DNA of 64,000 bases, taken from the NCBI RefSeq assembly GCF_047663525.1, contig NC_092611.1, positions 5,865,001 to 5,929,000 on the forward strand, written 5' to 3'. A program made the position numbers and the translations under genes. The notes under the pieces are model-generated. The model was not told where the DNA came from. It made no database searches and saw only the letters and a program-made list of their open reading frames with translations. Source of the DNA: Anas platyrhynchos. Its lineage: Eukaryota > Chordata > Aves > Anseriformes > Anatidae. The first letter of the stretch is position 1. Each line of letters opens with the position of its first letter. This document shows positions 1 through 64,000 of the stretch, in pieces.

Positions 1-3000
1 ACTAGCAGAACAAGGAACAGAGTGGGGGTCTTGCAAATTGAAGCTCAGAGCTTTAATCACAAACTCAGATTTAAAGGCTAATGTCTGAGGGTTTTCTTTT
101 TTTGGGGGGTTACATATCCAAGGTTTTTAAGGGAACATTCCATATGGAGCGCTATAAGCTAGTTTGAATCTGGTTATGTGTTGGTACCTGGCTTTCTAAT
201 TATAACAGCTTCTAGGGTGGCTTGAAAGCATAATTATTATAGGATGTTGCAAATAAACTTTAAGAATAACCAGAAGGCCCCCAGGAAATCATGAATATAG
301 CCGGAAAGTGAAAACTAAGTAGATCTTAGCATCATTTTTGAGCTTGTTTTCCTTCTTGTAACCCTGTCAGCGCATGAACATGTGCCTGGGGCTGGCTAGC
401 TGTAGACAACATGGGGGGAGTTGAATAGCTCTGCTCTAAATGTGTTTTGTCCCTGAATTTCTGGAGATTGGTTTGGATGATGGTAAATGTCTGAATTCTA
501 ATATATGCTCGTTGGGAGGCATTTAGCAATCAGGATCCTCAGTGTGGGAAGCCCAGCTGGGAAGACAGACCTGTACAGGAGCTAATGCTACAGCAAAAAA
601 GGTCTTTATTTCAAGAACCTTAACGGCAAATTTGATTTCCACCAGCCTGGTGTTTATAGACTGGTATTCTCTCCTCTACAGGAAGCCAATCTGAGCTTTC
701 ACAGGGCTCCTGCTGGAAAAAATCAAATAGCAAATTCATGCAAGGTTTGCAGTAGCAAAAGGGCAGGTGAGGATGTAACTGGTTGTGTTAGTGGGAGGTG
801 AGGGAAATAAGAGATGTGGGAGAATGGCTCAGTAGGGGAGGAGGAAGAAGTTGCTGTCGGCCTCATTGCACTTTGAACAGCTCATGGAAAATGCTGCAGT
901 CTGCTCTGAGTCACCTTACCTAAACCAGGTTCTCTCTGGAGAGAGAGCTCTTTGTCCACTAGGGACAAAAGGGAAGATAACGGGAAGACAGCACCAGAAT
1001 GCTTGAAGAAGTTGCATTCCTCAGATGGTGATTTCTGCATTCCCCTGCAATTCTAATTGTACCCAAAAGGAAAGCTTTTACCAAAGTAGTTTCATGCATG
1101 TATTTATTTTTATTGACGAGAATGAGCAAGGAAAGATGTCAATGAAAAATGTGTAGGCTTCATTTTGCAGCAGTGAGGCTGACAGTGTGCCCTGAAGTCT
1201 GGGTCACCATGAGCACCTCTGGCCAGGTTTGGACTGCAGAACTGGTGTAGAAAACGTGTCTCATGTTCCTTTTCCTTGCACGTTCACTGGAGTTTGCTGC
1301 CAAAGGAAACCAGGATGTGCAGGAAGATGACAGGCAGCCAAGCCTCATCTCAGCAGTGGCAGCCGGGTTGCTTTCAGAGTGCTCTGGAAAAGCCAAATGT
1401 ATGGCCATTATCCCTGCTGCAGACAGAGCATATATTCCTACTCCTTTGTGGATTCCCAGTAAGGCAAGCCAGTGTTGTTATCTAGAACAAAATCCTTTGA
1501 TGCCCTTTACAAGATGCAGGGATTTTTCTTAACAGAACCTGAACGTGGCCAGAGGGATGTGTTCAATTATGATTCTTTTTGCAAATTCTGCAGGCTGACT
1601 TTGGACTACGAGTTAAATGGAAGTTTTCAAACGAAACCTGAGGGAAGCATACTTAGCACAAGATATTCACTACATTAAACTAAGCCTCTTCTTCATATAA
1701 GATTAATTTTTCAGGGCAGAGGTGCCCACTGGCCCAAAAGAATAATTATATCTTCAGAATGACCCTCTGTAAAAGGAGAGGAAAAAAGGTATATCATACC
1801 AAAAAAAAAATGCATGCTTCCAGCAGATGAAAGTTGTATGTTACAGAAAATAGCTTTTTGACAGAATACTGTTGTGAAAAAATAAGGTTATGTCTGCATA
1901 TCTCTTGTGCTTTTTATTCTGAAACTGCAGCCTTTCTTTTTTAAATAAACAAAGTTACCTGGCCCTGCTTATTGGGTGAAATACATTCCATGAAGAGGGG
2001 GAAAAAAAGTGCTTTAGTGGTAGGGGAGTATAAAAGGGTGAACGTAGTGTTATTCCTCTTTGAGTTATGGAATAAATAAGTCATCGAGTCCTACGATTTC
2101 CTCGGAACTACCATGGCCTTTACTAGTATGTCTTGGTCCAAGCAGTTTGGCTTGGTTCTAAGTTACTTGCCTGCAGAGTGTCTGAGCACCAGGGGTTTTC
2201 ACTGTACTCTTGTAGGATAGGTATGTATTTGTATTTCCATTCATGTTGTTAGCAATGATATTGCCATCATTCTTAGTAGCTGATGTGCAGTAAGTGCTGT
2301 ACAGTGTGACAGATGTGGGACGGAGGCGCAGGAAGCTGAAACACAATGCATCTTTTTACACTGTTACTTGCAAAATGCCAAGTTTTACCCATCTGTCTGG
2401 AATCTGGGACAGATACTTAACTGCAAGACCACATCCTTTATGTAATCTAATGTAAATACTCTGTCATTTTTGCATTTTACAGCTTGCCAAAGAAATAGAT
2501 AAATGTTACGCTGGCCATCTACCATCCACTCAGCCTCGTGTTCCCTGTTTTGTCATGTAGGATCTTAATCAACATGAAAAGCAGCATCACATCCTCACCT
2601 GACACCTGTGGTAGTGAAAAGTTTGTAGCTCTTGCTTTGTGGAATTTAGTGCTAACAAAGTCGAAAAGAAAGCTCATGGTACACTGGTGATTCCACTTCT
2701 TTGCTCAAAAATTTAACCACAGTTCTTTAGTGAGACCAGAAATGTTGCTTTCAGCAAGCTCTTATTTGGAAGGAGTAATGAGCAAATAATATCTAGGAAT
2801 AAGCTATTATGAGGTATTAAATCCTCTTCCTAACTGCATATTCAGCACACACACAAAAAAAAGATGTAATAAGGAATTTCCAGAATTGGTATTAATCCTA
2901 CTCTGAGGCTTTCTGGAGGTAAAGGTTGGCTCCTCTGGGGCATTCTCTCTCCTCTTCTATAAGCAATCACTCTTCTACAAATTCTCATGAGCATGGACGC

Positions 3001-5439
3001 TAAGTAAAGTTGATATAATGTGATCGATGTAGCTCTTAATTCAGGTAACACTCTGTAGTATCCCATGGACCTTGGCATTGGATGGGGAAGGAATTTCAGG
3101 ATGCTAAAGGGCATTTATTCTTGCATAGGCTGTAATAAGACAGCAGCCGCTCTTGTGATCATTGAGATTCTACTTGGCAAGAATCAGTGTGTTTATACAA
3201 AAGCTGCCATCAAGACATTGTGTTACCATTCCAAATCAATGCAGTTTGGGGCTTGTTTTTTGGTAATAATAATAATAATAAAAAAAAGAAAGAATAATTA
3301 TGTGGGCCTATGTAAAAAGAAAACTTCTTCTACAAAAGCTAAATGAGATAAATAACCCCAGACAGAGCAAAAAGGCGACCTCACTAAATTGAATCCAGTC
3401 AATTTTAACATTCACAGCGCTAGAGGCAATTTTAGACTGAGTGTAAACGTAATGGAAAAAAAAAAAAAAACACAAAACATATTCCTGAAGCTGACTTAAA
3501 GAACTTACAGTTTGAGCCCTTAATGATGATAAATCAATGATCTAGAAAATAAAATCCCTTTCCTATTAACCAGATGGGCACACAAATTCATCTCAGACTG
3601 GGATGTAAGCACCCAAAATTTTCAATTAGTTTCACATACCACTACCTTATAATTATAAGTAATTAGGCTGGAACATAGTGCAGACCCACATATATAAACT
3701 GTCTTTCTCTTGCTTTCTCTCTATAAAATGTCTATCTCCCAATTTGATACAATTCCTTTAATTCAGTTGAAAGATTCTCTGCTAACATCATAAGAGATGC
3801 ACTGAAGCAGAACTCCGAAATTGAATTACAACCTTTGTATTGAGCCAGAAAGGAAAGTTGTGATTATGAGGTCCTGCCTCTGCTGTTTCTTCCTTCTGTG
3901 CTCAACTTTGCAAGGCTTTTTTTGTGCCTCAGTGATGCTTCTTATCTCCAGTACCATGGAGTGCAAGTGTACTGCTAGCTGCCTGGCATGTCTGCCTTCA
4001 CCTGTCGCAGGTGACAACTTCTGATTGTCTGTGCCAAAACAAAAGCAGAAAAAGTGGGCAGGGAGAACTTGTGGGAGCTTGGGTCTGAGTCAAAATTCTC
4101 CTGACTGGCTTAATTGGCATACATTCATCGAGTTTAAGGTAGTCTGAACTTCATGCAAGTTTTGGAAAAACTAGCGGCATCTACCTGGCTGTTCTTTCGT
4201 AGACTTGAGATTTTGCAAATTTCAGAGGTGTCATCCCAGCAGTGCCAGCAAAGACTTTTTACTATGCTGAAGCAACAGACATAAATCAATCTCCATGAAA
4301 ACCTGACAATTTTGCAAGTAGGATTTATTTTGCATGGCATCTGATGGTATTTTACCTCAAGTGTGGTGGTTATTCCCTGGGTGTTTCACTACTGCTGAGT
4401 TTAATACAGCATGCAAGATGCTTGCCTGTTGAAAATATTGGTTCTGGGAAGCCTGTGTGCACAGAACCAGACAAGGGAAAAGAAGCAAAGGAAGCACAGC
4501 TTCTGAAACTGTGCTTCCAGTAAGGTAGAAGTGTTGGGGTCTCCATTTCAGCTTTCAGGGGACAAGGAAACTTAAGATGATTGAAGAAAAAAAAGTCAAG
4601 AGGGACATCACTGTCCCAGAGGTTCTTCACTTTTTAGTTTTGTGGTATGTTTAAGTTTATGCATCTTTAATAGTGTAAAGAATTAAAATAGGGTATAAAG
4701 TCACTTTCTATAATACAATGTCTGCCATAATATAAGTTTTCTGTCTGTAATGACAGTGTAATTACATTCCAGTTTTGTTTCCAAATATGTAAATAATGCT
4801 TATTCCTATGACTGGAAGGTTAACTTTATGACAACATAACAACCTTGGCTATTACTCTTAATGAAGTGCTATTAAACTCCAGATATCTAACTACATCATA
4901 TTTATGTTGTAATTATTGCTACTTGCTTGGTGCGTTTCCAGTTAGATAAATCAGTGGTAATTTCCAAACGGCTAAAACAAATGCCTTGTGTAATTGTACT
5001 GTAATTGTTGGGTAATTACAGAGTAATTATATGATTATAAAATATGGTCTACTAAAACTTTTATCTTGTTTTGGGTTTGTTTTTTTTTGCACTGCCATGC
5101 AAGGTTCTGAAGTAGACTTCATGACCATGCTGTATACCTGGAAGGCAGAGGGCCTTTGAATACCAGAAGTGTTGAGTCGTGGCTTCCCGTGGGTTATTCC
5201 TCATGGTTAATGGACTTCAGCACCCAGGAAATTGTGGTGAAAGCCTTTAAGGGCCTGGCGCTTTGACTTCCTTCCTAACAAAATGCCCTCACCTTCCTTC
5301 TTGCAGAATACTTGCTGCATGTCTTTGCTTACCTTTACCTGTTCACAAGATTTCTGTGAGGGTTTATTTTCTTTGTCCCTTGTCCTTCTGTCACATTTAA
5401 CCATGTTGTCTCAAATCTACTTGGAGACTCAGATGAGAC

Positions 5440-5466
5440 AAAAAAAAAAAAAAAAAAAGAAAAAAA
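5440..5466 (+). repeat. Poly(A) tract
   Basis: A run of about nineteen A followed by a shorter A-rich tail. There is no recognisable SINE or retrocopy body in front of it, so it is listed as a simple repeat. Confidence 0.85.
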
Positions 5467-8400
5467 GACAGATGAGGACATAAAACCACTGAAAAATCTG
5501 AAGTGTTGTTTTCATGGGAAACAACAACAAAAAACCCTGTATTTTCGATAAAGCTGTAGGCAGAACAGTCCATTTACACTGATGTTATTGCCCTTTCTGA
5601 AACTATAATTTCATGCAACATCTTAAAGTATTCTAGTCTGGCTTTGTACCAGTTAGGATAATGGAATTACTAAGCACGTAAAAATCCTTGTTCTAGTTTG
5701 TGTGCTCCCAGAGGCATGTTCACAGGTACACATTATTTCCCTTTCTTTAAACTGGAATCCGTAGCTACTTGACAGAATTTCAATATGAAATACTTTGTCT
5801 CCCCCAGTTATTGAAATAACTGGGGATAAAACCGTCCACAGAAACCTTCACAATGCCTTTTTAAACAGCCCTTCTCTTATTGTTCATCACTGAACAGAGT
5901 GTTCCCTTTCATGCGCTCTGCAGTGTTCAAAAACTTGTTGGAGAACCTTTTTGGTGTCTTGCAGACTATAACTTTGTGCAAGATTTTGCTCCAGCATCCT
6001 TGTTCCTTCTGCTGTGAATATGCAAGGCATTCCCCCTGTGCCTCCCAAATATCTTAACTAAATGGACAGGCTTCCCTTTATTCTGAAAGCCTGTCCGTGT
6101 TGGGCACGGGGACTGTGTCTGTGCTAGCCACAAGTCCAGAAGATCAGATACCAACACATGGCGTTGGAGTGGCTGCATCTCCGAGGTGATCCTGTAAGTT
6201 TTACTGTGGCTGTAACCATGTAGATAAGCCTGCAGCATGTTTGTGCTCTAATTGAATGCATTATCTGGCTAATCATGAGAACTTGCTGGTGGAATTGTTT
6301 TATTTTCCAAGTCTAGACCTGAATAGCTGTCAGTCTAAGCTTTGATGTTCTAATTCTGTTCATACAGGTTCCTGGGGGGAAAAGAAAACACTATTTCAGA
6401 AGCAGTCAGGCATGAAAAGCAAAAGGTTCTTATCTGAGCTAATAGAAGAGACCTAACACATACAGCTGATAGTTCAGAGTGTTAACTTACGGTGCTGTAC
6501 ACAGAAACATGCCCTGAGTAACTATTCCCCAATATGCTTTCACATATGTTTGTAAATTACATGACACTTTTAAAAATGCCTTGCACGCTGCTCCTTGGTT
6601 TCTTCAGATTTTTTTACGACCCTCGGAAAGGAAGTATTGGGATGCTGCTTCTGTTCACCAAGCTCTGTTTGACACAAGCGAGGTGGGAAACTTGCCACTT
6701 GAGTCACAGGAACTCCGGCTGCTCTATCACAGTAGGGGAGAATAGGCTGCTCGAGTTTGCAAACCTGGTTCTCATGCCTGAGGGGCTCACTGGGGCTCAC
6801 TTCTTCCTTCCTTCCCTGCCGCTGTGCAGCTTTCACACAGGAGCCTTGCTGGTTTTAACAGCAGCTGAGAACTTTCTCATGCCAGTTTCTGTACTTTTTT
6901 ATTTTTACTCTTCGAATAACGCAAAAAGCTTGACTACTGGGAACCACTTCTGGAAATCTTTTCGATGGGTAAAATTGTCTGGGGCCTCATGCTCTTGCCT
7001 TTTCATCATCATCAGAAAAATAACAAAATCCTGTTCTGTAGGGACTGAGCTATAGCTCTCTTATCCCTGTCTCTGACTGGAGTGAATCCAGAGCAGAAAT
7101 ATTTCCCTCACTGCCTTATTAATTTACTTATTCTCTCCATGTTAGCAGACATTAATAAATCATGTTCTGATGACTAGCTGACTAACTTTTCCAAGAAAAT
7201 CTTTCTACTGAGATGTCTAGGACAAAATGTAATGTCACGCCTTCATAGGTTAGCTTTCCACTTCCGAGTGAAATTCTTTAATTTTCTTGCTTGATGTCCT
7301 TTGTTCTTTTTCCATGCAGAAACCAATGAAGGAGTTGAAATGCTTGGTACAAGATGTCATGCAGTCCACTTATACACATCTATATGTGTTTTTCTGCTGC
7401 ATGTATTTGCATGAAGTATCACTCTATGCTTTTATCAAGGAACGAGGTAATGCAGAGCTGAATACTACTGCATAGATGTGCATGCATGCTTCACACAAAC
7501 ATATTTTATAGGCTTGTATCTTATGATGTTTGAATGCATTTTTTGTCACGTTGATTTTCTGTTCATTGCCGTTTAGGCTTATTCAGGAGATAACATGCTG
7601 TCATGGGTGCCTAGTCAACTGGGGGTAGAATATCAAGTCAGAGAGACAGCGTGACTAAGACTGGAAACAAAAGGTGTGTTATTTTTCTTGACAGGTGCTC
7701 TAAGTTCCAGGAATTTGGAAATGTTTGCTGAAGCACCCATAGCAGAAGCCCCTATCTTAATGCCAAATGTTCAGCACTTAAGCATTTCTAATCAGATTGA
7801 GGTACTCAGCCAACACAATCTTTTTCATGGTAAGGAGAGTTTATTAGGCTGCACTAAGTTGCACTTTCAAACCAATGATCTCAACTCTGAGAAGAAACCA
7901 TTTTCATGATTAATCCTGAATTTCTGCTCCTAGAGCTTTTCTGAAATGAGAAAAAAAAGCAGAAGCTTTGCAGCTAATTTCAGCAAAAGCAAGAAAGCTT
8001 GCACTCCATCTGTAATTCCAAACCTGCCTTCTGAAATAGTAATTAGAGGTATTTTTACAATAAAATTTCCCCATCATGTGGATGTCCAGATGGATGGGCA
8101 GGCTTTTTCTCCTCATGCTCAATGTAAATTAGAGTAGGGAACTGGTTAGGCAAGGCTCTTGGGTTTCATTTCCAACTTTACCACTTATTCCCTGTGTGAC
8201 CTATGAGTAACAGTTTATTTTAGCTAATGCTTTGTTTGTAAAATTGAGGTGATTATACTTTTCCTCTGGGAGAAGAGGGGAACTGTGCTAAGGCATAAAT
8301 CAGACAGTGGAAAACAGTGTAGGAGAAACTTGCAAAAAACTTTGGTTGCTACCCTGGTCTCCCCCAGGCATTTGTAATGCTTTTATGTTGGGAGAGGGGT

Positions 8401-11400
8401 GTTGCACAAAACTAATAACCCGTGCAGGTTTATAATCTAAAGTCGTAATCATGCAAAGATTTAAATATTTAATGGGAGGATGCTAAGCTTGTTCCCAAGC
8501 CTTTGTAGGTTGGAGTGCAAAAAGACATAAAGGGTAAGAATAGTGTGTGAAACAGTGAAGCAGTTGGCTAGGGTAATAATGGACATATGTGTGGGTAGTT
8601 TCACTTGTAAAAGTTTGAACATGAATCTTGGTTATTAACGTGGTTTGAGAACACAACTAAAAGTGCTACTGTCCAAATTTGTTGTATTTTATAGTAAATT
8701 GAAGCATGTAGATTAGGAATCTGGTGCCTTAAGCTCCCTCTGAAGTCAGTGGATAGGAGGAGATGTGCAGAGCACAGCTCATCCCATTTGAAGTCTCTGC
8801 TTTGGTTGTGGAAGGAGCCTGGAGTAAGTAGGATGCTAATGTGGTTACCACGGGGAACAGCTTTAAAGTAAGGAGTGATAAATGCAAGGCAATATCTGTA
8901 AAAGAGCAGGCTTCTTCTTCTTTTCATCCCGTCGGTAAAGTGACTGTTAAAAGCCAACACAAAACATCTAGGAAGAGAGCATGTGTGGTAGGAAGCAGCC
9001 ATGTGGTATTAATTTGAGAGTGCTGTCTTATTCACAGACAGGCTGCAATTCCCCTTCTTTTCACAAGGACAAAATACTGGGGGAAGATCTTCAATGGCAC
9101 AAGGGCAGTTACATGCAATTTATCAGATCAGGGATAGGTGACCTTCCCTTGGGTTTTTGAAAGCTCCTCTTTAGTCCTTGAATTCGAAACAAAGCTCTTA
9201 GAAACATGGGTGCGTGCACACACATGCTTCTTCTGCCAGAGTTTGGAGGGAATCTTTTACATCTTTTAACGAGCATTTTAAAATGTGTCAGAGCTGCTTG
9301 ATTTCCTTGGCCTCATAAGGGAAGGAGCCAAGAGAGAGATTTAAGTGTTCACGTGTCATGAATAGAACAGCTGTGGAAGTGGAATTCTTTTTCCAAAAAA
9401 AAAAAAAAAGTATTTGTTTAACAATATTCTGTGTATCAGCTGAGCTGGACAAACTGTGCAAAACTGGAAAGTTACGGGTATAGCAGTAGCACAGGATTAT
9501 TGCAAAGGTGTGTGGTGCAGCCCCTAGCTCCTCTTCACCCCTATATGATGGATTTTCTCTCCAGAGAAAGCAAAGCTTCAAAAATCCCTTCCTCCAGAAT
9601 TCACCTGCTGTGCTGTACCTTTGTACGAGCTGCACACAGCTCGGAGGGAGGCCCCTCCTGAGTGATTCCCCACTGCTCGCTTGTGCGCAGTGGGTCAGAT
9701 TCTGCCTCCCAAGGAAATACTTTCATGCAGGCTATAACAGGGCTACCTTCCCCAAACCTCCATCTGTCTTTCATGTTTTAAATTTGACAAATTGAGCCAC
9801 AGTGTGTGTATATTTATACAGTCGGTGTATAAATATACCTTGACTTCCATCCAACCTCTCTTTATCTCCAGAGATCTGGGCCCCTTAAAGAAAATGTTAT
9901 CTTTTGCCAGCAGCACATAAGCATCCATTTACAGATTTTTTCATAAATAGAGCCTTCCCGAGGGCTGTATTATTGATTTACTTTTCACCTAGCACAGCAC
10001 CAGTATCGTGATCAGAAAAGGCTACTCTCAAATTGTGAGGTTCTGTTTTTCCTTTAACTCCATTATCAAAACATTCACTCTTTCCAAGGCCTGTAATAAA
10101 GCAGCCTACCTCTGCCAGAGAGAAATAGTGTTTATGATCTGACTCGTGTCTCTGATAATTGAGACCTGAATGCCAGAAAGTCATAAAAAGTTCCCTCTGG
10201 TCATGGAGTTACTTCTTGTTTATTTTTCTTGCACTAATAATCTATTCTTTCCCACATTTTTCTTCCTGTTAAGCACAGCACATTGAATTATCCAGTCACT
10301 GCAAGAAGCTCTAACAGTCCTGCTGTATCTTACGAGTTGTTAGGACTGCATTTCATTAACCGTAATATACCAGCATGCAGTGTTTACGGGAATAACAACG
10401 CGTGGTACAGACAGAGATAAGCTCCTGTCAGGAAGCGTCTATAAAGCACAAGCAATTCCACTGCTTGTTCTTTATGTTTCTGATATTGTTGGTGGAATTT
10501 CAATTTTGTATCCTGCAAATGCAAGCAGTGCTTGTGATAGTTATGTGCTACTGAGATAGCACCTGCGGGCTGCAGAGTAGGGAAACATCCGTCTTTGTAT
10601 TTCCGTGCATGAAACGACGAGTCAGGGAGAGCAGCGCGGCTGTGCAAGGCGCTGCACGAAATAAACCAAGGCCGTGCAGAACTCAGAATTAAATAAAGCT
10701 ACAGCGAGAGGTGAGAGTGGAATAACAACAGCAACAAAGTGGGACTAGCTTGGAGAAGGGGCACTATGAGCTAAACTGATAGCAGCATACAGTGGAGAAA
10801 TCACCGTGTTCACTTTTCTAAAGTCTCCTTAGCAGGAGTAATTTTCTTCAGTAGAGCTTCATCCTACAATGAGCACAGAATTACTTCTGAGATTTGGAAA
10901 TAGGCAAAGCATTTTGCAGCAACTAAATTCAGGCTGCAGCATTCTTAGGACGCGAGTATTGAAAGTGAGTTATTTGAAATGACAGAGCCCACTTCTGTGA
11001 GTTAGAGCGCTTCTGTTTCCGTTCGCACTGGGTGGAGGGAAGCATCATCCTGTAGGTAATGGTCTGGAATGTTTCACTTCCACTGCAGGTTCTCACCGCT
11101 TTTGCTGTTGGTTTTACTACCTGTTACAGTAGTATATAAAGAAGTTTTAGCACTGAGGAAAAACTTAACTGTGACTGCTGCTGGGTGAAAACAAGTACAC
11201 AGTTGTTGCCTCCAAGCCTGTTTATGTCAGTTCTCCTTTAGTCCTCCCTGATGACGCAGATACTTAAATTGGGACCATTTAAACTTGTAACACAACTTGT
11301 TCAAATCTCAGAAATACATGTTTTTATACTAATATGTTGCTCATGTGGCTCAGAATACATTGGTGTCTCCCTTATTTTTAAGATTAGCATATGTTGAGTA

Positions 11401-11825
11401 GAGAGTATATTCATTCATTGCTTTATTTGTCACAGAACCAGTCAAGTCAGTCTTACATTCTCTCAGAGCCTGGAAAATTTTATAAGGCTTAGGGTTTCTT
11501 CAGGAGGTCATAGAAACAGATGATGCCTTTCCACCTGATGTTACAAAAACAAAGTTTTCTAGGTGCTTGTCCTTTCCTACTGGGCTGTCGTAGATCTTAC
11601 ATGAATCATTGGAGTACTGGAGAATTACTGGTGAAAGCATGTATTGGGCCAGGACTAGCTGATGCTTTGTCCAAGAGACTGCTATTAAGGGGATGAAAAT
11701 AGAAAATTTCCATGAGATTTGCTATTTCCCTCTCCTGAGTCTCTATACCTTCTGCCTTTCCTTGTGCAGCAGTGATTGTTCTCAGCATTAATGGCACGTT
11801 GAGGACAAAACATGTACTATTCTTT

Positions 11826-11863
11826 CTTTTTTTTTTTTTTTGTTTTTGTTTTTGTTTTTGTTT
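11826..11863 (+). repeat. Poly(T) plus (GTTTTT)n repeat
   Basis: A run of T passes into four GTTTTT units. This is a simple repeat, apparently grown from a homopolymer by slippage. Confidence 0.9.
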
Positions 11864-12511
11864 CAATATTCCAACCATGTAATCAGCTGGAGTTCTGCTT
11901 CAAAGGAGAAAACCACTGAAGTATCAGCTGGTTTCTTTGCTGTCAGCCCTTCTCTATCTGGGTATTTTATGCTGTTTGTCAGCATGGTTTCTAAATACCT
12001 GTGGCCTCAGACTTTGAAGGAGTCCAGCCTCTCCAAAAACCGCTGATGTTTCTTGTCGTATAGTTTGCATAATTCTTGCAGTAGGCTTTTTTTTAAAATT
12101 GAGAGTCGTATGTGGTTCAAACATAAGGGGACCTCCGATTGTAATCCCCTCCTCTCCTCCTCATCAGCATGCTGTTTGTAGAGTCCAAGCACCTCTATCA
12201 GTCTTCCTCGCAACTCCCCCTTGCTTTGCTCTTTGGACTATACCTTAGGGCATAGGATAGTGTGGAGCATTACATATTTTCTGTGCTAATAAGCAAAAAG
12301 AGAAAAAAAGGAACAACAACCTGTGCAATAGCTTGTTCCAGCATGTGCTGTAACATTATTAGCTGATTCCTTTGGAAAATTACCACCAGCACAGCTTTGC
12401 TGACTTGCACATGTATAATGTATAAATGGAGCCATCAAAGTTTAATGCACCCTTAGCAATGTACTTCCTAATACTGCCTGTGACATGGGTTTCATTTTTT
12501 TGTCTCAACAG

Positions 12512-12574
12512 TTTATCACACCCAGCATGACACCAGTGCAGTATAATGAAGTGCAGTTCAGCTGTGCCATCCAG
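12512..12574 (+). other. Exon-like segment, unassigned
   Basis: A 63-base segment lies between a pyrimidine-rich acceptor (TTTTTTTGTCTCAACAG) and a donor (CCAG then GTAAAT). It is open for exactly 21 codons, beginning FITPSMTPVQYNEV and ending FSCAIQ. Only 78 bases downstream a second strong acceptor (T-run then CCAG) is followed, in the same frame, by nine codons and a stop. This could be the 3' end of a small gene with a very short intron, or chance. The frame also stays open through the supposed intron, so the splice sites are the only argument. I recognise no family. Confidence 0.25.
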
Positions 12575-12652
12575 GTAAATCTTGTCTTGTGTTCACTTTT
12601 CCACCATGACGTGCAATACTTGTTGATGGTGTGTTTGTTTTTTTTTTTCCAG

Positions 12653-12682
12653 CCTTACAATGTAGTCAGGCTGCCTCTCTGA
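12653..12682 (+). other. Possible terminal exon segment paired with 12512-12574
   Basis: After an acceptor at 12640-12652 the frame continues from the previous segment as PYNVVRLPL and a stop. The 78-base gap would be a very short vertebrate intron. This is listed only as the partner of the preceding candidate. Confidence 0.2.
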
Positions 12683-12870
12683 ATTTATCCTTAATACTAC
12701 AGTAGTGGCCACAGGTTGTAACTAAGGTCCAGTTATTTTCTCTCTTAAGCCTTCATAATTGCATACAGACACACACAGGGTACTCTTTGCCCTAAGGAGG
12801 TTACGATTTAACAGACTGAACTAAAAAATGTGAAGACAAATTCATTATATAGAACAACAGTAGATGGAAA

Positions 12871-12902
12871 AAATAATAATAATAAAATAAAATAAAATAA
12901 AA

Positions 12903-12960
<58 letters not shown>
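12871..12960 (+). repeat. (AAT)n / (AAATA)n microsatellite
   Basis: A compound simple repeat. A few AAT units pass into several AAATA units and then about eighteen pure AAT units. On the minus strand it produces spurious open frames of poly-Leu and poly-Ile, which are not genes. Confidence 0.97.
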
Positions 12961-12961
<1 letters not shown>

Positions 12962-15900
12962 CAAGATATTTTATAACCAGGATCTTCCATGACCAGTAGA
13001 TCATGTTCAATTTTTTCTTAGTATAAAAATAAGGGAGAATGAATCTCAACTGATGGCGTGTAGAGAGAAGGAAGAGATGAACAGCAAGACAGAAAGTCAC
13101 CAGGGTGAGAGAAATACAAGGTTGGAGTCTACTAAAAGAAAATGCTATTGCTTCTGACTTAGATTTGTTATAGAGGCATTTGCAGAAATCTGAAAACCAT
13201 GATTTAGAGAGATGTTTGCCCTACGATTAGTAGCCAGTGTGGCAGATTGATTTTCAAAGTCTACACGGGAATACACCCCCTCCATCTCTGGAGAGTGTCT
13301 ATAATCAAGTTGTGCAGTTGCTTTTGTACATGTAGCAAGACCATGCAGAGAGCACTGAAAAAGGAAGAGATGCAGAAGGTTCAGCTTTGAGAGTCCACAC
13401 AGCTGAGTAGTGGAAAATTATGATAGGATTTAGATACAACCACAGGAAAACCTAGATTTGCAGCACGGCTTTCAGCCTGGAAGTCAGCATTTGTATGGTT
13501 TTACTTGTGAACTGAAACTCTAGGAGGTTGAAATCTAATGAGAAAAAAATGAGTAGCTATGTGAAAAGCCATGCCTCAGCTTTGTAGCATCCAGAAGACT
13601 GGACTGCTGAGCTGTGATGATCAACTGGCCTGTTTCCAGAGGGAGATCATCATCGGCTGTGGGCTCTGTTGGTTTCAAAACTACCACTTTTGGTATAGCC
13701 ATCAGGGATCAACAATAGATGATTGCATAAGGTTAGGTATTTTTCCTTTAATTAAATGCATTGCATTTAGCATCTTCCCCTGAAACCATGTGTTTGTTAA
13801 CTTTTACTGTTGGTTGAATATATATATATATAGGCTTACATATATCCAACAGGAACTCTCGGCACTGTGCTAATTGCTTTGTGCTTTGTGCCATGTATTT
13901 TTGGACTAAACTAGTCATTGACTTCACAGATTTCTTTACATTCTTCTCTCCTGCAAAGAATTATGTTCTGTTACAGCTCAAGAGCTCTCTCCATATTGTC
14001 AAGCTCCCTTAAATTTTCAACCCCCAAAAGAGTTCACAGCACTACTTATTTTCGTCTACAAGCCAGCAGGTTTTGATTTAATAAGGAGTAATAATATTTT
14101 CCAATGTGGATTTATTCCAGGATAATCCAATGGCTTTTCAAAATGGAACTGCATTAGTTCTGTAAGGCTCTGATACAGGGTGGCTTCATGCCTTTCATTG
14201 CTGCCCTCCTGCTGGCTGGAATCCTGTTGCTTTGTGCCACAGGCTTCATATCATTTGCCAGCTCAGAGCCTGATTTTGGAAGCAAGAAGAGCTGAGCTCT
14301 CTTCCTGCTGCTGCCATGAAGTTATGAGCATGAGTGGTAGGCAGCCCTCCTTGCTGATAAGTACAACATCTCATGCTGCACTTCTTAAATTTGTGTGAAC
14401 TGTTATGTTCTTGGTGGCTTTTTAAACTATTTTTTTTTAGCTGACCTGAATTGTGTTTATTTAATTCCTCTAAGTTCACTGGTAAATCAGTAGCAAGGAG
14501 CATTTGCACAGATTCTCATGAAACTGCTCTGGGTTCATGGGTACTGGTTTGCACAGGGTCTTGAGGACTAACCCAATGGTCTTGGAGACAGCAGCAGCAA
14601 AAACTATTGATCAGGGAGTGTTAGAGGAATTGATGAGGACAAAATGATTCATTTTGTGAGTAGATTCAGTAGGGCTGAACCCATTTCTGAGTCCACCATG
14701 CCAGGGCAAGCAGCTCTGTAGGCTGTGTAAGGACTAGGAGTGCAAGGAAGCAGCAGCACCTCCGTGCCGGGTGAGCTGAGAGAAGGGCAAGCAGAAAGAA
14801 CCTTTCCTTCCCCTCTTCCTCGCCCACTACCCATTATTCATTTTAAACATTAACCTTTTAGGGAAGTAGAAAACAATCACATATACTGGAAAGAAAAATT
14901 GGTTTGATCTTTTCCGTAATGGCTTTCGCAGCCCCAAGAAAACATGAAAGTTAATATTTAATACTAAGCCACAACAACAAAGAGAGGCTGTGAGTAAGGG
15001 GGGTGAGACGGGTTTTTTCTTGCCTTCAATGCTTACTGAGCTTCAGAAGCATCAGTAAGATCAGATTAAATTCAGAAGCACAAAGTACTTGATTAAGGTG
15101 GGGAGAAGAGTAAACTTTTCCCTGTGGGGAGGTGAGGTGACAGGAAACAGTTATTTCATTTTTGGGTTGCTTTTTATTGAGGTAAGTAATAGACATATTC
15201 CGTTGTCTCCGTGTTGTCAGAACACCTCTTCAGTCATCTCTTCCATATTTATTAGCAGAGAGGAGAAGGAGAAAGAGGTGAAATTTATAGAACATGCCAT
15301 TAATTACTGCTTACCCTTCTGTTTTGATGCTAGCAAGTGATTTATTTCTAATAGGCGTGCACCGCAGGCATGGTAAACAGGCAACAAACCTGAATCAGTA
15401 CCAGTGCTGGAACGAAAATTGTCAGCTCAAAAGTGCCCCAACAAACCTGTCAGAAAAAAAGTTTCATTAGAAGTCAAATAAATTCAGTTTATGACCAGCC
15501 ATCTTTGTTCACTTTCGCTGCTAAGGTCACCAATTTGAGTTTAGTCGAGGGAAGCTGCAGCACTGAGGTCTTGAGAAATGCGCAGCGCAGGCAGTAGCTG
15601 AGTAATGCTGGGAGAGTTAAATGCCATCAGAGAAGTGATCACAGAGGGAGAGAAAAATAGAGGCAGTGGAAATCTGGGCCATGCATATTTCAAGAGATAG
15701 AAGCTTAAATTTAAAATGGGTGGCACGGGTTGAAAAAATAAGACTATCACCTAACAGTGCTCCTTGAGGTTATGGGGTAGAAATCAGGGCACTTAGACTC
15801 TAACTGTAGTGAGTGGGGCTTGTTTTTAAAGTTCTGGGTTTGCTGTGTTTCCAGGTACAGGAGGAAGAGCTTCGTGTCCTGTCGTAGGAGAGACAATGTA

Positions 15901-18900
15901 AGGGGACACTCAGGTCAGTGCAAAGAAAACATAGAATAAATGCATTTTTCTCAAAAAGCTCTTAGGTTTCTCAGGTACCTCAGACTACCTTTTTGAAGCA
16001 ATTTAAGTACTCGAGAGGTAGTTGCATATTTTAGGAATGCTGAGTGATTTACACTCAGCAAAACAGTAAACTTAAAACAGGTTCCAGGCTCATTTTCTGC
16101 TTTACTTCGTCTATATTTCCTCCGTCATAAATTTGTGCTGACAATGTCCAGGTGCTCCTGCAGGGAAAAGGCAGGTAAATTTCTTCAGGGATTTTCTCTC
16201 TCCTTGAAATCTGTGATGAGCTTTCCTACTGTAATACACTCAAGTGTTTGGAAGGCTAATAAATTGAATGGGTAGGTATAGGAGATGAGATCTGTTTCAC
16301 TCATCAAAACTGATTTATTTATAGTGTCATTTCTGAGAAGTTCCACTGTGGATCTTTTTGTAGTCTATCTACAGTGAAAGCATTCATATTTTGTTAAATT
16401 AGGAGTCAAACAGATGCAGGAGATGAGAGTATGTAGATATCCTTCTTTGTTTTGCTGTCAGAATATCATGCTTTGTCCTATGCCTTGGAAAGCAATGCAT
16501 TTTCCTTCTCTGGAGGGAAGTGCAGGGTTTAAGTAATTGGGCCTGCAATAAACTGGGCTCAGAAAACAGGGGATCACTAGCTTGCACCTCAGTTGACATT
16601 CTGGGTGAGCAGTTCATCTAGGACACCTCACCACCAGCTAAACAAGAAGCAGCTTTAGGTTCCTGAGTAAGAGATAGGACTGAAGCATCTTAGCACACGT
16701 GGCTCTCAGTCTTGTCTCCATTCCCTCATCAGCTGCTTCTTGTGCAGTTAACCCAGAAATTTTCCAGAAGCACCTGTCTCACAAACCTTGAATCTTCTAC
16801 AGATTTCTGAAGCTCTTTTCCTAAAGGAAAGACCGTAAGTACCATATACAACAGGCTCTAGCCCTTACGTTAGCTGGGGCTAGTATGTTCTGCTCAAGCA
16901 CGTGATGGTCTGTAAGGCGGACAACATGCCAAATCAGAAAAAAAAAAACATTAAATTGTATGTAACAGGCAACTGTTTGAGTACCTTTATCTGACTAAAA
17001 GGCCATGCAGCACAAAATGGAACTTGGAGCCCTGGTGGTTTATTATCAGATTATATAAGCTGACCAGTGTGCTGTTTGGAGTCTCTGCTTGCTTTCTTTC
17101 TTCCAGCTCTCTACAAAATGGAGGTCCTTAACCCCTAACCCTCTTGGTACTTGGAAACCTCAGGTTTGTGTTCGCAGAGGGAATCTATCTCACATCCTGT
17201 TCGTGCCATGCATCTGATGACTCGGAGGGATCCCTGCATTCCCAGCATACTGCATACTCACAACTCAACTCAAACTACCAGGGTTACCACTGTAGGCTTC
17301 TTTGGCAGTTTCCCAGCTTACTCAGAGAAAAAAAAAAAAAAAATTCTTAATATTTAATGTGAAGTGGATATCCCTGGAGCCAGTTCTTCCCTTCCTCTCT
17401 TACACAAGGGAAGCCTCCGTTCCCTTCCTCACAGGTCAGTGAATCTCACAGTGCATTCTCAGCAAGTGCAGCAGCGTTTGCAGGAATTGCACCTGTAGCA
17501 CAGAGCAGAGAAACAGACTCAGCAGGGAAATCCTACATCACTCCATGAGTAGAATTGTGTAGTTGGGGAAAAAAAATCTCTGTTTTAGCCCCCAATTTTA
17601 TGTAAACACAGCTTCTTTCTGTTTCATCTAGTCCAGCTTTTACACTTGTACCAATGAAAGAACAGCTGATGCCCATGTAGTACTCAATACTAAGATGATT
17701 TGACACAAGCAGCATATGTGTGTGGATTTGGGGTGGAAAAAGAGAGACCTCAGTTTGCATGTATGTTAATGACAGGCTTCCTTTTCTCACACGTGTCCTT
17801 AAAGAAATTCATAAGTCAGTAACATAAAAGAGTAGACTGCAGGTTGAAGTACATATCCTGCGTTTTCTGTTCCCTTACAAAGAGATGCTTAATCTGGGCA
17901 CAGGCTTCACCTGTTATTTCATATGTAGCCAGGAGTTCCTCTGGTATTCTTTTGACATCTGATGGCATGTTTCATAAGTGCTTAGATTTTGGAGAGAGGA
18001 TAGGAACATTCTCCTACTAGGAAAGCTGTCACAGTGCAGAAAGTTAGGATTTGTACCTCTTCCTTTTTGAAACTTTTCATGCTGACATTTTCTGTTCCAA
18101 CAATGTAAGTAGAAAGCACTCCATTCGGAGCAATGAGCAGCTTCTTCCTACTGAAGTTAGCTCAGATTCCAGAAGTGCTCTGTGGGAAGGGAGAAAAAGG
18201 GTTGTAAGTCACATATTTAGCCAGCAGGATAATTAAGCCAGGGCGACTGAGATGAATAACTAAATTATCAGTACAAGTAAGTGTTAGAAGATCGTTTTCT
18301 GTATCTAGGTGTTAGGCATTCTTTGTCTCAGCTTTTCAGTGTCCTATCCACTGTAACGGTTGTAAATGATAATTCTCTGTCTTTGCTTGGACAATCCAAA
18401 CACACAGAAGGCCTCTTTCAGGGTCTTTTTTTGAAGAAGCAATCCCAATTCATTGCCTATTCTCATAAGTCAAGGAGGAGTGTTTGTTCTGGATCTGCTT
18501 ACGCCTAGAGAGGTAACAGCAGCACTGGCTCGATAGTCTACATAGCACTAAATATAGGCAAACAAAAGGGGTAGTTGGCTAAGGCTCAGCGCTGGGATCT
18601 GGGTTAAGCTGCAGGAATTACTGCCACAGCAGCAGGAACGCAAGAGGCCATCTCCCTGCAGATTCAGTAAGGGCTGGAGATAAATACCTTCTTTGGCAAG
18701 AGTATCTGACTTAAGACCATCCTATCTATTGTGACAACACAATTCGTGCCACTTCTCCAGGGCAGCTAACAGCTATTACAAGCAAGTAATATCAATGCTA
18801 GCTTCCTATGCAGAGCCTGGTTTCACTGGGATCTTTGGCAGAACAAGATAAGCCCAGCAGTGTGTTGCTCTTCCGTTAACTGTGCACAACTTGTAATTGA

Positions 18901-20118
18901 CGACTCCCTCATTGTCTAGATGAGCATTTCTACTACCACTTGTTCGTATTTTATGAACGTTGCAAGGTGTTTAGTATAAAGATACAACACGCATCCCTTT
19001 ATATGCATTCTGTAATTATATTTTGACTTTAGTTATGTACCAGGAGGTGGTGCGGTGTGGTATGGGATGGAGTCACAGAGAAATGTGGAGCAAGGATTTC
19101 TTTTAGAAGAGACACTCGATTAGTTCCTTTCCTCATTCTTTTCTCCTGAAGTCCCCAAGGATCCGTACCTACAAGCACAAGAAACATTTTTGTCAGTACC
19201 ATCGCAGCAGAGCAAATCTTGACTTAGGAAGATTGCCCGTTCTGTTTGCAGTTGCAAGCCACAAGTGGTGCAGTGAGAACTTGATGGTTATTTCTCTGAT
19301 TAAGAAGCAAAACAGAAACCAGGGCTTGCCAGAAGCACAGTCATGAGCTTTTTGCCCCTCTCTTCCACCTACATACAAACAGAGGGGAACAACCCCTTTC
19401 CCCCGCCCTGCTACACACGCTGCTTCTGATACTGTTGGCTTTCTGGGCTGCAAGCACACATTGCTGGCTTGTGTAGAGCTCCTTCTTCCACCAACACCCC
19501 CAAGTCCTTCCCATCAGGGCTGCTTTCAATCCATTCTCTGCCCAGCCTGTGTTTGTGCTTGGATAACAGAAAGGGCCTCCAATAGATACAGACAGTCTGT
19601 AATTTATCTCTGGGCAGTCAGTGTCCAGGCCATTCCCCCAGGCACCGGATCACAGCCACAGCCAGTTACTCAGCTTCCTATGTAGTGACTTGTTAATGTG
19701 AAATCAAACCATCAATACAAGCTTCGTCTCCAGTAATCCCCAGATAGGTCCATGGCCTGAAAGCAGAATTTCATACAAAGGCAAGGGGGATCAACCAAAA
19801 AAAAACGTGTTTCAGGAGTCTTAAGAAGTTATTGAAGTGAAAGTTTATTCACTGGGCTTGCAGCACAGAGTACCTGAGTTCCAGTTTCTGGACTTCATTC
19901 TTAGGTTATCCTCACATTGTATAAAATCTAATATCGTTCTTCTAATATCTATCTATATCTCTATAGATGTATTTAGAAAGCCTGTGTTCTGCCTAGCTCT
20001 CTGTGCCAAAGATCTCTCACGGACCAGGACCTTGAGCACAGCCAAGAAAAGACTCCAAGCATGAGAAGCTTGAAAATACTTGAAGGTGAAATAAATGGCC
20101 TTTTGTGTTTCCTTGCAG

Positions 20119-20224
20119 GTTTTCTCCTTGCCAATTTGTAGACCTATATAGCAAGTTACTGTGTGTAGTTGGCTGGTGTAACTCTGAAAATCTGTTAGAG
20201 AATGGGAGCATGCGTTTTGCTTAG
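20119..20224 (+). other. Weak exon-like segment
   Basis: A strong acceptor (TTTGTGTTTCCTTGCAG) is followed by an open frame of 34 codons ending in TAG, with VDLYSKLLCVVGW and SENLLENGSMRFA within it. It would be a terminal exon with no partner exon identified. No known family is recognised and chance is likely. Confidence 0.15.
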
Positions 20225-23040
20225 TGCTTTAAGAACTCCACATTAGCTGTGCTCTGGGGTAAGCTTCACTGCTTTTTGGTGATATAAAAACTTTTTATAA
20301 AAAATCTTTGGCTTAGCAGTTCGCTTGCAGAAGACTTACTGTCCTTGTTTTCCCTGAAAATATTGGGTTTGTGTGGTGTGACATGCCATTTCTGGCACTT
20401 TTGTATGTATGCTCGGGCAGAGCTCTTCCCAGAGTGTCTGGGCTTTTCTCTCTTACTTCTTGTCCCCATCATCTCTCACATTCTTGGTTCCGTGCCCTCT
20501 GCACTTGGCCCCTATTTTCTTTAGCAAAATCTCTCCACTCAGCGGTGGCTGCTTCAGCCTCCTGCCCTTAAGCTTTCTTAGCATCAGTGATTCTTTTCTT
20601 CTTGCTAAGTTTTCAAGAAAGCCAGGAAAAGCTTGGTATTTATTCCTTTATGTACTAGAATATGCTGGTTAATTGAAAGGAAAAGAGATGGAGTACTTTG
20701 CAGTTGCACTAGAGCAGAGCTCAGTTAGGTAGATGTATGGTATTCATAACTATTAGCTTTTTTGCAGTTACCATCATGCTGCTATACTGAATTTTAAGAA
20801 CAATTTCTTGTTTAACTAGGCAACATCAGTACCTGGAGTTTTTCAAGATCTCTCTTCTCAGAGATTCTGTTCACAGAGCAACAAGATGGCTGTCTTGTGC
20901 TATAAGCTCACACGGAAGAAAGGAATCACACTGGGTTTTTCCTCCACCAGAGCATTTTCAAGCAGTTATGCATATGAATTTTTAAAAGTTTAATATCTTG
21001 CTTCAGCAGTTAGGCAGTGCAAATGCATACAAGCTAGTGTGCTAAGATTGCCTTTGCGCTCTAAGTGCAGTTTCTGTAGTATTAGTAAATTTAAGGGGTA
21101 TTGCCTGTTCACAGGATTTAGTCCTATGAAACAGCTCTTGAGCCTCCAACAGCTTGTTATTAATGGGTAAGACATTTTCTACAGTTACACAGTGGGGTTT
21201 TTATCTTTTAGTATGCTAATGCTGAAAAGAAAATAAATGCTTTTAAAAGTCAGGTCGTTTTGGGTGTACCTTGATCCATTTTGTAGCAAAGAGTATTCTT
21301 TAACACAACAGGGTTTTTTGCTGTCTAGGTGAAGGTATGAGCGATGTAAGAGATTCACATGCAACTAACAGAATACTCACATTGTTAGCTTCAGGTCATT
21401 TCACTCAGAGAACAAATACGTGCTAGGTTATTTTTCCTACACTAAGAGGCTAAAACATTTGCATCAGACCTACTTTCAGTGCACCTGACCTGGGTTAGCC
21501 CTTACACTTTCTAGTTAATTGATCAGTTAATCAAAGCTGATTTGGTGTTAGTTGCCCAGATTATCTTTCTGTCAGCTGAAATATACAGCAGATAACAGAT
21601 TTTAAATCAGTTTAACAAAGGCACAAGTTTTTGGTTTTCACTGATGTTCTAGAATAAAAGCTTTTTCCTCTTGCGATTTAGCCCTAGCTGTGATATTCCA
21701 TCACCAGTGTTGCTGCTTTTTACAGAGAGCATGTTAGAAAGCAAAAAACAATGATTTCCAATAAATATAAAACAGTGTCCTAATTTATAAGCCTGCTTTT
21801 CCAAATGGATCCCTATAGGAAGCACTAAGCACTGCAGTGAACACCTGTGTTCCAACGCATTCCCTTAAAAATAAACAATCAACATGCAATTGCAGAACTG
21901 GCGAACAAAGAAGTGACTACAGGAAATACTCTTCTCAATAAAGTAAGAAGAAAAGAAGAAAAAGCAAAAGCATTTTCCTAACAGCAGACCAGGAAAGCTA
22001 TTTAACACTCATTTCTACATGAAAGCCTTTTGTAACTTCAGGCTGTTCTTGAATAGAGCTTGGTAGCCACCTTCAGCATCTTTGCCACCTCCTCACAGTG
22101 AGTTCTACATAATGATTTTTTCATGACAGTGCATTGCATATTGAAATGTCTCCTAATCTACAGCTCAGAACTGTTGTGTTGAATTGTGCAGTGAGATTAA
22201 TTGATTATGTAGACTTTCAGTTAAGAAATAAAAAGTACCCCCATGCAGGGAAATGTAGCAGCCTAATGAAACAGAGCAATAGTCTCTGACACAGACTGAT
22301 CAACTCTATATGTAATTCTCCTGTAAGAAATTATTGCACACTCCTACCTGCTGAATTCAGAGCTCAGTTACACTGAGCATACCCCATTACTGTGAGCAAA
22401 TTACAGTGTAAATGGGCAGATTATTAAAAAGCAGGAAAGGAAACAGAAAAAGGGGTTATCTAGGATCACAATACAGATAGTGAGGAGAGAACGCACAGGG
22501 CCATGGCCTCAACGTATAATCAGTGTTCACACATTCACTGACTATTTCCACTGAATTGTGATAGTGAAATCACATATAGCGCTTCAGGAAAGTAAAAAAC
22601 TCTTAAAGTTTGCTTTTAAATGAAAGCCTGGGATACTGTCTCCTACCAGATTTAAACAAAGATCCTTTCTTTCCAACTGAGAAAATCACAGGCTGTTATT
22701 ATGTGATCTCCCCTGCTCAGATACATGTTGAATAGTGAAGCAGGTTTACAAAATGAAAATCAGGATTCCTCCTAAATTTTTAATGAACTGTAATGGATGG
22801 ACAGAGGAAGTGTAGCGGTTGTGCTCTAGAGGCAATGGCAAAAATAAGTGGGATGAAAGGAATCAGATGAGTTGTTCTGCAAGCAGAATCCTGTGTTTGG
22901 TTACAGAAAGCCTGAGTGTTTCTACACATGCAGTAATACAGAGATTCTGAGCTGCTCTGTGTCCTTGATTTTCAGTTACCTCATGACTCAGTGCTCACTT
23001 GTTCAGGGCCTCTGATTAATTACAATATGAAATCTCCCAG

Positions 23041-23142
23041 CCTTCAAAAAAAAAAAAAAAAAAAGGAAAAACAAAACAAACAAACAAACAAGAGAAAACA
23101 TACAACTCCCTGCCTTCAAAAACAAACAAACAAAAACTACCT

Positions 23143-23176
<34 letters not shown>

Positions 23177-23195
23177 AACCAAAAGCAACAATAAC
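23041..23195 (+). repeat. A-rich tandem block with three poly(A)/(AAAC)n tails
   Basis: Three short pieces, two starting with nearly the same CC(C/T)GCCTTCA-type sequence, each run into long A or AAAC tracts. This looks like local tandem duplication of a small A-tailed unit, followed by slippage. Confidence 0.8.
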
Positions 23196-24894
23196 AAAAA
23201 ACACTTCCCTGTCTGTACTGGCCTGTTACTGCTTTCTAACTGCTCTCTTCTTTGGTTAGTGCTCAGATTTCAAACTTGAGAATGGATGGAAGAAATTCTC
23301 CTGCTTCCCTTGACAGTAAGTTACCAGCTGTACTTCTAGAGGTGAAACACCAAGAGCCCCACCAATCTAGGCCAAAAAAAAATCACTATGATAACTAGCA
23401 ACACTCTTTCAAGATATCAGTTCTGTTGTAACTTGTTTTCATCCCCCGTGTAGCTTCCCCAGTAGCTTATTAACCTATACAGGAATTGCTTGATCCACCA
23501 GCTATAGACATATTATCAGGTAGCCTGGATTGGTGGTCTAAGAATCTTGATGAAGTGCATGTGGAAAGAAATAATTAAGTACAAGAGCTCGTCCCGATTG
23601 CCCCCAGCATCTGGTTTAGCACACCCTCCAAAATGCTTACTGCAGTCATGCTGCCAGTGGGTAGTTTCAATACCTATACTTTTTTTTTTTTTTCTTCTTT
23701 TGGGGTGTGTCTTGTTAAACTCTGCTTTAAAAACTTTGTGTAACATTTTGTTTGGGGACTTGGCGATTATAGCAAGCAAATGTTATCCTTATAGGTCATT
23801 AGCAACCAAGGAACTCATTTTGCATCAGGAGAGGCAGTGCACCAGATGGTGCTTCTGAGCACATGGTAAAAAACAGCTGCTTTGCTACTTACATATTTCT
23901 TTGCTTGCACAGCTAACTGCTTTTGATTAAGGTAAAAGTATAAAAAATATATGCTGTAACTATTTTTTTAGTTTGAATGCTGTTGCAAGAAAAGCATTAA
24001 GGTGCACCCTAAGCTTGTTAACCATGGTATTAGCAACAACATCAATACACTGACAGCACATTGCTGTCCCCATTCACCTTAGGTAAGCTGGTGATGCACC
24101 TGTCAAGATGGGAAACAGTGGGACAGAATATTCAACTGCATCTTATGTACAGGAGAGCACTGAATGAGAGTGGAAATGGGAAATTGACTCATTCCCTTCA
24201 TTATGTGTCCTGCTGGGAATAGGATGAGTCTTCTCATCAGTGCTCAAAAGCAGTGGTTGGAGGGTTACTCTTAGGAACAGCGTAGATACCTTGGGCAGTT
24301 CTGAGGAAGTTGACTATGAGTTTTGAGAGCATGGGCTGGTTGCTCATTAGCTCTCCTGGAAGGCTGGCTAGCACTCCCTGCTTCTCCAAGGCAGGCTTGG
24401 ATACTAACATGGGCCAGGATGCTTCTAGCAAAGCCTGTGTTGCCCAGCCCTGTGTCTCCCTGCAGATCAGCTGCCCCATTGGGTTGTTTTCTTTATCTCC
24501 CACAAGATTTTTTCTTACCAGCTGGTTTCTTTAGCAGAACAAAGTTGAGCATTTTTAGGTACCTTTACTCTTCAGTAGTAGAAATGTGCTTAGGTCAGTT
24601 CTGTGACACATTCTGAGCCACACAGATAGGACACAGCTATAGTAATCTAATCAAAGACCATTCTGCAGTTTTAGTTACTTTTTCTTGGATTGTACTTTCT
24701 CTTCTGGAGACAGCCCCTCTGTACCCAGACCATAAGCTGCTGGTTTCCTGCCTCTCCTGTTCAGCAGGGAGCTCTCCTAGTCCTCAGTATCGTTCTCTGC
24801 AGCTGTGGCTAGGTTGTGGCAGCCCATTTCTCCTCCCTCCCTTATCCCCCATTCAGCTGTAGTCAACGCTTCATTTGAGGCAATAAAACTAGCT

Positions 24895-24900
24895 TTTATT
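24895..24900 (-). terminator. Poly(A) signal of gene A
   Basis: On the minus strand this reads TCAATAAA, about 635 bases after the stop codon of gene A. The same TCAATAAA form closes genes B and C, which supports common descent of the 3' ends. Cleavage is expected 10-30 bases further on, near 24875. Confidence 0.75.
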
Positions 24901-25534
24901 GACTTTCAAACATAAAAATATACACAAAGCAATCAATTCGAGTAGCAAAACAAGAGCCCCTTGTTTACCAACCCTCCCACACAACACCCACTATTAACAT
25001 TATGCATTTGTAAACATCTAGTGTTTTTATAATGTATTTATTTAGTTTGATAGTACTAATGCACTTGCTTGGTCTGTCAGGCAGAGCAAGTTATTAAAAG
25101 CAGGGGAAAGGAAGGCAAATAGTGGTGGGAAGCACTAAGAAGATACAAATTTGTACACCGCACTTTTGGATAAGTTCAGAAAGCAAGCTATTAAAAGACA
25201 AGCCCCAGTGAGCAAGAAAGAAAGGCAAGCCAAACATCTCACAAGTTGCTTTCTAAGGGAACAGAGCCATTCAGTTTCCTGCTTCTACCCCATCCAGGTT
25301 GGAAGCCCTCTGTACTACACTCAGGCTTGTAAGACAGCCAGGACTATGCAGCAGACATCAAGGCTGAAGATGACAAAGATTTTCCTCCTATCAAATGCGA
25401 GTCAGAGTTTCCTTTTTATTAGTCTTTTTGTTGTTGTTTTGAGGATACCACTCAGGGCAATTAATAGTTCTTTCATAGTCCCCAGGAAGCCTCTCTCTTG
25501 CCAGGTTATTGCATTGGGCTTGACCTTAGCTTTT

Positions 25535-26116
25535 TTAAGCAGAGGACTTGAGTTTCTTCAGCCACCTGCAGAGAGGGCTTGGCTTGCACATCTTGCCACG
25601 TGGCCTCTTGCGTACCAAGTTGCCTTCTGCTGGTGCCTGGGCAGTCACCACATCTTTCACATCTCTAGCTCCTGTCTCTACAGCAGCCTGCAGATGCACG
25701 TCAGGTTTTGTTACTCCCACATCCCCTGAAGCTGGCTGAGGCATCGCAGCTCTTCCCTCAGCTGGAGCACACACTGTGTCTGGACTCACCATTGTAGCAG
25801 GCTTGGTTTCAGTCTCTTCTGTATAAGGCTGGATCTCACCAAGGTCTTGTAGCTCTGCGGTTTGCACTGCTATCTGTTCCACAGACTTCTGCAGGTATTC
25901 TAGAGATGACGCTATTTCATTTTCTATGTCTTCATTCTGTGTCCTTGTAGCATTATCTTGTGATTTCTCCTTTGGAAGACTGCTCTGCAGCACAGCCCCC
26001 AGAGCCTTCTGGGCAACAGGGAGATCACCTTCTGCATTTCCTTGCTCAGTTGCCTGCCTTTTAAAACTCTTGGACTTTCTACAGCAATACCTCTTGCAAC
26101 TGATTTTGTTTCCCAT
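25535..26116 (-). CDS. Gene A: predicted N-myristoylated basic/acidic protein, 193 aa
   Basis: A single-exon reading frame of 193 codons; I do not recognise the family. It starts MGNKISCKRYCCRK: Gly2 and Ser6 fit the MGxxxS myristoylation pattern, and Cys7, Cys11 and Cys12 within basic residues fit palmitoylation and membrane binding. This predicts an anchor on the cytoplasmic face of membranes. Residues about 62-92 (IENEIASSLEYLQKSVEQI) form a likely amphipathic helix; the middle is polar and probably disordered; the last 25 residues are strongly basic (RKRPRGK, RWLKKLK). I chose this start because a stop lies four codons upstream in frame and the ATG aligns with those of paralogues B-D. It is the lowest-coordinate member of a four-gene array on one strand, with a TATA promoter at 29.3 kb and a poly(A) signal at 24.9 kb. 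An upstream frame overlaps this start. Function is inferred only from the N-terminus. Confidence 0.8.
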   Translation of the reverse strand: MGNKISCKRYCCRKSKSFKRQATEQGNAEGDLPVAQKALGAVLQSSLPKEKSQDNATRTQNEDIENEIASSLEYLQKSVEQIAVQTAELQDLGEIQPYTEETETKPATMVSPDTVCAPAEGRAAMPQPASGDVGVTKPDVHLQAAVETGARDVKDVVTAQAPAEGNLVRKRPRGKMCKPSPLCRWLKKLKSSA

Positions 26117-26174
26117 GATCGAGATTTACAGCAATAATCCTGCTAGCAGCCTTCTCCAGCAAGCCTTTAGGATA
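26079..26174 (-). other. Gene A exon 2 start and overlapping upstream ORF (3' part)
   Basis: The acceptor TGCCCAAGTCTTTCAG precedes 26174, giving a 58-base leader before the gene A start. An ATG in exon 1 (29265-29263) would continue through the exon junction into this stretch in a different frame. It gives a 39-residue upstream ORF (MWGCFHLK then YPKGLLEKAASRII and on) that ends inside the main frame at 26079. The AGGC(T/C)TGCTGG stretch right after the acceptor resembles the one after gene D's acceptor. Confidence 0.5.
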
Positions 26175-29100
26175 CTGAAAGACTTGGGCATAAATAAAGC
26201 AAAGCCTAGAAGCAGACACAGAGCCCAACTTCTTCCTTGGTGCTAAGCTGACAGACCACTCCAGAGCCAATTATCCCACCTGTAATACAGTAAGAAATTC
26301 ATTAGGACCCACACCCTGTCCCTTTGTATCCCAAGTATCACCTTGGTTGAGTTTTCTAAGGAACATGTGATAAAGTTGAAAACTCGATGTGAAACCTCCC
26401 TCCAAGAAGAGAGATTTTGCCATGAAGCTTCAAACTGTAGGTTCATTCTCTTACCTGCAACTGGAACAAGAGCAACATGATTTGGGGATTTTCCTGTCCC
26501 TAAGCACAGTAACCATCTCATTTTTATTTTGACCAGGAAAGACCCCCTAAAGTGAAGTTCAGATTCACATCTTATTTCAGAGGGGGATGGACACAAATTG
26601 CAAGATTTACTGTTTAAGTCTGTCTTAGTTCAAGGGACAGTCTTTTTTGGTCTTTTGATATCAATAAGAGCACTTAGGAAGGAAGTCAGTTACTCACCAT
26701 GACTCTCAGCCAATACTGCACTTTGCAGCTATTAGTTTGTATTACCAAAGTAAATAGTATTTAGGTCTCCTCTTATTTCCTAGCCCATTTGTTAATTGTG
26801 GGAATAAATTCACATTCAGACAGGGTACTCCTATATAGGCTTGGTAGGATGTGGAAGGGAGGAAGAAGGAAAAGCAAAATGCCTCTTTGTTGAGAGATCA
26901 GAAATGGGTGGATTTCAGACCCTTTGGTAATTACATTCTCAGTCATTTACTCAGTTTCTAGAAAGCACAGAAGTGTCATCACTTCAAACTCAAGTCAGAA
27001 TCAGGACAGTACATTTCAAATGCAGAGAACATTTTACCTCGAGTTATGTTTGGAGAGTGTTGTTATAAAACCACAGGATCATTAGAAAATAGATTAAGTA
27101 CTTTGCAGAGAAAGATTTCAAAGGGAATTAATAGATGGAGTTGTATGTGGGTCCCTCTTTCCCTTTTCTGAAAGGTTTTCTTGTACTTTATCTTATGCAG
27201 ATTAGCCATAGTTGCTAGAAAGAAGTAAACACAATTTAAACTCATAATTCAGCAACAATAAAATTGCTGTTGCTGGCAGAGAAACTGCAAATGAAGCATT
27301 ATTTAAACCATTTCCAGCATCACAACTTCTCAGCCTTTATTTCTTACTCAGGTTGATAAGGTTTTGCTCTTAAGTAGGGTAGTTGGTGACACCAAGCCTT
27401 TTCCCCATAAGTCCCAGATCATTAATTCTCCTAAACTGCTGTTCCACTGCAAATCCAGTACCACTTCTTATAGCTAAATATTTAAAGCAAAATAGAGCCG
27501 CTGTGCAACATGATACGATTACTGATGGTTCGGCACAAAGTTTAGCCATCACAATGTAAAATAACAGGAACCACAGAAAAACAGATCTATAATTTAGGGA
27601 CTACAATTTTTAAATTGATGCTAATGGACCCAGAGCAGTTTTGATGCACCGTTTGAACTGTTTTTATGGATAGAATCTGCAGAAATGTGTGATTCCGTGC
27701 CAATTAGGCACTCACAAGACCGCATGAGCTTCAAACTACATAGCTGTAAGAAAGAAAAAGCAGGAAAGACCAACTCAGTCACTTTCATTGTGGAAGAAAA
27801 AAAAATCAGAAGACAAAGACATGCTATTTGATGCCAAGGCTAGAAAGAGGTCAACTTACAAATAAATTAGTGTTTTGTCAGGTTGACTGTTCAGAGTAGG
27901 CAATTGCTGTGGCAACAGCAATGATTTTGTGTAAATGAATATAGCAGGGAAATGTTTCATGTGATTTTGGAAGGGCAGCATAATGCTAGGAGAAGAAAGC
28001 AAAATAATAGTTTATTCTATGGTGTGTTTACATTTGTTATATGTTGCCATCACTACAGCAGCTCTTCAAAATCTGAGGATTGACAGATTCTTCTGCTGTT
28101 GTCTCAAGAGAGGTGTTATTTATAGAAGGGCATAAAGATATACTTATTATCGTAAATACAAATGCACCAGTCATTTTTTATATGTAGTAAAATTGTTTCC
28201 CCTTCCTGATCCAAATTTGGCCATTTCACGCTGCAAATGTTCATTCACTTTTCTAGTAGCCCCACACTCTTGCTGCCAATATTGGAACTGTTTAGTGGAG
28301 GTTCGGATGCCACCATAAGAACCATCCCTTTCACTAAAAGCAGGAGGTAGGCCCTCCTGAAACAAGGTGACAGGAGAAGCACCAAAGACCAGAAAACCTA
28401 TCAGAAGCGGCATGCATGTCCCTGAATTTCAAGGTGATCCCTGTCCAGAGCTCCAACTCTGACTAATGTGCATCCACCATGATGTGTGAATTAAGGGTAA
28501 ACAATGTCCCTAGACTCCCGCGGGTGCACTTGAGGTATTCTCAGATACCAGCAGGGCAGAATATGAGACTGCCACTGAGGATAAGAGCAGTTATTTATCC
28601 CTCTCTTGTACTGATTTGAAAAGCACAGATAGAAATCCATTTTTTGGCAAGTAATCAGAAAAGAAAAGCATTGTTTAAGGCATTATTTTCCTGCTGGTAC
28701 CCTGATAGCCAGTAGCTTCACTTCGATAGAAAATATACAGAATTATGTCTAGGACAGAGCCTCCATATTCACCACCTTATGTCACAGCTTTGACAAAATT
28801 CTAAAGCTCTAAAGTAAGATAAAAAAAACAATGAAAGCCAACAAGCCAGTAACAACCCACCTTAAGTCACTGAAGTAAGAAACCCACCCCAATACCTCAC
28901 ACATCAAAAGCTCTCTTCTGTATTTCTTAAGTTCTTATTTTTTTGTGTGTGTTTCCACAGACTAGGTGATCTTTAAAAGTCCCTTCCTTCCAACCTGAGC
29001 CATTTCATGATTTTACTACTCATCTAACACAAATTGGGATAATCTGTTTTAACATACACAAAGCTTAATGCATACTACTAGGATTTTGTTCTGAGAAGAG

Positions 29101-29241
29101 AGCATAACTACAGTTCTACCAATACATAAAGGCTGAACTCTACCTCACTAGAGCAGACGTATAATAATGAAATAAATAAAAAACTAAAAAAAAAAAAAAA
29201 CAACACCACCCAAACTTGAGTCTGCCAGCATCCTCACTCAC
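26175..29241 (-). other. Intron of gene A
   Basis: This interval of about 3.1 kb lies between the exon 1 donor (GAAG then GTGAGTG) and the exon 2 acceptor (TCTTTCAG). I see no gene in it. Its plus strand carries a short CR1 tail fragment near 28957-29016. Confidence 0.6.
28957..29016 (+). mobile_element. CR1 LINE, short 3'-end fragment
   Basis: The order AGGTGATCTTTAAAAGTCCC, then TTCCAACCTGAGCC and TTTCATGATTTTA matches the conserved 3' tail of avian CR1 (GATGATCTTTGAGGTCCCTTCCAACC, then CATTCTATGATTCT). About 60 bases remain, clearly diverged. It lies in antisense orientation inside the gene A intron. Confidence 0.7.
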
Positions 29242-29280
29242 CTTCAGATGAAAACACCCCCACATACAGCTATCAGCACA
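29242..29280 (-). other. Gene A exon 1 (mostly leader)
   Basis: A predicted first exon from about 30 bases after the TATA element to the donor (CTGAAG then GTGAGTG). It contains GTGGGGGTGTT, shared with exon 1 of gene D (CTGGGGGTGTG). It also has one ATG, at 29265, which opens the upstream ORF that overlaps the gene A start. The cap site is inferred from the TATA distance. Confidence 0.6.
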
Positions 29281-29301
29281 CAACTTGTAAGAGCAGGTGG
29301 G

Positions 29302-29342
29302 CCTTAAATAGGGCAGGGCAGCCACTCCAAATTACTTCCCTC
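29302..29342 (-). promoter_or_regulatory. Core promoter of gene A
   Basis: On the minus strand GAGGGAAGTAATTT lies 31 bases upstream of CTATTTAAGGCC, a TATA element. The block aligns without gaps with the promoters of genes B, C and D. The GGAA core could bind an ETS-family factor, which is inference. Confidence 0.75.
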
Positions 29343-32300
29343 CAGAACCTAATGATTGAATTATTGTTCCCTTATGCCAGCTCTGCTGCCTGAAAAGAAG
29401 AGGTGAGGAATTGTTTGCGTTCCATGTTTGTGAAACATCATATCATGTTCTTTGCTGGTTCAATTCATAAGCCTCTATGCATTTTGGATATCATCATCTT
29501 TTCTTCCTGAAATGTTTATACAAAACTGAAGAGAAATGTAATAGGGTATTTCTACCTGCAAATTGACAATAATAACCAGTATCGTAGACCAGCTACACAG
29601 TAGGCTTTAGGAAAAAAAGCTTGTAGCTTGGGTGTTATACTGTGGTTCTTAGGCACAATACATCTTCCTCACATAGAGGAACAGCAGATCTCAGCTGCTT
29701 TTCATCCGTTCCAAAGTGTTGCTGGCTGCTTGCATTGTGTGTCTGCAGCAAAGGAGGCAGAGCTGCTTGAGACTCTGTGATCATGTTTTCTCTGTCTGCA
29801 GAGTGCTTTCTCTCAGGAAGGTTGTTTTGACTGGCTTTTGTTTCTGAACTTGTTAAAATTTCCTGTCCTGTCGTCAAATCGCCTACAGGTTTTGTGGCTT
29901 GAAATCTGGACTTACATCTTACCAAGGGAGAGGTGCTCAAAGAAGCAAGGAAAACATTTTGTTGCCGAAGGCCAGGAAGGGATGCGCTTTTAAAGTTAAA
30001 AAAAATAATGTTTTGTATTGACAAATAATATTGACCAACAGCTGAAGCCTTGGTTAAGGGAATTGTTTGAGTTTTGACCAGCTGTTTTCAGAACACTTCA
30101 CTAAGTTGTGTAAGTACTTTAAACAGTTTAGGAGAAACAGATTTCGTGTGATTAAGATGCTGTTGACATTTTATGGATGCTTCAAAAGGAAAAGAAATAT
30201 ATATGGGAGCTCCTTACAGCATAAGTAGATAGCAGATGTTAGGCTCCTAAAAATGCCTGTTTTTTTTTACTTCTCTCAGGTGTGGCCAGGTTGTATCTTC
30301 AAATCTTCCTGCTGAATGACAGAAAGCCTTATTTGTGAAAGTTAAAGATTCTTAACATCAGGAGCTAGGATTTTCAGAAAGCCAAAAATTACATTACAGT
30401 GCGACACACTATCCACAAGACAGTTATGGGAATCGGTGATGCTCCTTTCATGCTTATTTGCAGTGATTCATAGTCAATTTACTAGTCAAAGAATTTGCTG
30501 CTTATCATCTTAAGAGGGCAGCCTAGAGCCTGGGAACAGAGCTGAGTTTTACTCACACTGCTACGTTATTAATAAATTCTCCAGTTTGAACTTGCCTAAA
30601 AAGATGAGACAAACAGCAGTAAAAGGTACAGCTTGCAGTCACTCATCAGTGACAATGAGGCAGAGTCGTGGTGGCTTAGAGATGTGCCATGCTAGGTGGT
30701 ACAATTGTTCTGCTCTTATGGAGTGGTCTGTCCTTTTTTTCTAAGGGTAGGAAAAGGATTTTAAAAGCATTAAAGTGTTCTCATGACTTAATTCCTATTC
30801 ATCTCACAAGAATCACATTTGAAAGTTTAGCCTTGTGTCTTTATCTTCAGCAGAGTTTGAATACAGTGAGCCCAGGAAGTGTTAAAGATCTGCAAAGAAA
30901 TCATCAGGAGACAAGTACCTTTCATTCTGGGGCCAGCAACATCAATATTCAGCATTTTACCCAAATACTTTACAAGATGAAAAGGGCAGAAACATTAGTT
31001 TTGACATTAGAGGCAATGCAGATATCAGAAATGACGTAGAGTCTCTTCTGGCATGGCATTAGAATTCTGACATACCTCTAAAGCCATTAGAATTACAGGA
31101 GCAAAATCCTCCCCGAGTGAAATTTTGAGTAGGTTAAACCAGGACAATGCAATTGCTAGTGTTTGAGAGTAAAGCTTAGCTTTCCAGTACTTGGGGGCAC
31201 ATCTTAAAAACCAAAAAGAGTATGATGAAGACTCAAGGAAGGAGGAGCTGTCGCTATTCTCATTTACCAAGGAATATCTTAGGAGCCATTTCTCAAGTTG
31301 GACACCTAGCCATTGGTCAACACTTTGCAAACATTCAGGTAGTTGTAAATGAAGACAGGATGTTGCCGAAACCTGTTTCCCAGAATTCATGCAGTAATAC
31401 ATTTCATGAAAGATTATTCCCTTCTGCCTGATTTTTTCTGAGAAAAGAAGAAAGGGCTACTCCATTTTCAGAGCAGGAACAGAATGATGATGGCTCAGAT
31501 TGCAGGTTCCTTTCCCAGATTTGCTCTCATTTTGCAATTTGATTTAAATACTAAGACTGAAGCAAAACTGAAATGAAGCATCTACCACAATTGTTCGTGC
31601 ATACTGGTGATCATTTAACAGCCCATGGTGTAAACTGACAAATTAACAGCTGTACAGCAGCCAGTCGGATGTAGGCTTAAATTTAGGAACAATGTTTGTG
31701 AAACTGTAGCCTGCGGTATTATTCTGTATGATAGCTTTTGGGGTGAAAATTGATCCCTGTCACCCATTTGTTTCAGTCTGTCATGTAATTATACATTTTA
31801 CTGTGACTCTAGATTAAACCAATACCTTCGGTCTCGGCTACATACTACCAACAGTCATAATGGGAATAAGAGTTGCTGAATCACTCTTATATGGCTCCCT
31901 GTTGAGTGAGATGCAAGCATTAATTAAATCGCAAGCATAAAATACAAAAACAAGTGATTTTGAAAATAAATGATTCTCCGATGCAAGAATGCAAACATCT
32001 ATTTTTTCCCAGAACCAGAGAGAGATCTTGGCTCTGGGTTCTCTGAAATGTTTGCCCAAGCCCAGTGATGGAAAGCCACTATCAGAATCCTACATTGCCA
32101 TTGCTTCCACGATCCTTTCCCTGGAATACATGCAAGCAAGCTTCCATCTACTTTGTGCCTTAATCTGTCCCTCATAATTTCTTCCTTTTTCCTGTTTAGC
32201 ACTTGTGCAGTGTAAGAAGAAAAGGTGTTCCTTTGTCTCTACTAAAGGTGTAATTCTCTTCTTGAGTATTTCGCTGCTTTCTGCATTTCTTTGTGCCACA

Positions 32301-33490
32301 TTGTCAAACATCCCCTCGGTTTTCTCAGCAACCGCAAAACAGCAGATGATAAATACTAACCTTTGAAAATACTTGGCAATTAATTATAGTGGCTGTTCTG
32401 AGTAACTAAGATACTGGCAGAACAGCGCACAGAAGCTTCTGTTGCTGTTTACTGGCTTTTTTTTTTTTCTTCAGTGGTTTCCTCAGGCCTCCTCGCTCTC
32501 CTGGTGTTGGTAAGGAGGAGCCTGCCTGCCCATCCACTGGCTGGTAAATCTAAATTGTAAGTAAGGAGGGCACACATTCTTCCAAACTAACATCAGCAGC
32601 AGTTTTTTTAGAAGCAACCAACCCAGGGCAGCTTGTCAACATAATCAACTGATGGAGATACTTTCAGGATTTTATATAAACAGCCGAGGGGGGTGAACGT
32701 GCTCTGTGTTAAGTGAGAGTAAAGAGACATTGCCATAAACAGCATCTCTATCCAGATTTGGTCAACAGGGAAAATTTGTTAAGGAAGGCTTAAACTGATA
32801 GGCTCACGAGGCACCAGCCTGGTCCCTTGCTTTAAGGAAATGTTTAAGGATACTCTATCTTCCTGATGTGATTAAGCTAATAAAGATAGTAAAACCAATC
32901 ATCCTTTAAATAGATGCATCGCTATCAAAATCCTCATATCCTCACTCGCCTTTATCTTTTTTTTTTCCTCCTGTGAAGACTGCTATTATAGGAAGTACAC
33001 AAGAACACAATAGCTGGAAATGGTTTCTTTAGGGAAGATTAATCTTACTCTCCTTTACATTGTAGTGCTCCAGCTCTCTGTCTAGTACAGGTTCACTTAT
33101 AATTCCCCTTGAGCTCTGGCAGAATAATTTCATGCAAACCCCTTTTTGGGGTGTGGAAACCAAGGGAAATAAATTAGGCTTTTTTTTTTTTTTTTTTTAC
33201 TAGTTCCCTTTAGCACTACATCATTTTTGAAGTTCAGGTTCAGTTGCCCAACTAACCAGGTTTGACAAGAAGCCTCTCCTTTAGGAGCTGTATAATTAGA
33301 GACAAGCAGAGTGTCTGCAGTAGCCTGATGTATTTATTACTTGCAGCAAAATGACCATCAGGAATGTCTCCTGGTGGTTATGCTCTGGAGATGACTACTT
33401 CCACAGGCCTCTTCTCCTAGTTTATTCAGCTCCATTCAACTAGCACAAGCCCTGGAGCAGCTGGCCATTAATAACACAGCAATTGATACC
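29343..33490. other. Intergenic stretch between genes A and B
   Basis: No gene recognised. A poly(T) run lies at about 33181-33199. The open frame at 29635-30024 on the minus strand (129 codons) has no promoter or splice context and no family signature. Confidence 0.5.
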
Positions 33491-33512
33491 AATCAGTGTT
33501 AAAATATGCCCC

Positions 33513-33518
33513 TTTATT
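33513..33518 (-). terminator. Poly(A) signal of gene B
   Basis: TCAATAAA on the minus strand, about 460 bases after the gene B stop, in the same sequence form as in genes A and C. The 3' end is expected near 33490-33500. Confidence 0.75.
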
Positions 33519-33975
33519 GATTCCAGTTGCAGCAGACTTCACAATCCACACAGCATTTCAGCATAGTTTCAAACAGTGACAGTCAGAGTAGGGTATACAG
33601 ACAAGTATAATTAATAGAGCTGGCTTGTTTGTCAGAGAACACTTAACCCTGTGCAGTCAACACAGGGTGAGAAAGTTATCAAGTGCTAGCCCTGGCTTGG
33701 GTGTACATGAATTGTGGAAGAAAAAGGGAAGTTATCTACATAAACATACTTGTTCTGAGGTACACTTGCTGATATCCCATCACCTCATACCACCCCCCAA
33801 CTAGGGAAGGAAGGGAATTGGTGCCACCTGCAGAAGGCAGTATACCAGCTTGAAGTGTACTAACACTCTTCAAAGCAGGCTTTATGGCCAACCCTGCCCC
33901 AAGTCCTTTAGGATACAAGCACCCATCGGGTACTTGCCCATCTTGGCTCCTTGCAGGATCAAGGCAGCAGGCTCA

Positions 33976-35121
33976 TCACTCCGCAGCAGACAAACCCTGA
34001 GTCTGCTCGGTGGTTTCTGCATCACATTTCAGGTGCTCTTTCAGCAGGTCTCTGCAGCAGGCTGGTTCTCCCCCATTGCTAGCTTTAATCATCTCCTTAT
34101 CCTGCAGAGCAGTCAGAGTTTCTGCCAGACAGCATGGGATCTCCTTTGATGTTTGCCCGTCATCACCAGCCTCAGCCATTTCTCCAGCTTGCTCTGACTC
34201 AGAAGCATTTTCTTCCAGATACTCAGTAATAACAACCTCTGTGTCTTGTTCCAGCTGGAGATCAGGTGGGGCTTTAGCAGCACAGCATGCTTTTTCTTCC
34301 ACTGTCTGCTTTTCTGCAGATCTCTGCATATTTGTGATGCCCCCTCTTGTCTCTGTGGTCTTCAGAGGCATCTCTGTCTCCCCCACGTTACACAACGCAG
34401 CTGGGGACTCCGCTGCCCTCTCCACAGGCACCTCCTCATGCATCTGTTCCTTACAAGTTTCTTCTGAAACACAAGTAACTGTGGCATCTTCTACTGCATG
34501 ATGCGGCTGCTCAGACTCCACTAGGGCAGGCTGATCTTTACTGGGTCCATCTTGTACTTCTGCACACACATGGACATCAGCCTTTACTGTAGTCTGTGTA
34601 GGAGATCTTGCTTTATGATCCTCACAGCTGAGTTGCTCACTGGGTTTACGGCCACCAGTAGGCTGCTCCACAGCTTGAGCTTCACTGATCTCTTGTAGAC
34701 TTCTCCTGGCAGAGTGGGCTTCTTGTTTCATCTGTTCAGCAGGCTCCTGATGTTGTGTCGCCTCTGTGCTAGGTTTGGCTTCAAGGTCCTGTGGCACCTC
34801 ACCATCTTGTGCATCTCTAGCAGAGACAGAGAGTGGGCCCTCAGTGTGCTGTGCATGCAGAGATGCAGCCGGATCTCCTGTGTCCCTTTGAGTTTGGGCA
34901 GCAGATTCACCTTCAGGAATATCTGATTCTGAAAGAGAAGGTTCAGGGCTTTCTGGGATCTTTCTTATACATGCCAAATGAAAATGGTTCTCTCCAGTCC
35001 ATGTTGAAGCATCGTGGGACATGTGTGCAGTTCCTGATGCCTTCTTTCCTTTGGCCTTACGAAAAACAACTTTCCTGGGAAACACACAGAGCCTCTTGTT
35101 CTTGCCAAAGATACCACCCAT
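33976..35121 (-). CDS. Gene B: predicted N-myristoylated acidic low-complexity protein, 381 aa
   Basis: An uninterrupted frame of 381 codons, far beyond chance length here; family not recognised. It starts MGGIFGKNKRLCVFPRK: Gly2 can be myristoylated, although position 6 is Gly rather than the preferred Ser. Residues 7-27 are strongly basic (KNKR, PRK, FRKAKGKK) with one cysteine at 12, a typical membrane-binding patch. The rest is rich in Glu, Gln, Ala, Ser and Thr with scattered Cys (KACCAAK, EIPCCLAE, EPACCRDLL), has no predicted domain or membrane span, and is probably disordered. The frame stays open slightly upstream of this ATG but holds no other ATG, so MGGIFG is the start, and it aligns with the starts of A, C and D. 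It sits between A and C on the same strand, with its own TATA promoter at 36.1 kb. A MARCKS/BASP1-like scaffold is an analogy only. Confidence 0.85.
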   Translation of the reverse strand: MGGIFGKNKRLCVFPRKVVFRKAKGKKASGTAHMSHDASTWTGENHFHLACIRKIPESPEPSLSESDIPEGESAAQTQRDTGDPAASLHAQHTEGPLSVSARDAQDGEVPQDLEAKPSTEATQHQEPAEQMKQEAHSARRSLQEISEAQAVEQPTGGRKPSEQLSCEDHKARSPTQTTVKADVHVCAEVQDGPSKDQPALVESEQPHHAVEDATVTCVSEETCKEQMHEEVPVERAAESPAALCNVGETEMPLKTTETRGGITNMQRSAEKQTVEEKACCAAKAPPDLQLEQDTEVVITEYLEENASESEQAGEMAEAGDDGQTSKEIPCCLAETLTALQDKEMIKASNGGEPACCRDLLKEHLKCDAETTEQTQGLSAAE

Positions 35122-35240
35122 TGCCACAGCTGACAGGAGCAACCCAATTAACAGCTGCCTTCTGGAGGTGATGCCACCCAGCTACAAGCTGCACACTGCC
35201 TGAAGATGAGCAGGAAACTCTCAAAGAAGCAGCTTCACAC
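35122..35240 (-). other. Gene B exon 2 leader
   Basis: The best acceptor is CCGTGTCTTTCAG before 35240, giving a 119-base leader. A nearer one (GCTCCTGTCAG) would leave only eight bases. The sequence just before the ATG (CTGTCAGCTGTGGCAATGGG) resembles the leader of gene C (CTGTCAAGTGACAACATGGG), which supports paralogy. Confidence 0.5.
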
Positions 35241-36012
35241 CTGAAAGACACGGACACCTATTAGCTCACATCCATTCGCAGACATTAGTTGCCATGTTAG
35301 CACATAATATTAGCTGGAGAGCATTATCAGAGGCTACAGGAGCAAACTAAATACAGGTGGAATTGCACATGAGTGGGAGGAACAAGACACAGATATGATC
35401 CTTAAAGAAACAACAGTCTGAGGAGGAAGTTTGATTACTAGGAAGTAATCAAACCAGGCCACTAAAGAAAAGAAAAAAAAAAAAAAAAAAACACTGAAAA
35501 GACAATTGCAGTTCCATCTAAGCTTCCAGGAGCCAAGCAGCCATGCAGGCACTGCCATTACCTTTCAGAAGGATATCTGCAGTGTCAATAGCATTGTTTT
35601 ACTACAGACTTGTGTAGCAGAGCTGCTGAGTTTGCTAGACTGGAGTCAGACCAGTCAAGGAGGATACAGGCAAGGCAAACAAACAAAAAAGCTACATGTG
35701 AATTTGAAGCCCACAAGACGTAGCATGGCTTACTCCTTAATAAGGCCATTAAAAGAAGATTAACCACCTGCAAGAAGCACAAAGCAAACCAAGAAATAAA
35801 AGAAAACCTCCAGCACAAGAGTAAGCCTAGAAAATGGAGTAGCAAGGCCTGCCATCGCACAAGTTAAAACCAAAAATACTACTTGTACTCAGAGACTCAC
35901 ACTGTGAGAACTTGCATAAAAGCAAAGAAAAACACACTTTTTAAAAAACAAAAAACTAGGTGATAGACTCACAGATAGCACAAAAAGCACATCATAAAAT
36001 CCCCATTCTTAC
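35241..36012 (-). other. Intron of gene B
   Basis: This interval of about 0.77 kb lies between the exon 1 donor (TTGTTG then GTAAGAATG) and the exon 2 acceptor. It contains an A-rich run near 35463-35491. No other feature was seen. Confidence 0.55.
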
Positions 36013-36056
36013 CAACAAAACTCCACAACCTTCCCACTAAACACCCATCACCTACA
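36013..36056 (-). other. Gene B exon 1 (non-coding)
   Basis: A predicted first exon between the expected cap site and a consensus donor. It holds at most short upstream ORFs (MPLCCR and MGV). The start is inferred from the TATA distance. Confidence 0.6.
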
Positions 36057-36076
36057 ACACAAGGGCATCCGTCTGG

Positions 36077-36117
36077 CCTTAAATAGGAGGAGGTGGTCAC
36101 ACTCAATCTCTTCCCCC
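36077..36117 (-). promoter_or_regulatory. Core promoter of gene B
   Basis: GGGGGAAGAGATT lies 31 bases upstream of CTATTTAAGGCC on the minus strand. The TATA element and the following GGCC are identical to those of gene A, and the spacing matches all four paralogues. Confidence 0.75.
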
Positions 36118-39100
36118 TTTGGCTCTCAATGTTAGTTCCAGCAGGTTCTTGACCCCTTAATTTTTTATTTTTATTTTTTTCTTACCGTTTTTCCCAGCCA
36201 TTTCATAGCCATTGGGAACAGCATATGGCTGTCCTTCCTAAAAGCAGCCGATATGTTATTTGGATGATTGTTGTTATTTGGTAATTGGCACTGACTATTA
36301 AAATGAAAACTGAAGATGAAAACAGTGCAGTCATGAACAATGAACAGTGACCACTGCTTATCACATGCAATGTGTAGTACCAGAGTAACAGGCATGCTAA
36401 AGGCACTCAGTGCTTCAATTTACAAATGACGTTAGTGAACCCCTGGTCTCTGGTATTATTTTATACTGGGCACTTAGAGGTGAAAAATTATCCCCCTTAC
36501 CACTTTTCTGCTGTCTTCAACTGATTGAGTCATGCAATTAGCTATTTCATGGTGGCTACAGTTTATTTTAATGTTTCCAGCCACAGCTGATAACCCTCTG
36601 TTGGCGTTAACATTACCGTATCACTCCAGTTGTGTTTACTGACTGGGAGCTGCGATGCTAAATAGGTCACCTGGGCGAAATGCAGAAGCAAATATCCAGT
36701 AAAAGCAAACTAATCCCAGAGACGTGAGCATAAAGACAGATTCTAAATATACACTGCCAACAGCAATGCATCTGAGCAGGATCAAAAAGATCAAAATAAC
36801 TGGATTCCAGACTATTTTATTTATTGTTAAATGAACCTACATCTTTTGATGGCAGATCTGGTTCAGCGTCCTATACTTTGCCTAGCTACTCTGATTCCCT
36901 GGATTCAGAAATGCAGAAGGAGCTTTTGTTGATGTAATTCTGTGCATGCAGCCTGTTCTGAGACCGTAACAGGACAATGTCCATGTCTTGCCTTTTAAAT
37001 GCGGTCCAACTTCTGCTTTGCACAATATAAAGCAGGCCTCCATGTCTCAGTGGCTTCCCTGATCACATTTGCATTGGCTGTAAGAGTTTCATGTAACATC
37101 TGTTTTTCCTTAACAACAGCTTTCCAAAAGCCATTTACATCTTTTCTATTGGGCTTCCATAGAACTGAAATACATAGGCAGTTTAGGGTTTCTTTGACTA
37201 CTGGAACCTTCTGCCCGTTAATACGTGAATTTAATCCACGATTTCCATTTGTGAGATACACAGATGAAAATATCTGTGTCTCTACAGACTGACACAGATT
37301 GGTGCCTGTAAAACTCGGGTCACTCCAGGGCTGCAAGTCTATGCAATACACATAGATGCTTTGCAAAAGAAGGTGGTTGCAAGGAAATGATGCATCCACA
37401 GCTCCCCCTTGGTTTGAAAACACTGTAAGAACTTTTGTTTAACTTGTTGATTTTAAGTGAGAAGAAAAATGGCTCCTGGCTCCAGCTGTTGTGGATAGAT
37501 GTTGTTGTCAGTGTTGTGTACAATGGGAAGATGCTTAGTTATCAGCTCGTTACTGGGTGGTGGGAATCCTTCTGAGATTCAAAGTATATATTTTTTTTCC
37601 TTACAATTGTATTGTTGTGGAAAACAGAGACATTCCAAAAACAAAGTCCAATTTACAACCAATTGAAATAATCTAGGAAATCTGTTGCACGCAAGACACT
37701 GTGGAAGATGGCAATGTGACACATGGGAGAAGGAAAGAAGTTCTGTCAGAACAATCACATCTCTCTTGGCTAGATTTAGTATTTGTCTCCAAAGCCTTTT
37801 CTGCTCTCTGCTACTTTGATGCGTTTAAAAGGGTGGTTCTACAAAAGCATACATCTGATTCTCTGACAACTTTAAAAAAAGCATAGACCTTAGGAAGAGC
37901 TTGGCTCAGATAGCAGCTTAGAATTGGGTTGCGTGATTGAACGCTGTAGAACAGGACTGTTACAAAGCCTTTTAGATGGCATCATCACTTGCAAAGAGTG
38001 TGCCGCAGTCAGTTCAGAACGCTGGGCTTTGTGGTGGGGTTTTTGATTGCAGAGAGCTCAAGCTGCTCCCTCTTACTAGAGCTGTCTCTTCCTTCCTATT
38101 GTCATGGCAGGGCCTCTCAGTACATTAACTATGGCATCTAGATACATCGGATGGTCTGCCCAGGGGCATCTCTCATTCGTCATTCAGCTGACATTACAAG
38201 ACAATGACAGGCTATGTTTGAAAATTTTTCTCTTCAGAGAGTGAGAAGAGCTTTTAGACACCGAGCTGCACAGCACGGTTTGGATACCAATGCTTAGCTT
38301 TTCCAGATGGCTCATAAAGTTTGTAAAATTTCTGCCTTTCCCTTGTTCCCAGGCTAAGGAACTGCATGCCGAAGCCTTCAAATGGTTACGATACATTTCC
38401 TGTAGCACAGTTACTTATTATAACCCTGCTTAACAGAATTAACTTATCAAGCCATAGGCAGGCATAAACATGATTGAGTTTAATTTCTCTTGGGATTACT
38501 TACTCAAGCCTCTCTCCTGCCTGAAGTGAAGCTTTATGTTACCAAGATGAGTTTGGGGGAAAAAAATAGCAGTTAAGGCACCCAGCTCCCTGCTAAGCAG
38601 CCCTTAGAAACAAGCTTTAACAGGGAAGACTGCATGACTTTTGGCAGAACAAATCAAGTAAGACAAGCAACTTAAAGAAGTTGAGCTTTCAGTATGCTTT
38701 GCAGAAGTGTTTATTTAATGGTTTCCTACTTTTAGGTCCAAGAAGTCCATTGTTCAGCATCAGGATAGAAACTGTACAACTAAGCTGCGAGAGTGGTTTA
38801 CCAGCTTGGGCCAGCCTTGTAAGTACCAGGAAAATATTACAGGTATCTATTTCTTTGCAGCATATGGACTCACTGGTGAGAGAAGCTGGCAAGTCTGAAA
38901 CCTGGGATGCATTGTCAGCCTAAGTGCAGTTGGAAGAAAGGAGGTCAAAGTGTTTAAGAAAGCCTTTTCCACTCCCAAAATAGTTCCCTCAGAGTATTGA
39001 GTTATCCCCAACATCCACTAACTTGAAACAGTTAGCTCTGAACTCCTCAGCTTTCAGCTACATGCAGGCAAAATGAAGTCATCAACATGAATTTGCCTTT

Positions 39101-39335
39101 GAGATTATTTTTCCCTGCATCATTTCTATGTTCTGATGCATGTTATAAAATCTAGAGATTTCAGCATGCTTTCATACCCCCCCCCTCACATAGGCAGCTG
39201 GGCATTTTACTCCATATGGTCACTGAGTTTGGTAGAACTTAATAAGAGCATTACCATTTATCCCTCAAAGCATACAGAGAAGAATGCAGAGTAGTCAGTC
39301 ATTCTTCACCTTAACAATTAAGACACATTCAACAT
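36118..39335. other. Intergenic stretch between genes B and C
   Basis: No gene recognised apart from one weak plus-strand exon-like piece at 38736-38818. A run of nine C lies near 39178. The 142-codon minus-strand frame at 36995-37423 has no supporting signal. Confidence 0.5.
38736..38818 (+). other. Exon-like segment, unassigned
   Basis: It is bounded by an acceptor (TTTCCTACTTTTAG) and a donor (CCTT then GTAAGTACC) and is open in one frame (PRSPLFSIRIETVQLSC and on). No partner exon or family is recognised, so it may be chance. Confidence 0.2.
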
Positions 39336-39359
39336 GTTTTCACCATGATCTTAAAACAT

Positions 39360-39365
39360 TTTATT
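39360..39365 (-). terminator. Poly(A) signal of gene C
   Basis: ATCAATAAA on the minus strand, about 710 bases after the gene C stop, in the same form as in A and B. The 3' end is expected near 39340. Confidence 0.75.
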
Positions 39366-40075
39366 GATACTATACAGTTATGAACATTAAAAGTCAGTAT
39401 ATTTAAGTTACAATACACTGTCTTATGCATTCTGATCAAGACTACATTTTTCTGCATGAAGAATGTCACATGAACATTGCCATTACCACAAGAAGTACAA
39501 ACAAACCAGAAATAGCATTTCATTGACTTCTTGTGAAAATATTTGTTCAATATTGACAATATGGCAGTGACAATCAATTGTGAGCTACTTCCTTGGATAC
39601 TTCCCTTACAAAGACTTGATTATTTAGAGGTAGCAAGGGAAGTGGCTGTGAGCCTCACAGAAAACACTTGACTGGGCTAGATTAGAGAAGGATTTGTCTG
39701 TCCTGTTGCTGACTCTTCACAAGACTGAGGTGAAACCTCATATCATGATACCTCACTGGGGGAAACACAGTGCCCAGCATTATTTCAGTGAAACCACAGT
39801 TTAAATGAATTACTTCTCCCAGTGAGGTGTGAGAGCGGAATCAACTGAAGAATCAACTAATGGAAAAAAAAAAAAAGGAACAGAACTATAGTTCAAGAGA
39901 ATATCTGGAAAGGTCTATTGCATATATGATCTGTTTAGAAAAAAATCACTCTGAAGTCCAGGACACAAAGCACAAAATCCCAGGTTCAACAGCTTGAGTT
40001 TTCTTTTAGCTGAAGTTCTTAAAGCCAGGTACATCATTTTTGCTATTAGATACCAATTCATTTGATTCCCAGGTC

Positions 40076-41413
40076 TCAAGCTTCAGCATCTTCAGCCTCA
40101 ATCTCTCCCCCACTCCCAAACACTTCAGAACGCAGGGGTGCCACATTCAGAAACTCAGCTTCTTCCTTTACAGGCATCTGAGTGCAAGCCAGTGGTTCCT
40201 CTGGAAGCTGAGTTGTTGGTTGTGTGATCATCTCCTGTGGCTCTGCCTCACCTGCTAGAGTTTCTGGATCCCATTCCCTGATCTTCTCACTTTCCACCAG
40301 ATCACTGAGGCATATTTGATCTTTGTCACTTGACTGGCAGAGGACTTCACTCAGTTCATCAGACTCCACAGAACTCAGGCTCTGCATCTCCTGTGCAGTT
40401 AGCACAACTGACTGGCTGTCTTCCTGCAAGAGGTCAAGCAGCTGGTTCGCTGACTCTGGATATTCCCCTCTTGGATACAGAGCCTCCCAAAGCATTGCAG
40501 AAGTAGAGTGCATCTCAGCCATACCACTTACTATGTCTTCTGGAGGATCTTCCGTCTTCTTGGGCTCCTGTGTAACCTGGACACTCAGTAGAGGTTCTGT
40601 CTCTACAAGACACATGATCTCGTCACTCTCAGTGGATTGAGGGCTTCCTTCAGCAAGACTAGTCCTGTCCATCTCCTCCGTGTGCTCAGCAGGAGGGCAG
40701 GGCTCAGCCTCCTTTGTCATCTCCTGCACAGCATCCAGTGGCAAGTTCCTTCCTACAGGACTCTCAGCAGTCTCTGTGGGAGGCTTGATCTCGCAGTCTT
40801 GGCCAGCTGCCATTTCCCCTGTGATTTCCATGAGGTTGAAAATGTTTGTTTCCTGCAGAGTTCCTCCAGCATATGAGCCATCCTCACTGCCAGCCCCAGC
40901 CTGTTCATCAGGCTGTCCTATAAACTCAACAAACTTCACATCCTGAGGTGCATGCATAACCAGCTGGGCCTCAGAAGCCAGGGAAACGGGCTTTATTTTC
41001 TCTTCTGTGTTGCATGGTTTCTCTCTTTCTTGCTGGCTCTGTAATTGGGTTAAGACTGCAACCTCCCCTTCGGTCTCCCTATCCGCAGATGCCACCAAGA
41101 AATCCACAGAGCCCCAGGCTGCCTCACATTCCTCAGTCACTCCTGTGGGATCTGCAGGAGTACAGGTCTCTGTGCTCTGCTCTACAGCATCAGCAGACAG
41201 CTGTTGGTCCCAGCATGGTGACTGCACCTCTTCAGGGCCTTGGTCAGCAGCTTTCAGGGCTGGTGTGGAAGGCTGCTTCTCAATACATACTGATGGATCC
41301 CTTGAGGTCTGCAAAATTGGCTTGGTCTCACTGGTCTCTTCGTTTACTTCCTCTTCCTTCTTACATCTCCCACAAGTCCCACAGCAGATCTGCATGCTGA
41401 AATTGCTCCCCAT
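40076..41413 (-). CDS. Gene C: predicted N-myristoylated cysteine/acid-rich protein, 445 aa
   Basis: The longest coding frame in the window (445 codons from this ATG); family not recognised. It starts MGSNFSMQICCGTCGRCKK: Gly2 and Ser6 fit the MGxxxS pattern, and four cysteines at 10, 11, 14 and 17 are likely palmitoylation sites, though CC-x2-C-x2-C could also bind metal. From residue 20 on the protein is strongly acidic (many Glu and Asp) and probably disordered, with short hydrophobic patches such as QLLDLL (324-329), QSVVL and ICLSDLV between about 320 and 375 that could be short binding motifs. ETKP and a following Asp-rich/Cys segment near residue 30 loosely resemble gene A residues 104-116. 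The frame is open upstream, but a strong acceptor (TTTCTTGCAG) lies 18 bases before the ATG, so the upstream part is intron. It lies between B and D, same strand, own TATA promoter. Confidence 0.85.
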   Translation of the reverse strand: MGSNFSMQICCGTCGRCKKEEEVNEETSETKPILQTSRDPSVCIEKQPSTPALKAADQGPEEVQSPCWDQQLSADAVEQSTETCTPADPTGVTEECEAAWGSVDFLVASADRETEGEVAVLTQLQSQQEREKPCNTEEKIKPVSLASEAQLVMHAPQDVKFVEFIGQPDEQAGAGSEDGSYAGGTLQETNIFNLMEITGEMAAGQDCEIKPPTETAESPVGRNLPLDAVQEMTKEAEPCPPAEHTEEMDRTSLAEGSPQSTESDEIMCLVETEPLLSVQVTQEPKKTEDPPEDIVSGMAEMHSTSAMLWEALYPRGEYPESANQLLDLLQEDSQSVVLTAQEMQSLSSVESDELSEVLCQSSDKDQICLSDLVESEKIREWDPETLAGEAEPQEMITQPTTQLPEEPLACTQMPVKEEAEFLNVAPLRSEVFGSGGEIEAEDAEA

Positions 41414-41431
41414 GTTGTCACTTGACAGAAC
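41414..41431 (-). other. Gene C exon 2 leader and acceptor
   Basis: The acceptor CTTGTTTCTTGCAG is followed by 18 bases and the ATG. The short leader decides the start: the 88 open codons further upstream are intronic. Confidence 0.65.
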
Positions 41432-42691
41432 CTGCAAGAAACAAGAACTGTTTATCTTAACTGTTTCACAACAGTGTTTTGTACACCAAAGGCTTGTTGG
41501 CTTAGCTCCTGCACTTGTACACATGCAGCAGAGAGACTGTAAGGCCCCACATAACAGGGCAGACCTCCCTTTACACCAGAAGCTGAACAGTTTCTGTATG
41601 CCAGAGGACATCTTCCTAGCACACTTCAGGTAAGTATCATTACAGGAGAAGTGACAAGTGTACCACTGAACAATCATAATGAACTTAGTGGTAAGAAATC
41701 TGCAGTACTAATGCAGTTCAAGTGCATCATTTCTCTGCTCTTAATCAAGGATTCCTAACAGCCAGCCAGGCACATTTATTAATTGCAAGGTGGCAGTCAA
41801 CACCAAGTACCACCTGGTGTTAATCCCACTGAGTAACACAGTTCAGATGCAGTTTGTTTGCAGCAGGAACTCCTTCAGCTTGAAGAAGGAAGCTGAGCTT
41901 GGACTTTCAGCTAGAGTACCAGTAAAGGGAAGATAACTAACCAAGGAAATAGTCTTTCAACCTCAAAGACTAACTTTGCATAGTTAGTCTTGCCAAAAGA
42001 TTTTTTTTTTCAGGCTGAAGCCACATGGGCTTGTTTTCTTTCCATGGCCATTGCAGAGGAAGTGTCAGACTGGGGGCTAACCAAGACAGCACAGCCACAC
42101 TGTAAGCCATTAGCATCTAGCACCAAGACCAATGTATTTCAGAGCACTGTTTTGCAGCTTCTTTAAGCAGGCATCCACCCATTCCACCAGAAGCATGGTA
42201 TCATATTTACAAGAACCATTAGAAAAATAAGAAACTGCAGAACATTAAGTTGAGCAAAGTACCCTCAAGCACTAAAAGGCTTCTGAAACACAAGCATATT
42301 TTTTGGCTTCCCACTGAAGCCAGACACATTTTTCTTGAAAAATCGAGTATTCCCAATAGTCACATGGTTTCTTCTAGGTTTCTGTATTTATACTTGTTTA
42401 GAAATAAAGTAAAAAATCAGACCAGGTAGTCTTTTCGATGCAGAAGTATAACCTCTAATTAGAAATTAAAGTAGTGAATATATTAGGAGCCTTAGCTTTC
42501 AATAATGCTTTAAGCCTTTGAAAATAAACGAACAAGAGACCTGCATACAACAATTTTAGGACCCATAGTTATCTACAAGCCACACAGGGCAATCTCAGTC
42601 TCTTCCAATTTCCTTGTTTCCCCAGTACACTTCTTCCAACAGCAGACACCATAATTAGCTTCTGTAAATCTATAGAGTTGGAAAAACTTAC
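41432..42691 (-). other. Intron of gene C
   Basis: This 1.26 kb interval lies between a GTAAGTTTTT donor and the TTTCTTGCAG acceptor. No other feature was seen in it. Confidence 0.6.
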
Positions 42692-42730
42692 CAGCCTACA
42701 ACAAATTAAAGCAACAAAAACCTCCCAGCT
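42692..42730 (-). other. Gene C exon 1 (non-coding)
   Basis: A predicted first exon ending GTAGGCTG at a consensus donor (GTAAGT). It contains no ATG. The cap site is inferred from the TATA distance. Confidence 0.6.
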
Positions 42731-42752
42731 GTCCTTTAGACCTCAAGCTCAA

Positions 42753-42792
42753 CTTATATAGTCCTGAGGGGCCCCACAAAACCGCTTCCCCC
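42753..42792 (-). promoter_or_regulatory. Core promoter of gene C
   Basis: GGGGGAAGCGGTT lies 31 bases upstream of CTATATAAG on the minus strand, the strongest TATA element of the four. It aligns without gaps with promoters A, B and D. Confidence 0.75.
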
Positions 42793-43477
42793 TGCTCCTT
42801 GGGCAGCGATTCCCTGAATATTTAGTTCCTTTCCATTCTCATTCCCTTCTGGGAACAGCTGTTATGGCTACCTCCTTTATTTTACAGCTGAAGGTGTTTT
42901 ATTGGCAATTCTGTGGTTTTTATCAGAGGGTAAAGTAAAAATAAAATGCAGCTTCTGTTTATTGCAAATGAGCGATCACTGGCAGTGTGCTGTAACAACA
43001 CTCTGTCGTAAAGCAGGAGAGGAAGAGGCAGACTTGAGTGGTTTTCCAAGAGCAGACTGTCAGGCAGCTTGGGCTTTGCCTCAGCTCCATCTGCCCTGCC
43101 TTCTTCGGAGAGGGTGAGTTAGCAGGCTTGCTGGCTTTGCTGCAGGGGAAATGGGGTTGGGCATCCTTTAGGCTGGTCTTCTCACTTGCATCAGTAGTAG
43201 ACTCAGAAATATCAGTACAAAGGTGATGTCTGTACAAAATGGAAGGGCCAGCTCTTTTGAATAACAGAAACAGACACAGGAGTGGTGGGAGTCCTCGTTA
43301 TACTCAAGACCCAGCACGTGATGTGGGAGGAATATATATATATTTTTTTTTCTGGTAGTTTTCCTAAAGAGGTCTGTGTGTTTTGTGACTCCACTAGTTG
43401 TGAGAGCAGACACATGTAAGTCATTTGAGGACTTCTCTTCACCTCAGTGCTCAGAAAGTTTGAAATTAGGGGCATTA

Positions 43478-43735
43478 GAATCATAGAACCATAGAATATA
43501 CTGAGTTAGAAGGGACCCATAAGGATCATTGAGTCCAACTCCTTAGTCTGTGCATGACCACACAAAAATCAGGCCATGTGTCTGAGAGCATTGTCCAAAT
43601 GCTTCTTGAACTCCAGCAGCTTGATGCCATGACCACCGCCCTTGGGGAGCCCATTTCAGTACCCAACCATGCTCTTGGTTAAGAACCTTTTCCTGATATC
43701 CAGTCTGAACCTCCCGTCACAGCTCCATGCATTTT
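43478..43735 (-). mobile_element. CR1 LINE, 3'-end fragment
   Basis: The plus strand starts AATCATAGAACCATAGAATA, the reverse complement of the CR1 terminal octamer repeats. It continues with the conserved blocks GGGACC..AAGGATCATTGAGTCCAAC, GCTTCTTGAACTCCAGCAGC and TTCCTGATATCCAGTCTGAA. About 255 bases of 5'-truncated CR1 remain on the minus strand. The terminal repeat is intact, as is usual for this family. Divergence from my memory of the consensus is moderate. Confidence 0.93.
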
Positions 43736-44166
43736 TGCTGCATTTTCAAAGTCAGCTTGGAACCTTCCCTAAGACAAAACAAAAACCCAGAAGCAAAACC
43801 AAAAAAGAAAACCACAGAAAGATCAAATCTGTGTCTTTAGTATTAGTCACATCCTTGGAGAACCTAGCTGAATAGCATATCTTCAGTAAGTGGGCAGAGG
43901 GCACTCCTGAGGCTTGTGTATTACTCTTCCTAACATACTTCCATGGTTTTTTAGTTCATTTGTGTGTTGAAGAATATAAACACCCCAGGAGTGAACCTGA
44001 TCAGTCTCTGAAAAGTACAGAGTTGCTTCTTTTTCTTCCTCCTTGTTTCTCAGAACAGCCTCTCTTTTCTGGGTTTATCCGACTGTCATTCAAACTATTA
44101 TAGATTTCCTTAGCATGGGCAGAAATTCTGCCTCCTCTCATAACGTATTTTTTTCTACCTCCATAG

Positions 44167-44225
44167 GGAGACACTGATGCCATTTCTGAAGGAGCAGGCA
44201 TTACTCGGGTCACAGTCAGCCCCAG
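44167..44225 (+). other. Exon-like segment, unassigned
   Basis: 59 bases lie between a good acceptor (TTTTTTTCTACCTCCATAG) and a donor (CCCCAG then GTATGG). Two frames are open, one reading GDTDAISEGAGITRVTVSP. No family or partner exon is recognised, and the strand is opposite to genes C and D. Confidence 0.25.
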
Positions 44226-45655
44226 GTATGGAATATTACTGTTACTGCTTTGATAATTTAAGTGAAGTCAGTATGTTGATGTATTTATGCTACACATCCC
44301 GCAAACACTGAATAGCAACTAAAATAATGGAAATAAAAGGTGGCTTTCTATTTATGGCTCATCGTCAACCTCAAGAGAACTGGTGCATATTAATTAAATA
44401 AAGAAGCTAAGATTTTTCAGAAGTTTGACAATTTCTAATTATTTTAGTTTTTACTGCCTCTAAGGGAACCCTTAGTCTCCTTTCAATAATTTTCTCATGA
44501 CCTTTACCACCTGTAAGCATGACAGTAGGTGTTTGGCCCAGTCTCTTAGCACAACCTGCTTCATCAGGCCCAGTCTGAAAAAATACTGTCATAATTGTGT
44601 GAACAAGCTACAAAATCTGAGATAAAAGCCTGTTCTCCTTAGTTGCCTTCAGAGGGGTAAGTCACCTTGCAAAAACATCACCAATTGCAGCACATGCCTG
44701 GTGATGACAGCTTACATCTTTCCCCACCTGACACAAGCTGTGCTATTGGCTGAGTGTTTGATATGTAGTTTGCTTATCTAATACAAAATAGGAACAAAAC
44801 ACTTTTTTACTGTGCTGTTTCAATATGAGCTACAGTTAAGATTGAGCAGCAATATAAGTATGTGTATAACTAAAACAGCATGACAGCACTTTTATTACAC
44901 CGCTGGGGAGAAAAAAAAAAAAGTCTTTTGGGCTAGAGATACCACCTATCTGGAAGGGAGTATTAGCTGTCACAGGCAGAGGACAAGTATACACGGGGAA
45001 AGCTAAATAACATTGTACTCAAATGTAAAAACTAGTCTAAAACATTAGATTCTGATAAAGCTAGGGCAACTAGCTAAAGCACTGATGTCATTTGACCTGG
45101 AAGTTAGGGCAAACACTTTGCTTGTGAACAGAAACATCAATGGGACACATACTGCATGACTGAGAAATATGCAGGTGTGTATGCATGAAGTATGGTTACA
45201 CATCTAGTAACCTGAAAATAGGCCTGTCTTGTAACACATGTGCAAAGATACACAGCTGTCCGAGTTTCATCAAAGTGTTTTTATTTCCTTGCTGACTGCT
45301 GAATACCATAGAATTTTCCACATACACTTCATTTACTTCCACAGCACATTGGGCATCTGTTATTTTTCAGGGCAAAAGTATGCCAGGCTTTGTGTTCCTA
45401 CAAAAAGAACAAGGTTTAAGGCTCACTCTGATCACACTGGACTGTATCTGAGTGTTCTCTTCAGTTCCACAGCACACCTTGCTCATGCTCTTCCTCAGGC
45501 AGGGGTGGTCCCAGTGCTCAATTTCACATTTCTTTGCTCCCTGCAGCATCCTGGACTTGTGTTCTCCTCAGCCTGTCAGAAGTTCATCTTCACTTTGGTT
45601 TTAAAAGTAGTCTCATTCACATAGGAGACAGCTTAGTGCAGTAATCAATACAGTT

Positions 45656-45670
45656 TATTTTTTATTTTAT
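45656..45670 (-). terminator. Poly(A) signals, candidate 3' end of gene D
   Basis: On the minus strand AATAAAATAAAAAATAAA contains several overlapping AATAAA-type signals. It is the first such cluster downstream of the gene D stop, but lies 3.3 kb away, against 0.46-0.71 kb in the paralogues. Assignment to gene D is therefore uncertain. Confidence 0.4.
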
Positions 45671-48600
45671 TTACACAAAATATCAGATGTCTCAGAAGAC
45701 AAAAATCTTCCGGATGTGATAATTGTTCCCAATGCTTTCAGCATCACAACAGCAACATACCTAGATGGTGAATCAACTATACAAATATTTTAAGTGCACT
45801 AATATAGGAGACAGATTCTTAGCTGAGGTAGAGTAGCTTCTGAAGAAATCAAGAATATTTTCACCCACAGATGAAGAAAATTTCATTAACATCCACACAC
45901 CTGAAAAAGCAGAAATTGACTGGGGAAGGGGAAAGGGCAGAAAAATTGGTCAAAATTTATATTGTTTCACTCAAGCCACTGATCTGGAGATGGAAGAATG
46001 GAGTTAAATACATCAGGCTTAAATAAGCAAGTCATCCATTTCATAGAATCACAAAGGAAATTGTATGCAGATTCCCCATGGGGTATGCAAAGCATTCCAA
46101 TGGTCACAGAATGCCTTACATTTATGTCTAGAGACTTAAAACCATAGTATTGAGATCCCTGATTTAATGTGAAAGATTATGTACTTCTACAAGTTAATGG
46201 GCTGTTACACAAGACTGGAGAGCATAAGTACTTTTGAAATAAAGCATGGACTTCCCCCTTGCAGGGTAAATACCAGCACAAGAGCTCACCAACAATAATA
46301 CATCAAAATTACTTTAACATGCTTTGACAACTTATTTTGACAGGTGCTTAATTACAGCAATATATCACAAGGCATTACATTCCCCCTTCATTGCTTTGTG
46401 AGCAAGTGGCACAGGAACATAGCCCATACCTATCAAAAAGAGCAACTCCACCATATCATCTAACAGTTAAACACAAAGCAGTTAAGTCTTACATTGTTCG
46501 GTATTTCAGCACACACCAAGACAGGCTCCAAACCCCATGTCCCACTTCTCCTTGTGTCCCTAAACATTAGTTCCATTAAGTCAGTTCCTCCTCACACCGT
46601 TCCCTATTCTATCACATGCAAGGTGTTACTTAATGCCGTTTTAAAATGTTTTTAGATCTGTATGCTTGTAACATTTTAAATAACATTGGTTGACAAAGTA
46701 CACTAGAACAGTTAAAATTAGACTTCTTGTTTATCGTCTTTCTTTCCTTAGCCTTTGTGGATTTTTTGCATTTACAGTATTGGCAAGGTGTGCACACTTA
46801 CTGTCTGATACAGACTGTTACACTTTCCTTGCAAAAGTTGAATTGGTTTGGCAGACCAACTTCAAGGGAATGCACGTGTCAGAGCCTTCCCAGCCCCTCA
46901 CTGCTCAGAGGGCTGCAGAAATCCAGCTGAACCCTTTGGCCAGCTGGGGGACAAGGAGGCATATGGCCCAAGTCACTGGCTGAACAGAATTTAGCCTCTT
47001 CGACTTCTGACAAAGCCTGTCAAAATTCAAGCCTACTGCCACCTGCAGGAGATCTGCTCCCCCAGCACATTGTGGCTGCAGACCAGTTTTGGTGTCTCCA
47101 CACCTGGTCACCCACCAGTGCGCTGCAGCAGAACCCCCTGCCGTGGGCATAGTGAAGGCAGTGCGTCAGCAGAGTATCAGCTCCCAATTCCCACACCTTT
47201 GGTACACATGTACTGAATGTAGTGTGATAACCAATATTCCAGAGCCTTCCAAATAAATGAAGGTAGTTCGTTAACTGCAATGCAAGGCCCACTGCTAACC
47301 TAGACCCACTCTTGTCCTGTCTACCCAGCATGGACTTAGCACTTGAGCTCTCTATTCACACCCTAACAGGGAACAAGATTCCATATTTTATATCAAGTGT
47401 AGCTCACATCAACCCTGTTCTCACTCTTCTTTAATGACTAAGAGTGTCTCCAGATGTTTCTCACTTGAGACTGATCCAGGAACTAATAAGGCACACTGTC
47501 TGGAGTACTGTCCCTAGTCATACCATCCATATTCCTCATTCTGACAATAGGCACTGGAAGAGGAACATTCCATACAGGCTGAAGAAAGAGCTGAATGTGG
47601 CTTTAACTCAGATACCTTGAGCATCAGATGCTGTGAAGCCTAAATTAGAAGAAAAAGCAGCAGAAGGGGCCAAACTGTGTAGAGCAATGCCATGGGTGGA
47701 AGATGGTTTTGTTCCAGGAACCTTAAAGCACATCCTCCACTTAAATAAGTACTGGACTGAGCAAAAACAGGGCTAGCAAAAAGATCAAACAGCTTGAGAC
47801 AACAGTATGGTAAGTAAAAGATTAAAAAATAATGAAGCTGCTTTCAACCCAAGTGAAACTTCAGAGGAGAGCACACATGTTTAGAAATGCTTTGAAGAAT
47901 CGTGTTGCATACATCTCAGTTTCCTTTTTAAGGGAGAATTTCAAAACATCAGTGTGACAACCTCAATTAGAAAGCAAGGCCTCTTTTCACCTTATTACAG
48001 CTCGGGCCAAGAACTTCGTTGTTCAGTCACTACAAACTCCAACCACAGTAACTGCAGGAGAGCTACATTGCCTCAGCTGTTAGCCTGGTGTTTTCCCAGC
48101 ACAATGAGGCCCCTGAAGTCTAGTTAAAACATGAGAGAAAAAAATTACTTTGGTACTAATTGGATGACAGACAGGTGCAGAACACTCACGTTACAGAATG
48201 CCCACTACAGAGCTCAGATTTCTTCAGGTCCTGCATTTGTCTTCATTATACTGACTCTATCCATAGCTTTCAAACAACTTCATTTACATTAAAGTTGCAA
48301 GATCTCTAGAATCATCTAAGTGTCTTCAGCCAAGTCTCAGTAGTACAGGTCTTGACACATTAAGGAACTTCACTGATGCTTTGAAATATTGCACAGAAAG
48401 TATTCATTTTAAACTCAGTCATGTCTTCAGATTATAACAGACAGCTTCTAACACTGATAAAATTTCCCAGAAGGTAGAGTTACTCTTGTAAATACACAGA
48501 CTGGCCCAAGTCAGTCCAGTTAAGATGCACATCTACCAGGAAGAGGCATCTCTAGCCATTATTGATCATTCAGTACAGCCAAAATACATCAGCAAGGCCA

Positions 48601-48944
48601 TTACCAAAGACATGAACGCCAGCTATTGTCCATTAGGTATTCATTCTTCACCATACAGAAGGACAACATGCTTCTAAGGAAAAAAAAAAATCAACCTGTT
48701 AGACACCAAAGAATACTTCAGTTGCTGTAAGGCCCCCCCCTTTGAAAAATCAGAAAGGATGTTAAACAAGCATACTGAGAGACTGTGATATAATCCCCAT
48801 CTTCAGTCTGCAGGGATGGGAAGCAGTTGAAGCAAGCCTCAGCCTTCCACACCTGCATGGCCTGTAATGGAAACAGAGGACAAATACAGCCTGCATGTCT
48901 CAGGCTGACAGAACAGTTTTTACAGCACATGCTCTTGATCACTT
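45671..48944 (-). other. Candidate long 3' UTR of gene D, or intergenic
   Basis: No further coding frame or AATAAA signal was seen between the gene D stop and 45670. If transcribed it would be a 3.3 kb UTR. It may hold decayed remains of a longer original reading frame. A pyrimidine-rich acceptor-like site on the minus strand (CTCTGTTTCCATTACAG) lies near 48864. Confidence 0.35.
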
Positions 48945-49139
48945 TTACAATCTTTTTCTTGCATCTGCAGAAGCCTGAAAATCCTTACAAGTTCCCTTAG
49001 CCGGCTCTTTGGCTGTACCCTGGAAGTCCTCAGGCTTGTAAGGATGTGTTGAAGCTGTGTCTGGAACTTGATCCACCTTCTTGGCAACTGGCTTTGTGTA
49101 AACCACACTGAAGGGCTCCTTACTGAGATTATCTCCCAT
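48945..49139 (-). CDS. Gene D: short predicted N-myristoylated paralogue, 64 aa
   Basis: A 64-codon frame starting MGDNLSKEPFSVVYTKPVAKK and ending DARKRL. Gly2 and Ser6 fit the MGxxxS myristoylation pattern; unlike A-C it has no early cysteine, and its basic residues (TKPVAKK, then KEPAK and ARKRL) are spread over the whole length. No domain is visible. The frame is open upstream to the acceptor at 49235 but with no ATG, and joined to exon 1 it meets a stop, so MGDNLS is the start. Promoter, exon 1, donor, acceptor and leader all match the family, so the locus is a true paralogue, but its product is only a sixth to a third the length of the others. It could be a shortened functional member, a decaying copy, or a gene with further exons I cannot place. 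It is the first copy in the direction of transcription. Confidence 0.55.
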   Translation of the reverse strand: MGDNLSKEPFSVVYTKPVAKKVDQVPDTASTHPYKPEDFQGTAKEPAKGTCKDFQASADARKRL

Positions 49140-49234
49140 GTTCACAGGTATGCCTTCCAGTGAAGTTTTAAGTGATGTACGTCTCCTGCCCAACAGTGGG
49201 AATCTTCTTGCTGCTACCAGAGCACCCAGCAGGC
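49140..49234 (-). other. Gene D exon 2 leader
   Basis: The acceptor CTAGTCTTCTACAG is followed by GCCTGCTGGG, close to AGGCTTGCTGG after the gene A acceptor. The leader is 95 bases long. It is open in the frame of the CDS (GLLGALVAARRFPLLGRRR) but has no ATG. Confidence 0.55.
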
Positions 49235-50834
49235 CTGTAGAAGACTAGTTATAAATTACATTAATTGCTTTTACAAGTGTTAGCTATTCCACCTTAGTTT
49301 TTCCATTCCTAAAAACATTTCTCTTGTGAAGCAAGCTAAGACAGACTGCAAGTTAATTCAGTACCTCACCTGAAGTGGTGCCACTCATCAAAACAAAAAG
49401 TTTCACATTAAAACAAGAAGATACTTCAAGATTTCATATATAACCCAGAAAGTAAAGATAGCAGGGGGAGCAGCAAGACCAAATTTTTGAAAGATTCTAA
49501 GTGAGAAGAGCAACTCTTTATTCTTAATAGCTACAAGTCACTATTTCAGTAGAAGAACCCATATTTTTAATGCAGAGATCTAACATAATCATTATTTTTG
49601 ACTCCCTTTCAAGTTTCAAGGATCTTGGTGTTGCTCTAAGCCCCACACAGCTTCTCACTCACTGTCCCCCAGCGGCAGGGAGGGGTGAAACAGCATAGGA
49701 GCAAGAAAATTCACAGGCTTAGATATAAACGGTTTAATAGGTAAAGCAAAAGCTGCATGCACAAAGCAAAATAAAGAATCCATTCACTACTTCCCACCAG
49801 CAGGCAGTGATTAGCCATTTCCAGGAAAGCAGGGCTTCATCATACCTAACAGCTACTTGGGAAGCCCAGTGCCTAACTCCAAGTGTCCTCCCTTTTTCCT
49901 TCCCCCAGCATTTACTGCTGAGCACAGCTTGCTCCCATGGGGAATATTCCTTTGGTCAGGTTGGTTCAGCTGTCCAGGCTGTCCTCTTCCTACTTGTGCA
50001 CCCCCAGCCTACTCACTAGCAGAGCAGCAAGAGAAACAGGAAAAAACCTTGACACTGTGTAAGCAGTGTTCAACACTAACTAAAACAGTGTTATCAGTGC
50101 TGTCACAAATCCAAAACATAGCACCAGAGCTACTATGAAGCAAATTAACTCTATTTTAGCCTAAGCCATTGAAGTATGGAAGAATTTATGAAGAAATACT
50201 TTACTATGAGGGTGGTGATGCCCCATCCCTGGAAGTGTTCAAGCCAGGCTGGATGGGGCTTTGGGCAGCCTGGGTTGGTGGGAGGTCTCCCTGCCCATGA
50301 CAGGGGGTTGGAATTAAATGATCTTTAAGGTCCCTTCCAACACAAACCAGTCCATAATTCTATTACTGTCATGCAAAAGATTTCTAGTATAGAGCTGTTA
50401 GCAAGTCCATAAAAATAGTTTCTGGGGAAACGAGAATGTGTCTTTAAGGTTAGTGTTTAAAGTTAGCTTTCTGAGCACAGTTATTTGGGTTTTATTCTGG
50501 TATCTCACCCAAATAGTTCTGTGCAATTTGTAGCAAGTTATAGCAAATAGAGGAGAATGTATTGCCATTCATTTTAAACCCACAAATGATGTACCTACAG
50601 GAACACAGCATATTTCAACTTCCACACTCTCCTCTTTCTAATTTACTAGCAAAGTTGCATCAGCAAGTTATATATCACTGCCCAAAGTCTGCCCCGTAAA
50701 TAGAGCTCCAAGCTGTTTCCCAGCCATCATGTTTTGTTACCAAACAAAATAACACAACCTTATCATAAGGCACTACTGAGCAATAATTAGTAAGACTTGG
50801 TGCCCAGAGCAGAAAGACATTAAAGAACACTTAC
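49235..50834 (-). other. Intron of gene D
   Basis: This 1.6 kb interval has a consensus donor (GTCAG then GTAAGTG). It contains an antisense CR1 fragment at 50181-50372. Confidence 0.55.
50181..50372 (+). mobile_element. CR1 LINE, 3'-end fragment
   Basis: The blocks GAAATACTTTACTATGAGGG, TGGTGATGCCCCATCCCTGG, GTGTTCAAGCCAGGCTGGATG, GCTTTGGGCAGCCTGGGTTG and GATCTTTAAGGTCCCTTCCAAC appear in the order of the avian CR1 3' end, on the plus strand. It is about 190 bases long, 5'-truncated and moderately diverged, inside the gene D intron in antisense. Confidence 0.93.
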
Positions 50835-50898
50835 CTGACTGTCAGCTAGCCAGCAAAAAGTTGCTGTAAACCTGCAACAGGCAGCACACCCCCAGCTG
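50835..50898 (-). other. Gene D exon 1 (non-coding)
   Basis: A predicted first exon with no ATG, ending CTGACAGTCAG at a consensus donor. It shares a CTGGGGGTGTG block with exon 1 of gene A. The cap site is inferred from the TATA distance. Confidence 0.6.
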
Positions 50899-50920
50899 TG
50901 AGCACTACAGGTTGGCTGGT

Positions 50921-50960
50921 CTTATGTAGGATGGAGGAGTTGCACAGAATCATTTCCCCA
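50921..50960 (-). promoter_or_regulatory. Core promoter of gene D
   Basis: TGGGGAAATGATT lies 31 bases upstream of CTACATAAGACCAG on the minus strand. The TATA element is the weakest of the four (CTACATAAG), but the block aligns without gaps with A-C, and CTCCTCC between the two boxes matches gene B. Confidence 0.65.
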
Positions 50961-53900
50961 AAGTCCCTGAGCATCAGTTCCTCAGGCTTTATTCCTCCTC
51001 AAGCCATTGCTGTAATGTCATATGGAAGCTAAATATAAATGCTTTATTAAGCTACTTACAAATAATGTTTATAAGTTATGCATATTTTACTCACATTCTC
51101 ACATCTATATTCTTGTGCCCCTTTGAAATTTGAAGTTTTTGTTCATAATGCTGCAAGTCTATGTTCATTCATGTGAAGTGTTGGTAGCTAAACAGTAAGT
51201 CCTGCAAACCTATTTATACATTAAACACTACACAATTCATATCAGCATTCATTTTAGCATACTTAGAGTAGGAAATTAAGGACTTGCATGCAACTTTGCA
51301 CCACTGGAGCCTTACAGGAGCAGACAGAGCTAAGTCCTTCATCCTGTGTATGTAGTATTTCAGTCCAACACTGGCAAATAGCAGTTGCCTAGTGGAAAGT
51401 AGCACAGCATCCTGGTAATACTTGGTTCATGAAGAAGGAACAGCACGTGCTGAACAGAGGGACTTCAGGAAAGTGAGCTGCATTTCTGCTGTTGGTTTCC
51501 TCTGAAAACTGAGGTGGAATCCACCTGGCTTAAGACAACTATTCAAGTACAGTGATGGCTCACACTCCAGCCTTAAAAACTTGAAGTAAACTAATTTATA
51601 CCCAACTTAAGAGCATTATATGACCAATTAACTGGATTAATACCATTCTTAAATCTTTTTCACATGTGGCAAGTGATTTAGAAAGCATTACTTCACCAGC
51701 TGCTCCTGCTTTTTCTGGGAGAAAACAAACCTACACACACCATCTCTATTTTTGTGCTACCTGACAGTTTTTATGAAAAATCACCACTGGTTCTCACAGG
51801 ACCAAGTCACCATTTGTTGGTACCTTGACTGTTCCTCTCATATCCTCACAACCCTTTTACAATACAGCGCTCGCTGTGCTAAAAAATGTTTTTATCAGAA
51901 GTGACAACATCTTTTCCAAAGCTCCTTAGATGCGAAAGGCAGCACTCAGTCTTTCAGCACCTATTGCACAGCCAGGCAGAATTAAAGAAAAGAGCTGGAT
52001 TTATCCTTAGAATCCTATACAGAAAATTTAGCCATCTACTTCTCAATTCAAAGCAGGAACCAGGAGGTGTTTTTCCTGTCACGTTGCTGTGAAATCCAGA
52101 ATCATGCTCGAAGTCACTTCTTGTCAGCTTGGACCATTCCCAGCCTCTCCTCTCACACCTGCCAAAGCACTCACATTCTGCCAGGGTGCTGCACGCAAAC
52201 AAAGGGGGTTTTCCTGACTGATGCCTGACTCCAATTCATACTAAATTTGAAGCGATCATAACTGGCTAAGAATTCCATGCATTGTTGTTTGGGGTTGAAT
52301 TCATGTAAGAACCATCACCTGCAAGTAACTAAAGGACTGAGCTCCCAACTGGAAGCAGCAATAAAGTTCACATTATTTTTTCAACCTTTAGTACGGGTAC
52401 AGAAGATGCCTTCCCCATAGCCAAACACTCAGAGGAAAGGCTGGTGAAGAAGCTATTACTTTCTAACTGCACTAGACAGAAGACACCATGGGAAAAAACA
52501 GGGTGGACATTTAAAAGAATGGCAATATAGTGGGCAATAAATCTGATTCACTAATTATCTGGAGATCCCATGCCATCCTAATGGTTATATTGCACGTGGC
52601 TGACTCAATACAGCAGGATAGTTTCTCTTACAACAATTGAGAGCTTCTCTAGAGAACAATTGCAAATACCTATCAAGATCATCCTAATGTAAGTGAATGA
52701 TTGTAGCAGCAACACGAGTCACCACCTATCACTGCAGTTTCTAAATCTGTTAGGAGAATATACATCCTACTGCTGACAATAAAGAAACTGCTAAATACAG
52801 TTAGGCTTTTTTATTATTTGTTTCCCCCCTAATTACAGTTATTTTATTGCAACACTGATGGCAACCCATCAGCATTTGTTCATTCACTGTAGCATTTCAT
52901 GATGCCAAATCAGGCTTCAAAATATTCCTGTGTTATAGAGCTCATGTTGAATATGATTTCTTGCACAGAGCGTGAATGGTTACATGCATTAGCTTCTTAT
53001 GGCTCTCAGGCTTGCTCTTAGTTTCCAAACTCACTAAAACTGCATCTGTAATCAAGCAGTATATCACAGTAGTCTATTAATTTAGAAGACAAAATAATCT
53101 GTCTATACAGTTCAGCATCCCAGGCCAACTGCCATGTGAGTGCAGGGACAGTAAGTGATACATCCTGGCTGTAACACCAGTTTAGCTCCTTTATGTTCAC
53201 CACAACGCACAATTATGGAGACTGAAACTCATTTGAACTTCAACCCTACCATTCCCAGATAGGGAAAACTCAGGCTTTCAGCAAGGCAGAAGCTCACAGT
53301 TGGATTAAAAGCACATTAACCTCTTCTCAAACTCCAACACAGCTTTAAACTGTCCACATTGATATAACCACAGCTAAGCAGCTCTGCTGCTGGTCACTGT
53401 GCTGCGACCTACATTTGAGATAGTTTCTCAGGGACAAAGGGGCTTCTGAGGTAATGCACTGTTAAGAGGGCACAGAGGTAGAAGCTGGCCACAGTACGAT
53501 GACAGATAATAGCATTATCCCAAGTTTTAAACTTTTCTCCTTTTGACAGCTGTGAAGTGTCACTTGCACATGTAGCAGAGCCAGAAGGGCTGTAGAGAAG
53601 TGGTTTCTATCAGATAGTTTAAGTAGCTTGTGGAAAGGCAAGTCATTTTAAGATGACAAACCTCGGACAAGGATTAGCATGTTGATGAAAATGACATTTG
53701 GAAATAATTGCTTACATCTCTGGATTTGGGGTGAAAAGTCACATTTTTTCTTCCGAAGAAGAAACCTAGATGGGATATTGACCTTCAGTGACAAGGCCAT
53801 ATGAGCACTTCTTTGTGAGGGAGGCAGAATCTCTCCATCACCTTACTCTCATCTCTGGGCTGCAAAGCCAGCCTTTGCACGCCATGAATAAGACCAGGAC

Positions 53901-55100
53901 AGGTACATGAGTTACACTTTCCATTACATGCCTCTTTTCTGCAACTGATTCCTGCCCCTCAAAGGACTACTGATCCTCTGTTAAACATATATTTCACACC
54001 ATGCAGCACATCATTTTAAGATAACTCCCCTGCAAAAGCTTTTACGTTACTTTAATGTAATGTTCCAAATGTCCCACCAGGAACAGGGTTAAATACTCTG
54101 TTAAACATCCTGAAGCCTCTAGGCCAAGGTTAAAATTCTGCCTTGCAATGAATACTGCTGTGAAAATCCTACAGCTGGTCAGCTGCCTGCAGAAAAATTA
54201 AACCTGTTGCTTTTCCTGTGCCTGATCATTATGGTGCCCATACCATGCGCTGCCTTTCCAGGGGGCTTCCTGAGGTGGCTTTCGTTTTACCAAGTATGTG
54301 TTGATTGAAGGCAGGTTCCTGACCAGATCTATCCCCTCCTCATGGATTACTGCAAACCTGTCTTTCACTGAACCACTTCATTTCAACTTCAGTTGAGAAT
54401 AAAGAATCCTAAAATATTTTTAATCAACATAAAGGTACTCTGCACTCCAGTACCAATAATATGCCTTAATATAAAGCCCACAACACCCTATGATTAGATG
54501 GAAAAATAACCAGATTTAGGACTCCAGCTTTAGTGCTCAAATGCATTAAACCAGGTTTCAGACCCTGCACTTTCTATCAGGTCGGAGCCTGCCAGCGCTT
54601 TCTCATCTCCACTCAGGTGAGAACTCCCTAAAGTACAGGAGTTTACACAAACACTTCATACCTAAAGTAGGGCAGCAGCCACCTTATGAAGCTGCAGAAA
54701 GAACAGCTAAACGTCAAAAGATTTGTTTTATATGAGCAAGTAATGCAGCAATTTAAACATACTCTCAGGTAGTCCCTAATCCAATAGAGCTGTAAGAGCA
54801 GCAAGTGCTGATTTTGTTTGTGTTGTTTTGCTTTTCCCCAACTACAATCATTACCCAATTACTACACAAAGTACACAGCAACTCATAAATTATTGATGGC
54901 CAAAGCGAGCTTTACAGAACAAGAGAGCAAACTGAATTACGCTGGTAAACTTCGAAGAAAAAACACTAAATTTTGACACACTCCCAGATCTTTAATCACT
55001 AATACTGAATTAGTTCTCAGGAATGTTTCCCTCAATAGTCTGAGGCAATGCAGCAGATGCCTGGCCAGGCAGCTCAGCGCCCATCACACAGACCAAACCC
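50961..55100. other. Gene-poor stretch upstream of gene D
   Basis: No gene, recognisable transposon or fifth promoter copy seen. Confidence 0.5.
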
Positions 55101-55113
55101 CACACAGGCCACC

Positions 55114-55174
55114 GCTGCCACCATGTTGTGGGGGCGGCCATTTTGGAGCAGCCATGTGGGTGCGGCCATTTTGG
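55114..55174 (-). promoter_or_regulatory. Cluster of four YY1-type CCAT motifs, promoter-like
   Basis: CCAT cores at 55121, 55138, 55152 and 55166 lie in a GC-rich island within AT-rich DNA. On the minus strand three of them form a 14-base tandem repeat (CAAAATGGCCGCAC, CCACATGGCTGCTC, CAAAATGGCCGCCC). AAnATGGC is the YY1 site, which commonly sits just inside the transcribed region with ATG on the sense strand. That orientation favours minus-strand transcription, but a bidirectional promoter is also possible. Confidence 0.5.
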
Positions 55175-55692
55175 GGGCACGCATGTGTCTAAAACAGCTT
55201 TAAGAAAATGTTGTTTTTTTCTCTTTTTGAATTTGCAGTATGGTTTCTGGGTGTTTAGGACTGAGGATGTAAGGGTAGATTGCTTCGCTAGGGCAATAAG
55301 TGGTAACTGGGAAGCAGCAGGATGGTGGGTGCGTATTTTTAGCCTATTTGCAGCAGTTTTGCAGGATAAACTCAAGGGTGGATGGCTTGGGGAGCTTGCA
55401 GCTTCCTTTAGAGGCAGATACAAAATAACCCCTCTGTTTACAACTGCTTGTTTCTTTGTTGCTCTAGTTTACTGGCTGCTTTCACATTTATATTTTCATT
55501 TCAGGTCTGGAATGAGGTGTATGTGCTTGAGCTTCTGCCTGCTTGAAAATGGATCTGTGTGTTAATCAACAGAGCAAGCAGGTGGGTAGGGAAGTGGCTT
55601 ATGCATGTAGAAACAACCAGCAGCATATCTGCAGTTTATCCATATAAAAATTCTATATTTTTAACTAGTGCCATGTTAGTCACTTTATGTAG

Positions 55693-55747
55693 AAATAGAT
55701 TTAGTAGATGAAGTAGTTATCAAAATGGAAGAAGTACATGCATCAAG
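55693..55747 (+). other. Exon-like segment with strong donor
   Basis: It ends at a consensus donor (ATCAAG then GTAAGC) and is open in one frame as IDLVDEVVIKMEEVHAS, which is coding-like. The acceptor (TTTATGTAG) is weak. No family recognised. Confidence 0.25.
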
Positions 55748-56062
55748 GTAAGCTGTGGCTCAAACAAGAAGGGAAAATGCAGATACAGGTGTTAATTGTA
55801 TTTATGTGATAGAGTTTTGTGATACCATTAAGAATCAACTTCTGGACAGGCATATGTATGTAAGATAGAAGACATAACTGTCGAGGAAATAAAAATAATG
55901 AACTATTTCAGCTCTGTCAGTTAAAATTCAGAGTGTCTTCCTTCTTCTGTAGGTGATTTTCCTGCATTTCAGTGCAACTTCAAAAGTAACTTGGCATAAA
56001 TGCAGGGACAGTAAAACCCTAAAGAACAACAATAAATACTTGTAAGATTTTTTCACTTACAG

Positions 56063-56156
56063 AGTTGCTGCAGATTGAGTTAGATATGAAAACCTGGAAA
56101 AGAGTGCTGGGGAAAGAAGGGGTTCATTAGTACAAAAGCACCTCAGACCAGGAAAG
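56063..56156 (+). ncRNA. Probable exon, non-coding or UTR
   Basis: 94 bases lie between a strong acceptor (TTTTTTCACTTACAG) and a perfect donor (GGAAAG then GTAAGT). All three frames contain a stop; the longest reads LLQIELDMKTWKRVLGKEGVH before it. It is therefore best explained as an exon of a long non-coding RNA or a 5' UTR exon, about 0.9 kb downstream of the CCAT cluster. Confidence 0.4.
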
Positions 56157-57156
56157 GTAAGTGACTTACTATCTTGTTTACAAGCTAAGGGGGTTTAGTG
56201 CAGTGAATGGAAATCAGATTGGAACTAAACATAAAAAAAGATAAGGTCAGATACCAAAATTGGGAGGTGCCAGCATATAGATGGCGGGGAAAGCGTGTTC
56301 TGAGCATTACTTGAGACAGCAGCTATTTATAACTTGGTTTTCTGCCATTACATAAACTTAAATGCCTTGTGAAACAGGTCTAGCCTCCACTTGCAGTGAG
56401 GTTGAGGTATAAAGCTTGGAAGATGGCTTCTTTTATGTTGGTTCTTGAAGTTGCAAGATTGTGGAGTCCCTTCGTAAAATAGTTTATGAAGTGAGCTTGT
56501 TGTGTATGGCTTCTTAAGACGTAATTAAGTAGATCTGTAAGGAATTGGAATCAAAGGTTTTGCCATGACAAAATAACACTTCTTGCTCTTGATATAGTCC
56601 ATAATTGAGGCTTATTCAGTGGAAGCTGAAAGCTTCTTTTGTTCTGATTTTGAAACAAGTGTTAAAATAATGTATACCCATGTGAAACTTTGTAATTCCA
56701 TAAGCCTCAGGTGTTTGTGCTAAGCAACTGCTCTGTGTGCAGACAGAGTGTTATGCAGTGTATGCAGTTCTTCTCTTAGAGAAGAAGCAATTGATGTCTC
56801 CAAAAATGGATCCAGCATTTAATTAACATATGCTGGTCAAGCCATACATCAACTTGCAAAATCGATAACAGCCTGCAGGACAAAACAGTAGTGCTGTTGT
56901 ATAGTTAAGCTGGCAAGGAAAATCGTGCTTCGTCTTAAGGTTGTTTGTTATATGTGACTACAGCAATGTAAGTAAATGTATACTTTATGCTTTTACTAGG
57001 CAGAAATGGTTTCCATTGGAAGGTGCACTTTCAGCTGTAAGGTATTAACAAGTGAACTATTAACATACATGAATAGATTAAAAGTGGTGTAAAATGAGAG
57101 CTCACTTTCTGCTGGACAAATGAGTTCTATGTTGATTTGTCCCCCTTTTTTTGCAG

Positions 57157-57338
57157 CTGCCACAGGAGGATCTGCAGTTTCTTTGAAAACCTGCCAAAAC
57201 TGACATTGCCCAGCTTCTTGAGTGTTTTATCCATCCTGAGGTGGTTTGTTCAGACCTGCAAGAAGAGTGGCAGTGAGAGATGGCTCCCTGCTGGGTACAA
57301 GAAATGCTGGAGGTTTCTAGGGATGACTGTCTACATGG
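57157..57338 (+). other. Probable exon, one frame fully open
   Basis: 182 bases lie between a strong acceptor (CCCCCTTTTTTTGCAG) and a good donor (ACATGG then GTAAGAAATG). One frame is open throughout (RRICSFFENLPKLTLPSFL, then SGSERWLPAGYKKCWRFLG). It is basic and aromatic-rich and matches no family I know. It could be coding, or part of the same non-coding transcript as 56063-56156. Confidence 0.4.
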
Positions 57339-60300
57339 GTAAGAAATGGGTCATGAGGTGCTTTATTACAGGTATTTTGCTTTCACGAACGGTGAAGCTG
57401 TTTTAACCACTGAAGACAAAAGGTGTGCTGTAATGTATGCAAGTATGTAAAAGGAACTTTTCAGTCTCCCCACAGCTTTCATCTTGTTCCCAGAGCTGAT
57501 GGAAACACAGAGGGAAGTCCCACCACTAATGAAACATGTCACCTGCAAGTATTTAGCTCCTAACAGCACTGGCAGGTGGAGCTCAGGGAGAAGTGTTAGT
57601 GAGTAGTTAGTTAACTCTCACATGGAATTAAATTATCTTTTTAGGAAGGTGTTAGTTGAACAGCACTATTTCTGTCATGGTTAACTGTGAAACTGTTTTA
57701 AACTCCTTAAGTTACACTATGGCTCACAGTTGTAACAGTTGTCATTTAAAGGCTGGGCTGGTAAAAATTAAAAATGGGACAATATGAAGATGTTTAGTGA
57801 TCATTCTGATCTCCAGAAAATAGAGGAAAATACGCAGCATTTCAACAGAAATGTATGTTGCAGTGGTGAGAGAGAATATAACAAGACTTCTGATAATCTG
57901 TAGATGTTTTTTCGCAAGTGGCAGATTTGATTCCTTAACCTTTTTGTTCACGTAAGCAGCTTACCATTCATGCAACTCTTCTTTCAGCAAGCTGCAGTGT
58001 TCTTAGTCTGCTCCAATGAGACAGAGCTACTTTCATTAGAACTCAGGACTCTGAGTTCTGTACTGTTGCTTTTCCCTCTAATTCTGTTGTCTTCCTGATT
58101 TTTGGTAGTACAGAGCTGAGCTTCACAAATTTAGTCAAACTCAGAAGCTGCATTTCCTTATAATGATTCAAACAATTGGCTTTATTCTTTGTTTTCAGAA
58201 TTCATAAATTGAAAATTTTTAAATGTGTGGCTTAATGATGTATTCTTCTCTGCCTGATAAGCTTGTGCCCTTCTGAATTTAGTCTGAATACTGGTCAGCT
58301 TTTATGAACTTACACAGTGAAGTCCTGATCCTGTAAAGAACTCGAGATGTTCTGTCCAAGCTCACTCAGGGGTATTGTGTAAACTGATGCAGGTGTGTGT
58401 ACCTTTTCTAAACTGAATGTCCTGCTGGATAAGGGTTTTTCATGGAAAGCTAAACAGACTGAAGTAAGTCTTAAAAAGAGCACAAAGGAGCACGACCTTA
58501 AAAGTTGGCTGATTGAATGGTAATGTTAATATGCAAGTTCCGCTGTTGGGTGGTTGTTAGCCCTTCAGCATAGATGCAGTTAGCTTCTGATGCTACTGTG
58601 GGAACTGAGCAGTTGGTTAGCCTGCAGCACTTGCATCATTACTTCTCTAGGGGTAAGGAGAAGGGAGCTGGAGGAGCTGAAATGGCTTTCTTGCTGCCAT
58701 CACGTTGAATGTTGCAATGCCTGTAGAAGTACTGTGAGTTCTAGTCCTTCAAAGTCAGTGGCAGTAGCGGAGAGGATGTCAGCAGGATCCAGTGTACAAG
58801 CATTTTTCTGGACTACAGCAGGATATTTGGGTTTGTAGGTTATTAGTAACCCTTACTCCAGAGAGGTATTGAAGGGTAGGGCTTAATATTCAATTTTAGA
58901 TGTGTGAAACTGGTTTAAGCCTTGCATAGGAATAGTATCAATAATTTTCTTTCATTTCCTCTTGTCTGTTTCCTGCTTCTTGGTCTGTCTTGCCTCCATG
59001 AAAGCAAAGGTTTGCTTTTTAGTGTAACATAACTAGTTAGCGTCTGATTTATTCCTTGCTTTGTGTGTTGGTGGTGCTGAACACTGGTGCCACAGTTACC
59101 CCTTCGTGTTGTAAGCTTGGGAATCGAGACAAAACCAACAACAGCATAGCTTCAAGTCTGGCAGTACTTCAGTGCTTTAAATACGAACACCCCTGCCTTC
59201 TGGTTGGAAGGGCTGGGCCCTAGGAGTGTGTTACAGGGCAGAACCGTTGCTCTTCAGCAGCAGTAGACTGATAGAGGGTACCTGAGCTCTTAGATGTTGT
59301 CTGCACCTGCGCTGAATATTAAACCCCTGACAGCTGAATCTTTGTAGCTGTTGGATGAGGTTCAAGGTGAGCCCTCTACATGGAAAATACAACAAAGAAA
59401 TGGAGGTCTTCACAGATTCAGAGAACAGACTGAAATGGCCAATAGATGGCCTTGGGGCTGCTTTCTTGCAGTGAGGTAATTTAGTTTTTGTTGCAGATTA
59501 ATGAGTCAGGTGCTTGCAGGATCTGTTGCTCTTGCTGGAGAGTTGCAACCTTTTCTAGGACACGGTTGTTGTGCCATATGTTCTGTACCCCAGGCTGTAG
59601 AACAATGACTGAATACCAGAACTGCTGCTAGCACGAGGTCCTTAAGTGCATGGCTGGGAGGTGACTGACCACAAAACTGCAAATCTACTGCTAAATATTT
59701 GGAGAACTGGTGAGGCATTATACAAATGATGTTTATCTTGCCACAGATGATCATTTAATAGGGCAATTACTGGGTGAAGTATACGCTGGAGTGCAGTTGG
59801 AACTATTCAGAAATATTGTCTTAGTACAATACTTTTTCTTCCTGCTTATAAAGACAGAGCCAGTCTGCTGAGAAAGCTTGGAGAGTACTGCAAGCCTAAG
59901 TGCTAGGAATATAGAACTCTTTGTGGTTCATTACAATTCTTTCCTCAATGTTAGTAGCTTCAATTACGAATACCATAGTACTGAGGAAGGTAGGCAATGG
60001 TCCCTAAGAGTTTAACTTCAGCTAGCTGTAGGAGTAAAGTAAAACCCAAGAACTATTGGCTATGATAATAATGTCTCAAGCTGATGGATTTTTTTCCTCG
60101 TGCAGACTGCAGATTCAAAGACATAGGTATACCTTTGGCTTGCCTCTTACCTTCCATTTTTATTCAACTGAATTGTGGAGCAGTTCCTTGGGGATTTTTA
60201 ATAGGGTAAGGATGTCCCGATTATTGTATTTACACTGTGTTTTCAGAAATAACAGTTCCTGCTTACACCTGCAGACTTCTCTGCTCTGGTTTTTGTTACA

Positions 60301-63181
60301 GGCTGTATATCATCACCTTTTGATGTTGAAGCTACTCACTTGGACTGCATAATAATGAAAGTAGCTCTGTACTTAGGCTGAGAAATTTTAGACAGCACGT
60401 TTTTATTTGGCTGGGGTGAAGGTTTGGGGAATTTGCAGGATGCAAATGATCATATTTCATATGAATACAGCTGAAAGTACTTCAGTCCTCTCAGCCACAC
60501 TAAAAGCATTTAACACATAGTACCTGCGTGAGTATAGATGCTCTTACTGGGGAAGAAAACCAGTAGACTACCTCTGGAAGCCTCCAAACAAAAGGCTTTA
60601 GATTGTGACTTAAAATTAGTTTCTTTCAGATGTCCCTCGAGTCACTATTTAGTTGAATTTAGACCTCTCATTGAAGTTCTTTAAGCAACAGGAAAGAACA
60701 GGGCTTATGTCAGGGTTGCAGCTATGAATGGAATCAATTCATTGAAATGAACGTTGCATAGAAGCGTGGCATTTATTGACAAACCTAAATTGTCTATAGG
60801 AATGTCCTTCAACAGCCATGCTTTTCTCTTTCAAGGCACTTCATAAGTAAACGTGTACAACGTAGAGGCTATATACCTTAAGCAGCCATAACTTCAGTAA
60901 ATGCACTGTATACTTTGTTCATCTGTGAATAGTAATTGAGTCTTGGACTGCTTTTATAGTGCGCAGAGAGTAATACAACTGCCATGATGTATAATAATGC
61001 TTAAGAGCTCCAGGGAGGCTCATTTACATGATAGTGAGGGAAATGGTCTTGCAAGGAATAAAAATTAAGAGGTTGGTATTGTGCATGTTAGAGATATATT
61101 TTGAAATAGTGAAAGTCTGACGGGAAGGAAAATTATGGGGGGAAAAGTGGTGTAAAAGGCCATTTAAAATGCTGTTTAGAACAACAGTGGCCTTTATTTC
61201 TCCTCTCCCTTGGAAAATGGGGGTTCAGTTCCTTTGTGAGTGCTTGGTAGGGATGTTAAGTCTAGCTTTAGTGAACTGGGCACTTCTGTTCCTGAAGATC
61301 CTGATGATCTGGTGGGAGTGCAAGGAACCCAGGTACATAGCTGGGAAATGCAGAGTTTTCCAAACTCTGCTGAGGTCAGATGGGAAGGAAAGATTTTATT
61401 AACAATTTCAATGCGTTCTCTGGGCACAACATTCGTTTTTACTTGTTTGCTGTCAGTTGGATGTCTGTTTTCTCACTGCTTTGATAATTCCTGAGAGTGT
61501 TCAAGCCTGGTCCAAACTCGGACTTAGTGGCTAAGGACTCTGTAGCTCTCATAGGCTTGCTGCTGCTTCACAGGGGTGTTCATCAAAACATCTCAACTGA
61601 TGACAGGAATGTTAGAGCAGAAAGGCAAATCAGAAATAAGATGCCCAGGCGTTTAGTAATGAGCATGGAATGTGTGATAAGTGTAGAGCCTTGGCAGCAT
61701 GGTATGATTTGGGCTTTCATGTTTCCTTGATGCTCGTGCATTCATTATTTCCACCCATGTCCTAAGTATTTGCTAAGAGGAACTGGAATAATTCAGTTGC
61801 ATCACCTGAGTAAATTATTTGAGTTCTAAGGGACTCAGTGTTGTCTTTTCAAAAAGCAGATCTCAAATGCCAGTGAAGAACAAATATTCAGTGTCTGAAA
61901 GCTGTCTAATCTACCGTATATTGATTTCCTCTGAAAGTAATTAAGGTTAGTAGGAAGGGACCTGCACACTGTAAGAGGGTGGAAAAAATAAGGAACTGTG
62001 TTTAGCTCCGCTTGTATTTTCTTTCTGCACCAGTTGGCTACTGTATCTTGCATGGGTGGTGGTCTTTGTGCGTACAGTTGGTATATGCATATGCTGAGCC
62101 TGTTCTTTCAAATGAAATCTGGAAGATTAGCCATAAATCTGCAATAGATGAAGTCTGTTTTATTCTGGCACCACAGAAGATCAGATCCTTCTCTTAAGGA
62201 GGGAGGCTGATGGGTATATCTTGTTCCAGAGCTTTATTTATGAAGTCACAGGCTTATTTTCAATACATGAGGTTTTCCTTGGACTGTTTTGCCCTGTATC
62301 TTTTGTTATTTGGAAACAAAACTTCTATTTTTTCCCTACCAAAGTGAGCATTCACTGCTTTCACTGTAACACAATGAGAATTCCCTCACTGTATAGTTTG
62401 AGGAGCCTAATTAGTGGAATAATTCCTCAGGTGCAGGTGTTCCTTCTACTGCAGAGCAATGAAGAAGCACTTTCCAGGGAATCTTGTGTACCTGGCTGAA
62501 TGATTTGAGTTCTGAACAGTCTGTGGATGCTTTTGTTCTACTGTGAAGCAGTGTCAAACTTTATTACTGTAACTGTTTGAGATTCAAGACAGTTACACGT
62601 GATTCCCTGTTTGTTCTGTCTAACTTCAGCATAGCAATACCACAAAGGTTGTCATTTACAGCAAAGCTGAGATGGGCGGCAGCAAGATGTGCTGTGTTTG
62701 GGTGCAAAAAGGGAATTGTGCTGTCTGAATAAGCTTGTCTGTTGCACTACCAAAAAGATGAGCATGGAACGTATCAGTACAGCTTGGTGAATGGGACTGA
62801 CAGTGGAAGTGCTTTTGGGAAGAGCGGAGCCTTCTTGTGGAGTGAGGGGCAGGGATAAGATGACTATGCTGATTGCTCTTGAACTCAAGAGTTTTCTTTA
62901 TGATTTCTGTGTCATCAGTCCTTGTGGATGTTATCCTGGTGACTAGTCCATAGTACCTTTGAGATGCTGTAAACTTTTAATTACCTGTCCCCTAAAATGT
63001 TGATGTAAGCACCATGGCCCAGCTATTTTTGAGTACTCCCAAGTTTATTTTAAAGTCAGAAGAGAGTGAGGGGAGGGTATTTACAAATGCAGATTTTCCA
63101 AGGCTCCTTGTACAGTTGGGGAGAGATCCTCTGGAAAATGATTTGCATCAGTCCTGACTTAGCTTCTGTTTTTAACTGCAG

Positions 63182-63237
63182 GATCTGCAACGATGGGCAT
63201 CCTTAGCTGAAGTTAGCCTCCATGAATGCTCCCAGAG
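63182..63237 (+). other. Exon-like segment with coding appearance
   Basis: A strong acceptor (CTTCTGTTTTTAACTGCAG) is followed by DLQRWASLAEVSLHECSQR in the open frame, then a possible donor (CAGAG then GTACGC). If not spliced there, the frame ends five codons later (YAEEL, stop), making it a possible terminal exon. No family recognised. Confidence 0.3.
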
Positions 63238-64000
63238 GTACGCTGAGGAGCTCTGAGCGTCTGGTCCATCATTTGTAAAGCATACCAAGTTCCTGTGCAA
63301 AAGATGCTGCTGGAAAGCAAAGTATTATTATTGTTGTCATAAAGTTGACATTAGTACGTCTGCGTGTCCTGGGGGAATATGCTGTGTGAGCATAAAGTGA
63401 CTTGGTACTTTTCCATCCTTAAAAAGACAGTCGCTTTTAGAGCTATACTACCCGTGTTTATAAAGTGTATCGATCCAGCAGCATCATGGTGAAATATGAC
63501 TTCTCTCATTAGCTAGCGACTGGAAGTTGCTGTGGCAATTCAGTAAATTAGTATGAGTACAGACAGAGGTAGGAAATGGTGCCTGGTCTGGTGAGGGGCT
63601 GGTTCAAAGGTTTATGTGGCTGTCGTGTGTACTTTAATTGGTGCCACATCTGTGTGCATTTACATGAAACTTTGCTTGTGCAGAACATGTTTTGCCTGGA
63701 AACAAAACAAAAAACAACAGTTTTTTTCATTTGCTAATTGCAGGTTTTGGTATGCATTTGGTACAGAAGAAGCTCTCTTTGGGAAGAAATGTTGCTAACT
63801 AAGATAGCTTACAAATGAAAGACAATTAGTAAAAGGAGACTTCGGTTAAGTTTAGGCAAAGCAGAAAATGAATGCTAAGGAGTGTCCTTTGTACTTCAGC
63901 AGGGACAGCGAAACTCCTAGTTCAGCTGTGTCCTTTAACCATAAATTGGTAAAACTTGGTGCTGAGTTTTGTCATGTCATACAGTTGCTCAAGATGGCTT

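Follow-up and report, generated by a model that had tools for sequence, protein, structure and literature searches.

We observed four tandem units, here called A to D, on the minus strand of a 64,000-nucleotide stretch of the Anas platyrhynchos genome (the window; positions 5,865,001-5,929,000 of the 10.1-Mb contig NC_092611.1, within a 1.26-Gb assembly of 42 contigs). Each unit runs from a TATA box through a short exon 1, a strong donor and an intron into one coding exon that starts with Met-Gly (MG). Together, A-D look like a real, so far unnamed, fast-changing gene family. Our best explanation, which we hold to be probable by a narrow measure, is that they are paralogues of old tandem origin whose products, disordered cytoplasmic proteins held by an acyl anchor, work like BASP1, MARCKS and GAP43. 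The novelty would lie in the arrangement of acyl-anchored disordered proteins as a tandem family whose heads are conserved and whose tails are free to vary, the gene layout itself being already known.

Four units with a common layout and promoter block

For this analysis, 120 kb of flanking sequence was added on each side of the window, giving a total of 304 kb that was examined for neighbouring genes; many of the statistics given below refer to 264 kb. All four units were found at the places given in a preliminary description of this DNA and could be read directly from the sequence. The TATA boxes of A-D follow one another at spacings of 6,775, 6,675 and 8,168 bases, and the strong donor lies 69 (A), 73 (B), 69 (C) and 94 (D) bases from the start of the TATA box (Table 1). 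A TATA box followed by a donor 30-110 bases further on was found at seven sites in 264 kb, four of which are those of A-D.

The two-exon models and the transcription start sites (TSS, about 30 bases after the TATA box) are predictions from sequence for all four genes. No other ATG separates the MG codon from a plausible acceptor in any of the four genes (in A, this requires the acceptor at 26164 or 26174), and each MG codon lies in a strong Kozak context, with A or G at -3 and G at +4. The acceptor is ambiguous in A, where 26279 is the third candidate and leaves an upstream ATG, and in B, where 35240 (chosen by eye), 35199 or 35195 could be used. Exon 1 had been described as non-coding. That of C and D contains no ATG; for A and B the description is uncertain, since each carries one upstream ATG if transcription starts at the predicted position. 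A close TCAATAAA, likewise reported beforehand for A, B and C, was confirmed past the stop codon of all three. None lies near the stop codon of D, and the poly(A) signals of this gene are far off (first ATTAAA at 1,513 bases, first AATAAA at 3,277 bases). Gene D could simply be short, or it could be truncated or have more exons. Other AATAAA hexamers occur near gene A at 25420 and 25042.

Table 1. Predicted features of units A-D (window coordinates; a slash in donor sequences marks the splice site).
Feature	Coordinates	Strand	Details
Gene A proximal promoter	29303..29340	-	GGGAA begins 30 bases before TATTTAAG (29303-29310)
Gene A predicted exon 1	29242..29280	-	donor GAAG/GTGAGT; predicted TSS ~TATA+30; one upstream ATG
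Gene A coding exon	25535..26116	-	193 aa, starts MGNKISCKRYCC
Gene A TCAATAAA	24895..24902	-	635 bases past stop
Gene B proximal promoter	36078..36115	-	TATTTAAG at 36078-36085
Gene B predicted exon 1	36013..36055	-	donor TTG/GTAAGA; predicted TSS; one 3-codon upstream frame
Gene B coding exon	33976..35121	-	381 aa, starts MGGIFGKNKRLC
Gene B TCAATAAA	33513..33520	-	458 bases past stop
Gene C proximal promoter	42753..42790	-	TATATAAG at 42753-42760
Gene C predicted exon 1	42692..42730	-	donor CTG/GTAAGT; predicted TSS; no ATG
Gene C coding exon	40076..41413	-	445 aa, starts MGSNFSMQICCGTCGRC; acceptor 41431
Gene C TCAATAAA	39360..39367	-	711 bases past stop
Gene D proximal promoter	50921..50958	-	TACATAAG at 50921-50928
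Gene D predicted exon 1	50835..50898	-	donor CAG/GTAAGT; predicted TSS; no ATG
Gene D coding exon	48945..49139	-	64 aa, starts MGDNLSKEPFSVV; acceptor 49234

Furthermore, A-D have in common a 38-base promoter block in which GGGAA begins exactly 30 bases before the TATA box (4/4). Over the 45 bases located 5' of the TATA box, we counted 20 (A-B), 22 (A-C), 24 (A-D), 22 (B-C), 21 (B-D) and 27 (C-D) identities, compared to 11.9 on average (sd 2.8, at most 20) for the 496 pairs that can be formed among the 32 remaining TATA-like sites of the 264 kb. Five of the six pairs exceed the maximum of this null distribution and A-B equals it. Judged by these identities, the block upstream of the TATA box is homologous across A-D. 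Its flanks are mostly chance-like (12-20 of 55 identities at bases 46-100 upstream, 12-23 of 52 at bases 9-60 downstream), and blastn between whole units gave a best E value of 0.069, with no homology between the bodies.

A pattern drawn from the four promoters matched the 1.26-Gb genome four times with 0 mismatches, at A-D themselves, and twice elsewhere with 2 mismatches, while the reversed-pattern control gave three matches with up to 2 mismatches across the whole genome. A promoter matrix likewise built from A-D scored these four sites at 51.5-53.7 in 264 kb, which is circular, and since both the pattern and the matrix derive from A-D, only the absence of further copies is informative. The next best score was only 14.2, and further family members in 264 kb were rejected on this ground. 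The promoter homology and the absence of further perfect matches bear out the earlier proposal that the four genes form a tandem family in which the control region has been conserved.

Genomic neighbourhood

The cluster is flanked by B3GAT1 on one side and by a SIK-type kinase gene on the other. On the left, B3GAT1 occupies the minus strand at about -118 to -115 kb and was called from part of one exon frame, which matched PDB chains of 3-beta-glucuronosyltransferase 1 (1.8e-74). On the right, the 3' coding sequence of the SIK-type gene, also on the minus strand, ends at window coordinate 161,278. The best PDB match of its kinase exon pieces was a SIK3 chain (5.1e-40), and from its C-terminus we take the gene to be probably SIK2, on data that do not separate SIK2 from SIK3. 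Within the B3GAT1-SIK interval (~276 kb), no further known gene was noticed among the frames listed, which were screened by codon preference and by eye and, on the right side, on the minus strand only. RNA families gave 0 matches in the window at gathering scores, and among the papers listed in searches of the open-licence PMC literature for the family, its synteny or its proteins, none concerned this cluster. If real, the cluster marks a gap in annotation between B3GAT1 and the SIK gene (probably SIK2), both of them well known. Its genes may well be recorded in public annotation of birds as predicted loci without a name.

In human, the gene order is SIK2-PPP2R1B-ALG9. The nearest match in a Glyco_transf_22 profile search, which we take for ALG9, lies on the same contig, 4.1 Mb away; hence, the local gene order seems unlike that of human. 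ALG9 is also the human neighbour of C11orf52, a multi-exon gene at 11q23.1, near SIK2, whose product starts MGNRVCC. Compared by description, C11orf52 resembles A and C in its myristoyl-plus-Cys start and in the proximity of its human locus to SIK2, and it differs from them in being multi-exon. Given the distance of the presumed ALG9, position lends this likeness no support.

The preliminary description knew of no named family with this gene layout. This claim had to be abandoned, because in the simple genes of the amniote epidermal differentiation complex (EDC; SEDC genes) a single coding exon follows a non-coding exon 1, and these genes were located by looking for a donor with a TATA box 60-90 nt ahead of it (PMC4245816). 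The layout of A-D is thus not unprecedented: the likeness extends to the TATA box, the short exon 1 (which may hold an upstream ATG in A and B), the one intron, the single coding exon and the TATA-to-donor distances, that of D being slightly outside the range (PMC4245816). One alternative, which we consider unlikely, is that A-D are structural genes of the cornification type, that is, an SEDC-like cluster outside the EDC that would be used in skin or feather keratinocytes and whose acidic, Cys-containing tails would become cross-linked cell-envelope material. Both a tandem array and fast divergence of the tandem bodies are typical of SEDC genes. However, A-D lie at another locus: the neighbours identified there (by codon preference and by eye, among the frames listed) were B3GAT1 and a SIK-type gene rather than the S100A genes that adjoin the EDC. 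Furthermore, B and C are Glu-rich (14% and 16%, respectively), unlike the Gly/Ser/Cys/Gln-rich composition of SEDC proteins, a comparison made by description only. A-D also differ in their MG start, and an MG anchor is not known as an SEDC feature.

Start regions and predicted lipid anchors

The DNA of A and C is similar across the start codon, in an alignment that pairs MGNKIS...CC with MGSNFS...CC and that none of 500 rough shuffles matched (0/500). In contrast, the other pairs gave p values of 0.058 (C-D), 0.104 (A-D) and 0.2-0.4 (B against the others). The motif ATGGGxxxxAAxxTCAGY is common to A, C and D. On these comparisons, at least the A and C starts are homologous, and homology of the C-D and A-D starts is at most suggestive. 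Conservation of the N-termini, which had been proposed for all four, is thereby retained for the pair of A and C and not extended to the other five pairs.

Myristoylation had also been predicted, and at the level of the motif this stands for A, B and C, whose starts fit the PROSITE PS00008-type pattern, and falls for D, since the pattern does not allow the Asp that this protein has at position 3 (3/4). A PS00008-type start follows 74 of the 8,800 ATGs in 264 kb, and Gly at position 2 follows 458. The chance of four Gly2 residues is ~7e-6 at this local ATG rate and ~4e-5 at the rate of human clones, and both values exaggerate the surprise, as the preliminary description may have picked the loci partly by their MG. 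Among human clones, Met-Gly was present in 339 of 4,369, and two programs gave a positive prediction for 90 of these (PMC4550359). Therefore, Met-Gly alone is weak evidence for myristoylation.

Additional features of the starts differ between the four proteins. Cysteines are found near the start of A (C7, C11 and C12) and C (C10, C11, C14 and C17), and the net charge of the first 30 residues is +6 in A, +10 in B, -3 in C and 0 in D. The dual-acylation starts predicted for A and C resemble the N-termini of AKAP7/smAKAP and Src-type proteins, and A contains a stretch that appears helix-like by eye (IENEIASSLEYLQKSVEQIAVQTAELQDL). These features could belong to adaptors for signalling or kinase anchoring, like the small acylated AKAPs or the Src family, that would dock a partner through a short tail helix (about residues 68-97 in A and 310-360 in C). 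We regard such adaptors as quite unlikely, because the AKAP-RII pattern matches A only at residues 35-46 (AQKALGAVLQSS), outside the helix-like stretch, and has no match in B, C or D. An AKAP helix in the stretch of A was rejected on this basis.

Predicted disorder and proposed mode of action

Whole-protein net charge is +3 in A, -33 in B, -70 in C and +2 in D. Disorder-promoting residues, counted in these four proteins only, account for 61, 62, 59 and 58% of A, B, C and D, respectively. The Uversky charge-hydropathy relation classes B, C and D as disordered and places A marginally among ordered proteins (0.016 vs a boundary of 0.033). Composition thus suggests low-order bodies and predicted disordered tails, in keeping with the earlier view of mostly disordered proteins except for the placement of A.

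In Pfam, A, B and C matched no family at E<=1, and D had one sub-threshold match (MLVIN_C, E 0.13). A PDB search with A, B and C left B and C without a match at E<=1 and gave one for A at E 0.3 (an oxidoreductase subunit). Within their own genome, A-D matched only themselves at E<=1; above E 1, we found one match for C (E 3.07), five for A (E 1.31-7.07) and none for B and D. Matches to unrelated families, for which the preliminary description had proposed to look, were found neither in Pfam (E<=0.1) nor in the PDB (A, B and C) nor in the same genome (E<=1).

GAP43, MARCKS and BASP1 are unrelated in primary structure and have in common acylation and cationic effector domains (PMC6478813). The predicted A-D proteins resemble them in having an N-terminal acylation signal, a low-order body (acidic in B and C) and mutually unrelated sequences. 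Furthermore, the polybasic start of B is reminiscent of the cationic effector regions of that group (PMC6478813). They differ in that a basic patch is absent from the first 30 residues of C and in that A-D are four tandem copies with a common promoter. The likeness is one of design, not of direct sequence comparison, and A, B and C have no Pfam match.

If A-D are acyl-anchored proteins of this kind, a small TATA promoter with its fixed upstream GGGAA element would switch on each gene, a combination that suggests expression restricted to one tissue or cell state. In each mRNA, the tiny exon 1 would be spliced to the single coding exon. After removal of Met, Gly2 would be myristoylated, and the anchor would be secured in A and C by the nearby cysteines (myristate plus palmitate) and in B by the cluster of basic residues at its start (net +10 over the first 30 residues), together with the myristate. 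The rest of the protein would be a disordered cytoplasmic tail, acidic in B and C, and the proteins may act at the membrane as tethered flexible scaffolds or bristles, a role proposed from their design, since the tails match no domain. Under selection, promoter, splice layout and anchor would have been preserved in these presumably old paralogues while the tails drifted.

More tentatively, A-D may represent a sauropsid- or bird-restricted family in which a module of promoter and lipid anchor was held for a very long time, each copy having its own disordered tail, which would amount to anchor-first evolution of membrane scaffolds. If real, the locus would be a natural experiment in the evolution of disordered membrane-tethered proteins, with control region and anchor fixed and tails free, and could partly explain a cell type or organ peculiar to one lineage.

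Coding character of the frames

Chance frames were simulated in 30 sequences of 264 kb under each of two models. The longest simulated frames reached maxima of 259 and 280 aa, with medians of the maximum of 190 and 204. All simulated frames are shorter than those of B (381 aa) and C (445 aa), and the 193 aa of A are, by length alone, within chance for 264 kb. We also ranked the codon-preference margin over the 295 open frames of at least 100 codons in 264 kb. A ranked first (0.24), C second (0.23, scored over its whole 543-codon open frame), the SIK 3' exon sixth (0.17) and B fifteenth (0.12). Three frames of no known identity have margins close to those of A and C (0.22, 0.21 and 0.18); their in-frame codon scores are 0.05-0.10, compared to 0.20 for A, 0.23 for C, 0.21 for B and 0.22 for the SIK exon. 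For gene D, a short frame of 64 aa, codon preference was 0.222 vs at most 0.037 in the other frames. Three of the four genes are clearly coding, B and C by length and A by codon preference.

The lengths of 193, 381, 445 and 64 aa given in the preliminary description were confirmed, as was the dissimilarity of the bodies: past residue 30, p values ranged from 0.045 (C-D) to 0.877 over six uncorrected tests with no convincing similarity, and none was found when B and C bodies were compared. It is very unlikely that A-D encode no protein family and are instead lncRNA or regulatory loci, or decayed copies, in which the duplicated promoters happen to be followed by chance frames: although the bodies share nothing convincing, the length of A lies near the median chance maximum and D is short, has no near poly(A) signal and breaks the myristoylation motif, B and C are far longer than simulated frames and the codon margins of A and C are the best of 295, above that of the SIK 3' exon.

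Two more open frames, located upstream of the A promoter (29638-30087) and of the C promoter (42962-43297), were rejected as extra genes on account of weak codon preference in the parts scored. Internal repeats in A and C were within the range of 60 shuffles, and those in B were just above all 60 (41 vs 40).

Gene order and minor features around genes A to D

B3GAT1 and the SIK-type kinase gene, which lie to either side of the four tandem minus-strand genes A to D, are separated by about 276 kb on the contig carrying the window (covered from window -118 kb to +177 kb), and neither codon preference nor reading by eye led us to recognise any further genes in this interval. The local gene order seems to differ from that of human 11q, where ALG9 lies near SIK2, because a Glyco_transf_22 gene, taken as ALG9, is 4.1 Mb distant.

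Open frames and retroposon-like fragments near genes A, C and D
Feature	Position	Strand	Location	Basis
Open frame, 150 codons	29638-30087	-	ends immediately upstream of gene A promoter	
Open frame, 112 codons	42962-43297	-	immediately upstream of gene C promoter	
CR1-3'-end-like fragment	50230-50370		gene D intron	by eye and sequence comparison of units
CR1-3'-end-like fragment	about 28950-29020		gene A intron	by eye and sequence comparison of units

The two intronic fragments resemble the 3' end of CR1 retroposons. By eye, the frame beside the gene A promoter resembles protein; its codon preference is weak, as is that of the frame near the gene C promoter. Furthermore, TCAATAAA recurs in the window, with six copies on the minus strand and one on the plus strand.
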